Source of the DNA: Gammaproteobacteria bacterium | GTDB taxonomy: Bacteria > Pseudomonadota > Gammaproteobacteria > SZUA-152 | Direction: 5' to 3' | NCBI GenBank assembly: GCA_021647505.1 | Contig: JAKIUN010000002.1 | Location: forward strand, 1 to 54,157 | DNA: 54,157 nt | Part shown: in pieces, positions 1 through 54,157 of the stretch | Position numbering within the stretch: position 1 is the first letter of the stretch | Layout: each line of letters opens with the position of its first letter | Notes under the pieces: model-generated | Databases searched by the model: none | What the model was told of the DNA's origin: nothing | What the model saw: only the letters and a program-made list of their open reading frames with translations | Program-made: the position numbers and the translations under genes

Positions 1-212
1 TCTGCACAATGTTGTCAGGTGGTGGAGAAATCATCCACAAACACGCAACAATATCCATGTTATTTATGCGTGAACTAGCCCCGCCCGAAACCGTGGCTTA
101 TTTCATGGGTTTTCGGGCTGGCACTAGTTAAATCACCCCCGGAAAAGCCGGGAGTTTAGTGCATCGTCCTCCCGGGTTTCACAAGCTCAACCCAGGCTAC
201 TGCCAGAATGAC
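1..212. other. Gene-free stretch with small GC-rich hairpins
   Basis: No coding region was recognised here, downstream of ribD. It holds an 8-bp perfect stem (83-90 with 111-118), a 5-bp CCCGG/CCGGG hairpin (138-152) and an imperfect pairing around 171-199. They could be repeat remnants or contribute to ending the ribD transcript, but none is followed by a clear T-run on the minus strand. I looked for the conserved core of an FMN riboswitch and did not see it. Confidence 0.4.
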
Positions 213-1325
213 TTATTGACAGGTTCCTCGAAAAGGTTGTGCGGTAATGCGCCAGTCATCACCAACGGCACGAACATCCACTATTTGCAGCTTGATACGC
301 TGATCCATTTTTTCCAGCCCCGGCAGGTGGAACAGACCGCGCGCGGCGTCGCCCATCAGCAGTGGCGCCAGATAGACGATAATCTCATCCACCAACCCGG
401 CCTGTAACAAGGCTCCGTTGAGCGTGGCGCCGGCTTCGACGGTGACTTCGTTGACGCCCTCTCCAGCGAGAAAATCCAGCAACACGACCAGCGATACGTG
501 GCCATTTTCCACCGGCAGGCAATGCACCTCGGCGCCGGCATCCGTCAGCGTGACGATCTTTTCCACATCAGTGGCTTCCGTGCAACAAACCAGGGTGCGC
601 CCCGGCAGTGACAGCATGCGCGCATCCACAGGCATGCGCAGCCGGCTGTCCAGCACCACGCGCAGGGGCTGATGTACGGTCTCATCCGTGTCCAGCCGGA
701 CATTTAGCAAGGGGTCGTCGGCCAGCACGGTGCCGATGCCGGTGAGCATGGCCGAACTGCGGGCGCGCAAGCGGTGGACGTCGGCGCGTGCTGCGGCGCC
801 GGTGATCCACTGACTCTCGCCCGAAGCCATCGCCGTGCGGCCGTCGAGGCTCATGGCCAGCTTACAGCGCACAAAAGGCCGGCCCGTGCGCATGCGCTTG
901 ATGAAACCGGGGTTCAGGGCCTCGGCCTGGGATTGCAGCAGGCCGGATTCGGTGGCAATACCGGCCTCGCGCAGCATCTGTAGGCCCTGTCCGATGACCT
1001 GTGGGTTGGGGTCTTCCATCGCTACCACCACGCGCGATACACCGGCGGCGATCAACACCTCGGCACAGGGCGGGGTGCGGCCATGGTGGGCACAGGGCTC
1101 CAGCGAGACGTAGGCGGTGGCGCTGCGGGCGGCCTCGCCGGCCGCGCGTAGGGCCAGCACCTCGGCGTGGGGTTCGCCGGCACGAGCGTGCCAGCCCTCG
1201 CCGATCACCGTGCCGTCCTTAACCAGCACGCAGCCGACGCGGGGGTTGGGGTCGGTCGTGTAAAGGCCATACGCAGCCAGTTGCAGGGCTCGGGCCATGT
1301 GGCGGGTGTCGTTTGCCTCAGTCAT
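213..1325 (-). CDS. ribD: Bifunctional riboflavin deaminase/reductase RibD
   Basis: RibD carries out two consecutive cytosolic steps of riboflavin synthesis: deamination of the diaminopyrimidine made from GTP, then NADPH-dependent reduction of its ribosyl side chain. The N-terminal zinc deaminase domain shows the HAE motif at residues 53-55 and the PCxxH...C ligands at Cys78 and Cys87. The reductase domain fills roughly residues 147-366. The length, 370 residues, is normal for the fusion. The start is an ATG 17 bp downstream of nrdR on the same strand, and nrdR-ribD is a common gammaproteobacterial pair. Later riboflavin genes would lie outside the window, to the left. Confidence 0.96.
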   Translation of the reverse strand: MTEANDTRHMARALQLAAYGLYTTDPNPRVGCVLVKDGTVIGEGWHARAGEPHAEVLALRAAGEAARSATAYVSLEPCAHHGRTPPCAEVLIAAGVSRVVVAMEDPNPQVIGQGLQMLREAGIATESGLLQSQAEALNPGFIKRMRTGRPFVRCKLAMSLDGRTAMASGESQWITGAAARADVHRLRARSSAMLTGIGTVLADDPLLNVRLDTDETVHQPLRVVLDSRLRMPVDARMLSLPGRTLVCCTEATDVEKIVTLTDAGAEVHCLPVENGHVSLVVLLDFLAGEGVNEVTVEAGATLNGALLQAGLVDEIIVYLAPLLMGDAARGLFHLPGLEKMDQRIKLQIVDVRAVGDDWRITAQPFRGTCQ

Positions 1326-1342
1326 GGCGGTGGAGCATGGCC

Positions 1343-1891
1343 TCAGCCGCGCGGTGCCTTTTTAGCCGGGCCATCTTTAACAATACCTCCAGCACCCTCA
1401 TCAAGCAGAGGAATCTGGCTGCGCTTCTCTCCGGCACTGGGCTGCTTTTCCAGGCGCTCGATCTCTTCGCGGAAGGCGTTGACGTCTTCGAAGCTGCGAT
1501 ACACGGAGGCAAAGCGTACATAGGCCACCGGGTCGAGGTCGCGCAATTCGTCCATCACCCAGTCGCCGAGGGTGCGTGAGGGCACTTCGCGGTCGCCAGT
1601 GACGCGCAGGCGTTTCTTCAGCCGGCCGATGGCGGATTCGATGTCTTCGGAGCTGACCGGACGTTTTTCCAGTGCTCGCGTGAAACCAGAACGCAGCTTG
1701 TCTTCGTTAAAGGGCTCTCGACGACCGTCGTTTTTCACCAGCTTGGGCATCACCAGCTCGGCGGTCTCAAAGGTGGTGAAGCGTTCGCTACAGGTCAGAC
1801 ATTCACGCCGGCGGCGCACCACATAGCCTTCGTTCGCGAGACGCGAATCGATGACCTTGGTGTCGTCGGCATCGCAGAAAGGGCAGCGCAT
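1343..1891 (-). CDS. nrdR: Transcriptional repressor NrdR
   Basis: NrdR is the nucleotide-sensing repressor of ribonucleotide reductase genes, acting at NrdR boxes in their promoters. The N-terminal zinc ribbon is intact (Cys3, Cys6, Cys31, Cys34), followed by an ATP-cone at about residues 49-139. At 182 residues it is longer than the usual 150-160: the last 25 or so residues, rich in Lys, Gly and Ala, form a poorly conserved tail. It lies between glyA and ribD on the same strand, the usual glyA-nrdR-ribD order, although a repeat-filled gap of 256 bp separates it from glyA and makes a separate promoter likely. Confidence 0.96.
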
Positions 1892-1928
1892 GGTAAATCA
1901 ACCTGGCAGAAAATCAAAAAGGACATTT

Positions 1929-2132
1929 GCCACAGAGACACAGAATACACGGAGAAAAAAGCAAGAAAACATTATTTGCTCTGTCGTGCCGGATGATGCA
2001 AAGCCCAGACCCGAAATTCAGCATTTATAATCCAAGCATTCTGGATTCCGGCATGCGCCGGAATGACGGCAAACAAGTCATTCCGAAACCTCACGAATTT
2101 GTTGTCTCTGTGTTCTCCGTGTCTCTGTGGCG
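1929..2132. repeat. Composite intergenic repeat: inverted CTGTGTCTCTGTGGC copies around a hairpin
   Basis: The nrdR-glyA gap holds two related copies of a T/G-rich repeat in inverted orientation (1929-1960 and 2103-2132, shared core GTGTCTCTGTGGC). Between them lies a palindromic unit (2042-2067) of the type ATTCCGGC...GCCGGAAT followed by GACGGC. Further copies of the T/G-rich unit occur at 10286-10310 and 29576-29597. The arrangement looks like a dispersed intergenic repeat family, not gene-specific regulation. Confidence 0.6.
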
Positions 2133-2147
2133 AGTGATGGTTACAGT

Positions 2148-3401
2148 TCAGCCGTAAACCGGAAAACGCTTACACAGAACCAGCACTTCACCCTTGACGC
2201 GTTCGATGGTGGCGGTATCTTCCACGTCATCCATCACGTCGCAGATCCAGCCGGTGAGCTGCCTGGCTTCGTCTTCGCCAAAGCCGCGCGTGGTCATGGC
2301 CGGGGTGCCGATACGGATGCCACTGGTGACGAAAGGCGACTGCGGATCGTTGGGCACGGAATTCTTGTTGACCGTGATATTGGCGGCGCCGAGGGCGGCG
2401 TCGGCGGCCTTGCCGGTGATACCCTTGTCGATGAGGTCAACCAGGAACAGGTGGTTGTCGGTACCGCCGGAGACGATCTTGTAACCGCGCTCTTGTAGAG
2501 TGCCCACCATGGTACGGGCATTTTTCACCACCAGCTGCTGATAGGTCTTGAAGCCGGGTTCCATGGCCTCCTTGAAGGCCACGGCCTTGCCGGCGATGAC
2601 ATGCATCAGTGGGCCGCCCTGGCTGCCGGGGAAGACGGCCGAGTTAAGCTTCTTTTCGATCTCCGCATTGGCCTTGGCCAGGATCAGGCCACCGCGCGGC
2701 CCGCGCAGGGTCTTGTGGGTGGTGGTGGTGGTCACGTCGGCGATGGCCACCGGGCTGGGATACTCGCCGGTGGCAACCAAGCCGGCAACATGGGCCATGT
2801 CGACGAACAGATAGGCACCCACCTGATCTGCAATATCGCGGAAACGCTGCCAGTCGACCACGCGTGAATAGGCGGAGAAACCGGCGACGATCATCTTCGG
2901 CTGGTGCTCTTTCGCCAGTGCCTCGACCTGGGCGTAGTCGATCTCGCCGGTGCTTTCGTCGAGGCCGTACTGGATGGCGTTGTACAATTTGCCGGAGGCG
3001 CTGACCTTGGAGCCATGGGTAAGATGGCCGCCATGAGCCAGACTCATACCGAGCAGGGTATCACCGGCCTGCAATAACGCCAGGTAGACGGCGGCATTGG
3101 CCTGTGAACCGGAGTGAGGCTGCACATTGGCGTAATCGGCGCCAAACAGTTCCTTGGCGCGATCGATGGCCAGCTGTTCGGCGACATCGACATATTCACA
3201 GCCACCGTAGTAACGCTTGCCGGGATAGCCTTCGGCATATTTGTTGGTGAGCAGCGTGCCCTGGGCCTGCATCACACGCGGACTGGTGTAGTTCTCCGAG
3301 GCGATCAGCTCAATGTGCTCTTCCTGACGTCGCTCTTCTTTCTCAATCACGCCCCACAAGTCAGGATCAAAATCGGCGATATTCATTTCTTTGCTAAACA
3401 T
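2148..3401 (-). CDS. glyA: Serine hydroxymethyltransferase
   Basis: This cytosolic PLP enzyme interconverts serine and glycine and loads one-carbon units onto tetrahydrofolate. The PLP-binding lysine is Lys230 in the [15 protein letters not shown] motif, and the product is 417 residues, the standard length. I chose the ATG at 3401 because a GGAG ribosome-binding site sits 5 bases upstream. An in-frame TTG at 3416 would add five residues and has no such site. The gene follows secF on the same strand after an 84-bp gap containing a 12-bp inverted repeat. Confidence 0.97.
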
Positions 3402-3447
3402 GACGGCTCCAGGCAATTCTTGACTATTCGTTCACGACAGCCCATTT

Positions 3448-3486
3448 AGGAATGGAAATCAAATAACTCGTACCATTTCCATTCCT
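3448..3486 (-). terminator. 12-bp perfect inverted repeat after secF, possible terminator or attenuator
   Basis: Positions 3448-3459 and 3475-3486 are perfectly complementary, with a 15-base loop, and the right arm touches the secF stop codon. On the minus strand this would fold directly after secF and before glyA. The arms are A/T-rich and a strong U-tract is missing, so it may reduce read-through or protect the secDF mRNA end instead of terminating fully. Confidence 0.4.
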
Positions 3487-4430
3487 TACGGACGATCATC
3501 GATCTCCTCGCCTTCTTTTTCCACCACCACCGGCATCAGATCCGCCTTGCTGATGCCCAGCATCAGGGCGCTGGAACTGGCGACATAAATTGAGGAATAG
3601 GTACCCACCACCACGCCAATGATCAACGCGGTGGCAAAGCCGTGGATCAGCTCACCACCGAAGATGAACAACGCAATCAACACCAGCAGGGTGGTGAAGG
3701 ACGTCATCACGGTACGCGTCAGGGTCTGGTTCAGCGATACATTGATGACCTCCTCACTCGTACCCTTGCGCATCTTGCGGAAATTTTCACGAATACGGTC
3801 GAACACCACGATGGTGTCGTTGAGTGAGTAGCCGATCACCGCCAGCACCGCAGCCAGTACGGTGAGATCGAAGTCCAGCTGGAACAGGGCGAAAACGCCC
3901 AGGGTGATCACCACATCGTGCACCAGGGCCATCACCGAACCCACGGCGAGGCGGTATTCGAAACGGAAACCGACGTAGACCAAAATACAGATCAGGGCAT
4001 AGATCATCGCCAGGCCGCCGTCATTGGTCAGTTCTTCACCCACTTGCGGGCCAACGAACTCGACACGGCGCATCTGGATTTCTCCCGGCTCGCTCGCCTT
4101 GAGGGCATCCATGACGATATTGCTGATCTCGGCATTGCTGGTGTCGACGTCCGGCGCGATACGGATCAGGATGTCCGAAGCGGTACCGAAATGTTGCACC
4201 ACGGCCTCGGCAAAGCCTAATGACTCCAGTGTTTCGCGCACCGGTTTCAGATCCACGGCATGCGAATAACCCAACTCGATCAGGGTGCCGCCGGTGAAGT
4301 CGAGACCGAAGTTCAGTCCTTTTCCGACCAGTGCACCGATGGAGATCAACAGCAGCACCACAGACAAAGCGATAGCAGGCTTGCGCCTGCCCATGAAGTC
4401 AAACTTGGTAGCATTCTTGAATAGCTGCAT
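3486..4430 (-). CDS. secF: Protein translocase subunit SecF
   Basis: SecF pairs with SecD in the inner membrane and uses the proton gradient to help SecYEG complete protein export. The 314-residue product has one N-terminal membrane segment (about 19-38), a periplasmic domain, and five clustered C-terminal segments including the characteristic GYSLNDTIVVFDRIREN stretch. It starts 9 bp after the secD stop, so the two are almost certainly co-translated. Nothing is unusual about its length or motifs. Confidence 0.97.
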   Translation of the reverse strand: MQLFKNATKFDFMGRRKPAIALSVVLLLISIGALVGKGLNFGLDFTGGTLIELGYSHAVDLKPVRETLESLGFAEAVVQHFGTASDILIRIAPDVDTSNAEISNIVMDALKASEPGEIQMRRVEFVGPQVGEELTNDGGLAMIYALICILVYVGFRFEYRLAVGSVMALVHDVVITLGVFALFQLDFDLTVLAAVLAVIGYSLNDTIVVFDRIRENFRKMRKGTSEEVINVSLNQTLTRTVMTSFTTLLVLIALFIFGGELIHGFATALIIGVVVGTYSSIYVASSSALMLGISKADLMPVVVEKEGEEIDDRP

Positions 4431-4439
4431 GTCGATGCC

Positions 4440-6329
4440 CTAAATGGAAAGCTTGTCAACACGGCGACCGCCGTACATTAGATTCACTACCGCACGCGTA
4501 CCCACAATGGCAGTGAACATGGAAGTGACAATGCCAATGGAAAGCGTAATGGCGAAGCCCTTGATGGGGCCGGTACCAAAACCATACAGAATCACCGCTG
4601 CAATTAAGGTGGTGATATTGGCGTCGGCAATGGTCGAAAAGGCCTTTTCGTAACCCGCACTGATCGCGGTTTGCGGACTGATGCCGTTACGCAACTCCTC
4701 GCGGATGCGTTCAAAGATCAGCACATTGGCATCCACCGCCATACCCACTGTCAGCACGATACCGGCAATGCCCGGCAGGGTCAGGGTGGCCTGCAACATG
4801 GACAGCACCGCAACGATCACGACCAGATTCAACGCCAGCGCCAAATTGGCCACCAGGCCAAAACCACGATACCAGATGGCCATGAAGGCCAGCACCAGCA
4901 CAAAACCAATGATCACCGACATAAAGCCCTGATCGATATTTTCCTGGCCGAGACTCGGGCCGATGGTGCGTTCCTCGATGATCTCGATGGGTGCAGCCAG
5001 GGCACCGGCGCGTAGCAGCAGGGCCAGATTATGGGCTTCCTTGGTGCTATCGAGACCGGTGATCTGAAAACGCTTGGAAAGCTGATCCTGAATACGTGCA
5101 ACATTGATCACTTCTTCCACGGTGCGGCGCGTCTTCACCGGCTTGCCGTCGACCATACGCGTCTCGGTCTTGTTCTCGATGAACACTACCCCCATCAGCT
5201 TCTTGATATTTTCGCCCGTGACCTTGCTGAAGATACTCGCGCCCTTGCCATCGAGGGTGATATAAACGGCCGGGCTGCCGCTCTGCTGGTCGAGACCGGA
5301 AGAGGCATCGATGATGTAGTCGCCGGTCAGCATGACGCGATTCTTCAGCAACACATGGCCGCCATCACGCTCCGGATAGAGCTTCAGACCCGGCGGCACG
5401 CGGCCACGCACGGCCTCCTGCACATCGTGGGTCTCATCGGCAAGGCGGAATTCCAGTGTCGCGGTGGCGCCAAGGATTTCCTTGGCACGGGCGGTATCCT
5501 GCACGCCCGGCAACTGCACCACGATGCGGCTGTCACCCTGCTGCTGAATCACCGGCTCAGACACGCCCAGTTCGTTGACACGATTGCGCAAGGTGGTGAT
5601 GTTCTGCTTTAGCGCCAGCTTGCGCACCTCGCGACGCTCCTTGGCATCCAGCCCTGCCAGCAGATAATAGCCATCGGCACGGTCATCGCCGCGCAGTTCG
5701 AGATCCGGATACTCCGCATCGAGCAGCCCCTCGGCCTCGTCACGAACCTCGGCGGACTTGAACTTGATCTCTACACCGCTGCGCGCCAGTCCATCCCTAT
5801 CGACGTCTTCGTTGAAATAGCGGGCGACGCGCGCATAGCGCACCTTGTTTTTGCGCAGCAGGCCACGGAAATCACCAATGTAGCGTTCCTCGGCCTGCCT
5901 CACCGCCGAGTCCACATCCACCTCCATCAGGAAATGCACACCACCGCGCAAATCCAGGCCCAGATACATCGGTTCGGCGCCCAGAGACACCAGCCAGTCC
6001 GGGGTGCGCGGCGCGAGGTTCAGAGCCACCACATGGCCACGGCCCAGTCCCTTCTTCACCACGTCCTTGGCCTCCATCTGAGCCCCCGTATCGGAGAAGC
6101 GCACCAACAGCCGGGCATCGGCCAGAGTGATGCTGTCGTAGGCGATACCGGCATCCGTGAGCAGCTTCTGCACCTTGTCCTGAGTGGCCAGGTCAACCTC
6201 GGCGGTGCGCGTCGATGTCACCTGAAGCGCAGGATCCTCACCGAAAAGATTGGGTAAGGCATAGAGTACGCCCACCAGCAAAACAACGATGACGAGTAGA
6301 TACTTCCAGGCAGGGTATTGATTCAGCAC
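4440..6329 (-). CDS. secD: Protein translocase subunit SecD
   Basis: SecD is the larger half of the SecDF accessory translocase, an RND-family inner-membrane protein with a big periplasmic head that assists late stages of Sec export. The 629-residue product has an N-terminal membrane anchor (about 8-26), a long periplasmic region with the DLRGGVHFLMEVD motif, and five C-terminal transmembrane segments with the GMAVDANVLIFERIREE motif. It follows yajC by 48 bp and precedes secF by 9 bp, the conserved yajC-secD-secF order. Confidence 0.97.
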   Translation of the reverse strand: MLNQYPAWKYLLVIVVLLVGVLYALPNLFGEDPALQVTSTRTAEVDLATQDKVQKLLTDAGIAYDSITLADARLLVRFSDTGAQMEAKDVVKKGLGRGHVVALNLAPRTPDWLVSLGAEPMYLGLDLRGGVHFLMEVDVDSAVRQAEERYIGDFRGLLRKNKVRYARVARYFNEDVDRDGLARSGVEIKFKSAEVRDEAEGLLDAEYPDLELRGDDRADGYYLLAGLDAKERREVRKLALKQNITTLRNRVNELGVSEPVIQQQGDSRIVVQLPGVQDTARAKEILGATATLEFRLADETHDVQEAVRGRVPPGLKLYPERDGGHVLLKNRVMLTGDYIIDASSGLDQQSGSPAVYITLDGKGASIFSKVTGENIKKLMGVVFIENKTETRMVDGKPVKTRRTVEEVINVARIQDQLSKRFQITGLDSTKEAHNLALLLRAGALAAPIEIIEERTIGPSLGQENIDQGFMSVIIGFVLVLAFMAIWYRGFGLVANLALALNLVVIVAVLSMLQATLTLPGIAGIVLTVGMAVDANVLIFERIREELRNGISPQTAISAGYEKAFSTIADANITTLIAAVILYGFGTGPIKGFAITLSIGIVTSMFTAIVGTRAVVNLMYGGRRVDKLSI

Positions 6330-6377
6330 GACAACCGACTCCGTGGACAGGGTGATTCAAACAAAGTACAGACCGGC

Positions 6378-6716
6378 TCAGCTGGACTTGACCGTGCCCT
6401 TGGGCAGCAGGGTGGAAACAGCCTGGCGTTGCACCTTGACGATCACGTCATCGGCAATCTTCACGCTGAGGAAGCCGTCTCCCACCTCGGTAACCTTGCC
6501 GAGAATGCCACCCTGGGTGACGATCTCATCGCCCTTGCCCAACGCCGCCACCATGCCCTTGTGTTCCTTGGCACGCTTGGACTGAGGACGGATCAACATG
6601 AAATAGAACAGCACGAAGATCAGCACCAGGGGCAACAAGCCCATCATACTACTCCCGGCAGAACCGCCAGCGGCGGCCGCGCCTTCAGCCATTGCATCAG
6701 AGATAAAAAAGCTCAT
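6378..6716 (-). CDS. yajC: Sec translocon accessory protein YajC
   Basis: YajC is a small single-span inner-membrane protein that associates with SecDF. The product (112 residues) has an Ala/Gly-rich N-terminus, one hydrophobic segment at about 23-43 (LLPLVLIFVLFYFMLIRPQ) and a cytoplasmic domain with the typical GDEIVTQGGILGKV motif. It begins the secDF unit; 196 bp without a gene separates it from tgt, room for its own promoter, though no convincing -35/-10 pair was seen. Confidence 0.96.
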   Translation of the reverse strand: MSFFISDAMAEGAAAAGGSAGSSMMGLLPLVLIFVLFYFMLIRPQSKRAKEHKGMVAALGKGDEIVTQGGILGKVTEVGDGFLSVKIADDVIVKVQRQAVSTLLPKGTVKSS

Positions 6717-6912
6717 TACCGTTACCTTCCCTTTAAAATATCAACAAATGGATTTGCCGGGGACTGCTACTGATTCCGGGTATTTCAGGTTGACCACGAA
6801 TCAATAGCAACCCCCTTACTAAGTCGCCGATTGCACCAAATGATTCAATCGCGATGTCCCGGCCGGAGAAACCCCGCACGGGAAAAGCGCGCATTATGCC
6901 ACAACCGATGGC

Positions 6913-8049
<1,137 letters not shown>

Positions 8050-8847
8050 CTAACTTTTTTGGTTGTCTTTAGCTGCCCATAATGACGGTTGCACCTCCAC
8101 ACCCGCAAAAGGTAGTAGTGGATATTCTTTCTGATGCAGACACAACGCCTCGAGAGTCTGGGATATGACATGACTACTGAGCACAGGTCTATCATGGCTT
8201 TTATTCTCATAGGAACTAATATAGTCAGGGTCAAAATCTTCTAACTTTTCATAGATATATTTCGCGAGGCGATGAGAAAATCCCGCGCCATATTTTTCCC
8301 TATATCTGAATGCCTTAACAATATTGCCCATCGGATTTGGATTATTCTCCAAATTGATATCCAGCAACCCTTCATTTATATGATCAAAGTAACCGTCCAC
8401 TGTTAGTATTGTTCCATCTCCAACCTTGTAGACTATCCCGTCCCAGTCAAAAAATGTTGTCTTGCAAAGGTCAGCAAACGTATTATCTTCCACGTAGCCC
8501 TTTTCAAAAGCCCATGTAGACTTTAGCAACCATATATCCACCGCCCATTGAGAAAGCTTTAAACGATAGCCGCCAAATTTATTTCGGATAGGCCGGTAAG
8601 GCCGAAGAAGAGCATCTAATGCATCTTCATTACTGGCATCAATAACGATATCTATATCAGAATCGAACCCTTTGTTCCCCAGCAAACTCAGATCTCTCAA
8701 CATACCACCGAAAATACCCACCTCTCCAAGCTCCTGAAGCTGATCAAGAAGATCTTTCACTTCCGGACGCCCTAATTTAGAAGAGGACAGAAAGTAGCTA
8801 ACCTTCTTTTTCAAGTCAGATTTTTTTTTAACTTTCTCTTGGGACAT
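8050..8847 (-). CDS. Nucleotidyltransferase-fold protein paired with dGTPase
   Basis: This 265-residue protein resembles the head domain of the polymerase-beta nucleotidyltransferase superfamily (CCA-adding enzyme/poly(A) polymerase type). GG at 47-48 is followed by RDL, and a DIDIVID stretch provides the metal-binding pair Asp64/Asp66. The N-terminus is very lysine-rich. The C-terminal half (about 150-265) was not recognised. The start codon lies 20 bases inside the end of the dGTPase gene and lacks a clear ribosome-binding site, so translation is probably coupled. The gene is AT-richer than the neighbouring tgt and thrC. Substrate unknown: nucleotide or RNA modification, or a role with the adjacent HD hydrolase, are possible. 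Confidence 0.75.
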   Translation of the reverse strand: MSQEKVKKKSDLKKKVSYFLSSSKLGRPEVKDLLDQLQELGEVGIFGGMLRDLSLLGNKGFDSDIDIVIDASNEDALDALLRPYRPIRNKFGGYRLKLSQWAVDIWLLKSTWAFEKGYVEDNTFADLCKTTFFDWDGIVYKVGDGTILTVDGYFDHINEGLLDINLENNPNPMGNIVKAFRYREKYGAGFSHRLAKYIYEKLEDFDPDYISSYENKSHDRPVLSSHVISQTLEALCLHQKEYPLLPFAGVEVQPSLWAAKDNQKS

Positions 8848-10264
8848 AATATTGTTTTAGCTCATCATAGAGAGACAGCGCGAAGGAGTCCGTCATTCCG
8901 GAAATCATATCCGTCAAAAGCTGGCATTCTTTATACCGGACAGGCAGCGGATTTTCATCATCTTCATCTTTATTTTCAAATATTCTTCTATAGTTTTCCG
9001 ATATCCTATTGTAGGCATATGAAGCAAAGGGGGTTGACCTGCGTGAACTCAAAATTTCTGGCTTCGTGCGTTGATGTATAGCTCCCCATAAAAAATCCAT
9101 CAAGCCACGAATCGTGTTGTACCCAGTAAGCTCGACCTCCAGAACACTTCTATGGACATAGGCATGCTCTTTATCAAATTTCTTCAACAACTCACACAGC
9201 TTACTGGAACGACTCACCGTCAAGAGATCCGATGCCAGACTGCCATCCATTATCTTATCTTTTTGGTTTTCATATGCATCTCTTACATCTCGAATCATCA
9301 CCCCAATGGCATCAACCCGGAATTTTTGCATCGAAATATCATTTAGCTCTGCTGGTGACAGTCCGGACTCAGCCCGGTATTTTTTATGCCTGTCACAAGC
9401 ATCCTTAACGACCTTTCCCGCCACCTCATCACCATTTCCATGATGCTCCAGATATGACATTAAATCTGAAAATGACACCAAGCCCTTCTTTACTGCATCC
9501 TCAGCATCAACCACTGCGTACGCGATATCATCACAGGCCTCCATGACATAAGTAAGCGGATGACGAACACCGTCAGAAAGCCCCGTCTTACCCCAAACTT
9601 CCGCAACAATCTCCTTCTCGGACTGAAAATATCCATGTTTTTTCTTTGCCACATGGTTTTTATCAATTTTGTCTGACGCCGTCGGATATTTCATTAACGC
9701 CGCTAACGTAGCGTAAGTGAGATTCAAGCCATATTCACCATCGATAAGCTGCAAGCGGGTTAGCAACCGAAGTGTTTGGGCGTTCCCCTCAAATTTTATA
9801 AAATCCTGCTTCATTGCCTCATTAAGCTCGGAATCTTTTAAGACATCCGGATTATCCGCAAACCAAGCCTGAATAGCCTGCTCACCTTGATGCCCAAATG
9901 GCGGATTACCAAGGTCGTGCGCCAAACCGATGGCCGCTAGAATAGCCGGCAAATTTCGCTCCGACTTCAACGCTTCATCAGTAATTATTTTATCGTCGAA
10001 CGCTAAAATAACCCCCAGGCTTCTTGCCAAATTGGACACTTCGTAAGAATGCGTGAGCCTTGTTCTGACACTGTCATTTCGTTCAAGCGGAAATACCTGG
10101 GTTTTATCTGCCAATCGCCGAACAGGGGTTGAGAAGAGTATTCGATCATAGTCTCTTTCGATTTCAGTCCGGGCATCTGTCGATTTGGACTCTCCGGTTT
10201 TCTGGGCCTTATCTGGCTTTGGTTTTCTTCTTTCGCTATTTAACAACTGCTCCCAGCATGACAT
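8828..10264 (-). CDS. dgt: dGTPase-like HD-domain triphosphohydrolase
   Basis: dGTPase-family enzymes hydrolyse dNTPs to nucleoside and triphosphate. The 478-residue product has the family signature RDYDRILFSTPVRRLADKTQV near residues 38-58, then the HD metal site: His72 in RTRLTHSYEV and His116-Asp117 in AHDLGNPPFGHQGE. I chose the ATG at 10264 because AAGGGAG lies 6-7 bases upstream; a longer reading would begin in a dispersed repeat. The gene overlaps the nucleotidyltransferase gene by 20 bases. Compared with flanking genes the DNA is AT-rich, suggesting transfer. Some dGTPases protect against phage by draining dNTPs; whether this one does is inference. Confidence 0.88.
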   Translation of the reverse strand: MSCWEQLLNSERRKPKPDKAQKTGESKSTDARTEIERDYDRILFSTPVRRLADKTQVFPLERNDSVRTRLTHSYEVSNLARSLGVILAFDDKIITDEALKSERNLPAILAAIGLAHDLGNPPFGHQGEQAIQAWFADNPDVLKDSELNEAMKQDFIKFEGNAQTLRLLTRLQLIDGEYGLNLTYATLAALMKYPTASDKIDKNHVAKKKHGYFQSEKEIVAEVWGKTGLSDGVRHPLTYVMEACDDIAYAVVDAEDAVKKGLVSFSDLMSYLEHHGNGDEVAGKVVKDACDRHKKYRAESGLSPAELNDISMQKFRVDAIGVMIRDVRDAYENQKDKIMDGSLASDLLTVSRSSKLCELLKKFDKEHAYVHRSVLEVELTGYNTIRGLMDFLWGAIHQRTKPEILSSRRSTPFASYAYNRISENYRRIFENKDEDDENPLPVRYKECQLLTDMISGMTDSFALSLYDELKQYYVPRES

Positions 10265-10285
10265 CACAAACTCCCTTTCTCGACT

Positions 10286-10310
10286 TTCTGTGCTCTGTGT
10301 CTCTGTGGCG
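10286..10310. repeat. Dispersed CTGTGTCTCTGTGGCG repeat, third copy
   Basis: A further copy of the T/G-rich unit also seen at 1929-1960, 2103-2132 and 29576-29597. It lies between the dGTPase start and the thrC stop, at the right-hand edge of the inferred insertion. Confidence 0.55.
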
Positions 10311-10376
10311 AAAAACACGCCTGCTACTTCATCTCATGAAATTCTACGCCCTCCACACCAGCTGCAAAAAGGTCTA

Positions 10377-11459
10377 TTACATATTGCTGAGAATAGCACC
10401 CTTAACCGCATCCATAGTGGCATCCACCGTGGTCATCAAACCACTGTCAGAGCACTGCCTGATCGCGGTCTCCGGGTCTTTCAGACCATTGCCGGTGAGG
10501 GTGCAAACAATCTTCGATCCCTCTGGGATCTTACCGCTATTGATATCACGCATGGCCCCCGCCAGGGAGGTGGCCGACGCCGGTTCGCAAAAAACGCCTT
10601 CCTTTTCGGTGAGCAGCTTCTGCGCAGCAAGGATCTCTTCGTCGCTGCATTCGTCGAACCAACCCTCAGACTCCTCGCGCACCTTCCAGGCCTTGTCCCA
10701 GCTCTGTGGGTGGCCGATGCGGATAGCGGTGGCTACAGTCTCGGGGTTGTCGACCATTTCGCCACGCATGAAAGGTGCAGAGCCGCTGGCCTGGTAGCCG
10801 ACCATATGCGGACGGTTGTTGACGATGCCATTTTCATGATACTCGCTGTAACCCATCCAATGCGCCGTGATGTTACCGGCGTTACCCACCGGCAGACAGT
10901 GGTAATCGGGCGCCGCACCCAACTCTTCGGCGATCTCGAAGGCGGCGGTCTTCTGCCCCTGCAGTCGGAAAGGGTTGATGGAGTTGACGATGGTCACCGG
11001 GGCGTGCTCGGCGACATCCTTGACAATCTGCATGCCGACGTCGAAGTTGCCACGGATCTGGATCACCACCGCGCCGTGCATCACGGCCTGAGCCAGCTTG
11101 CCCATGGCAATCTTGCCCTCAGGGATCAGTACAAAGGCGGTAATGCCGGCGCGTGCCGCGTAGGCTGCTGCGGCCGCCGAGGTATTGCCGGTGGAGGCGC
11201 AGATGATGGCCTTGCTGCCCTCCTCCACCGCCTTGGTCACCGCCATGGTCATGCCGCGATCCTTGAAAGAGCCGGTGGGATTCAGGCCCTCGTACTTGAC
11301 ATAGATATCCACGTCTTTACCCAGTAGCGCGGGGATGTTGCTGAGACGGATCAGCGGCGTATTGCCCTCGCCGAGGCTGATGATGCGGGTGTCGTCGTGC
11401 ACCGGCAGGCGGTCGCGGTACTTGTCGATGAGGCCGGTGTAGCGGTTGCGAAAAGGCAT
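10377..11459 (-). CDS. thrC: Threonine synthase
   Basis: ThrC converts O-phosphohomoserine to threonine using PLP. The 360-residue product is the short type of threonine synthase, with Lys66 in NPTGSFKDRG as the PLP-binding residue and a glycine-rich phosphate-binding loop (PVGNAGNIT). The frame is open 92 codons further upstream, but that extension runs through a palindromic intergenic repeat and back into hom, is Arg/Trp-rich and is not plausible protein, so I start at the ATG at 11459. It follows hom after 88 bp; alaC-hom-thrC is a recurrent gammaproteobacterial arrangement. Confidence 0.96.
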   Translation of the reverse strand: MPFRNRYTGLIDKYRDRLPVHDDTRIISLGEGNTPLIRLSNIPALLGKDVDIYVKYEGLNPTGSFKDRGMTMAVTKAVEEGSKAIICASTGNTSAAAAAYAARAGITAFVLIPEGKIAMGKLAQAVMHGAVVIQIRGNFDVGMQIVKDVAEHAPVTIVNSINPFRLQGQKTAAFEIAEELGAAPDYHCLPVGNAGNITAHWMGYSEYHENGIVNNRPHMVGYQASGSAPFMRGEMVDNPETVATAIRIGHPQSWDKAWKVREESEGWFDECSDEEILAAQKLLTEKEGVFCEPASATSLAGAMRDINSGKIPEGSKIVCTLTGNGLKDPETAIRQCSDSGLMTTVDATMDAVKGAILSNM

Positions 11460-11475
11460 AGTTCTAACTCTTCTT

Positions 11476-11536
11476 GTAGGGTGGGCTCTGCCCACCATGA
11501 CCGGATCTGCGAATCGGTGGGCAGAGCCCACCCTAC
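11476..11536. repeat. Perfect 21-bp inverted repeat between hom and thrC
   Basis: Positions 11476-11496 and 11516-11536 are exact reverse complements, starting GTAGGGTGGGC, with a 19-base loop. Each arm also contains the smaller palindrome GGGCTCTGCCC. A shorter relative sits at 14819-14846. It would form a strong stem in the hom-thrC mRNA and could adjust the ratio of the two, but its recurrence points to a dispersed repeat. Confidence 0.75.
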
Positions 11537-11547
11537 CAAACCGGGTT

Positions 11548-12861
11548 TCAATCGGCGTCGAGCGTCTCCAGACGAATACGCATGATCTCGCCGCTGATGC
11601 TGTCCAACGCCTCGATAGCAGCGATGGCCTGGTCCATCTGCCCCTCCAGCACGCGGTGGGTAAGCATAATAATGGTTGCATCGCTGTCACCCACCGGCTC
11701 CTTCTGCAGGATGGCCTCGATGCTGATACCGGCATCGCCGAGAATCCGCGTCACGTCGGCCAGGACACCGGGCTTATCGGCAGCCTGCATACGCAGGTAA
11801 TAGGCCGTCTCCACCGCCGCCATGGGCAGAATCGGCAGGTCACTCAGGGCATCGGGCTGGAAGGCCAGGTGCGGTACGCGGTTCTCCGGATCGACGGTCA
11901 GTGTACGGGTGACATCCACCAGATCCGCCACCACTGCTGAAGCGGTGGGTTCAGCGCCGGCACCGGCACCGTAGTACAGGGTTGGGCCGACAGCGTCACC
12001 CTTCACCAGCACCGCGTTCATCACGCCATCGACATTGGCAATCAAACGACGCTCGGGGATCAGGGTCGGGTGCACGCGCAGTTCGACACCCTTGTCGGTG
12101 CGTCTTGCCATGCCCAGGTGCTTGATGCGGTAGCCCAGCTCCTCGGCATAGTTCACGTCTTCGCGGGTGATGCGCGTGATGCCCTCGGTGAAGCAAGCCT
12201 CGAACTGCAACGGGATGCCGAAGGCGATGGAAGCGAGGATGGTCAGCTTGTGCGCGGCATCGATGCCCTCCACGTCGAAGGTGGGGTCGGCCTCGGCGTA
12301 GCCCAGGCGCTGCGCCTCAGCCAGCACATCGGCAAAATCACTGCCGTTGTCGCGCATCTCAGTGAGAATAAAGTTGCCGGTGCCGTTGATAATGCCGGCC
12401 AGCCATTCGACACGGTTGGCCGCCAGGCCCTCGCGCACCGCCTTGATGATGGGGATGCCGCCGGCCACGGCGGCCTCGAAGGCCACCATCACGCCCTTTT
12501 CCTGCGCACGGGCGAAAATCTCATTGCCGTGCTTGGCGATCAGTGCCTTGTTGGCGGTGACTACGTGCTTGCCGTTGGCGATGGCCGCCAGTACCAGTTC
12601 ACGGGCCAAGCCGTCGCCGCCGATCAACTCGACGATGATCTGCACCTCGGGATCACTGACCACCGCCTGCGGGTCAGTGGTCAAGGTGATGCCAGTGGTG
12701 TCGCAGATACGTTCTTTATTAATATCACGGGTGGCGGCATGGGTAATCACCACGCCACGACCAGCGCGACGGACAATCTCCTCCGCGTTGCGCTTGAGTA
12801 CATTCACGGTACCGCCACCGACGATGCCCATTCCCAACAGTCCTACCTTTACCGGTTCCAA
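11548..12861 (-). CDS. hom: Homoserine dehydrogenase
   Basis: Hom reduces aspartate semialdehyde to homoserine, the branch point to threonine and methionine. The 437-residue product has an N-terminal NAD(P)-binding fold with GMGIVGGGT, a catalytic domain with NGTGNFILTEM, and a C-terminal ACT domain (about 355-430) of the type that mediates feedback control. The start is TTG at 12861: AAGGAG lies 7 bases upstream and the next candidates would cut into the nucleotide-binding fold. This is the monofunctional form without an aspartokinase fusion. Confidence 0.96.
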   Translation of the reverse strand: MEPVKVGLLGMGIVGGGTVNVLKRNAEEIVRRAGRGVVITHAATRDINKERICDTTGITLTTDPQAVVSDPEVQIIVELIGGDGLARELVLAAIANGKHVVTANKALIAKHGNEIFARAQEKGVMVAFEAAVAGGIPIIKAVREGLAANRVEWLAGIINGTGNFILTEMRDNGSDFADVLAEAQRLGYAEADPTFDVEGIDAAHKLTILASIAFGIPLQFEACFTEGITRITREDVNYAEELGYRIKHLGMARRTDKGVELRVHPTLIPERRLIANVDGVMNAVLVKGDAVGPTLYYGAGAGAEPTASAVVADLVDVTRTLTVDPENRVPHLAFQPDALSDLPILPMAAVETAYYLRMQAADKPGVLADVTRILGDAGISIEAILQKEPVGDSDATIIMLTHRVLEGQMDQAIAAIEALDSISGEIMRIRLETLDAD

Positions 12862-12921
12862 CGTTATTCTCCTTCAGATTCGTGCGACCTCACGATGCGT
12901 GTGCTATCGCAGGGTTCCGTG

Positions 12922-13073
12922 TTTCAACGCAAAGGATGCAAAATCGCAGAGGGCGTAAAGAAAAGCATTGATACAATTTTGTCGCCAGGCAAATCGATGT
13001 TGCTTAATCACCGCTGTTCCTTTCTTCCTTCATTCCATTGCGTTCTTTAGCGCCTTTGCGAGCTTTGCGTTTA
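12922..13073. repeat. Inverted CTTTGCG-type dispersed repeats
   Basis: The alaC-hom gap (12862-13094) holds two related sequences facing each other, 12922-12964 and 13035-13073, each with repeated TTTGCG or GCGCC/GCGAG blocks. They are imperfect copies. No coding sequence was seen here. The design, two inverted copies filling one gap, matches that at 1929-2132 although the repeat family differs. Confidence 0.5.
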
Positions 13074-13094
13074 CATCACCGCTCCCCAAAAACT

Positions 13095-14282
13095 TCACCT
13101 CCTCGCATCCGCGCGAAACATATCGCGGATACCTCGCAGCGCCTGGCGCGTACGGTGTTCGTTTTCGATCAATCCAAAGCGCACATGATCATCACCATAT
13201 TCACCGAAACCCACCCCCGGCGACACCGCCACGCGGGCTTCCTGCAACAACTTCTTGCTGAACTCCAATGAACCGAGATGCTTGTACTGTTCGGGAATCG
13301 GCGCCCACACGAACATCGTTGCCTTGGGCTTCTCCACGCTCCAACCGATGGCATTGAGACCGTCGCAGAGCACGTCGCGCCGACTACAGTACATGTTGGC
13401 AATCTCCGTCACGCACGCCTGTGGCCCTTCCAACGCAGTAATAGCCGCCACCTGGATGGGCGTAAACATGCCATAATCGAGGTAGGATTTGATGCGCGCC
13501 AACGCCGCCACCAGGGTCGGATTACCGACCATAAAGCCCACTCGCCAACCCGGCATGTTGTAGCTCTTGGACAGGGTGTAGAACTCCACGGCCACCTCCT
13601 TGGCACCCGGCACTTGCAGGATGGACGGCGGCTTGTAGCCGTCGAAGACAATATCGGCATAGGCGATGTCGTGCACCACCCAGATTTCGTGCTCCTTGGC
13701 GATGGCCACCACTTTCTCGAAGAACTCCAGCTCTACACACTGGGTGGTGGGGTTGCCGGGGAAGTTCAGCACCAGCATTTTTGGCTTGGGCCAGGTGTCC
13801 TTTATTGCTTTTTCCAGCTCGGAGAAGAAATCACCGTCCGGCACCAGCGGCACATGGCGGATATCAGCGCCGGCGATAACAAAGCCGTAGGGATGGATGG
13901 GATAGGACGGATTCGGCACCAGCACCGCGTCGCCTGGCCCCACCGTGGCCATGGCCAGGTGCGCCAGGCCCTCCTTGGAACCAATGGTGACAATAGCCTC
14001 GGACTCCGGATCCAGATCTACATCGTAGCGATCCCCGTACCAGTTGCAGATGGCGCGGCGTAGACGCGGAATGCCGCGTGACACCGAGTAGCGGTGCGTA
14101 TTGCCGCGCTGCGACACCTCTACCAGCTTGTCGACAATGTGTTGAGGCGTGGGCTGATCCGGGTTGCCCATGCCGAAATCAACGATATCTTCGCCGCGCG
14201 CACGCGCCTTGGCCTTCAAGTCGTTTACAATGTTGAAAACGTAGGGGGGCAGGCGTTTTATTCTTGGAAATTCGTCAAACAT
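13095..14282 (-). CDS. alaC: Alanine-type PLP aminotransferase
   Basis: This 395-residue class I/II aminotransferase matches the AlaC/YfdZ group, which makes alanine from pyruvate and glutamate. The PLP lysine is Lys239 in [25 protein letters not shown] and the C-terminal [16 protein letters not shown] region are also typical. Its location directly upstream of hom and thrC on the same strand is characteristic. The substrate is inferred from family resemblance and context; an aspartate- or LL-diaminopimelate-type aminotransferase would look broadly similar but fits the neighbourhood less well. Confidence 0.88.
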
Positions 14283-14389
14283 GCGTAGAAAGCCAACAAT
14301 CCGGTGCGCAAAAAAGGCGTGAAGTATACCGCACCCACAAGCCCCTTGGCCATGACACCCACACCGCCGCCGCAGATTCGAGAAACCAC

Positions 14390-14809
14390 ATGAAATTCAA
14401 TCAGGAACGGGACTTCACCTCTTACAGCATCCGCGCCTACAGCCCGGGCGCGATCAACATCACCCTGCCGGCCAACCTGGAGGCCGACAAGCCGCAACCA
14501 GTAGAAGTCAGAACCCTTACTCGCAGTTGCATCATCAGCCCTAAACAGCTCATTGATGATTGGACGCCCAACAATCTTGACGAGTTGCAGACCAAGCATC
14601 TGCAAGCCATTGTGGCACTGACGCCGGAGGTTGTGCTGCTGGGAACAGGAGAGATTCTGGACTTCCCCGACACGGAAATCCTCACCGAACTGACCTCACG
14701 GCAGATCGGCGTAGAAGTCATGGACACAGCAGCCGCCTGCCGAACCTACAACATCCTCATGAACGAGGGCAGAAATGTGGTGGCCGGGTTGATTATTTCG
14801 ATGGAATAA
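14390..14809 (+). CDS. Mth938-like domain protein
   Basis: A 139-residue cytosolic protein of the small Mth938/DUF498 family, related to mitochondrial NDUFAF3. The core has the typical order of conserved blocks: [13 protein letters not shown] near the N-terminus, [10 protein letters not shown] in the middle and [17 protein letters not shown] near the end. The bacterial function is not established. I chose the ATG at 14390, which gives the family's usual N-terminus; an upstream ATG at 14264 would overlap the alaC start on the other strand. It is divergently transcribed from alaC. Confidence 0.8.
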
Positions 14810-14818
14810 GTCAACCGC

Positions 14819-14846
14819 GTGGGCACAAAAAACGTGCCCACCCTAC
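14819..14846. repeat. GTGGGCAC hairpin with CCCTAC tail
   Basis: An 8-bp perfect stem (14819-14826 with 14834-14841) followed by CCCTAC, a shortened relative of the repeat at 11476-11536. It lies just after the Mth938-type gene and might help end its transcript. Confidence 0.5.
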
Positions 14847-14996
14847 ATGCCCCCTGATTTTGGATAGAACACCTATTTTGTTTCAATAAATTACATAGGT
14901 TCGACCCCGACATCATGTCTCCAGCATCATGATTCGATCCGCCAATACAGGTAAGTTAACGCCGACAGGTTTTTTAAAATTTGCGTGTATTGGCGT

Positions 14997-15989
14997 TCAT
15001 TTACGGATAGTTTTTTCATCGCCGGATGCCGCTGGCAGATAATCCTTGATGAGATACAGCGGCCGTCCCTTGGTCTCGTCGAACATGCGTCCGAGGTATT
15101 CGCCAATCACACCGAGGGCCATGAGCTGGATACCGCCGAGAAACAGGACAACAACCAACAGAGAGGGATAACCGGCCACGGGGTTGCCGAAAAACAGGGT
15201 CTGAAAAATGATGAACAGACCATAGAGGAAAGCACCGAAAGCAGTGAAAGTACCGAGATAAGTAGCCACTTTCAACGGCAGGGTGCTAAATGAGGTTATG
15301 CCTTCAAGGGCGAAATTCCACAATGCCAGATAATTCCACTTGCTTGTACCTTCGTGGCGTGCATCGCGGTCATAGAGAATGGCTTTTTGCGGGTAGCCAA
15401 TCCAGGCGAATAGGCCTTTCATGAAACGGTGTCTTTCGCGCAAGCCGGCAAGCGCATCCACGGCACGGCGGCTGAGCAGACGGAAATCACCGGTATCAAT
15501 GGGTATCTGCACCCGGCTGATACGCTGCATGATGCGATAGAACAATGAAGCGGTGGCCTTTTTTAGCGCCGACTCGCCCGTGCGGGAACGGCGCTGGGCA
15601 TAAACCACGTCGAAGCCATGCCGCCATTCCTCGATCATCTGCGGAATCAGTTCCGGCGGATCCTGCAGGTCGGCATCGATAATGATCACAGCATCGCCGC
15701 ACACGTGATCCAGCCCGGCCGTCATGGCGATCTCCTTGCCGAAGTTACGACTCAGGTCGAGAATCGCGACACGGGGGTCGTTTGCCTGAAATTCCTGCAG
15801 TTGCAGCAACGTATAATCCGTGCTGCCATCATTGACAAAAGTAATGTCGATGATGGCATCGATGCCATCCAACACCCTCGTCAAACGCCGATAGAATTCG
15901 TGTAATACCTCCTGCTCATTGAACACGGGCACGATAATGGAAAGCAAAAAAGCAGTGTCCGTTGCTGTTTTTATCGACGTTTGCGTCAT
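14997..15989 (-). CDS. GtrB/DPM-like polyprenyl-phosphate glycosyltransferase
   Basis: Family 2 glycosyltransferase (330 residues) that probably transfers a sugar from a nucleotide donor to undecaprenyl phosphate on the cytoplasmic face of the inner membrane. The catalytic domain has IIVPVFNEQEV, FVNDGSTD and the DADLQDPPE metal-binding motif; two C-terminal membrane helices follow at about 235-260 and 270-295. I start at the ATG at 15989, preceded by GAGACAGG and overlapping the GtrA-like stop by four bases (ATGA); the frame is open further upstream but only as a shadow of the neighbouring gene. Last gene of a four-gene cassette. Confidence 0.9.
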   Translation of the reverse strand: MTQTSIKTATDTAFLLSIIVPVFNEQEVLHEFYRRLTRVLDGIDAIIDITFVNDGSTDYTLLQLQEFQANDPRVAILDLSRNFGKEIAMTAGLDHVCGDAVIIIDADLQDPPELIPQMIEEWRHGFDVVYAQRRSRTGESALKKATASLFYRIMQRISRVQIPIDTGDFRLLSRRAVDALAGLRERHRFMKGLFAWIGYPQKAILYDRDARHEGTSKWNYLALWNFALEGITSFSTLPLKVATYLGTFTAFGAFLYGLFIIFQTLFFGNPVAGYPSLLVVVLFLGGIQLMALGVIGEYLGRMFDETKGRPLYLIKDYLPAASGDEKTIRK

Positions 15990-16387
15990 TGACCTGTCTC
16001 GCGAAAAACCCAGAATTTGCTCAGTGTAAAGGTAATCAATGGCACCACGAACACCGCCACGATCAGCGCATAACCATACCAATAGCCTGCCACGTCGACC
16101 ACCAGCCAAGTGATCAGCAGATTGAGAAAAAAACCATTCAGCGCCACGGCAAAGAAACGCGGCAGCATCACGCGATGCAGGCCGCTGGCGCCGAAGGTCC
16201 AGCGGTAGTTGAGTCCGTAGGAAACACTCAGGGCAACGAGAAAGGCGGGCACCACGGCAGGAACCGGCGCAATACCCAACCATTCAATGCAGATGACGAA
16301 GACACTGGCATGGACAGCGGTCGCCAAGCCGCCGGTGATGCCGAAGCGCGTCAAGGCCGCAAAGGGAATGCGTCGCCAGGGACTCAC
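15986..16387 (-). CDS. GtrA-like membrane protein
   Basis: A 133-residue four-helix inner-membrane protein of the GtrA family, thought to flip or help present polyprenyl-linked sugars made by GtrB. Hydrophobic segments occur at about 12-35, 41-60, 78-98 and 103-124, with the family-typical FGITGGLATAVHASVF at the N-terminus and TFTLSKFWVFR at the C-terminus. The GTG start overlaps the methyltransferase stop by four bases, and its own stop overlaps the GtrB start the same way. Confidence 0.88.
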   Translation of the reverse strand: MSPWRRIPFAALTRFGITGGLATAVHASVFVICIEWLGIAPVPAVVPAFLVALSVSYGLNYRWTFGASGLHRVMLPRFFAVALNGFFLNLLITWLVVDVAGYWYGYALIVAVFVVPLITFTLSKFWVFRETGQ

Positions 16388-17115
16388 GGCTTGCGCGCCA
16401 GGGCAATCAGGGACACGCCAAAGGGTAGCGTCAGCCGTCCCAGTAAATGACCCTCGGCGGCGAAGAGATTTTCCAGCAGGACGTTTATGGGCGCAGGCGG
16501 CAGAGCGAGTTCATTGCCCGCCTCACCGGCGGGCAGCAGCCGGTGTAACAGACGCACGGCGGCCACGGCGGGAAACAGGCTGCTGTTATAATAGCTCAAC
16601 CATTGCACATCCAGCCCGGCCTCCGTGATAAGCGCGCGCAAACCAGCGGCACGATAACGGCGTTTGTGGTGGTGGTTTTCATCATGCGGCCCCCACAGGA
16701 AGGGAAACGCCGGCACGGTGATCAGCAGATGGCCGCCCGGGATCAGCAGGTTTGCCAGGGTCTGCAAGCTGGCGCGGTCGTCGTCAATATGCTCCAACAC
16801 GTCCAGCAGGGTAACGAGCTGAAACTGCATTGCGGTGAAGGGCATCTCGTTAGGCAGGCTGGCGCGCATCACCTCGCAAACGCCGCGCGCACGCGCCAAC
16901 GCCGCAGCTTCAGCAGCGAATTCGGCGCCAGTAAGCTCGCCAAACCCTGCCAGCATAGGTAGGTTGCCACCGGTGCCACAACCCGCATCGAGAATACGTG
17001 CCTGCGCGGGCAAGTGCAGGCGCTGGATCACACCGGCAACAATGCGCCGCCGCCCGGTAAACCACCAGTGGCGGTCTTCCAGTTCACGCATCTGCGGGTA
17101 CAGTGACTCATGCAT
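16384..17115 (-). CDS. SAM-dependent methyltransferase
   Basis: A 243-residue class I methyltransferase. The SAM-binding motif I is ILDAGCGTGGNLPML, and TLLDVLEHIDDD is the post-motif segment typical of Methyltransf_11/23 proteins. The N-terminal RHWWFTGRRRI resembles methyltransferases found beside glycosyltransferases. The target is not known; its position between a polytopic membrane protein and a GtrA/GtrB pair, with four-base overlaps, suggests a lipid-linked sugar or polyprenyl substrate, which is inference. Confidence 0.82.
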   Translation of the reverse strand: MHESLYPQMRELEDRHWWFTGRRRIVAGVIQRLHLPAQARILDAGCGTGGNLPMLAGFGELTGAEFAAEAAALARARGVCEVMRASLPNEMPFTAMQFQLVTLLDVLEHIDDDRASLQTLANLLIPGGHLLITVPAFPFLWGPHDENHHHKRRYRAAGLRALITEAGLDVQWLSYYNSSLFPAVAAVRLLHRLLPAGEAGNELALPPAPINVLLENLFAAEGHLLGRLTLPFGVSLIALARKP

Positions 17116-17127
17116 ACCCGCTATGCC

Positions 17128-18588
17128 TCATTGCAGGCCACCAAAAAAGTCCTCTGCCTGCCGACGCACGAACACCACGCCCTGCGCGTCGCGGTAGGCC
17201 AGCCGCCAGTCACGCCGTGTAGCTAAATAGTCAATCAGCTTGTAGCGCTGCGGATCGAAACGACCGTGATACGGCAAAATGACCAACTGGAAGTTGCTTC
17301 TATTAAAGAGCTGTATGCCCTGCGGCGTGGCCCAGAGAATATGTGTATAGGGAGGGAAACGTGACATGTCCAGCATACGGCCATCGATGTAGAGCTGCAC
17401 CTGACCGCCCAGCCTCCACAGCAGGTAACCACCCCATTCGAGGTTATTAAAGGCACGGCCACGCAGTTTCTGTTGCCCGACACTATCGGCAATGGCGGTG
17501 GGATAGGCCGCCTGATACAGACCGCCACGGAATACCGTGCCGCGCGCCACGCCGCTGGCCAGCACGACCACTAACGTCACAGCCACCAGCGCCTGTATAC
17601 GCCAGGGCGTGGCAAGCTCATTCACCTTTTTGGGCATCAAGCTACCCAGGCCCACGATTAAATAGGGTGCTGCAATAAACAGGAAAAAGGCGAAATACCG
17701 GTAAGAGGAAATACTGATCGCGGCAAGAAAGGTCACCACTGCCGCCTCACGCCATCGGTGTAACTTCAGCAGACCGGTCAGCCCGGCCATGGCGAGCATA
17801 AAATAGCCATAGATCCCGACCTGTGGCCAGACGTAACCCAGTTCATACACTTGCAGGGCACTGATATATTCGGAGGTGCGCTGTTGCAGCACGCTGCCTT
17901 CCAGCTGAAACAGGTAGAGATAGGTCTGGATACCATTGGGCGTCAGCAACGAGGCGAGAAACACCACCCCGCTCATGGTCAGCCACTGAGCGCGTTCGCG
18001 CCGGCCCATGGACTTGTCCAGCCAACCCATCACGCTCCACAGGCCCAGCAGCACCACGCCGAGAATCACCCCACCGTGGCTGTTGGCCCACAGCACGGTA
18101 ATCAATGGCAGGGGCAGTAGCCAGCGCCAGTCGCACCGCCGCCGTGCCAGATCGATGCAGACGAAAAACAACGCGGCGAACAGAAACGACAGCAGTTGTG
18201 GGCGCTCACCGCCAAAACCGGAGGCATTGAGCGCCACCAGTGCCAGCACGCCCCATAGCACCAGTGGATTCATCGCCATCAGGCAACGCGCGCGGGTATA
18301 AATCAGCGCAATGCACGCCAACAGCACGGCGACGCGAAAGGCCACCACGGTATTGATGCCACCGGCCTCAAACAGGCCGTACAGCACGACCTGTCCCAGC
18401 CACTGGCCCTTCAGTACCGTGTCGCTGCGAATGACGTCGGCGGCGGGAAATACACCGAAGGGGTCGGCCAGCGGCAAGGCACCGCGCTGCAGGATGTCGC
18501 GCCCGGCGGCAATGTGCCACCAGAAATCGCTGTCGGCCAGCGGCACGGCATAATAGCCAGCACAGACAAATAGCAACAGACCCAGCAC
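17128..18588 (-). CDS. Polytopic membrane protein, GT-C-like
   Basis: A 486-residue protein with about ten hydrophobic segments and a C-terminal soluble part (about 375-486). An early SDFWWHIAAGRDIL motif is seen in a family of putative GT-C type glycosyltransferases that use polyprenyl-linked sugars, with the acidic residue after the first helix as the likely catalytic site. Function is inferred only from topology and from its place upstream of the methyltransferase, GtrA-like and GtrB-like genes. The start is uncertain: GTG at 18588 is used, the frame is open a little further upstream without ATG, and no good ribosome-binding site was seen. Confidence 0.7.
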   Translation of the reverse strand: MLGLLLFVCAGYYAVPLADSDFWWHIAAGRDILQRGALPLADPFGVFPAADVIRSDTVLKGQWLGQVVLYGLFEAGGINTVVAFRVAVLLACIALIYTRARCLMAMNPLVLWGVLALVALNASGFGGERPQLLSFLFAALFFVCIDLARRRCDWRWLLPLPLITVLWANSHGGVILGVVLLGLWSVMGWLDKSMGRRERAQWLTMSGVVFLASLLTPNGIQTYLYLFQLEGSVLQQRTSEYISALQVYELGYVWPQVGIYGYFMLAMAGLTGLLKLHRWREAAVVTFLAAISISSYRYFAFFLFIAAPYLIVGLGSLMPKKVNELATPWRIQALVAVTLVVVLASGVARGTVFRGGLYQAAYPTAIADSVGQQKLRGRAFNNLEWGGYLLWRLGGQVQLYIDGRMLDMSRFPPYTHILWATPQGIQLFNRSNFQLVILPYHGRFDPQRYKLIDYLATRRDWRLAYRDAQGVVFVRRQAEDFFGGLQ

Positions 18589-18833
18589 AACATGGTGCCA
18601 GCCTGAAAAACCGTCCTTTACTGCTATCTCAGTGCCGTAGATACCCCTGTCCTCCCCTCGCCGTGATCACGTTCCGTGCATACGGCAGACACCGCAGCAC
18701 AAAATGATGCGTTATTGTAATCATTTTAGGGAGTTGTTGTATGAAACAGGCGCCTAGGCCGGCCAAACAAACCGCGACCGGCACAAGCGCCTCGTCAATA
18801 TGCCCGGTTGGCGCAGTTAGTGGCGGCAGAGGC

Positions 18834-19661
18834 TCAGCGCAGCCCCTCACCCGAGATCAGCATATCGTAATAACCCTTGGCGCCCTTTTCCATGAACCAG
18901 TAGTTTTTCAGGCCTCGCGCCTCCAGCTCGTACTGCAGCCAACGCACTTGCTTACCCACGTTGTCATAAATAAAGAGTGTGCGATCCTGCGCCTTGGCCT
19001 TGTCCAGATATTTGCGCAGCTTCTCCATCTTTTGCAGGCTCGCCCAACGCTCGATAGCCGGGAAAAAACCGACGCCGGCACGCTGAAAGGTGTCACGAAT
19101 ATCGATAATCATGCGCGACCTTGAGGCCATGGCGGTGGCCTTGTCACTGAAAGTATCGGGATCTAGTTGACGACTCTTGAAGACCTTTTTGGAGATCAGC
19201 CGGGCGGCGTCCACCGGGCTCTTGCCCAGCAACTCGGCCTCATCAGGATAGGCGCGCGCCCAGAAAAAGATGCCGGCGTCATAGGCATAGACCTCATCCA
19301 GGCCTGTCATCATGGCCTGCTTGGTCGCCTTGTAGGATTTTAGACAGGTGTGGCCATTGCAATAAAAAGCCATTGGTTTGCCGGTCTGTTCACGCAAATC
19401 CCGTACCGCACTATCGAAGCCTTCGATGCCGACTGGAATGTTCACCGTGCCCTTGATGCGCAGGGTGTCGAATTCAAAGCTGGAGCGAACATCCACTATC
19501 GTGAATTCATCACGCCGGCGATGCAGGTCTTCCAGCTCGATAACCGACACCATGCTGTATTTCTCCAGCGAGCGCCCGGGAAACTCTTCCTCCTCGGCAT
19601 AGCTGTCGGTAACGGCGAGAAAAGTAAAGGCTAAAAAAATAAAGCGGGTGATGTTCCTCAT
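18834..19661 (-). CDS. Secreted rhodanese-domain protein
   Basis: A 275-residue exported protein. A signal peptide occupies about 1-22 (hydrophobic IFLAFTFLAV, then SYA). A rhodanese domain follows (about 38-140) with IVDVRSSFEFDTLRIKGTVNIP and the loop CNGHTC, where Cys101 is the expected sulfur-carrying residue. A second rhodanese-like region (about 185-270) has IIDIRDTF but no evident active-site cysteine. I chose the ATG at 19661: GGAG lies 9 bases upstream and it begins the signal peptide. It follows pgm by 64 bp on the same strand. The physiological sulfur acceptor is unknown. Confidence 0.8.
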   Translation of the reverse strand: MRNITRFIFLAFTFLAVTDSYAEEEEFPGRSLEKYSMVSVIELEDLHRRRDEFTIVDVRSSFEFDTLRIKGTVNIPVGIEGFDSAVRDLREQTGKPMAFYCNGHTCLKSYKATKQAMMTGLDEVYAYDAGIFFWARAYPDEAELLGKSPVDAARLISKKVFKSRQLDPDTFSDKATAMASRSRMIIDIRDTFQRAGVGFFPAIERWASLQKMEKLRKYLDKAKAQDRTLFIYDNVGKQVRWLQYELEARGLKNYWFMEKGAKGYYDMLISGEGLR

Positions 19662-19725
19662 GAATGGTAACTCCATGGCAGTGCGCCAAATGTTTATGAA
19701 AAATTCCAATCGAAAACGCGATATA

Positions 19726-22317
<2,592 letters not shown>

Positions 22318-23271
22318 TTAGTTGATAGCTTTGAGCAGGTCGCCTTTCCTAAAATCCGAACCGCTTATGATGCTGCCTTCGGAGACATTTTCATTGGTGT
22401 GACTGCCTAGGCGAATTTCCCCAATCTTCTTTTCGCGTTTTCCAAGTGAGCGGCCTGTATCAGGATCGATCAACTCTTTTCCTGGCCGATAGACGGCCAA
22501 GGTGGATCCGGAGCCCAGCTTTGAACGTGTGCCAGCTCTGAAGATCACGATATCACCATCCATAAGTAGGACACGGCCCTGAAAGGGACGTTTGCTCAAT
22601 TCAAGAATCATCGCTTCGACCGCTTTATTCATAGCATCTCGTAGCGCGCCCTGGCGAAGGCTGGTGTCCGCGCCGGAACTATCGCCAAGACCTAATACTT
22701 TGCGGGTCGTCTTTTTGTATTCTCCCTGGCCTGATTTTGCGACCAATGTCTTTCCAGAGGCGATATCGACAAGCGCATAGTCCACACCCACCCGGGCAAT
22801 TTGCGTTTTGGTTTTGGTAATGAGTAAATTGCTGCCTTCGGAGAGCTCCGAGTAGGAAGTGATGGCGCCCGAAATCCGGAAATCGATTGAATCCATGCCT
22901 TCAGCCGCATCTTTCTTCCCGGTTTTAACAACACCGGACTGCTGTAGCTCAATCATGGCATCATGTTGTTTGAGCTCATCTTTCGTGAGCATGACCGGTT
23001 CGAGGCCTGCCTGCTTCAGGCTGGTCCTCAGGATGTCGGTTGCGGCCTCACCGATACCCAACACCTTGGATGGTGTTTTATTTAAAAGCGTAATAATGCC
23101 GATGGTGTACGCTGGTCCGACATAGTTTGAGCCCGCTTCTTCCAGTTTCTCAGTTTGGTCCGTAAGCGACACGTCTTTTTTGACTTCCCCCCCCATGGAT
23201 GTACATCCCGTAAGAAGTAGGGATGTGACGATAAATACCGATAGATAACCGAACACTTTAGTTGTATTCAT
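22318..23271 (-). CDS. CsgG/HfaB-like lipoprotein
   Basis: A 317-residue lipoprotein with signal peptide and lipobox LLLTGC (Cys23), then a CsgG-type domain (about 50-235). CsgG relatives form outer-membrane secretion pores or periplasmic ring assemblies. The C-terminal part (about 235-317) with GRVLLMDGDIVIFRAG and the SKLGSGSTLAVYR segment resembles an added SH3-like domain. A good ribosome-binding site precedes the ATG. It is last in a three-gene operon with a GNA1162-like lipoprotein and a secreted protein. No curli subunit gene is nearby, so a curli role is unlikely. The gene is AT-richer than the flanking pgm and purD regions. Confidence 0.78.
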   Translation of the reverse strand: MNTTKVFGYLSVFIVTSLLLTGCTSMGGEVKKDVSLTDQTEKLEEAGSNYVGPAYTIGIITLLNKTPSKVLGIGEAATDILRTSLKQAGLEPVMLTKDELKQHDAMIELQQSGVVKTGKKDAAEGMDSIDFRISGAITSYSELSEGSNLLITKTKTQIARVGVDYALVDIASGKTLVAKSGQGEYKKTTRKVLGLGDSSGADTSLRQGALRDAMNKAVEAMILELSKRPFQGRVLLMDGDIVIFRAGTRSKLGSGSTLAVYRPGKELIDPDTGRSLGKREKKIGEIRLGSHTNENVSEGSIISGSDFRKGDLLKAIN

Positions 23272-23318
23272 TGTTTGAAGCTCCTCTCTTATGATTTATA
23301 TCCCATGTTGAAAATATC

Positions 23319-24089
23319 CTAGTACTCCGTTTCGCTTATCATGCTGGCTGGAACCCCGGGACCGATGAGCATGTTAGGGAAGAGACGGTTGAGCGCAAAA
23401 TTCATCTCATCTTCTAAGTGATTGCCTGTAATTCCGCTGACGACCGCTCCTCCGATACCGCTGATCAATCCTCCAACCAAATCAGTCGATTCGTCACCCA
23501 TTGAGATCCATTTGTTCAAGCCGGGCATCTCTTGCATCGGATTTTCCGAGCCGGGCAGGGAGCGAACTTGTTCCGCTTCGTCAGAAGCCAAGCCTGCCAC
23601 CCCTCCTATGGATTGGCTTCTTCGCACACCGACACCGCGACCCCAGGAAATATTTCCTGTTTTGGTGTCGACCAATTTCCAACCCATGCGGACTTTATAC
23701 GTATTGACCACGCCCGTTGTAATTTCATCAAAATTGAGGAGGTAGCCGTAGAAGACACCGTCAACCCCAAGTTTTTCGCCAATCTGCTGTGCCGTCGCCA
23801 TGTCAAGCTGTTTTCCCATGGTGATGCCCATTTGCAAATTCAAGATATCATTTGTTTCCTTGAGGGCTTGAACATTGTAGTGATAGTTTACTAAATGGTT
23901 ATAGAATGCTTCCCGGACCCGGGTTGGCGCATTGACATCATCTGAATTGTTGAGCATGGGAAGAATCGCTACGGTATGAATTGGGTTGCCAGGATTCGTG
24001 GGAATGATCCGCAGCCCGGTAGCGCATCCCACTAAAAATAACATGATGATCGTGAATGAGAGCACCAATCTGACGTTTTTTCTATTCAT
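23319..24089 (-). CDS. GNA1162/DUF799-like lipoprotein
   Basis: A 256-residue lipoprotein, lipobox FLVGC with Cys22, resembling the GNA1162 (DUF799) family, known as a surface or envelope antigen in Neisseria. HTVAILPMLNNSDDVNAPTRVREAF and the KLGVDGVFYGYLLNFD segment are the recognisable parts. In Neisseria, GNA1162 sits beside a CsgG-like and a DUF4810 lipoprotein gene; here the CsgG-like partner follows by 47 bp. GAGG lies just before the ATG. Molecular function is not known. Confidence 0.75.
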   Translation of the reverse strand: MNRKNVRLVLSFTIIMLFLVGCATGLRIIPTNPGNPIHTVAILPMLNNSDDVNAPTRVREAFYNHLVNYHYNVQALKETNDILNLQMGITMGKQLDMATAQQIGEKLGVDGVFYGYLLNFDEITTGVVNTYKVRMGWKLVDTKTGNISWGRGVGVRRSQSIGGVAGLASDEAEQVRSLPGSENPMQEMPGLNKWISMGDESTDLVGGLISGIGGAVVSGITGNHLEDEMNFALNRLFPNMLIGPGVPASMISETEY

Positions 24090-24113
24090 ATGACCTCGCT
24101 TCGCTCAATATTA

Positions 24114-24734
24114 TTATTGCCCGATTTTTCGGTTAATTTGCTCAATCATTTTTCTGGCCAGCTTTTGAGAGGCCTTTTCGATCGCCAGGCTTCCTCCCGT
24201 GACTTCAGAAATATGCCGGGATACGCCATTTGCTCGCCCTGAACCCAGCACCAAGCCATCTTTTACTTGAAATGCCGTTGCAGTGATGTCGGCCATGTAC
24301 GTACCGACATTGCTATCTGTGTTGGTTGGCCCCCGTTTGGCGAGCACTTTTCCTTTGATAACAACATCTGCGCCGACGTCTTTACCGATTTCAATCGCGA
24401 CTGCTCTGGTGAGATCCGATACTTTATAGGCTTCGGAGACGGTAATTTTGTCTGAAACGTTGGAAATGTCGATGACATCAAAACCCTCATTTAGAAACTC
24501 TTCTTTGAGAATGGTTTCGCCAATGGAAAGATCAAAACGCTGCGCTTTAATATCAAGCTTGCTGCTGAACAAGCCCCACCAGTAAACTACGATCTCCTGC
24601 CCAATATTTTGCTCCGCAATCATAAACATGACGCTCGGCCGCTCATCCGAAGAGGCAATTTGGGGAGACAAAAGCAGCGCCATGATCAGAAAAGCAGAAA
24701 AATTTCTAATGGTGGCTTCTTTTAGTTTTCGCAT
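24114..24734 (-). CDS. Secreted protein of the CsgG-like operon
   Basis: A 206-residue exported protein with a signal peptide (about 1-29, ending IASS) but no lipobox. The middle region (about 75-190), with IGKDVGADVVIKGKVLA and later GSGRANGVSRHI, resembles the alternating alpha/beta fold shared by CsgG, LpoB and FlgT-type domains; I could not assign a family. It is first in the operon, 24 bp before the GNA1162-like gene. Position suggests it takes the place of the DUF4810 partner in the neisserial trio, which is inference. Confidence 0.65.
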   Translation of the reverse strand: MRKLKEATIRNFSAFLIMALLLSPQIASSDERPSVMFMIAEQNIGQEIVVYWWGLFSSKLDIKAQRFDLSIGETILKEEFLNEGFDVIDISNVSDKITVSEAYKVSDLTRAVAIEIGKDVGADVVIKGKVLAKRGPTNTDSNVGTYMADITATAFQVKDGLVLGSGRANGVSRHISEVTGGSLAIEKASQKLARKMIEQINRKIGQ

Positions 24735-24959
24735 TTTATAAAGGCTCCCTCTTTAAAAAAGAGTGTGAGTGAAGCAAAAACATCTTGCAGGTGTGTCTTG
24801 TGAGGATTCCTACTTCAACTGATGTCATTGAATTCGATAATTTCAGAAAAACTAACATTTAGGCTACCATAAATTAACAATAAAGTAAGCGCCAAATCAA
24901 GCACGTATTTGCTTTCTAAGCGATGGCTGATTTTTTTCGTTTCTCTTGATCGATGGTAT

Positions 24960-25478
24960 TTAGTTTTTCACATTCCAGGGTAGTAATGCCTCGATCTTTT
25001 CGACGCTGTTGGCGTAGGGTTCCTATCTCATTGGCCTTGGCCGTTTCGATCAGGCTGTAAAAAGATGCCACTGGCATGTGCACCTTTGGGGGTGTCTGCA
25101 AACAAACCAGTTCTTGCGCCCGATCACAAACGGACGGATGGCGTTCTCGGCCAGGATGTTGCTGATGGGCAGGTTCCCGCCTTCGCAATAGCGCGTCAGT
25201 TTTGAGCATTGGTTGTTCATGTAGACCAGCGCCTTGGATATCAGGGCGTCTTTGGGCGCTTTGCCCCTGCTTTTGTCCAGCCACCTTTTAAGGTCACGCA
25301 GCACGGGGAGACTTCTTTGCTGGCGTTGGCGGTGTTTTTCCTTGGCCGTGAGTTCCTTTATGTCGCGTTCTATCTGGTAGAGTTTGCTAATCTTAATCAA
25401 CGCAATATCCGCTTTGCTTCGACCTTGTGTTTTACTCGGCTGTGCGGCCCGAGCCTCTTTGAATTTCCTGCGACAGTG
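24960..25478 (-). pseudogene. Decayed IS66-family transposase, C-terminal part
   Basis: The C-terminal part of an IS66 TnpC transposase is recognisable across three frames on the minus strand: RRKFKEARAAQ, KISKLYQIERDIKEL and LAENAIRPFVIGRKNW in one, FYSLIETAKANEIG in another, and VEKIEALLPWNVKN plus the stop (24960-24962) in the third. At least two frame changes and a small deletion separate them. The N-terminal half and the companion genes tnpA/tnpB are absent. It abuts an IS630 relic. Confidence 0.8.
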
Positions 25479-25497
25479 ATCCTAGTGGTCCATGCGG

Positions 25498-25920
25498 TTA
25501 ATTAGGTAACACCATCTTTGCTCGCTCAATTGAGGAAATAATTTTTTCTGCACTCTTCGTCCATTTAACTGGTTTGGCTAAATCTCGGTTGTGTACTTTA
25601 ATGAATCGCCTGATTTCATCTTTCAGTTCTTTAACGCTGGCGAACACTCCTCGATAAAGTGCTCTACGTTCCAACTGAGCAAACCAACCTTCCACCAAGA
25701 TGAGCTGGTGAGCGTGAAGTAAAAATGTACGTGCGGATGACTATCGACCCAATCCATTATCATGGTTATTTTATGCGCGCTTAAATTATCAAGAATGATG
25801 TGCAACTCTTGATCTTTAGGCGTGTTCTTTTCAACATGTTCCATAAAGCTGAGAAATTCTTTAGATCGATGCCTATCGGTCATCTTTCCTATGATTCCCC
25901 CGTTATATGCGTAAAATCTT
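25498..25920 (-). pseudogene. Decayed IS630-family transposase, C-terminal part
   Basis: Two overlapping minus-strand frames give the C-terminal half of an IS630 transposase: MTDRHRSKEFLSFMEHV and LHIILDNLSAHKI (with the second catalytic Asp) in one, and MVEGWFAQLERRALYRGVF with a catalytic-region Glu in the other. A frameshift near 25690 joins them. The N-terminal helix-turn-helix half is missing. Not functional. Confidence 0.8.
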
Positions 25921-26413
25921 CTAGATAATAAGCCTTAATTACGTTTGTAACGTGAACGATCTATAGACGGTTCTGGCGGGCGATACTTAGAAGCTCTATC
26001 GAGCGGCAGCTAATGGAAGGAATCAAGCGTTCTGATTGAGAAAAACGAAGAAGGCCCCTTACCTCCCAAATTCGCAACTCCCATTACTCATGTCACCAGC
26101 AAACCATAGCACTACTCATGCCACAAAACTATAACCATTAATTTCAATCAGTTAACTAGACGAGAATGCAAGCCACCTCTCCAAGTGTAAAGTTATCCGA
26201 CACCCTGATTGATATGCCAAACATGACTTCGCGGCTTGTCTCCGGTCTTGTGAGTGGAGTATTAGGCCGAAACGTAGAACATCAAATCCTTGTCTGGAAG
26301 CGATAGTTGCCTGATCTTAAGTTTGAAATACTCAGTATCCTTTTATCCCCACACAAAAACAGGCCCGCCACCCAGGCGGAGGGCCTGCAAACAGTGATAA
26401 ATACTAAATATGG
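25884..26413. other. 530-bp gap, no gene seen
   Basis: Beyond the IS630 relic nothing coding could be supported. The stretch is AT-rich and without long frames. Its right end holds the terminator of the cytochrome gene. Confidence 0.5.
26354..26388 (-). terminator. Rho-independent terminator of the dihaem cytochrome gene
   Basis: A CAGGCCC/GGGCCTG stem (26381-26387 with 26360-26366), with a GC-rich 14-base centre, is followed on the minus strand by TTTTTGTGTG. It lies 26 bp beyond the stop codon of the cytochrome gene. Confidence 0.75.
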
Positions 26414-27811
26414 TTAAAGAGCGCGCAGAAAGGCAACGAGGTCACCCTTCTCTCCCTTATTCAGATCCAGCTGCAATATCAGGTTGAAGAATTCCACGCT
26501 ATCCTCCAGCGTCAGCAGACGGCCGTCGTGCAGATAGGGAGGGGAATCCTTGATGCCACGCAGAGGGAAGGTCTTGATCTTGCCGTCAATACTGGCCTGA
26601 CGGCCATTGACCAGGGTGGGCTTGAAGAACCGCTCGGTCTGCAAGTCATGCATCTGATTGTCGGTGTAGTAGGGTGGCGTATGGCAGGTGCTGCAACGGC
26701 CCTTGCCAAAGAAGAGGTCTTGCCCGCGCAGTTCGGCCTTGCTCGCCTTGGCGGGATAGAGCTGTCCAAACACATCGAGCTTGGGCGCTGGCGGAAAATC
26801 CAGAATGGATTCGAATTCCGACATGAAATGCACCTGACTGCCACGCTCAAGAATGTTGACCCCCTTCTTAGTCGCGATAACGGGATCACCATCAAAGTAG
26901 GCAGCCCGCTGCTCAAACTGGGTAAAGTCTTCCACCGTTTTCAGCGCACGCTTGGATCCGAACAGGCGCTGAACATTCACGCCACGCAGGGTTGGCGTGT
27001 CGATGCGCAGCCGAAACGGCTGAGGCCGGATATCCCCTAACAGATGCGTGGCGGCATTGCTGTGTCCGTTGACGTGACAATCGAAGCAGGTCACGCCCAG
27101 GCTGGCCTGCGCCGAACGGCGATCATTGGTGGCATTGAACTGTTGCTGTGGTGTTGGCGTGACCAACAGCCGCACACCCTCGAGCTGCTTGGGGTTGAGG
27201 ATCCCATTGAACAGATCAAAATAATTCTCAATGGAAATCAGTTTACCCTGAGAGACATCGCCCAGATCCGGGCGGGTGGTCAGATAAAGAGGGGGAGGAA
27301 ACTCCGGCAGAAAATGCGCCGGCAAATCAAAATCAAGATCGAAGCGCTGCAGATCCCGCTTGCTCTGTTTTTTTATCGCGTCGATGTGATATTGCGGGAA
27401 GATCATCCCACCTTCCGCATGATTGGGGTGGGGCAAGGGAAGAAAACCCGCCGGAAACAGCCCCTGATCACGGATTTCCGCCGGGCTCATAGCCGACAAT
27501 TCCTGCCAGTCAACACCCTTCGGCAGCTTCACCCGTACCCCCACCTGCTGAGGCTTGCCCCCCGACATGGTCAGCCCCTTCTGCGAACGCTCTTCCAGTA
27601 CATAGCGCTCTTCCAGTAGTTTCATCTGTCGCTTCATGACCCCTGGACGGGCCTTTTCCATCTGTTTTTTTGTGGTTTTAAAGTCACCAATATTGGTAAC
27701 CGGGGCATAGCTGGACACCGGCTCCGTTGCCTGTGTATTCCCCGCAGTAATAGCCACTGCGGCGACAAGGGCCACCAGGCCCCATGACTGCTGGCGTATT
27801 GATTTATTCAT
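26414..27811 (-). CDS. Exported dihaem cytochrome c, peroxidase/MauG-like
   Basis: A 465-residue periplasmic protein with a signal peptide (about 1-29) and two haem c sites, CFDCH (242-246) and CSTCH (373-377). The C-terminal KTFPLRGIKDSPPYLHDGRLLTLEDSVEFF strongly resembles the end of bacterial cytochrome c peroxidases and MauG, where the region lines the second haem. The N-terminal 200 residues were not recognised. The ATG at 27811 (MNKS) follows AAGGA; an ATG two codons earlier is also possible. It stands alone, so its redox partner cannot be read from context. Confidence 0.78.
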   Translation of the reverse strand: MNKSIRQQSWGLVALVAAVAITAGNTQATEPVSSYAPVTNIGDFKTTKKQMEKARPGVMKRQMKLLEERYVLEERSQKGLTMSGGKPQQVGVRVKLPKGVDWQELSAMSPAEIRDQGLFPAGFLPLPHPNHAEGGMIFPQYHIDAIKKQSKRDLQRFDLDFDLPAHFLPEFPPPLYLTTRPDLGDVSQGKLISIENYFDLFNGILNPKQLEGVRLLVTPTPQQQFNATNDRRSAQASLGVTCFDCHVNGHSNAATHLLGDIRPQPFRLRIDTPTLRGVNVQRLFGSKRALKTVEDFTQFEQRAAYFDGDPVIATKKGVNILERGSQVHFMSEFESILDFPPAPKLDVFGQLYPAKASKAELRGQDLFFGKGRCSTCHTPPYYTDNQMHDLQTERFFKPTLVNGRQASIDGKIKTFPLRGIKDSPPYLHDGRLLTLEDSVEFFNLILQLDLNKGEKGDLVAFLRAL

Positions 27812-28038
27812 TTGCATCCTTCTCCTCATCATTACGTTGTTATCTCGGCATTGCGCCTGCCGGGGCTATTTCATCTATCGGTAGCCCGCCACAACAACTT
27901 TAGACCCTGTCTAATAATTGTCCAGGAATCGGCCACATTTAATTTCTTTCACACCTCACCGGCCCCCACAACACCTGCGCTACACCACACAAGGTCTGGT
28001 ATCATTCGCGACTCCGATACAGACGGGAACACACATCG

Positions 28039-29352
28039 ATGAAGGTTCTGGTAATTGGCAGCGGTGGACGCGAACACGCCCTAGCTTGGAAGGCGGCACA
28101 GTCGCCGCGCGTGGAAAAAGTCTTCGTCGCCCCCGGTAACATGGGCACGGCACTGGAGCCCAAGGTAGAAAACGTCGCCATCGACGTGGAAGACATCGAT
28201 GCCCTGGTGGCCTTCGCCCGCGACAACGACATCGCGCAGACCATCGTTGGCCCCGAAGTACCGCTGGTGCTGGGTGTGGTAGATGCCTTTCGTGACGCTG
28301 GCCTGCGTTGCTTTGGCCCGACCCGCAGCGCGGCGCAGTTGGAGGGTTCCAAGGCCTTTACCAAGGATTTCCTCGCCCGCCATAACATTCCCACCGCCAC
28401 CTATGGCAACTTCACCGACACCGAAACGGCCGTCGCCTACATCCACCAGCAGGGCGCGCCCATCGTGATCAAGGCCGACGGTCTGGCCGCCGGCAAGGGC
28501 GTGATACTGGCACAGACCGAAGACGAGGCCATCACCGCCGTCAAGGACATGCTTGCCGGTAATGCCTTTGGCGAGGCCGGACATCGGGTGGTCATCGAGG
28601 AATTTCTGCAAGGCGAAGAGGCCAGCTTCATCGTCATGGTGGATGGCAAACACATCCTGCCGCTGGCCACCTCACAGGACCACAAGGCCCGCGACGAGGG
28701 CGACCTTGGGCCCAACACCGGCGGCATGGGCGCCTATTCACCCGCCCCGGTGATCACTCCGGCACTGCACGCGCGCATCATGCACGAAATCATCGAGCCC
28801 ACGGTGGCCGGCATGGCCGCTGAAGGCCATCCCTACACCGGCTTTCTCTACGCCGGGGTAATGATCGCCCCGGATGACACACCCAAAGTGCTGGAATACA
28901 ACTGCCGCTTCGGCGACCCGGAAACCCAGCCCATCATGATGCGCCTGCGCTCCGACCTTGTGGGGCTCATCGACGCGGCACTGGATGAAAGGCTCGACCA
29001 GGTCGATGTCGACTGGGATCCGCAGGCAGCCCTGGGCGTGGTACTGGCTGCCGGCGGTTATCCCGGCGACTACCGTAGAGGTGATGACATCCACGGGCTA
29101 TCCAATGACAACGCCGACATGATCCCCGAGGCCAAGGTGTTCCACGCCGGCACGGCCGAAAAAAATAGCAGTATTGTCACCGCCGGCGGACGTGTCCTGT
29201 GTGCCGTTGGCCTGGGCAACAGCGTCAGTGCGGCACAGGCATGTGCCTATGAACTGGTAAAACAGATTCACTGGGACGGCATGGTTTACCGTCGTGACAT
29301 CGGTCACCGGGCCATTGCACGCGAGCAGAAACAGATATTGAGTACACCATAG
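28039..29352 (+). CDS. purD: Phosphoribosylamine-glycine ligase
   Basis: PurD joins glycine to phosphoribosylamine with ATP, the second step of purine synthesis. The 437-residue product has the N-terminal MKVLVIGSGGREHALAWK fold, an ATP-grasp domain (about 100-320; KADGLAAGKGV, EEASFIVMVDG) and FGDPETQ. The length is standard. It is transcribed alone here, not next to purH, with a repeat-rich gap afterwards. Confidence 0.97.
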   Translation: MKVLVIGSGGREHALAWKAAQSPRVEKVFVAPGNMGTALEPKVENVAIDVEDIDALVAFARDNDIAQTIVGPEVPLVLGVVDAFRDAGLRCFGPTRSAAQLEGSKAFTKDFLARHNIPTATYGNFTDTETAVAYIHQQGAPIVIKADGLAAGKGVILAQTEDEAITAVKDMLAGNAFGEAGHRVVIEEFLQGEEASFIVMVDGKHILPLATSQDHKARDEGDLGPNTGGMGAYSPAPVITPALHARIMHEIIEPTVAGMAAEGHPYTGFLYAGVMIAPDDTPKVLEYNCRFGDPETQPIMMRLRSDLVGLIDAALDERLDQVDVDWDPQAALGVVLAAGGYPGDYRRGDDIHGLSNDNADMIPEAKVFHAGTAEKNSSIVTAGGRVLCAVGLGNSVSAAQACAYELVKQIHWDGMVYRRDIGHRAIAREQKQILSTP

Positions 29353-29392
29353 GAGCGGGCCACGCCCGCGATTGGTCGCGAAAAAAACTATC

Positions 29393-29456
29393 TGTGGGAG
29401 CGGCTTCAGCCGCGAATAAGCGGCCTGCTTTCTTCGCGGCTGAAGCCGCTCCCACA
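29393..29456. repeat. REP-like element with 24-bp perfect arms
   Basis: Positions 29393-29416 and 29433-29456 are exact reverse complements; each arm contains GGGAGCGGCTTCAGCCGCGAA, in which GCGGCTTCAGCCGC is itself nearly palindromic. A smaller GCGGGC(CAC)GCCCGC hairpin precedes it at 29355-29370. Similar GGGAGCGGCTTCAGCC units are known as REP sequences in pseudomonads. It can also act as the end of the purD transcript. Confidence 0.7.
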
Positions 29457-29575
29457 CTGATTGATAAACTAATACCCTGGCCGAACGCATGTAAGGCCGG
29501 CATTCAGGGCTTGCATCAGACGTGTATTGGCTTCCGGGTCTGCGCTGCACCCCACCCGGAATGACGAAAAATTTT

Positions 29576-29597
29576 GATCCTCCGTGTCTATGTGGCG
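29576..29597. repeat. Dispersed CTCCGTGTCTATGTGGCG repeat, fourth copy
   Basis: Related to the units at 1929-1960, 2103-2132 and 10286-10310. It lies 19 bases before the tsaC start and is preceded by GGAATGACGAAAA, the same partner motif that lies between the repeats in the nrdR-glyA gap. Confidence 0.5.
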
Positions 29598-29615
29598 AAC
29601 CTCAGGAAGAAACCC

Positions 29616-30173
29616 ATGAACCACTGGCAACTGCGACAGGCCGCCCGCATCGTCCACAGCGGCGGCCTCATCGCCTATCCCACCGAAGCGGTCTACGGAC
29701 TCGGCTGTGATCCGCTGAATGCTGCCGCCGTGCTACGCCTGCTAAGCCTGAAGAGACGATCCATGGACAAGGGGCTAATCCTCATCGCCGCTGATTTCGA
29801 CCAGTTGTTCCCCTTTCTGCTCCCCCTGAACAGCGATGATGAAGCCACTCTGCACACGACTTGGCCCGGCCCCGTCACCTGGTTGCTACCGGCACGCCCG
29901 GAAACACCCCGCTGGTTGCGCGGCAGCCATGAAACCCTCGCCGTGCGCATCACTGATCACCCCCAAGCCGCCGCCCTGTGCCGCCAGCTCGGCCATCCCC
30001 TGGTATCCACCAGCGCCAACCGAAGCGGCCAAACACCTGCTCGCAGTCCATTGGCGGTACGACGGCAACTGGGTTCGGCCCTCGATCTCATTGTTTTCGG
30101 CGCCCTCGGCAATCAGGCAAGACCCACCCCGATCCGCGATCTCACCAGCGGCCGTATCCTCCGCCCCGCATGA
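29616..30173 (+). CDS. tsaC: Threonylcarbamoyl-AMP synthase TsaC
   Basis: TsaC makes threonylcarbamoyl-AMP from threonine, bicarbonate and ATP for the t6A37 modification of ANN-decoding tRNAs. The 185-residue product has the YrdC fold: GGLIAYPTEAVYGLGCDP at the N-terminus, a WPGPVTWLL segment and LVSTSANRSGQ. I used the ATG at 29616 with AGGAAG 6-7 bases upstream; a longer frame begins inside a dispersed repeat. It is the short TsaC type without the Sua5 C-terminal domain. Confidence 0.94.
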   Translation: MNHWQLRQAARIVHSGGLIAYPTEAVYGLGCDPLNAAAVLRLLSLKRRSMDKGLILIAADFDQLFPFLLPLNSDDEATLHTTWPGPVTWLLPARPETPRWLRGSHETLAVRITDHPQAAALCRQLGHPLVSTSANRSGQTPARSPLAVRRQLGSALDLIVFGALGNQARPTPIRDLTSGRILRPA

Positions 30174-30309
30174 CGCCTTGCTCCGCCCTGATTATTGACT
30201 TTATGAGGGATACAGCATGTCTGTCTTTACACTTAGAGCCTGTTAACATCGATTGCATCCGCGTTGGAAACGCCATAGCTCGGCAACAGCCACCTTGACA
30301 CTACAATCC

Positions 30310-31110
30310 ATGCCACATTTGAATATTGAAACTGGGCGTGATGCCATCTCTATCTATTGCTGCCGCTACGACCGAATCGATGAACCATGGCTGCTCGATC
30401 AATACTACAACCTGCTAAGCCGAACCGAGCAGCAACGCTGGCAAGGCATCCGAACCAAGGGAGGAAAGCAGTGTTTCCTGGTCAGCCGCGCCATGATCCG
30501 CACCCTGCTCGCCACAGCCATCGGCTGTCCACCCACGGCATTAACCCTTGCCGCCAATGCACAGGGCAAACCCTTCGTCGATCACCCAACGACCCGCTGG
30601 CAATTCAATTTATCCCACAGTCACGGCTTAATTACCCTGGCCCTTGTCTATGACACAGATGTGGGTATAGACGTTGAACGCCACCGCCACAACATCGAAA
30701 CACTGCAATTGGCCCGCCATTTTTTCCACCCTCGGGAATACCAACAACTGGAAGCCCTCCCAGCCAGCCAGCAGCAACCGCATTTTTTCAAGTTATGGAC
30801 GCTGAAAGAAGCCTATGTCAAGGCGATTGGCTGTGGTCTGGCTTACGCATTCAACAACTTTGGTTTTACCTTTCACTCTCCAGGCTCCGAGATTATTATG
30901 CATCCCTCGCCGCCATCAACTATTAACTGCTGGTTGATGCAGCCCGAGTTGAATTATACGTTGGCGAGCATCACCTTATCCCAATCACCAGAAATCCGGC
31001 CGTTAAAACTGCACGACTATCTTCCCTACCACCACTGCACACCCAGGCAACCCCATTCACTGGCCCACAGAGTCATCGCTGCGCCTTCTGCCCATTCACA
31101 GTGCATTTAA
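30310..31110 (+). CDS. Sfp-type phosphopantetheinyl transferase
   Basis: This 266-residue enzyme transfers the phosphopantetheine arm from CoA to acyl carrier proteins. It has GIDVERHR (metal-binding Asp121 and Glu123) and KLWTLKEAYVKAIGCG with Glu167 and Lys171, plus the LSHSHG motif at 101-106. It lies at the left edge of the aryl-polyene cluster and faces the left arm convergently, so it is the obvious activator of the two cluster ACPs. I used the ATG at 30310; the frame continues upstream without a recognisable N-terminus. Confidence 0.92.
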   Translation: MPHLNIETGRDAISIYCCRYDRIDEPWLLDQYYNLLSRTEQQRWQGIRTKGGKQCFLVSRAMIRTLLATAIGCPPTALTLAANAQGKPFVDHPTTRWQFNLSHSHGLITLALVYDTDVGIDVERHRHNIETLQLARHFFHPREYQQLEALPASQQQPHFFKLWTLKEAYVKAIGCGLAYAFNNFGFTFHSPGSEIIMHPSPPSTINCWLMQPELNYTLASITLSQSPEIRPLKLHDYLPYHHCTPRQPHSLAHRVIAAPSAHSQCI

Positions 31111-31121
31111 ATTAAAATGGA

Positions 31122-31541
31122 CTAGATTCCAATGGACAAGGTTATATATTGTGCATTTTTCTTGGCATGCTTTTTCAATTTCTGTGACGGCGCCTCGGCA
31201 GCGACCTTTTCCAGAGTTTGCCGGTATTTATCAAGGCCCGATAGTGCCAGGCCCTTGGCCAGCCATGACATTTGCTCAACAATGGCATGCCCTCTCTCAG
31301 TGTAACCATGGAGCAATTGCGCTTCCATCAGATCATAAATACGTGGATCAGAAATACCCTTCCAGCTCAGTTCACCAATGGTCTCGTGCTGCACTTGAGG
31401 ATTCTTGCTCTCGAAGACAGCGATATAATGTTTTATCTCGTTCTCCAGAGCCGGGTTGCCGCCAAAGGCAGTTCCTGACCCTGCCGCCAAGACGATACAA
31501 AACAGCCCTAATATCCCACCAAAGTTGCTCACAGTTTTCAT
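31122..31541 (-). CDS. Small secreted protein at the end of the left pigment arm
   Basis: A 139-residue exported protein with a signal peptide (about 1-27, ending TAFG) and a helical, lysine-rich mature part. Repeated helix pairs (about 30-130) suggest a HEAT-like fold, but no family was recognised. AAGGAG lies 8 bases before the ATG. It follows the ApeP-like dehydratase by 40 bp on the same strand, so it is probably last in the left arm; its role in pigment synthesis or transport is unknown. Confidence 0.6.
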   Translation of the reverse strand: MKTVSNFGGILGLFCIVLAAGSGTAFGGNPALENEIKHYIAVFESKNPQVQHETIGELSWKGISDPRIYDLMEAQLLHGYTERGHAIVEQMSWLAKGLALSGLDKYRQTLEKVAAEAPSQKLKKHAKKNAQYITLSIGI

Positions 31542-31581
31542 GACGATATCTCCTTGTCGGTTGTACTTTACCTACTGCTCC

Positions 31582-32010
31582 TCACGCTGGCAGAACCAGC
31601 ACAATTCGTCCCGCTATCAGGCTATTCCCCTCGGCACAAGCCCGAATATCGTATATTGCACCATTTTTATCGCTGAAAATACATTGGGCCTGGATTTGCA
31701 ACTCGGCCACGCCGGCATCAACATACGGGGCGAATAAGCGCAACTTCTTTACCGCCCCCAGATAAGCGGGGCGCGCTGCGTCAAGGCCGCTTTGCTGCAA
31801 GGCGGCATGAACCGCCGCAGCCTGCGCACCATATTCCACCAGCGTCACGGTATCCATCCGCCCATTTTCTATCAGCGGATTATCCGCCCGGCGATGACTC
31901 GTAGTAGTGGCGTTCAGGTAATGTTCGTCCCACTCTGTTACCTGGTCGAGCAGGCACATCGCCTCGCCGTGGGGAATAAGCCCGGCGATCTGTTGGCGCT
32001 GGATCAGCAT
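31582..32010 (-). CDS. ApeP-like 3-hydroxyacyl-ACP dehydratase (copy 1)
   Basis: A 142-residue hotdog-fold protein of the ApeP type. The N-terminal signature is LIPHGEAMCLLDQV (Pro13, His14), followed by MDTVTLVEYGAQAAAVHA, the helix of the fold. In aryl-polyene systems such a protein removes water from the 3-hydroxyacyl-ACP each cycle. Its ATG lies seven bases inside the end of the chain-length-factor-like gene. A second ApeP-like gene lies in the right arm (46217-46675); the two differ considerably, so they may act at different chain lengths or form a heteromer. Confidence 0.82.
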   Translation of the reverse strand: MLIQRQQIAGLIPHGEAMCLLDQVTEWDEHYLNATTTSHRRADNPLIENGRMDTVTLVEYGAQAAAVHAALQQSGLDAARPAYLGAVKKLRLFAPYVDAGVAELQIQAQCIFSDKNGAIYDIRACAEGNSLIAGRIVLVLPA

Positions 32011-32801
32011 GGCATTAGATCCACCGCCAGCATTCCACCATTGGGCGTACTGAAATGGAGCTGGCGGGTCTCGCACCGCGCTATAGCTCTCAACAGCGGC
32101 AGGCTGCGGGCAGCGGGATTACCGAGACGCACAGCCTCCAAGGCGATCTCTCCCATTTGTGATTCATCTTCTGATTCAGTGCCGGAATAGAGAGTTAAAG
32201 CAGCCAGACAGGCATCATCGGGCGCCGCGTCCAGTATCAGGGTAACAGCGAATGGATCCAGGATGGATCGCTCGGCCAGCAAAGGTGGCGGGGGTGGAAT
32301 ATCATAAACCGCCAGCAGAGCTGGCAATCCCTCCAGCATCACCTGGGTGGCGGCCTCCAACAACCCTGCACTGAAGCTACCATCATAGCCGGCCAGACTG
32401 ATGGAGGGCGCGCGGGAACCGGTGGCAATACTCCAGTAGCCGGCGGCAGCATTATGAACCGAGTTGTGGAATTGGGTGGGAGATACGGCCCGCTGAGGCT
32501 GTCGCAAGGCCCGACATATCTGGTCAATGATGGGATAATCCCCGCCAGAGGAAGCAAACACCCCGGCCAATGAACCAGGATCCAGGTTGCTGTTATCGAG
32601 TGCATCCTCACAGGCACGAAAGGCCAATCGCACCACCTCGGTAGCCCGGCGTCGTTCATTGGCTGGCAATAGTCGCGGTTTGTAACGGTCAAGTGGTTGG
32701 GAAAGGTAGGGCCGTTCACCTGTCAAGACCCGGCACCCCTTAGCCCAACCCTCCAGACCCGGCGCAGCCAGACCAACAGCACTTATGTAGACCTTGATCA
32801 T
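32004..32801 (-). CDS. Chain-length-factor-like ketosynthase (ApeC type)
   Basis: A 265-residue protein resembling only the N-terminal two thirds of a ketosynthase. Aligned with the adjacent KS, the active-site cysteine is replaced by Asp140 (SISLAGYDGSFS), and the two catalytic histidines lie in the missing C-terminal part. FHNSVHNAAAGYWSIATG is typical of the beta-ketoacyl synthase chain-length-factor family. ApeC forms a heterodimer with the KS ApeO in characterised aryl-polyene systems. The ATG at 32801 overlaps the KS stop by four bases, consistent with equal production. Confidence 0.85.
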   Translation of the reverse strand: MIKVYISAVGLAAPGLEGWAKGCRVLTGERPYLSQPLDRYKPRLLPANERRRATEVVRLAFRACEDALDNSNLDPGSLAGVFASSGGDYPIIDQICRALRQPQRAVSPTQFHNSVHNAAAGYWSIATGSRAPSISLAGYDGSFSAGLLEAATQVMLEGLPALLAVYDIPPPPPLLAERSILDPFAVTLILDAAPDDACLAALTLYSGTESEDESQMGEIALEAVRLGNPAARSLPLLRAIARCETRQLHFSTPNGGMLAVDLMPC

Positions 32802-34000
32802 GCTGAGCACCCCAGCACCAGACTACAGTTGCTGCCACCGAAACCAAAGGAGTTAGTCAGCACAGTACGCAGGCGCTGGTAGCGATGCTCCAACAACACA
32901 TCGGCATCCACCGTTGGATCCAGGATCTCGCTGTTCAAGGTGCAAGGCATAAAGCCATGCTCTATGCATAACAGGCCCAGTGCGACTTCGACGATACCGG
33001 CGGCCCCCAGGGTGTGTCCCGTCCAGCCCTTGGTGGAACTGCACGGAGTTTGGCCACCAAACAAACTGACCACGGCCCTGGATTCGGCCATGTCATTGGC
33101 CGGAGTACCGGTGCCATGCAGATTGATGTAGTCGATATCCCGGGGCTCCAGCCCAGCCCTGGCCAAAGCCGCCGCCATTGCCGCCCGCGCGCCCGCGCCC
33201 TGAGGATGAGGCGATGACATGTGGTAGGCGTCGCTACTTTCTCCGTATCCCAGCAAGGCGTGCCCCGTCTGTCCCTTTTCAGGCTGGAGCAGGGCAAACC
33301 CACCCGCTTCGCCAATAGAGATTCCATTGCGATCCACGTCAAAGGGACGGCACTTTTCTGCAGCCACCAGTTGCAAGGCGTTGAATCCGTACAAGGTGGT
33401 TAAACAAAGCGTATCGACACCACCCACCACAGCGGCATCACAGAGCCCGCTTTGGATAGCCCGATAGGCGGAAGCAAATACCTTGGCGCTGGAGGAGCAG
33501 GCGGTGGAAACCGTAACGCTGAGTCCTTCGAGACCCAGGTAGCGGCGCACAAAATCAGCCACGGCATAGGTATTGTGAGTGGTGGAATAATGGTACCACT
33601 GCGGTAGCGGCTCGCTTTCCGGATCGATACCGAGATAGGCCTGTTCGGTCTGATGGATACCCGAGGTGCTGGTGCCCATGAAAAGACTAACACGCGTGGC
33701 ACCATAGCGGCCTGTGGCGTCACGAACCGCCTCGGTAAATCCATCCTGCTCCAAGGCCAGCTGGGCCAGACGGTTATTGCGGCAGTCGTAGACAGCCCAC
33801 CGCTCATTCAGGGTAATGTCGTCAAGAGAGGCCACCTGGCCGACCCAGGTGTCAAGGTCGCCGATCTGGAAAAATTCACAGGGCGTCAGTCCGGAACGGC
33901 CATTCCGCAACCGCTGCCAATGGGTTTCACGCCCGGCACCCAAGGCCGAGGTCAGGGTGTAATCAGTGATCTGCAGAGGTTTTATCAAGCCAAAAGTCAT
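32798..34000 (-). CDS. Beta-ketoacyl-ACP synthase (likely ApeO-like)
   Basis: A 400-residue FabB/F-fold enzyme that condenses malonyl-ACP with the growing chain. The catalytic triad is intact: Cys168 in STACSSSAK, His295 in NLHGTGTP and His329 in KGWTGHTLGAAG. Directly followed by a cysteine-less partner, it is the best candidate for the active half of the KS-CLF heterodimer. I used the ATG at 34000; the upstream extension is a shadow of the acyltransferase gene. It overlaps the acyltransferase by 38 bases. The assignment to ApeO rather than ApeR rests on the neighbour. Confidence 0.88.
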   Translation of the reverse strand: MTFGLIKPLQITDYTLTSALGAGRETHWQRLRNGRSGLTPCEFFQIGDLDTWVGQVASLDDITLNERWAVYDCRNNRLAQLALEQDGFTEAVRDATGRYGATRVSLFMGTSTSGIHQTEQAYLGIDPESEPLPQWYHYSTTHNTYAVADFVRRYLGLEGLSVTVSTACSSSAKVFASAYRAIQSGLCDAAVVGGVDTLCLTTLYGFNALQLVAAEKCRPFDVDRNGISIGEAGGFALLQPEKGQTGHALLGYGESSDAYHMSSPHPQGAGARAAMAAALARAGLEPRDIDYINLHGTGTPANDMAESRAVVSLFGGQTPCSSTKGWTGHTLGAAGIVEVALGLLCIEHGFMPCTLNSEILDPTVDADVLLEHRYQRLRTVLTNSFGFGGSNCSLVLGCSA

Positions 34001-34877
34001 AGAAATTGAACCAATTATAGGGTGCCTGACTGATGTAGTGCTCCAGGCGATGAGCGTAGTGTCCCATAGCCTGAGCGATTTCTGCATCGCGCTGGCGGCG
34101 GGGGGCAGAGAGCCGTTCCGTCAGTAACTCAAAGTTAAGCTGATAACGATTGCCCCCCTGATAGAGCCCGAAGCAGAGAATTACCGGTGCTTTGAGTATC
34201 AATCCCAGCAACCACGGCCCTACGGGAAAATTCGCCTGCCCGCCGAGGAATTCGCAGTTCATCACCCGCTCGTCATGCCCTGCCCTGTCGGCCATAATGC
34301 CAATCAATTCACCGTTCTTTATTGCCCGATCCAGGGTCAGAGCCAGCACCGGTGCAGGCTGATTGGGGTCGATGATTGCCGCCGCCAACTCTGGATCCAA
34401 GGCGTCGATCAGCTCGGCTGCACGAGAGTTATGGTGGCGATCCATCAGAATACGAATTGGCAAGTCATGCTCTTTGACCGCCGGAACCCGCATCACATCA
34501 AAACTGCCGAGGTGGGAAACCAAGAGGATGCAGCCTTGCTTCCGGGAAGCATAACGCTGGAACAATTCGGCGCCATTGACCTGAATCTGGTAATTGTCAC
34601 AGCGCCCGGAGAGAAAAAACAAACGATCCACGGAAACCATGGCAAAAGTGTAGAAATGCCGCCACAGATCCAGCCACCCCGGCTTCCGCCCCAGTGCCCG
34701 AGCCAAATACTGGCGTGAAGCACGGCGGGCGGCGGTAGCCGTCAACAGAAAATAAAACACCACCGGGTGGAGCAATAACGTCATGAACCGTCGACCGAGA
34801 CGCAAGGCCAGCCACGCCAATAATGTCAGCATAAAGCGATTGCTTCGCTCTTTCTGTTCACGCCAGTGAGTATTCAT
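33963..34877 (-). CDS. LpxL-like acyltransferase
   Basis: A 304-residue inner-membrane acyltransferase of the lysophospholipid/lipid A late-acylation type. One or two hydrophobic segments lie at about 15-47. The HxxxxD catalytic pair is His122 and Asp127 in LVSHLGSFDVMR. In aryl-polyene clusters an acyltransferase of this kind is thought to build the lipid anchor or attach the polyene. It overlaps the ligase-dehydratase gene by four bases (ATGA). The true acyl donor and acceptor are not known. Confidence 0.82.
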   Translation of the reverse strand: MNTHWREQKERSNRFMLTLLAWLALRLGRRFMTLLLHPVVFYFLLTATAARRASRQYLARALGRKPGWLDLWRHFYTFAMVSVDRLFFLSGRCDNYQIQVNGAELFQRYASRKQGCILLVSHLGSFDVMRVPAVKEHDLPIRILMDRHHNSRAAELIDALDPELAAAIIDPNQPAPVLALTLDRAIKNGELIGIMADRAGHDERVMNCEFLGGQANFPVGPWLLGLILKAPVILCFGLYQGGNRYQLNFELLTERLSAPRRQRDAEIAQAMGHYAHRLEHYISQAPYNWFNFYDFWLDKTSADH

Positions 34878-36562
34878 AGTTGCTGCTCCCGAGACACATG
34901 CTCTGCTGCCACCAGTTCCACCACGCCCTTGCACACCAAGTCCGAGCGGCAATAGCAGGCAATGCTCAGACGTTGCAATGCCGGGTCGGAGTCCAGTTCC
35001 AGGCGGCAGTGATCGCCAGGATGGAGGCTATTGAGAAACTTCATCGATCTGACACTGCGTATCGTGTGACCAGGGTACTGGTTGTAAACGTGGGCAAAAA
35101 CCCATTGCAACAGCAACGCCCCAGGGACGATGGGTTGGCCTGGAAAATGGGCCGGAAAACATGGGTGCTGTGGCGGCACGGTAAATGAACGTGCAATCAC
35201 ATCAGTTTTTTTCAGTAGCTGTTGCAACACGGAGATAGAAAGCTTGCCGGTATCGTTACGAGGCAGGGCAGCGACTTTTTTGATCGGGCGGGGTAGAAAC
35301 ACCGGATCGACCCTTTGCGCCAATACTGCCCGGATAGCCTGCAGCGAAAGCCTGGATACGACCAACGCAGCAGGACGCCGGGGCCGCTTATCTTCCCGTC
35401 CCGCAACCCCGCCGGCCATGAAAACGACGCCGTCGTCCACCCCCTCAATGGTTAAAAGCTTGAGCGTAATGTCCGCCAACGAAGCCCGTTTACCACCGAC
35501 ATTGATCATATCCGACGAGCGCCCCAGGAGGCGGAACCGATGCCGGCCGACAAGTTCCAGGTGGTCTTCCACTTGCGCGATATCGGCAAGCTGTGGGCCT
35601 TGAGCATGGATCGCGCCATCGCTCGAGGTCTTGTCCATCAGCAGATTCATACCGTCCAGCAGGGTCCAGATATTATCGTTGATCGTTCGGCGAGTAGCCA
35701 TACTGCCTACCTCTGTGCAGCCGTAGATCTCTTCTACCGGAGCCTGAAACAGACTTTCCGCCTCCGCCGCCAGCTCCCTGGCCAGTGGTGCTGTTGCCGA
35801 TATCACTTTAGTCACCCTTGGCATCATCACATTGGCACCTACCATGGCCCGCAGATGTACCGGTGTCGTTACCAACAGCCGGGAGCCGGGCAAGGAAGCC
35901 AGCGTGGAGGCAATATCATCTGCATAGAATGGGTGGCGGGAGTCTATGATGCAGCCTCCCTGCAAGGCCATCATGAGCGTCATTTCCAGGCCGTACATAT
36001 GCTGCGAAGGCACGGTGGCAACAATAACCGGCCGCTCCCCTGGGGTCACGAACCGGGCTGCCAGCATTCTGCCGGTACCCACCAAGGTTCGCCACGGCTT
36101 TCGGTTTGGCGACGGCTTGCCGGTAGTCCCGGAGGTAAAGGCAATGGCTGCCAGCTGTTCACCTGCCAACCAGGGCAAGTCCGGCCCCGGCCCGCCGGCC
36201 CGAAATCCAATGTCAGGTGTTTCTGCCCGGAGATCCATGATCACCATCCCCGGCAGCGTCTCATCAGCGTCGACCACAGCACAACAACCTGGGTAATCGC
36301 CTACCACCTCCTCCAAGGTCTGCAATTGACGGTTGGGAGGCAACAGGTTGACCCCCCCGTTTACCAGCGCTGCGCAAAACACCAGGGCGAAATTATAGCG
36401 ATCCCGGCACAAATTGATAAGGTAAGGGACATCCGGCAGCCGCCGGGATAGGGCCACCACCCGAACGATGAAATTCTGCTGACTCACTCGCCGACCACAG
36501 CTGAACATCATCGGCGCCGCTGGCTGGTATGCGTGGATCAAGGGAATCTCATCGCTCTGCAT
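34874..36562 (-). CDS. Acyl/aryl-CoA(ACP) ligase fused to an ApeI-like dehydratase
   Basis: A 562-residue two-domain protein. Residues 1-450 form an AMP-binding ligase: FTSGTTGKP (142-150), YGCTEVGS (280-287), an LLGRSSDMINVGGKR hinge and the catalytic Lys440. Residues 455-560 form a hotdog dehydratase with FPAHFPGQPIVPGALL, His472 being the expected catalytic residue. The ligase is the ApeH-like activating enzyme that would load the hydroxybenzoate starter; the dehydratase half resembles ApeI. The domains are separate genes in some characterised clusters. No frameshift is involved; the frame is continuous. Confidence 0.88.
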   Translation of the reverse strand: MQSDEIPLIHAYQPAAPMMFSCGRRVSQQNFIVRVVALSRRLPDVPYLINLCRDRYNFALVFCAALVNGGVNLLPPNRQLQTLEEVVGDYPGCCAVVDADETLPGMVIMDLRAETPDIGFRAGGPGPDLPWLAGEQLAAIAFTSGTTGKPSPNRKPWRTLVGTGRMLAARFVTPGERPVIVATVPSQHMYGLEMTLMMALQGGCIIDSRHPFYADDIASTLASLPGSRLLVTTPVHLRAMVGANVMMPRVTKVISATAPLARELAAEAESLFQAPVEEIYGCTEVGSMATRRTINDNIWTLLDGMNLLMDKTSSDGAIHAQGPQLADIAQVEDHLELVGRHRFRLLGRSSDMINVGGKRASLADITLKLLTIEGVDDGVVFMAGGVAGREDKRPRRPAALVVSRLSLQAIRAVLAQRVDPVFLPRPIKKVAALPRNDTGKLSISVLQQLLKKTDVIARSFTVPPQHPCFPAHFPGQPIVPGALLLQWVFAHVYNQYPGHTIRSVRSMKFLNSLHPGDHCRLELDSDPALQRLSIACYCRSDLVCKGVVELVAAEHVSREQQL

Positions 36563-36565
36563 AAG

Positions 36566-37174
36566 TTAGCGTTTTCGAATATCGGCATTAACAACTATCT
36601 TGAGATAGTCCAAAAAACCGGGATGATCGTGATCCTGAAAGCGCCACTTGCGGTAAACAAACTCAGCCACGAACAATAGAACAACCAAGAGATAATTTAT
36701 AAAATTGGTGAACAAGGACCACTGCATGTTCGTGAGCAGCCACGGCAGTAAAGCCGACCACAAGGCCAGGACGGCAAAAAAAACCGTCCACATCAGGGTT
36801 ACGCCCCGGGTATAACGCCGCATTTGTGCAGACAAGGGGCCGCGCGCCCGCTCACCGATAGCGGTAACCAGAGGAACCTTACCCGGCAACAAGCTGTGCA
36901 AAAAAACGCCCCAGAACAGTAGTGGTATTACGACAGGTGGCAGATAAAGCAGGTAGATGGCAATATCCAGGTAACCAACCGTACAAAGCAGTACCAGAAC
37001 CAGAAAAAACAGCCCCCAGGTAAAACGGCTGCCTTGCCGCAACCCCGGTAGAAACAGTCCCAGGGCCAGCACTAGCAGGGCCAGAACCTGAATCACTGGC
37101 AGCTCCAGCCACACCGCCAAATGCACCAACAGCGGATAGCTCAGGATCAGCGCCACCGGCATCGCCGAGGTCAT
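36566..37174 (-). CDS. Small polytopic membrane protein of the pigment cluster
   Basis: A 202-residue protein with five or six hydrophobic segments (about 5-22, 24-45, 50-70, 74-93, 121-143, 148-170). It resembles the COG4648-type membrane proteins found in aryl-polyene clusters between the ACP and ligase genes. Its role is unknown. It starts four bases after the ACP stop and ends just before the ligase start, so it belongs to the same operon. Confidence 0.72.
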   Translation of the reverse strand: MTSAMPVALILSYPLLVHLAVWLELPVIQVLALLVLALGLFLPGLRQGSRFTWGLFFLVLVLLCTVGYLDIAIYLLYLPPVVIPLLFWGVFLHSLLPGKVPLVTAIGERARGPLSAQMRRYTRGVTLMWTVFFAVLALWSALLPWLLTNMQWSLFTNFINYLLVVLLFVAEFVYRKWRFQDHDHPGFLDYLKIVVNADIRKR

Positions 37175-37178
37175 AATC

Positions 37179-37454
37179 TCAGGACGGGTTATGGATGTGT
37201 GTGGTCAATGCACGCAGACAGGAAAATATCTGCCGGTTATTCTCATCATCCGCCTTCAACTGAACACCGTATTTCTGGGCGATGGCAAGGGACATTTCCA
37301 GGGCGTCAATGGAATCAAGACCCAAACTGTCCGGAGCATCGAATCCAAACAGGGGCGCCTCCGGAGCGATTTCGTCGGCACGAATATCTTCCAGATCCAG
37401 GGCGTTGACCAGTATCTCCGCCAACTCCTTTTCTTGTTGTGATTGCATACCCAT
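37179..37454 (-). CDS. Acyl carrier protein (left arm)
   Basis: A 91-residue acyl carrier protein. The phosphopantetheine attachment site is Ser48 in PDSLGLDSIDALEMS. Two ACPs are used in aryl-polyene synthesis; the other lies at 40671-40934. It is followed by the membrane protein and the ligase. A gap of 162 bp separates it from the methyltransferase gene upstream, which may hold a separate promoter. Confidence 0.9.
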   Translation of the reverse strand: MGMQSQQEKELAEILVNALDLEDIRADEIAPEAPLFGFDAPDSLGLDSIDALEMSLAIAQKYGVQLKADDENNRQIFSCLRALTTHIHNPS

Positions 37455-37616
37455 GATAACTACCGCTTAATGCCCGTTTTTTTGTACATCTCGGCTGTCT
37501 GTTCTAGCCCGAACACTTCACAAATTTGCGCAAAGACTACACCGAATATTGGTTTTACCGGCAAATGAAGAAATATTTCCTGTGGAATCAATTGACCAGC
37601 AATAATGGTGCATAAT

Positions 37617-38384
37617 TTATGAAATATCCACACTGGCTTCGGCGCCGCTGTATTCACTAAAAATCCCCAACACCACATGGCGCCGGGACTGCTGTAGACC
37701 CGCCTCAGTCATTGCTGCCAGAATGGTCGACGGAGGGACACACTGCTCAATGGTATCCCAATAATAACGCATCAATTCCTGGGCCTCACTGCTGCGTCGA
37801 AACAGGCGTGTCAGCGTAGGAACAACACCTTTCATATAAAATTTGAGTAATAACCTGGGTAATACGCGTTCGGGTCGGGTGATTTCCAGCAATAAAATCT
37901 TCCCTCCTGGCTTCAATACCCGCCGATACTCCGCAAACAGGGCATGCAGATCAGCCACATGACGAAGCGCATAACCCATGGTCAGGCGATCAAATGTATC
38001 ATCGGCAAATGGCAATGCCTCTCCCAAACCTTGGGTCACATTACACACCCCCAAGGTTTTCGCTTCGCCGAGCATACCTTTACTCGGATCCAGGGCTACC
38101 ACCAACCCCTGACCTTGGACAATATTCTGGGCCAGATAGGCCACCAGCCCCGTCCCCGAACCGACATCCAAAACCTGCATGCCCGGTTTCAGGCCGGATC
38201 GCTCCAGGGCTTGGCGTCGATACCGTTCCCCGGAGCCAAAACTCATGACGTTGGTAATCCAATCATAATGCTTTGCCGACGAATCGAACATCTCATCGAC
38301 CCGCCTGCGGCGCTCATTTTCATCCGTGTAATACTCCGAGAGAATCGGATGAGGGGCCACACGCTCTTTGTTTTGGATTTTCAC
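37617..38384 (-). CDS. UbiE-like SAM-dependent methyltransferase
   Basis: A 255-residue class I methyltransferase resembling UbiE/MenG: MQVLDVGSGTGLVAYLA is motif I, followed by VALDPSKGML, LPFADDTFDRLTMGYALRHV and LKPGGKILLLEITRPE. It starts with GTG at 38384 with GGAAAG before it. It is first in the left arm, so it most likely methylates the aryl head group of the polyene (such a methyl group is known in aryl polyenes), though a quinone substrate cannot be excluded by sequence alone. Confidence 0.82.
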   Translation of the reverse strand: MKIQNKERVAPHPILSEYYTDENERRRRVDEMFDSSAKHYDWITNVMSFGSGERYRRQALERSGLKPGMQVLDVGSGTGLVAYLAQNIVQGQGLVVALDPSKGMLGEAKTLGVCNVTQGLGEALPFADDTFDRLTMGYALRHVADLHALFAEYRRVLKPGGKILLLEITRPERVLPRLLLKFYMKGVVPTLTRLFRRSSEAQELMRYYWDTIEQCVPPSTILAAMTEAGLQQSRRHVVLGIFSEYSGAEASVDIS

Positions 38385-38656
38385 GACCAGCTTTCCACCA
38401 CTTGACTATCAGCAGCAGGACACTCTACTGTTTAAGGAGGAATTTGTATAGGCACTATGCCCTCGCTTCACAAGGCAGCAGCCTGGTAAAGTAGCGTGCA
38501 GGTACTCGTCAAGGTGACAATGCCGGGTTCAGTATTTCTGTGGTGTTTCACGGCAACGCCGCCGTGGGGCACCACAGAAACGCCCGAAGGGTTGGCCTGT
38601 CAATACTAACTTGATGGATCACTAGGAAGTGTTAACAATCATTTTTACAGCCCCTA
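38385..38656. promoter_or_regulatory. Divergent promoter region of the pigment cluster
   Basis: Both arms of the cluster start outward from this 272-bp non-coding stretch, so it must hold at least two promoters. AT-rich segments near 38430-38455 and 38600-38650 are candidates, but no strong -35/-10 pair was recognised. It contains an 11-bp-stem hairpin (38535-38580) and a remnant of the MITE termini (38621-38658). Confidence 0.6.
38535..38580. promoter_or_regulatory. Large palindrome between divergent arms
   Basis: TTTCTGTGGTG (38535-38545) pairs exactly with CACCACAGAAA (38570-38580), and inside it CACGGC (38549-38554) pairs with GCCGTG (38561-38566). The palindrome lies in the middle of the divergent promoter region, where no transcript is expected to end, so an operator or cruciform is more likely than a terminator. 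Confidence 0.5.
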
Positions 38657-38658
38657 GT
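38621..38658. repeat. Remnant of MITE termini
   Basis: The sequence starts ACTAGG and ends CAGCCCCTAGT. The right-hand 11 bases match exactly the right end of the 272-bp element at 49093-49364, and the left end matches its first six bases. It looks like a copy with nearly all its interior deleted. It abuts the GTG start of the chorismatase gene. Confidence 0.5.
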
Positions 38659-39691
38659 GCTTACGACAAAACTAACGGACCAGATTTCAAGGATTTCCGT
38701 GGTACTGCCAAACCAATCATTCCAACTGCCGCCAATAGTGGCCTGTAGTTATTCGAACCAGCCCCCAAACACGCTTCTAGAAAGCGATGATGTACTGGCG
38801 GTGGTCGGTTTCGGACACCACAGTGCACCCACAGGACGGTCTCGCCATTTCAACACCGGCTTGCCGGTTCTCGGCAAACCTCTCTCCGAAGTCTGGCGCA
38901 GTCACTCAGCGGTTGAACACGGCATCGATGATCATTGCTACTGGTCAGCGAACGATGAGTTGATGTTTCTCGGATTGTGGATCAATGAGAGCCATTATCC
39001 CGATCTCAAAACGGCGGTGTTCGAGTCCTACACGACCTTGCTGCAAACACTTCGGGAGCGAAACTACCCCCATCTGCTCCGGGTCTGGAATTATCTTCCC
39101 CGGATCAACCACGGCAATAACGACAGCGAGCGCTATAAACAATTTTGCCTCGGTCGCCACGAGGCATTCAACCGCTACCAGCAACACCATTATCCGGCCG
39201 CCACCGCTATTGGCCATAGCGGTGGCGATATTGTGATCTACCTGATCGCAGCCCGCCATGCCGGCCCCCAGCACTTTGAAAACCCCCGCCAAATGAGTGC
39301 TTTTTGCTACCCCCGGGAATATGGCCCCAAGAGCCCCTCTTTTGCCCGGGCATCGATGCTGCAAAGTCACGGCGAAAGACAGCTCTATATATCAGGAACC
39401 GCAAGTATTCACGGCCATCAGTCCCGGCACCCGGGAAATTTTCACGGCCAGGTGGGCGTGACTTGTGAAAACATTGCCACATTGCTGCAACACGTTGCCA
39501 GCCAACTCCGACTGACCGCAACGCCAAGCCTGGAACTGATAAAAGTCTATCTCCGCAACCCCCAGAATCTGGCTGCGGCCGAAACCGCCATCGAGCAATA
39601 TTTCGGCCCAGAGGTGCCGGCACTGTTTCTTCAAGGCGATATTTGCCGCCAGGAACTGCTGGTGGAAATCGACGGCATGTGCCGATTTTAG
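38657..39691 (+). CDS. XanB2-like chorismatase (hydroxybenzoate synthase)
   Basis: A 344-residue chorismatase resembling XanB2/FkbO/Hyg5. Such enzymes split chorismate into a hydroxybenzoic acid (3- or 4-hydroxybenzoate in XanB2) and pyruvate. Family landmarks are VVGFGHHSAP, YPHLLRVWNYLPRINHGN, the QMSAFCYPREYGPKSPSFARA segment and LYISGTASIHGHQSRHPGNF. It supplies the aromatic starter for the polyene. The only in-frame start after a stop at 38633 is GTG at 38657, without a ribosome-binding site and at the edge of a repeat remnant, so expression may be altered. Confidence 0.88.
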   Translation: MLTTKLTDQISRISVVLPNQSFQLPPIVACSYSNQPPNTLLESDDVLAVVGFGHHSAPTGRSRHFNTGLPVLGKPLSEVWRSHSAVEHGIDDHCYWSANDELMFLGLWINESHYPDLKTAVFESYTTLLQTLRERNYPHLLRVWNYLPRINHGNNDSERYKQFCLGRHEAFNRYQQHHYPAATAIGHSGGDIVIYLIAARHAGPQHFENPRQMSAFCYPREYGPKSPSFARASMLQSHGERQLYISGTASIHGHQSRHPGNFHGQVGVTCENIATLLQHVASQLRLTATPSLELIKVYLRNPQNLAAAETAIEQYFGPEVPALFLQGDICRQELLVEIDGMCRF

Positions 39692-39705
39692 TGTCGTAAC
39701 GAGCG

Positions 39706-40512
39706 ATGGCAGATATACGCAATCATGGCGACAATAACCTGCTCGGCTCCATTGGCTACGCATGGCGATTGCTGGCCACCGGCTTCAGCTTCATGCTCTT
39801 TGGCATCGGTGGCGCCCTCTTGTCTGTCGTGCTGTATACGGTTTCCCACCTGATCCCCATGAGCAGTGATCGAAAGCTGGCATTTATCCGTGGCACAATT
39901 TCCAGAACGCTCAGTATTTACCTGCTTTTCCTCCGCCTGTGTGGCTTGCTTAGCTATGAGATCCATGGCCGTAAATACATCAAGCCCGGCGGTCAACTGA
40001 TCATCGCCAATCATCCCTCCCTGCTGGATGTGGCATTTCTGATCTCGCTCATCAAGCAGGCGGATTGTGTGGTCAAGGCGAGCCTCTGGCGCACGCCCCT
40101 CACTCGGGGCCCGGTAAGCACGGCCAAATACATAAGAAATGATTCAAAACAGTTAATCCAGGATTGCGTGCAATCCTTACACCAAGGGAACTCCCTGGTC
40201 GTATTTCCCGAGGGAACCCGCACCCAGCCGGGCGAACCATTGAAGTTCCATCGTGGTGTCGCCAATGTGGCCCTGATGGCGGAAAAGGACATCACACCTA
40301 TCACCATAAACTGCGAACCCGCCACCTTGCTCAAGAACCAAAAGTGGTATCAGATTCCCAGGCGCCCGCCGCACTATACAATCCGTATCCTGCCGGACAT
40401 CGCCATCGGCCCCCATTTGGCCATGGCAGCCATGCAAAGCCAAAAAGCACGACGCCTCAACCGGGACTTGATGGATTTTTTCACGGCCCGCACCACTGGG
40501 CAGAATGACTGA
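39706..40512 (+). CDS. PlsC-like 1-acylglycerol-phosphate acyltransferase
   Basis: A 268-residue membrane-associated acyltransferase with an N-terminal hydrophobic stretch (about 18-50), the NHxxxxD motif (Asn102, His103, Asp108 in ANHPSLLDVAF) and VVFPEGTRTQPG. The family acylates lysophosphatidic acid or related acceptors. With the LpxL-like enzyme and the glycosyltransferase it probably forms the lipid anchor of the aryl polyene. It follows the chorismatase by 14 bp. Confidence 0.85.
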   Translation: MADIRNHGDNNLLGSIGYAWRLLATGFSFMLFGIGGALLSVVLYTVSHLIPMSSDRKLAFIRGTISRTLSIYLLFLRLCGLLSYEIHGRKYIKPGGQLIIANHPSLLDVAFLISLIKQADCVVKASLWRTPLTRGPVSTAKYIRNDSKQLIQDCVQSLHQGNSLVVFPEGTRTQPGEPLKFHRGVANVALMAEKDITPITINCEPATLLKNQKWYQIPRRPPHYTIRILPDIAIGPHLAMAAMQSQKARRLNRDLMDFFTARTTGQND

Positions 40513-40623
40513 AATGTACCAGTGACAAACAGCCTCATGCCACGACACGGTGAAAGCAAGGGCATTATTTGCTATGATGCTCGGCTGGATACGATACCCA
40601 GAACAACCATTAAAAAACCGCAC

Positions 40624-40629
40624 TATAAT
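40624..40629 (+). promoter_or_regulatory. Candidate -10 element upstream of the right-arm ACP
   Basis: A perfect TATAAT lies 42 bases before the ACP start in the 158-bp gap after the PlsC-like gene. The expected -35 place (around 40601) has no good match. An internal promoter here would allow the ACP-onward genes to be made without the chorismatase. Confidence 0.3.
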
Positions 40630-40670
40630 GGCGGGTTTACCTCTACATAATAAGTAAAACTGGTTTTATT

Positions 40671-40934
40671 ATGCATACGAAAGAATCGATATACGAGCAT
40701 TTAAAGAACATCATGGTGGAGCTTTTTGAAATCGAGGCCGATACGATTTCCCTTGACGCCAGGCTCTACGAGGAACTGGATATCGACAGCATTGATGCCG
40801 TGGATATGATCATAAAACTGAAAGACTTGACCGGAAAAAAAATGCAGCCCGCAGATTTCAAGAATGTGCGCACGGTGCAGGATGTCGTGGACGCCGTCTA
40901 TGCCCTGGTCAACAATGACACTCCCAAGCAGTGA
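40671..40934 (+). CDS. Acyl carrier protein (right arm)
   Basis: An 87-residue acyl carrier protein. The attachment site is Ser40 in YEELDIDSIDAVDMI. It overlaps the downstream dehydratase by four bases (GTGA). It differs clearly from the left-arm ACP, so each may serve a different step, such as starter loading and chain extension. Confidence 0.92.
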   Translation: MHTKESIYEHLKNIMVELFEIEADTISLDARLYEELDIDSIDAVDMIIKLKDLTGKKMQPADFKNVRTVQDVVDAVYALVNNDTPKQ

Positions 40935-41317
40935 TTGCTACACCGACCAATAACTTACGCCCCGACAACCGAACCGACCCTATCATATTGCAGCAATGTA
41001 TCGGGGGAGATGAGGCCAAGTTCTCACTCCAAATCCCCGCTGATCTCATTTATTTTTCGGATCATTTCCCCGACCACCCTATACTTCCGGGGGTAGTTCA
41101 AACAAAATGGGCAATGGATCTGGCCAGGCAACTACCACTACCTGATGCGTTTTTAGAAGGCTTCTCGGCAATGACAAAACTGAAATTCATGCGCCTGATT
41201 ACACCCGGAAGCCAGCTTACCCTGCAATTAAAGGTATCACCATCGGGTAAATCACTGAATTTTCGTTTTTTCGACGACAAGGGCGACTACTCTTCCGGCC
41301 AACTAAACTTTAAGTAG
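40931..41317 (+). CDS. ApeI-like 3-hydroxyacyl-ACP dehydratase
   Basis: A 128-residue hotdog protein with FSDHFPDHPILPGVVQTKWA; His45 is the expected catalytic residue. It resembles ApeI and the dehydratase half of the ligase fusion in the left arm. The GTG start overlaps the ACP stop by four bases, so the two are translated together. It is one of four dehydratase domains in the cluster. Confidence 0.84.
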   Translation: MIATPTNNLRPDNRTDPIILQQCIGGDEAKFSLQIPADLIYFSDHFPDHPILPGVVQTKWAMDLARQLPLPDAFLEGFSAMTKLKFMRLITPGSQLTLQLKVSPSGKSLNFRFFDDKGDYSSGQLNFK

Positions 41318-41323
41318 TCCGCC

Positions 41324-42082
41324 ATGTTCAAGCCTTGCATCATTATTCCTGCGTACAACCACCACCAGCATATTCACAGCGTAATTGACGGACTTGGACA
41401 AGACATTCCCTGCCTGATTGTCGACGACGGCAGCGCCTCACCCTGCCGAGAGGTTCTTCAGGATATCACCCGTAACCGACCCTGGGTAACACTTATTCGA
41501 CTACAGCAGAATCAGGGGAAAGGGGTTGCCGTGACCACTGGACTAAGGCATGCCCACCAGCAAGGATTCAGCCATGCGTTGCAAATCGATGCCGACGGCC
41601 AGCACGACACCAATGACCTCCCTCGCTTCCTGTCCAAGGCCAAAAGCCACCCCCAAGCGGTGATCGCGGGCGTGCGGCGTTACGAGGAAATGCCACCCAA
41701 GCGGCGTTACGGACGGATGATTACCGATTTCTGGGTATGGATAAATACCCTTTCCTTCATGATTAAAGACTCCATGTGTGGTTACCGTCTTTATCCATTG
41801 ACGGAGACCATACCCCTGATATCCAGCACGGCAGTGGGCCGCCGAATGGATTTTGATACCGATATCCTGGTGCGACTCTATTGGCGTGGCATCACCATCA
41901 AGCAATTGGAAACCCGCATACGCTATCACCACGACAGTATCTCTCACTTCGACTTACTACGAGACAACCTGAGAATTTCAAAAATGCATACCCGCCTTTT
42001 CTTCGGCATGCTGATCAGACTGCCTACCCTGGCAGCGCGAACCTGGAGGCGCTCAGACAAACATGCTCAGCACAGAAACTGA
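41324..42082 (+). CDS. Family 2 glycosyltransferase
   Basis: A 252-residue GT2 enzyme of the DPM1-like branch without obvious C-terminal membrane helices: IIIPAYNHHQHI, LIVDDGSASP, QGKGVAVTTGL, and the QIDADGQH metal motif, then DSMCGYRLYP. Aryl-polyene clusters commonly have such an enzyme, sometimes fused to an acyltransferase, to add a sugar to the lipid anchor. It starts six bases after the dehydratase and overlaps the thioesterase by 20 bases. Confidence 0.86.
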   Translation: MFKPCIIIPAYNHHQHIHSVIDGLGQDIPCLIVDDGSASPCREVLQDITRNRPWVTLIRLQQNQGKGVAVTTGLRHAHQQGFSHALQIDADGQHDTNDLPRFLSKAKSHPQAVIAGVRRYEEMPPKRRYGRMITDFWVWINTLSFMIKDSMCGYRLYPLTETIPLISSTAVGRRMDFDTDILVRLYWRGITIKQLETRIRYHHDSISHFDLLRDNLRISKMHTRLFFGMLIRLPTLAARTWRRSDKHAQHRN

Positions 42083-42467
42083 AATCATCATCCCCTTTCA
42101 CGATGTCGACCCCATGCAGGTAGTCTGGCATGGCCGCTATGTGAAATATTTTGAAACCGCCCGATGTCAGTTGCTTGAGAGTTTCGATTACGGTTATGAG
42201 CAAATGTTTGAATCCGGTTATGCATGGCCGGTGGTCGATATGCGTATCAAATACGTCAAACCGCTGCGATTTAACCAAAGAGTCGTCGTGGAAAGCCAGT
42301 TGGTGGAATGGGAGTATCGGCTAAAAATCAAGTATCGAATTCGTGATGCTGACAGTGGTGAGACCCTGAGCAAAGGTTATACCATCCAAGTAGCCGTAGA
42401 CATGGAGACTCAGGAAATGTGCCTGGAATCCCCTCCCGCGCTCAAAAAAAAGTTAGGCGAAACATGA
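42063..42467 (+). CDS. Acyl-CoA/ACP thioesterase (YbgC/4HBT type)
   Basis: A 134-residue hotdog thioesterase with the 4-hydroxybenzoyl-CoA thioesterase signature HDVDPMQVVWHGRYVKYFE, where Asp16 is the likely catalytic residue. It matches the position and type of the ApeK thioesterase, which may release or edit polyene chains. It overlaps the preceding glycosyltransferase gene by 20 bases and the following LolA-like gene by four. Confidence 0.87.
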   Translation: MLSTETEIIIPFHDVDPMQVVWHGRYVKYFETARCQLLESFDYGYEQMFESGYAWPVVDMRIKYVKPLRFNQRVVVESQLVEWEYRLKIKYRIRDADSGETLSKGYTIQVAVDMETQEMCLESPPALKKKLGET

Positions 42468-43162
42468 GCCACCCGACCCTTACCTTCGTCATCACATTGG
42501 CAATGCTCTGCTCGACGGCAATACTCCCCCAACGGGTTTATGCCGATGACACCGCTGTGGCAAGCGAACAGATGTCCCGGCAAATGCGCCAGCACCAGGT
42601 CGTAAAAGGCCGTTTTGAACAATGGCGCAATTTGACGGGCATCCCCCTCCCGATCCGTTCCAGTGGTCGCTTCATCTATTGGCGCAAACACGGCCTGTAT
42701 TGGGAAACCCAAAAACCTATCTCGCAGGCCTCGACCTTTACCTCCGACGCTATCATCCACTGGCAGTCCGACACCGTCACACGACAAGCGGACAGAATCT
42801 CATCACCGGTTCAGAAACAAATCAGCCGCATCCTGCTAGCAGTCTTCGGCGGCGATCTTCGAGCACTGGAAAAACTGTTCGACAGCCGTTGGAGTTCCGC
42901 TGCGGAACACTGGACAGTAGACCTGACCCCTACTGCAACGACGATCAAACAGGTGATCCAAAAAATCACTCTCAGCGGTGGGGATTACATCAACAGTCTC
43001 AGTCTTGACGCCAGCAACGGCGACACCACTCAGATCCACTTTACCCATATCAGCGCATTCGCCCACCCAGCAACAGATGATTGCCGGTTTTTTGATCTGG
43101 ATTTCTCGTCGTGCCCCAGTAATGAAACCGGCACTCCACCATCCAGTCAAATGGAACCATGA
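42464..43162 (+). CDS. LolA-like periplasmic carrier
   Basis: A 232-residue protein with a signal peptide (about 1-27, ending YADD). The mature part resembles the outer-membrane lipoprotein carrier fold: VVKGRFEQWRNLTGIPLPIRSSGRFIYWRKHGLYWET. In aryl-polyene clusters such a protein (ApeL type) is thought to carry the lipid-linked pigment across the periplasm. The ATG at 42464 overlaps the thioesterase stop by four bases; a longer reading would lack a signal peptide. Confidence 0.84.
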   Translation: MSHPTLTFVITLAMLCSTAILPQRVYADDTAVASEQMSRQMRQHQVVKGRFEQWRNLTGIPLPIRSSGRFIYWRKHGLYWETQKPISQASTFTSDAIIHWQSDTVTRQADRISSPVQKQISRILLAVFGGDLRALEKLFDSRWSSAAEHWTVDLTPTATTIKQVIQKITLSGGDYINSLSLDASNGDTTQIHFTHISAFAHPATDDCRFFDLDFSSCPSNETGTPPSSQMEP

Positions 43163-45615
43163 GGCCCGGCAAGCCAACGGAAATACGGGACGCCCACACC
43201 TTCACCCTGATCTACAGGGGCCTGGCAGCGGCATTTGTGATCCTTTGTTTGATCGGTGGTTTTCTGTTGAGTGACATTATCAGAAGCGGGCTGATCATTG
43301 ACACCGATCTCCGTGCCCTACTGCCAGAAACCGATGAAAACAGCCTCTCCCGCCACGCTGAAACCCGCTTACTCGACCGACTGGGCAACACAATTATCTT
43401 GTTGGTTGGGGCAACGACGCCGGAAACGGCAGCAAAGGCGGCCGACTTTGGCAGTACCTGGCTGCACCACCGCACATCACTGCGCGTGGATCCAGACTCG
43501 CCCCTGAATCACAACCCGGAACGGCTAATCCAGCAAATGAAAGATCACCGCTTTCACCTGCTCACACCGCAACAGCGCCAGCTGCTTGAAAACGACGCCG
43601 TAGAGACTCTCATCGACAAGGCCTGGGCTTCGATCCTGGGGCCACAGAGCTGGGCCCGGATCACCTCCACACAGGAAGACCCCCTCGCCCTGTTCGACGA
43701 CTTTGTCGAGTGGCTCAGTCAGACCGGCGGCACTATCAATATCATCCGGCATGGAGAATACCCACTGTTCAACACACCCCAAAGGCCCGGTTGGTTTTTC
43801 GCCCCTCTCTATATCAACACCGGTCAACAAACATTCCAACTCGATGCCCAGGCCAATACTGTCGACACCCTGACCCGCTTACAAGCAGAACTTGAGCAGC
43901 GTTTTGCGGGGATACAAACCCTGAAATCCGGTGTTATCTTTCATGCCGCAGAAGCGGCCCAGCGCGCGCAGAGAGAGGTAAGCTTGATTGGCCTGGGCTC
44001 ACTACTCGGCATCATCGCATTATTCATCATCGCCTTTCGTTCACTGACTCCCCTGGCGATGAGTCTGCTCTCGGTTCTTTTCGGCGGCCTGATCGCCTTT
44101 TCCGTCGTTCACTATCTCTACAACGGTCTGCATATCATTACCCTGGTTTTTGGTGCCGCCCTGATTGGTGTCTCGATCGATTACTCACTGCACTATTTCA
44201 CCAAGCGATTCTCCGCCGGCACATCCGGCCATCGCTTTGCCAGTCTGCGATCGATTTTCCCAGCCATCGGCCTGGGACTCCTCACCAGCGTCATCGGCTA
44301 CGGCAGCCTGAGCCAAGCGCCCCTGCCCGGCCTCAATCAGGTCGCCCTCTTTTCCGTCACCGGGCTCATTGCCGCTTGGCTATTCGTAGTTGTCGTCTAC
44401 CCCTGGGTGGGAACGCGTAATCCCTCACCACTGCCCACATACCTCATCCGCTGGGCTATATTTCCCCAGCGCTGCTGGCAAGGCCTGAGACGATGGCATC
44501 TGCACCCGGCCACATTCCTGCTGGGCCTGGGTGCCTTAGGTGCACTAAGCGCCTACTTGACGGCAACCACAAGCGACAATATCCGCATTCTTCACACCCC
44601 GTCGACGGCCTTACTGGAAGAAGAAAAAGAACTAAGCGCAATCATCAACAGCTATGCCGGCAATCAGTTTTTCATCGTCACCGGTTCGGCTGAACAACAG
44701 GTATTGCAAAATGAGGAGGCATTCCGCCCAAGGCTCGATGAGCTGATTGAAGCCGGAGCCATTACCGGCTACCAGTCCATCACTCGTTTCCTTCCCTCCA
44801 TCGCCCGCCAGGAAGGCGATTACCGCTTACAGAAACTCAAACTCTATCATGACGGCGCCGGCGATAAACCTGGCCCGGTACCCCGTTTTATGGAGGCCCT
44901 GGGGTTTGACGCCGTGATGGTAGAACAGCTGTTGCAGCGCTTCACCGCTGACAAAAACAAATATCTGACCCCGGAAAACTGGCCGGAGTTACAGGCATCG
45001 GGGCTTGACCTGCTCTGGCTTGGCCAGATCGATGATAAGTTTGGCACATTGATCCTGCTGCAAGGGCTTAAAGATACCGCCGCCCTGGCAGCATCGACAG
45101 CCCGCTACGATGAAGTGATATTTGTTGATAAGGTCAGCGAACTTGGCCATATCCTGGAACAACAGCGGCATTCGGCAACGGCGATGCTCGCCCTGGCGTA
45201 TGGCGCTGTCATCATCCTGTTGATCCTGCGGTACCGGCGAGTCGACGCGATGCTACTGGCGCTGGTGCCTCTAGTCTCGACAGTACTCACCATTAGCCTG
45301 CTCTCCAGCATCGGGATGCCTATCGGTCTGTTTCATCTGTTTGCCATGTTCCTTATTCTCGGGCTGGGCATGGACTACAGCATCTTCATTTATGAATCAC
45401 CAACGGCAGAAACGGCCAGCCATGCAGCGATATTGTTCTCCGCCATCACCAGTTGCCTGTCATTCGGCCTGCTGGCACTGAGCAGCACACCCATGGTGCA
45501 ATTCTTCGGTGCCACAATATTCATCGGCAGCCTTCTTAATCTGATCCTGGCCCCCGCCGTCGCCCGCCTTCCGCCGCAACACCGTTTGCATAAACAAAGC
45601 ACGGGAGGACTCTGA
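43159..45615 (+). CDS. MMPL/RND-family exporter
   Basis: An 818-residue inner-membrane exporter with the twelve-helix RND plan: one N-terminal helix (about 13-36), a periplasmic domain, a block of five helices (about 272-420), another single helix (about 455-475), a second periplasmic domain, and the last five helices (about 680-805). GVSIDYSLHYF and GLGMDYSIFIYE supply the paired aspartates of the proton relay. It corresponds to ApeM, which probably lifts the aryl-polyene lipid from the inner membrane. It overlaps the LolA-like gene by four bases. Confidence 0.88.
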   Translation: MRPGKPTEIRDAHTFTLIYRGLAAAFVILCLIGGFLLSDIIRSGLIIDTDLRALLPETDENSLSRHAETRLLDRLGNTIILLVGATTPETAAKAADFGSTWLHHRTSLRVDPDSPLNHNPERLIQQMKDHRFHLLTPQQRQLLENDAVETLIDKAWASILGPQSWARITSTQEDPLALFDDFVEWLSQTGGTINIIRHGEYPLFNTPQRPGWFFAPLYINTGQQTFQLDAQANTVDTLTRLQAELEQRFAGIQTLKSGVIFHAAEAAQRAQREVSLIGLGSLLGIIALFIIAFRSLTPLAMSLLSVLFGGLIAFSVVHYLYNGLHIITLVFGAALIGVSIDYSLHYFTKRFSAGTSGHRFASLRSIFPAIGLGLLTSVIGYGSLSQAPLPGLNQVALFSVTGLIAAWLFVVVVYPWVGTRNPSPLPTYLIRWAIFPQRCWQGLRRWHLHPATFLLGLGALGALSAYLTATTSDNIRILHTPSTALLEEEKELSAIINSYAGNQFFIVTGSAEQQVLQNEEAFRPRLDELIEAGAITGYQSITRFLPSIARQEGDYRLQKLKLYHDGAGDKPGPVPRFMEALGFDAVMVEQLLQRFTADKNKYLTPENWPELQASGLDLLWLGQIDDKFGTLILLQGLKDTAALAASTARYDEVIFVDKVSELGHILEQQRHSATAMLALAYGAVIILLILRYRRVDAMLLALVPLVSTVLTISLLSSIGMPIGLFHLFAMFLILGLGMDYSIFIYESPTAETASHAAILFSAITSCLSFGLLALSSTPMVQFFGATIFIGSLLNLILAPAVARLPPQHRLHKQSTGGL

Positions 45616-45616
45616 A

Positions 45617-46201
45617 GTGCTCCAGTCACGACCTTGTTACAGTCGCGTTCCCTGGCTCTGCGCCATTCTGGGCGGGCTTATGCTACTGGCAGGTTGTGCA
45701 GTGCCATTTGGCGCAGTCCAGCGGGATTTCCAGCCATTGCCACCGGATACCCTCGAACAATCAACTACTGTCTTGCTGAAACTTGACAGTCACCAGGGCG
45801 ATATCCGTCATCACTGGGAGGCCGTGTTAAACGTGGACGCAGACCGGATCGACCTGATCATCCTGGGGCCCCTGGGCCAACGCCTGGCAACCCTGCGCTT
45901 CAATGATCAGCAACTAATGGTCGAACGTGGCGGCCCCCTCCCCTTCGACTCATCCATCGAAAAACTACTCGGGGAGCTGCAAATGATATTCTGGCCTCTG
46001 GCGGTACTGAACGCTAACGAATGGAACCAGGACTGGCATTTTTCAGAACAAAAAAATATCCGCTACGTGTACTATCAACAACAGCGGGTAGCGGAAATCC
46101 ATCGACGCTCAACATCAGTCTGGAGCGGTGATTTTGACTATGTCAGTAGAATCTCTGATTACCGCCTGAACATACGATCCAGCGAGCTGGATCGTCCTTG
46201 A
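45617..46201 (+). CDS. DUF3261 outer-membrane lipoprotein
   Basis: A 194-residue lipoprotein: signal peptide with lipobox LLAGC (Cys27) and a LolB-like mature domain with FNDQQLMVERGG. DUF3261 proteins (ApeN type) are found next to the exporter in aryl-polyene clusters and may receive the pigment at the outer membrane. It starts with GTG, one base after the MMPL stop, preceded by GGGAGG. Confidence 0.82.
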   Translation: MLQSRPCYSRVPWLCAILGGLMLLAGCAVPFGAVQRDFQPLPPDTLEQSTTVLLKLDSHQGDIRHHWEAVLNVDADRIDLIILGPLGQRLATLRFNDQQLMVERGGPLPFDSSIEKLLGELQMIFWPLAVLNANEWNQDWHFSEQKNIRYVYYQQQRVAEIHRRSTSVWSGDFDYVSRISDYRLNIRSSELDRP

Positions 46202-46216
46202 TACCGGGGGCATTTC

Positions 46217-46675
46217 TTGGCAACCTCAAAACTGTTCAATTCCATTTCCGATCTGCTGCCCCATCGTGGCAAAATGATTCTGCTGGATCGTATCGAATCA
46301 TGGGGTGAAGACTATCTGAAAGCAGCAGTGCTACACCGTGACGACAACCTGTTCAGCGACCCGGATGGCAATGTGCCTGCATGGGTAGGCATCGAATACA
46401 TGGCTCAGGCGATATCTGCACTGGCGGGAATTCACGCACTGCAAAAAGGCCAGCCCGTGCGTATCGGTCTCCTGCTGGGTACGCGAAAATATACTTCCCG
46501 GGTGGCAAGTTTCCAGCGCAATGAGAAGCTCATCATCCACGTTGAACAAATTTTTATAGACGAAAACCATCTCGGCGCCTTTGATTGCACAATTCATTCA
46601 GATAGACTCATAGCCGAGGCTCAGATCAAAGCCATACAGCCGAATAACATCGAAGACATCATCAAAAGCCGCTAA
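46217..46675 (+). CDS. ApeP-like 3-hydroxyacyl-ACP dehydratase (copy 2)
   Basis: A 152-residue hotdog dehydratase of the ApeP type, with LLPHRGKMILLDRIESW (Pro15, His16) and WVGIEYMAQAISALAGIHA. It starts with TTG at 46217 with GGGGG upstream. It lies before the ketoreductase and the second KS, the usual ApeP-ApeQ-ApeR order. It is clearly different from copy 1 (31582-32010), which lies beside the CLF. Confidence 0.86.
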   Translation: MATSKLFNSISDLLPHRGKMILLDRIESWGEDYLKAAVLHRDDNLFSDPDGNVPAWVGIEYMAQAISALAGIHALQKGQPVRIGLLLGTRKYTSRVASFQRNEKLIIHVEQIFIDENHLGAFDCTIHSDRLIAEAQIKAIQPNNIEDIIKSR

Positions 46676-46680
46676 GTCTT

Positions 46681-47403
46681 ATGGAATCTGTATTAGTCAC
46701 CGGCTCCGGCCGCGGAATCGGCAAGGCCATCGCCCTGCGTCTGGCAAAAGATGGCTACCACGTTATTCTTCACTGCCGCGAAAATCGCGAGGCAGCTGAG
46801 CAAGCCCTTGCTGAGATCCGTGATCAGGGAGGTGATGGCCGTATTCTCCAGTTTGATATCGCTAACCGAAAGCAAGCAGCCCAGGTATTGCAACAGGATA
46901 TTGAAGCCAACGAAGCTTACTACGGCGTTGTCTGCAACGCCGGACTAGCTCGGGATGCCGCCTTTCCGGCACTGACAGAGGCAGACTGGGACGAAGTCAT
47001 CCACACCAACCTGGATGGCTTTTACAACGTGCTACGCCCAATAGTCATGCCCATGGTGCGTCGCCGAAGCCCGGGGCGCATCGTCACCCTCTCCTCTGTT
47101 TCCGGGCTCATGGGCAACCGCGGACAAGTCAACTACAGCGCCGCCAAAGCCGGCATTATCGGTGCCTCCAAGGCCCTAGCCATCGAGCTGGCTAAGCGGA
47201 AAATCACCGTCAACTGTGTCGCACCCGGACTTATTGAAACCGAGATGGTAGAGCAGATCCAACTGGAGGAAACATTAAAAATAATCCCCCTGCGCAGGAT
47301 GGGAAAAGCGGAAGAAGTCGCAGGTCTGGTCAGTTATCTCTGTTCCGATGACGCGGCCTACATTACCCGCCAGGTCATCTCAATCAACGGTGGCATGTTC
47401 TAA
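46681..47403 (+). CDS. 3-Ketoacyl-ACP reductase (FabG/ApeQ-like)
   Basis: A 240-residue short-chain dehydrogenase that reduces the 3-keto group after each condensation. It has TGSGRGIGKAIAL for NADPH binding, NAG (86-88) and the catalytic Ser139, Tyr152 and Lys156 (TLSSVSG, NYSAAKAG). It starts five bases after the dehydratase and shares its last base with the start of the KS, so it belongs to the cluster and not to the primary fatty-acid pathway. Confidence 0.92.
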   Translation: MESVLVTGSGRGIGKAIALRLAKDGYHVILHCRENREAAEQALAEIRDQGGDGRILQFDIANRKQAAQVLQQDIEANEAYYGVVCNAGLARDAAFPALTEADWDEVIHTNLDGFYNVLRPIVMPMVRRRSPGRIVTLSSVSGLMGNRGQVNYSAAKAGIIGASKALAIELAKRKITVNCVAPGLIETEMVEQIQLEETLKIIPLRRMGKAEEVAGLVSYLCSDDAAYITRQVISINGGMF

Positions 47404-48629
47404 TGACCAAGCGGGTTGTCGTCACAGGAACCGGCGTTATCTGCTCGCTGGGCAATAGCTGGACACAGCTCAGCACCAATCTGAAAAACAAGATCAGTGG
47501 CATTTGCTACATGCCCGGATGGGATGCTTTTTCGGATCTTAATACTCGTTTAGCCGGACCCGTGACCGACTTTGAAAAGCCTTCCCATTACACACGAAAA
47601 AAAACCCGCTCCATGAGCCGGGTTTCCCTACTGTCGACCCGGGCAACAGAGCTGGCCCTGGAAGAGAGCGGTCTGCTTGGCGACCCGGTACTCAGTAGTG
47701 GCGACATGGGTATATCCTATGGTTCATCCACAGGAGGTGTCGATGCCATCCGGGAGTTCGTCAACATGGTGACCCACCATGACGTGGCAGGCGTCACGGC
47801 CACCAGCTATATCCGCATGATGGGACACACGGCACCGGTCAATGTCGGTGTCTTTTTCGGCATTAAAGGACGCATCATCACTACCTCCAGTGCCTGCACC
47901 TCTGGCAGCCAAGGTATCGGCTATGCCTATGAAGCCATCAAATACGGCAAACAAAGACTGATGGTGGCTGGCGGTGCTGAAGAGTTATGCGTCTCGGAAG
48001 CCGTAGTCTTCGACAGCTTGTATGCGACCAGCACCAAAAACAGTACTCCCCGCCAGACGCCCAGTCCATTCGACCAACAGCGAGACGGCCTGGTTATCGG
48101 GGAAGGGGCCGGCACGTTGATTTTAGAAGAACTGGATCACGCCCTCGGCCGTGGCGCAAGAATCCTGGCTGAAATCGTTGGCTTCGGCACCAATTCTGAT
48201 GGCGGTCACGTCACCCAGCCGGAAACAGAAAACATGCGCAGAGCGATGCAACTGGCTCTGCAAGATGCCTCACTGGATAAAGAGGCCATTGATTACGTCA
48301 ACGCCCATGGCACCGCTACGGATCGGGGAGACATCGCCGAATCTCTGGCCACCTACCGTCTTTTCGGCAGCAACACTCCCTTTAGCACCCTCAAAGGCAA
48401 TCTGGGTCATACCCTGGGTGCCTGCGGCGCCATCGAGGCCTTGGCAAGCATCCATATGATGAATGAAAACTGGCTTGCACCAACCCTAAATCTTGATACA
48501 CCCGATGAGCAATGCGGCGACCTGGATTACATCATCGGTAACGGCCGTGAATTACATTGTGAACATGTAATGAGTAATAACTTCGCTTTTGGCGGCATCA
48601 ACACCTCATTGATTTTCAAACGCTGGTAA
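47403..48629 (+). CDS. Beta-ketoacyl-ACP synthase (likely ApeR-like)
   Basis: A 408-residue FabF-fold ketosynthase with Cys165 (SSACTSGSQG), His302 (NAHGTATDRGD) and His336 (KGNLGHTLGACG), the full triad. Its place after the ketoreductase is that of ApeR in characterised clusters, proposed to act early or to initiate chains. Left to right it is the last complete gene of the right arm. Sequence alone does not decide whether it or the left-arm KS pairs with the CLF. Confidence 0.9.
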   Translation: MTKRVVVTGTGVICSLGNSWTQLSTNLKNKISGICYMPGWDAFSDLNTRLAGPVTDFEKPSHYTRKKTRSMSRVSLLSTRATELALEESGLLGDPVLSSGDMGISYGSSTGGVDAIREFVNMVTHHDVAGVTATSYIRMMGHTAPVNVGVFFGIKGRIITTSSACTSGSQGIGYAYEAIKYGKQRLMVAGGAEELCVSEAVVFDSLYATSTKNSTPRQTPSPFDQQRDGLVIGEGAGTLILEELDHALGRGARILAEIVGFGTNSDGGHVTQPETENMRRAMQLALQDASLDKEAIDYVNAHGTATDRGDIAESLATYRLFGSNTPFSTLKGNLGHTLGACGAIEALASIHMMNENWLAPTLNLDTPDEQCGDLDYIIGNGRELHCEHVMSNNFAFGGINTSLIFKRW

Positions 48630-48632
48630 TAT

Positions 48633-48838
48633 ATGACTAGGCCTCGAAAAATACAGGAAGAAATGATAAATGAAAAAACCTGCAGCAACGGGCTGTTAGA
48701 GAAGGAGGCAACGCGGTCATCAATATTTTCAGCAACTACAAAAACGTTGAGTTCAAGAGCGACACTGAATTTGAATGCGGCGCCGGCGCCATAATAGCGG
48801 GCTCCGCACTGAAGGGAACAGTCGTAAAATTAGAATAA
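48633..48838 (+). pseudogene. Frameshifted small exported-protein remnant
   Basis: Two frames on the plus strand read as one decayed gene. From the ATG at 48633 the first frame runs to EKTCSNGLL (about 48701). The second frame then gives RAVREGGNAVINIFSNY, then FKSDTEFECGAGAIIAGSAL and KGTVVKLE, stopping at 48838. This end strongly resembles a family of small exported proteins often mislabelled excinuclease subunit A, some of which occur next to aryl-polyene genes. The signal peptide is gone. Confidence 0.55.
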
Positions 48839-48907
48839 TCGCTCAATCCCAGGCCATTGCGCCTCATTAGCCCTCCTCCTTCGTTCGGAGGATAAAAGCG
48901 GTGGCCC

Positions 48908-48930
48908 CCCGGCCTAGACCAAAGGCCGGG
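48908..48930. repeat. 8-bp GC-rich hairpin
   Basis: CCCGGCCT (48908-48915) pairs with AGGCCGGG (48923-48930). It lies in the non-coding stretch between the decayed gene and the MITE. Confidence 0.5.
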
Positions 48931-48997
48931 AAAGCATCACATGCTTGAAATGGAAAGACTCTTTACCCAGCCAGCGGATAAATATGACCCAACAACC

Positions 48998-49019
48998 ACC
49001 CACCAAAGCTGGTGGGTTA
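48998..49019 (+). terminator. Possible terminator of the right pigment arm
   Basis: An 8-bp perfect stem ACCCACCA/TGGTGGGT with a four-base loop, followed by TAATTTTA on the plus strand. It lies about 370 bp after the last intact right-arm gene. The T-run is short. Confidence 0.4.
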
Positions 49020-49092
49020 ATTTTACGGGCTGAAAGTCCGGACACGGGTTTAATTTGGCCCGGCAATGATCATAAAAATGCCGTGACATGAC

Positions 49093-49364
49093 ACTAGGGT
49101 CTGTTGACGCTCTATTTTCATCACTGTTGCGCCTGAAAAAGCGCCAATCAAGGCGCGAGGAGAGAAGTTTGGTGACTCCAAATAAACGACGAGCAACGCC
49201 GAGTGGCGCTTTTTCAGACGCAACCCGCAGGGCTGGGCCGCTTTTTCCGCCCTGCGGCGTTGTCAGTCGCTTGTGTAGAACAACTACACAGCACTCCTTC
49301 CGCCTTGCAGGACAAAAAAAGCGGCTCCAGCAGTGAGGAAAATAGAGCGTCAACAGCCCCTAGT
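49093..49364. mobile_element. MITE-like element with 34-bp terminal inverted repeats
   Basis: A 272-bp element bounded by 49093-49126 and 49331-49364, reverse complements at 32 of 34 positions, starting ACTAGGG. CTAG lies at both outer ends and could be a target duplication. A nested inverted pair (49127-49146 with 49204-49223, 19 of 20 matches) follows the left end, and a further palindrome, TGTGTAG...CTACACA, lies near 49274-49292. There is no transposase gene. A remnant of the same termini lies at 38621-38658. Confidence 0.8.
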
Positions 49365-50925
49365 CCAGCGTTGTATCGCAAGACTTGACCAGCAACCCCT
49401 TTCGTCCAGATAAAAAACTCCTGGCCTTGGCATTTAAATAACCAAGACCAAAGCGTAACAGCCGTATGAAATGGTTTGGATACATAAGTGTAAGCTTTGT
49501 GTAATAAAGCCCAATCTGAGGCCTGCGATAAAAAACCATCAGAATTTCCTGATATTGCCTGTCGAGCTCCTCCACCGACAAGCCTTCTGGTGACCAGATA
49601 AAGTTCATTCCATTCATTTTTTCCCAGTGATCTTCCCGAATATTCGTACCATATAAATCTCGATAAATAGGCGAACCCGGATAGGGCGTAAACTTGCTCA
49701 GATTCATGATAGTCATCGGTATTCGCCGAATAAAATCCTTGGTCTGTGCGATAGTCTCCCGATCCTCACCAGGAAAACCAAGCATGAACAACCCCTTGGC
49801 ACGAATGCCCGCCTCAGCCGTCCAGTTAACCGCCTGCTCTGATTTTTCCACTTCCGCAGCTTTATCCATTTTTTTCAACAATAGATTTGAGCCGGTCTCC
49901 AGACCAAATGATATTTCCCAACAACCAGCCTTTTTCATCAGCTCCAACACACCCGGCTTAACCGTATCCACACGAGCAGTGCAGCTCCAGGTCATTTTCA
50001 AACCAGCGTCGAGAATCATATTGCAAAGCTCGGTTACACGCACCTTACTCGCAAGAAAAAGATCATCGACGAACATGATATGACGAACACCATAGGTACC
50101 ATGCAGGTGCTGCATCATCTCAAAGACCTTAATGGGGGAATAATGCCTTACCTTGTCACCAAAGGTAGACGTATCACAGAACTTGCAATGAAACGGACAT
50201 CCACGTGAAGCCGCTATGGTGGCAACCGGCCCACGTGGATAATCATAGATGGCAGGCATATATGCCCGTGGAAAATCAGGCAACAAATCCCATGCTGGCA
50301 TGGGTAACTCATCTAACACACGATCAGTGATCTTACCGGGCGTAACATGTACAAATGAATGTTTTTTAAAAATAATGCTGGACACTTGCATTAAATTTGT
50401 ACCTGCCTCCAAAGCCATCAGCAGTTCTACCAGAGGTTTTTCACCTTCGCCATTGACTGCATAATCGAACTCTTCAAAACGACTGATAGTCTCCTTTCCC
50501 ATTGACGATACATGAGGGCCGCCAACTATGATTATAGTATCGGGTAATTCTTGTTTGATTTTTTGGGCAATTGATGCAGCACTCCATACACCAACTGTAA
50601 ATAAAGTAATTCCAACGTAGGCAGGATTCTCCTCGACAACTCTCTCAACAATTTGATCGATAGTCAGATTAAATATATCACTTTCAATGATTGACGGCTG
50701 GTAGCCATACTCACGCACTTCTGCCGCCAAATGCAACAAGCCCAGGGACGAAGCCTGGTTTGTTATATGCCGGACAAATCCATACCCTCGCGCAATACGC
50801 TCATAAGGAGGATTAATGAACATAATCTTTCGATTATTTATTAAACCTTTCCCAAAAGAGCGCTGATGCGCACTTAACCCAATTTTATCCATGAAACCTA
50901 CCGATACATTTTCTGTATTATCCAT
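49360..50925 (-). CDS. B12-binding radical SAM protein
   Basis: A 521-residue class B-like radical SAM protein. An N-terminal cobalamin-binding domain (about 33-170; FINPPYERI, GGPHVSS) precedes a radical SAM domain (about 230-430) with CPFHCKFC (Cys243, Cys247, Cys250). Such enzymes often methylate unactivated carbons, but others modify lipids or rings; the substrate is unknown. It ends at a TAG lying in the right end of the MITE (KSCDTTLD then stop), so the original C-terminus may have been changed. It is AT-richer than hemF and convergent to the pigment right arm. Confidence 0.85.
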   Translation of the reverse strand: MDNTENVSVGFMDKIGLSAHQRSFGKGLINNRKIMFINPPYERIARGYGFVRHITNQASSLGLLHLAAEVREYGYQPSIIESDIFNLTIDQIVERVVEENPAYVGITLFTVGVWSAASIAQKIKQELPDTIIIVGGPHVSSMGKETISRFEEFDYAVNGEGEKPLVELLMALEAGTNLMQVSSIIFKKHSFVHVTPGKITDRVLDELPMPAWDLLPDFPRAYMPAIYDYPRGPVATIAASRGCPFHCKFCDTSTFGDKVRHYSPIKVFEMMQHLHGTYGVRHIMFVDDLFLASKVRVTELCNMILDAGLKMTWSCTARVDTVKPGVLELMKKAGCWEISFGLETGSNLLLKKMDKAAEVEKSEQAVNWTAEAGIRAKGLFMLGFPGEDRETIAQTKDFIRRIPMTIMNLSKFTPYPGSPIYRDLYGTNIREDHWEKMNGMNFIWSPEGLSVEELDRQYQEILMVFYRRPQIGLYYTKLTLMYPNHFIRLLRFGLGYLNAKARSFLSGRKGLLVKSCDTTLD

Positions 50926-51115
50926 ATCTCTGCGGCGAATAGTTGCACAGCAAAGCAGGACATGTAAATCCAGGTGCCACTCGTATGTTCAACTCTTATT
51001 TTCCAGCAACGCCACCAGGCAGACCCTCAGGAGTTCACGCATCCCCAACATACAAAATAATTCACGTATTATGAGACATTCAGCTGCCAAAAATAATATC
51101 TACTACCCTTCGAAT

Positions 51116-52539
<1,424 letters not shown>

Positions 52540-53136
52540 ATGAGCCGTCAGCGAAGACGCAGTGCGCACGGCGGGCAAAACCGCCTGCGTATCATCGGCG
52601 GCCAGTGGCGAGGGCGGCGGCTGGAGTTCCCGGACATCCCCGGCCTGCGCCCCACCCCGGATCGGGTGCGCGAAACCCTGTTCAACTGGTTACAGACGGT
52701 AATCGTTGGTACCCGCTGCCTCGATCTGTTCGCCGGCAGCGGCGCACTGGGACTGGAGGCCCTGTCGCGTGGCGCAACACACTGTGTATTCGTCGATGAA
52801 AATCGCCGAGCCGCTGCACAGATCGAGGCACACCTGCATACCCTGCACTGTAACGACGGCCTCACCCTGCAGATGCCGGTGCACACCTTCCTCGAACGCG
52901 GCCCGGGCGACGCCCGCTACGACATCGTATTTCTCGACCCACCCTTCGCACAGGGCCTGATCCAAACCAGCATCAAGCTGCTGGAAGAAAAAGACTGGCT
53001 CAACCCCGGCGCCCATATTTATCTGGAAACGGAAAACCAACTGCGTGAACTGCCTTTGCCTGCCAACTGGCGGCTATTGAAAGAAAAGACCAGCGGCCAG
53101 GTGACGTACCGCCTAGTGGCTATCAACACCCCCTAG
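52540..53136 (+). CDS. rsmD: 16S rRNA (guanine-966-N2)-methyltransferase RsmD
   Basis: RsmD methylates G966 of 16S rRNA during 30S assembly. The 198-residue product has [16 protein letters not shown], the SAM motif [15 protein letters not shown] and the catalytic DIVFLDPPF. The ATG follows the hemF stop codon directly, so the genes are likely co-transcribed; the usual rsmD-coaD order is present. Confidence 0.95.
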
Positions 53137-53179
53137 GGCATATTTAGCCTTCCCTGTACGTCCGTGCGACAATTCCCCC

Positions 53180-53659
53180 ATGCAAACCACTGCCATCTAC
53201 CCCGGAACCTTCGACCCTATCACCCTGGGCCATACCGACCTGGTCGCCCGCGCTGCACGGCTATTCGACCATGTTATCGTCGCCGTCGCGCCCAACACCA
53301 GCAAGCAGGCCGTATTCAGCCTCGACGAGCGCCTGTCCATGGCCCACACGGTGCTGGCAGAGCATCCCAATGTCGAGGTCTGCACCTTCGAGGGTCTGCT
53401 GGTGGAATTTGCCCGCACTCGCGGGGCCTCGGTGATCCTGCGCGGCCTGCGCGCAGTGTCTGATTTCGAGTACGAGTTCCAGCTCGCCGGCATGAATCGT
53501 AAGCTGGCATCTGACATCGAGACGATGTTTCTCACCCCCGCCGAACAGTACACCTACATCTCATCCAGCCTGGTGCGCGAGATTGCCACCCTGGGCGGCA
53601 ATGTCGCGCCCTTTGTCCATGACACTGTCAGGGCTGAATTGATGAACAAATTGCGTTAA
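53180..53659 (+). CDS. coaD: Phosphopantetheine adenylyltransferase
   Basis: CoaD makes dephospho-CoA from 4'-phosphopantetheine and ATP. The 159-residue product has the nucleotidyltransferase T/HxGH motif ([14 protein letters not shown]) and the C-terminal [17 protein letters not shown]. It follows rsmD by 43 bp. Confidence 0.97.
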
Positions 53660-53692
53660 AATCAGTCAACTAACTTCTCAAGGTCGTTTTAG

Positions 53693-53959
<267 letters not shown>

Positions 53960-53994
53960 GCGCGAACCGGCAATCGGCGCTCGGCATGGCTTGG

Positions 53995-54018
53995 AGGCCC
54001 CGATAACGGGGCCTTTTT
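53995..54018 (+). terminator. Rho-independent terminator after the ferredoxin gene
   Basis: AGGCCCC (53995-54001) pairs with GGGGCCT (54008-54014) across a six-base loop and is followed by TTTTTC. It ends the rsmD-coaD-ferredoxin transcript. Confidence 0.85.
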
Positions 54019-54039
54019 CATTGACGGAGAGAAAACGGA

Positions 54040-54157
54040 ATGGATCGGCAACGGAAGACAGCAAGACGCATCAACGCCGTCATCTTCACCCTGCTCATGC
54101 TGGGACTGGACAGCGCGCTGGCGGCCACCCCGCCGCAGGCCGGGATCGCCACGGCGC
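54040..54157 (+). CDS. ggt: Gamma-glutamyltransferase, N-terminal fragment (runs off the window)
   Basis: Only the first 39 codons are present. They encode a signal peptide (about 1-27, ending ALA) and AATPPQAGIATA, which resembles the start of mature Ggt, a periplasmic enzyme that splits glutathione. The coaD-ferredoxin-ggt order is common, and supports the call. Confidence 0.6.
   Translation, partial: MDRQRKTARRINAVIFTLLMLGLDSALAATPPQAGIATA

Follow-up and report, generated by a model that had tools for sequence, protein, structure and literature searches.

Two ApeI–ApeP pairs of different lineage in one aryl-polyene-type pigment cluster of a gammaproteobacterium

The pigment cluster described here carries four dehydratase domains that most likely constitute two complete enzymes, each put together from matching halves encoded by the same arm of the cluster. 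It lies in a window of 54,157 nucleotides, the whole stretch of DNA analyzed (contig JAKIUN010000002.1 of the Gammaproteobacteria bacterium assembly GCA_021647505.1). We are highly confident of the cluster's anatomy and of its two origins, one in the xanthomonadin/arcuflavin lineage and one in the E. coli aryl polyene (APE) lineage. That it is a stable chimera of the two pathways, encoding two complete composite dehydratases, we consider probable. The copies of the minus-strand arm and their kin are called m, those of the plus-strand arm p. The genes are as follows.

30253..31110, plus strand: 4'-phosphopantetheinyl transferase, putative activator of the acyl carrier proteins (ACPs) (Pfam ACPS, E 2.1e-19)
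31122..31541, minus strand: small protein of unassigned family without Pfam match, probably part of the cluster
31582..32010, minus strand: m-ApeP, Glu half of the minus-arm dehydratase, xanthomonadin lineage (profile, tree, residues, model)
32004..32810, minus strand: half chain-length factor (CLF), like Lysobacter ORF16 and ArcJ (Pfam Ketoacyl-synt_2, alignment)
32798..34087, minus strand: ketosynthase (KS), partner of the CLF, ApeO/ArcK type (Pfam; 269 bits to E. coli ApeO; tree)
33963..34952, minus strand: LpxL-like acyltransferase, similar to part of E. coli ApeJ
34874..36562, minus strand: aryl-ACP ligase (about residues 1-450) and m-ApeI (about 453-555) in one fused protein
36566..37174, minus strand: ApeG-like membrane protein (28.8 bits to E. 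coli ApeG)
37179..37454, minus strand: minus-arm ACP, ApeE type (Pfam PP-binding; ApeE 54.7 bits, ApeF 18.1)
37617..38384, minus strand: UbiE-like methyltransferase with an inferred role in the pathway
38657..39691, plus strand: chorismatase, FkbO/Hyg5 group (Pfam E 1.8e-36)
39706..40512, plus strand: lysophospholipid acyltransferase, ApeD type
40671..40934, plus strand: plus-arm ACP, ApeF type (ApeF 83.9 bits, ApeE 15.9)
40931..41317, plus strand: p-ApeI, His half of the plus-arm dehydratase, E. coli lineage (Pfam, profile, tree, residues)
41324..42082, plus strand: family 2 glycosyltransferase, similar to part of E. coli ApeJ
42063..42467, plus strand: thioesterase, ApeK type
42419..43162, plus strand: LolA-like carrier (ApeL)
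43159..45615, plus strand: MMPL/RND exporter (ApeM)
45617..46201, plus strand: DUF3261 lipoprotein, ApeN family by annotation, with no phmmer match to ApeN (Pfam E 3e-21)
46217..46675, plus strand: p-ApeP, Glu half of the plus-arm dehydratase, E. coli lineage (Pfam, profile, tree, residues)
46681..47403, plus strand: ketoreductase (KR) ApeQ, the only KR of the cluster
47403..48629, plus strand: ketosynthase ApeR (548 bits to E. coli ApeR)

Relatives of the phosphopantetheinyl transferase adjoin other clusters (e.g. L224, L218), and a homologue of the small protein at 31122..31541 adjoins m-ApeP in genome G230 (L224, 86 bits), with others close to further clusters. The chorismatase scores 232 bits on NCBIfam TIGR04444, under the cut-off of 325, and is presumably the source of the hydroxybenzoate starter.

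The first-pass annotation had placed two ApeP-type and two ApeI-type domains in the cluster, and Pfam, profiles and a structural model locate all four where it put them. The plus-arm copies match the Pfam models directly (p-ApeP to ApeP-like, E 5.6e-17; p-ApeI to ApeI-like, E 4.3e-10). m-ApeI, at the C-terminus of the ligase, matches Pfam ApeI-like (E 0.0045) and FabA (E 2.1e-4), both under the curated cut-offs, and scores 96 bits on an ApeI profile built here; its part of the fusion is modelled as a helix, then strands from residue 455. m-ApeP (142 aa) has no Pfam match at E 0.01; it scores 154 bits on our ApeP profile, the rows of which include m-ApeP itself, and the top structural match of its AlphaFold model (pLDDT 93.5) is 6QSR chain B, the ApeP of the ApeI:P heterocomplex (E 7.6e-10, TM 0.85). 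A hot-dog fold is predicted for all four halves, by the model for m-ApeP and by sequence for the p halves. The copies were also said to be strongly divergent, and indeed are only 30% identical over 112 columns (ApeP) and 27% over 105 (ApeI). Across the whole genome, each of the Pfam ApeI-like and ApeP-like models finds one of the two copies at E 0.001, so that database annotation alone undercounts them. Because four hot-dog profiles, m and p alike, converged on iteration, clade-specific profiles were rebuilt from trees, and the assignment is tree-led.

The catalytic residues are divided between the two domain types. In the alignments the catalytic His is found in 65/65 ApeI rows and the catalytic Glu in 69/69 ApeP rows. 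Nine of the 65 ApeI rows have Glu at the FabZ Glu column, where the window's copies have Gln and Lys; the FabZ His column holds a His in none of the ApeP rows (0/69), 33 of which are gapped there. Both ApeI domains of the window thus hold the His without the FabZ Glu, and both ApeP domains the Glu without the FabZ His; a FabZ-type single-chain site with both residues is absent from them, and the NCBIfam FabZ models give at most 31 bits against cut-offs of 113-155 for P0001, P0003 and P0004. Since the His from ApeI and the Glu from ApeP form one FabZ-like site, the four domains would add up to two composite dehydratases. The earlier count of four therefore stands for domains and falls for enzymes, as neither type in the window has a complete FabZ-type site alone, and the suggestion of heteromers is supported in one sense: the residues of each pair suit a heterodimer of ApeI and ApeP that shares a composite site, as described in passages of PMC8041823 and in the title of 6QSR. 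Loss of a catalytic residue in one copy, looked for as a possible refutation, was not seen.

The double set recurs in at least seven other genomes of the class, on a single contig in five (G057, G058, G059, G060, G230) and across contigs in two (G061, G209); together with the window these form type A. A second double build, type B, is found in G185 and G375. Like the window, it has one m pair and one p pair; unlike the window, it has a whole E. coli-type set with its own ApeO, ApeC and an E. coli-lineage ligase, to which only m-type ApeI and ApeP are added. Trees were built from 65 of 99 ApeI and 69 of 124 ApeP matches, from loci hand-picked for spread with a score floor of 70 and with one FabZ-like row of L075 removed by hand. 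Both contain deep m and p clades (support 100/99 for ApeI, 100/100 for ApeP), the minus-arm pair grouping with xanthomonadin/arcuflavin-type clusters and the plus-arm pair with E. coli-type clusters. In all eight double clusters in the trees (six type A, two type B) the two copies fall in opposite clades, and the copies of G230 and G209 are m and p by clade profile. Nothing but the common fold speaks for a recent tandem duplication of one ApeI/ApeP pair. AU tests rejected trees that force the window's copies together (p 5e-25 for ApeP, 5e-10 for ApeI), so that, with the copies in opposite deep clades, the probability of this explanation is practically nil and recent duplication within either type is ruled out.

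The rest of the cluster divides in the same way. In quick trees with SH-aLRT support only and with hand-picked xanthomonadin-type sets, the window's KS and ligase lie on the xanthomonadin-type side of a split with support of 100, whereas the trees of KR, MMPL and the ApeD-type acyltransferase set the xanthomonadin-type rows apart as a clade of their own (100), with the window falling on the other, E. coli side. As the KS and ligase of the minus arm and the reductase and transporter of the plus arm split like the dehydratases, the cluster is a merger; the idea of a merged cluster of two origins, raised beforehand, is strongly supported by these trees and the AU tests. The trees of KS (96) and ligase (93) unite the type-A clusters with the Nevskia type. 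The KR, ApeI and ApeP trees place type-A clusters in two sets (the window's six, and L048/L049), and forcing the eight type-A p-ApeP together was not rejected (AU p 0.37).

Pair m (ligase-fused m-ApeI with m-ApeP) would have been inherited from a xanthomonadin/arcuflavin source alongside the KS, half-CLF and ligase, and pair p (p-ApeI with p-ApeP) from an E. coli APE source alongside ApeR, ApeQ, the thioesterase, the ApeF-type ACP and the exporter. Within each pair, the ApeI His and the ApeP Glu would share a single site and dehydrate the 3-hydroxyacyl-ACP following every reduction. Each arm has exactly one ACP and one KS, with a single ApeI-type and a single ApeP-type domain, by Pfam and by comparison with E. 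coli, as first noted from the sequence; this, together with the thioesterase on the plus arm, would fit a cluster in which the arms make different acyl chains, e.g. another unsaturated acyl group beside a polyene head. However, the sole KR is on the plus arm and the sole aryl ligase on the minus arm, making the arms interdependent. In addition, every ACP and KS, the ligase, KR, thioesterase and exporter have a single counterpart each in the E. coli cluster, which passages of PMC8253772 describe as yielding one aryl polyene. Two products are thus improbable; as ligase and KR are single, the two pairs probably work in one hydroxybenzoate-primed polyene pathway and may act on the same chain.

Because every half is complementary, m-ApeI with p-ApeP or p-ApeI with m-ApeP could also form a site, giving up to four heterodimers of graded specificity. 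Yet the loci with exactly one ApeI and one ApeP (n=81) comprise 58 m/m and 23 p/p, with no mixed pair (0/81), and in the window the halves of the two lineages are just ~27-30% identical. Among eight named genomes of divergent layout, selected by the layout of the half-CLF locus, both p genes are present in five and neither in three. The 121 loci scanned for pairing include overlapping pieces of one contig, with identical frames counted once, one doubtful row (L040, 46 bits), and three loci entered as single pairs that are actually parts of double clusters (L178, L179, L058). Partner swapping is therefore hardly to be expected, and m would pair with m and p with p.

Both pairs look functional from their retained residues and signs of purifying selection. 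Against G057, dN/dS is 0.14 for m-ApeP, 0.16 for m-ApeI, 0.20 for p-ApeI and 0.21 for p-ApeP, rough values because dS is high for all four (0.9-1.4). Profile scores and dN/dS rule out a chance match or a decayed copy. These observations bear on whether the pairs are redundant leftovers of the merger that do an identical job, one of them being lost, a reading that is quite possible while falling short of probable. A single pair of either kind serves other clusters: clusters of the E. coli type combine ApeR and ApeO-C with just the p pair, those of the xanthomonadin type make do with the m pair, m-type core genes occur with the p pair alone at L195, L197, L198, L204 and L227, and Nevskia HOG36 retains ApeR and the ApeF-type ACP with only the m pair. 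Moreover, p-ApeI, p-ApeP and the thioesterase are all missing together from three Nevskia-type clusters, which the trees of KS, KR and ligase place with the double clusters L048 and L049; this reads as a joint loss. Redundancy is, however, at odds with the catalytic residue kept in all four domains, with the low dN/dS of all four, with the persistence of the double set in genomes labelled Cellvibrio, Hydrocarboniphaga and Steroidobacter (among the relatives listed, 80 of at least 580 confirmed relatives being kept in the scan), and with the second double build in G185 and G375.

The earlier suggestion of specialisation by chain length finds indirect support in the linkage of p to ApeR and in the divergence of the m pair, and is weakened by the service of either pair alone in other clusters. 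In a class survey with thresholds set by eye (p-ApeP at least 90 bits, m-ApeP at least 99 bits) and genome lists transcribed by hand, p-ApeP occurred in 29/32 genomes with ApeR versus 3/337 without, and ApeR in 5/52 m-ApeP genomes, all five being double clusters; co-occurrence of m and p above chance was not found at the genome level (6/369, Fisher p 0.43). In the window's subclade, the m pair is 3.3-5.0 s.d. further from the xanthomonadin type (a hand-picked set) than KS, CLF and ligase predict, a faster divergence that suggests specialisation. Two double clusters, L048 and L049, do not show it; the six loci with an accelerated m pair form one clade and so count as one event. Subclade-specific changes in m-ApeP, relative to 67 loci that contain the three Nevskia-type ones, affect among others residues 65, 69 and 73, which follow one another at intervals of four along the Glu59 helix (54-76); position 65 is changed in L048 too. 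m-ApeI has just one such position.

A. baumannii ApeR is reported, in passages of PMC8358021, to be efficient on short chains, and ApeO-ApeC to finish the chain and bind ACP1 tightly. In the window, the p pair might serve early, ApeR-driven rounds and the m pair the chains on the ApeE-type ACP and KS-CLF; such a division of labour by chain stage, p early and m later, is one we put forward tentatively, at less than even confidence. The fuller version, a two-stage synthase with the p pair and ApeR as early dehydratase stage and the m pair and KS-CLF as late one, built at least two times through the merging or import of pairs and with the m binding helix remodelled in the window's clade, is possible and on balance doubtful. 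To our knowledge, a dehydratase relay of this sort would be without precedent among type II polyene pathways. Listings from searches of the open-licence PMC literature showed no paper on a cluster with two ApeI:ApeP pairs.

In the nearest relative, G013 (on the same contig as G057), the ligase and ApeI genes are apart with TAA between them; the window has a sense codon at this site, with 12 bases missing. Read from this alignment, the window's ligase-ApeI fusion is a recent stop-codon loss. An ancient fused design is ruled out for the window's lineage, the frames being separate in 7/7 other type-A double clusters. ApeI also shares one long frame with the ligase in eleven loci of the ApeR survey (L182, L186-L188, L190, L192-L194, L200, L202, L207), and such a fusion is reported from A. 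baumannii in a passage of PMC8041823.

Clusters that keep both deep dehydratase versions beside one-version relatives constitute a natural experiment on dehydratase specificity. They bear as well on heterodimer fidelity between homologous half-enzymes and on the way in which two type II pathways fuse, and the window is a good system for asking why one cell retains two dehydratases.

Characterized systems had been said to use one domain of each type, which is true of E. coli, with one ApeI and one ApeP. Azoarcus (arcI, arcS) and Lysobacter (ORF8, ORF12) have two dehydratase genes each in the published passages, the types of arcI and arcS being assigned by gene order. Compared with the ApeA-R clusters of E. 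coli CFT073, Xenorhabdus doucetiae and Acinetobacter baumannii, the window has counterparts of ApeD, F, I, J (part), K, L, M, P, Q and R on its plus arm, along with a DUF3261 protein like ApeN. ApeR, ApeF, ApeQ and p-type ApeI/ApeP, hallmarks of the E. coli type, are all present, and the composite ApeI:ApeP site, predicted for the window, is common to both; according to passages of PMC8253772, the majority of core biosynthetic mutants in E. coli lose pigment. In contrast, the window lacks ApeO/ApeC and ApeH of the E. coli lineage: its KS and ligase fall with the xanthomonadin type, and the half-CLF has just 29 bits to E. coli ApeC. The chorismatase has no counterpart in the E. coli gene table and is present as arcB/XanB2 in arcuflavin/xanthomonadin clusters, as far as described in passages of PMC3949708. 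Measured against loci that are colinear with the arc cluster as published, the window has the hallmarks of this type too, namely KS with half-CLF, m-type ApeI/ApeP and chorismatase, whereas KR and exporter of the xanthomonadin lineage are not in the window, the xanthomonadin type having a different lineage of each (KR and MMPL trees). A weaker ApeR-like KS match (181-211 bits) lies near the xanthomonadin-type loci L075, L103 and L121. The minus arm shares the gene kinds and order of Azoarcus arcV-U-T-S-R and arcK-J-I, by order and kind rather than by sequence (passages of PMC3949708). Thus, where the E. coli-type cluster has one ApeI and one ApeP, the window's second pair, with its KS, CLF and ligase, belongs to the other lineage.

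The pigment genes form a divergent cluster of 17.5 kb (window 31122-48629), adjoined by a PPTase gene, and its two arms encode the following.

Minus arm, strand -, part 1: an unknown small protein (31122-31541), an ApeP-like protein (31582-32010), half a chain-length factor (CLF), a ketosynthase (KS) and an LpxL-like acyltransferase
Minus arm, strand -, part 2: a ligase fused to an ApeI-like domain (34874-36562), an ApeG-like protein, an ACP and a methyltransferase (37617-38384)
Plus arm, strand +, part 1: an FkbO/Hyg5-type chorismatase, an ApeD-like acyltransferase, an ACP, an ApeI-like protein (40931-41317), a glycosyltransferase and a thioesterase
Plus arm, strand +, part 2: LolA, an MMPL exporter, a DUF3261 lipoprotein, an ApeP-like protein (46217-46675), a ketoreductase (KR) and a KS

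To the eye, the N-terminus of the small protein resembles a signal sequence; the protein falls in no known family, and its relatives adjoin several further aryl polyene clusters (L224, L188, L195 and L197). The methyltransferase is UbiE-like, has no phmmer match to E. coli ApeB and, among the matches listed, falls under the cut-offs of 25 NCBIfam families; it may be a head-group methylase. Beside the plus-arm KS lies a B12-binding radical SAM protein (49360-50925, -) that matched 22 NCBIfam families, with ApyD and BchE the best, each under its cut-off. Elsewhere, the C-terminal part of the protein at 26414-27832 (-) resembles MauG (36 bits, far under the cut-off), and the protein has no Pfam match at E 0.01. 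GC content is mostly 50-62%, with 43-48% at 8001-10000 and 22001-26000, which may be acquired segments, and 47% at 50001-52000.

Four dehydratase domains, two of ApeP type and two of ApeI type, lie where the first-pass annotation had placed them. We refer to the minus-arm copies (m-ApeP and m-ApeI, the latter being the ligase C-terminus) as the m pair and to the plus-arm copies (p-ApeI and p-ApeP) as the p pair. The p copies are plain Pfam matches; m-ApeP has no Pfam match, the ligase C-terminus matches the ApeI-like model under its cut-off (E 0.0045), and the Pfam models at E 0.001 find one ApeI-like and one ApeP-like copy in the whole genome. Profiles from related loci, which took in the window copies themselves, score the two ApeP copies at 154 and 142 bits and the two ApeI copies at 96 and 94 bits. 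The AlphaFold model of m-ApeP has a mean pLDDT of 93.5, and among solved structures it matches best the ApeP half of the ApeI:P complex from X. doucetiae (6QSR, chain B). The model of the fused protein shows a ligase followed, from about residue 453, by further strands and a helix.

The earlier suggestion of a merged cluster of two origins is well supported. Each E. coli CFT073 protein of the ApeA-R set that has a match in the window has one best counterpart there, with two exceptions: ApeJ is covered by two genes, each over a different part, and both ApeI domains match ApeI. The only match to ApeP is the plus-arm copy, and nothing in the window matches ApeA, ApeB or ApeN. When 84,980 species genomes were scanned with the half-CLF, the best 80 of 580 relatives were taken. 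Many of these loci share the order ACP, ApeG, ligase, ApeI, acyltransferase, LolA, MMPL, KS, half-CLF, ApeP, KR. The order of gene kinds in Azoarcus arcV-U-T-S-R-Q-P and arcK-J-I-H, as listed in Table 1 of PMC3949708, matches; we therefore call these loci xanthomonadin-type, a name resting on gene order and not on Xanthomonas sequence. A search for ApeR in 369 genomes of the class found 31 besides that of the window, mostly in E. coli-type clusters. The ApeI and ApeP trees each split into a xanthomonadin-type (m) and an E. coli-type (p) clade (100/99 and 100/100), and in both the minus-arm copy falls in the m clade and the plus-arm copy in the p clade. Forcing the two window copies together was rejected (AU p 5e-25 and 5e-10). 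The minus-arm KS and ligase trees place the window with the xanthomonadin type across a split of 100, and in the KR, MMPL and ApeD-type acyltransferase trees the xanthomonadin-type sequences form their own clade (100), with the window on the E. coli side. The cluster is therefore a merger in which each arm has kept the dehydratase pair of its lineage.

Clusters carrying both pairs (double clusters) occur in two builds. That of the window (type A) lies on one contig in a metagenome-assembled genome of the same family (D100SM.bin.11; G057/G013), Cellvibrio UBA8526 (G058), Hydrocarboniphaga RYN_594 (G059), Steroidobacter (G060) and G230, where two intact blocks run in the same direction instead of diverging; in G061 and G209 it is split over contigs. 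In type B (G185 and G375), a cluster of E. coli type, complete with an ApeO, an ApeC and a ligase of its own, carries one added ApeI and one added ApeP of m type. Type A may stem from one merger or from two: it is united by the minus-arm KS and ligase trees and not by the plus-arm trees; a single group of the eight type-A p-ApeP sequences was not rejected (AU p 0.37). Across the 369 genomes, p-ApeP is found in 32, m-ApeP in 52 and both in six, the window included, and co-occurrence above chance was not found at the genome level (6/369, Fisher p 0.43). Of these six, at least G000, G185, G230 and G375 carry both ApeP types within one cluster. In G209 the locus is broken by contig ends. In G262 the two types lie on different contigs: one holds an m-type cluster (L222), the other a p-type ApeP alongside genes like ApeA and ApeD (L223); these may be two separate pigment clusters or one broken double cluster.

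Of the 121 loci that carry an ApeI, an ApeP or both, 81 have a single copy of each; 58 are m/m, 23 are p/p and none is mixed (three of these loci are fragments of double clusters). Another five loci that have both genes are unmixed as well (L221, L222 and L229 m/m; L226 and L227 p/p). In a set of eight named genomes with a locus of the divergent layout, p-ApeI and p-ApeP are both present in five and both missing from the other three, two Nevskia and one Sinobacteraceae. Since these three group with double clusters L048 and L049 (96 in the KS, 84 in the KR and 94 in the ligase tree for the whole group; inner fork 96 in the KS and KR trees), the absence of both p genes, together with the thioesterase, reads as joint loss. 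Nevskia HOG36, one of the three, still has ApeR and an ApeF-type ACP. Loci L195, L197, L198, L204 and L227 have ApeI and ApeP of E. coli type only, beside a KS/CLF or other core genes of the xanthomonadin type; modules seem to have passed between the two pathway lineages on more than one occasion.

By analogy with the scheme in PMC8253772, the ligase would load a chorismate-derived hydroxybenzoate onto an ACP; KS-CLF and ApeR would extend it, the one KR would reduce it and an ApeI:ApeP heterodimer would remove water, and the product would reach the outer membrane through the LolA/MMPL/DUF3261 system. With two dehydratases in one pathway, we favour a division of rounds between them. Specialisation by chain length, one of the options in the first-pass annotation, is a possibility. 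ApeR is described in PMC8358021 as efficient on short chains, a booster of the early phase, and ApeO-ApeC as finishing the chain and binding ACP1 tightly. p-ApeP tracks ApeR, being present in 29 of the 32 genomes that have ApeR and in 3 of the 337 that lack it, and 47 of the 52 m-ApeP genomes lack ApeR, none of the 47 having p-ApeP except G262. Against this, whole pathways elsewhere run on either pair alone, and at L195, L197, L198, L204 and L227 m-type core genes occur beside a p pair only. It is just as likely that the two pairs are redundant after the merger.

As to whether both pairs are in use, dN/dS between the window and G057 is 0.14 for m-ApeP, 0.16 for m-ApeI, 0.20 for p-ApeI and 0.21 for p-ApeP, values that are rough because dS is 0.9-1.4; twelve other genes tested gave 0.07-0.20. 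In the window's subclade, six double loci forming one clade, the m pair has diverged from the xanthomonadin type by 3.3 to 5.0 s.d. beyond the prediction from KS, CLF and ligase (s.d. from 31 xanthomonadin-type loci), an excess absent in L048, L049 and three Nevskia-type loci. Ten m-ApeP positions kept (70% or more) in 67 other loci are replaced in all six subclade loci, and some are also altered in L048 or L049; three of the ten (65, 69 and 73) are spaced four residues apart on the modelled helix that bears Glu59. m-ApeI has one such subclade-specific position.

In G013/G057 a TAA separates the ligase gene from the ApeI gene; in the window a sense codon replaces this stop and 12 bases are missing, giving a single reading frame. 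The fusion is a recent event in the window's lineage and not a defining feature; one long ligase-ApeI frame occurs in eleven loci of the ApeR survey.

When 65 ApeI and 69 ApeP sequences were aligned with the window genome's own FabZ, the FabZ His column held His in 65/65 ApeI and 0/69 ApeP, and the Glu column held Glu in 69/69 ApeP and 9/65 ApeI, the window ApeI domains having Gln and Lys there. We take these His and Glu to be the catalytic residues of FabZ. Each of the four window proteins lacks a whole FabZ-like site, and the four domains would make two composite enzymes: the four dehydratase domains of the first-pass annotation stand, and are better counted as two heterodimeric dehydratases of different ancestry. 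PMC8041823 describes the aryl polyene dehydratase of A. baumannii as a heterodimer of ApeI and ApeP that has one active site, its ApeI being fused to the ligase ApeH.
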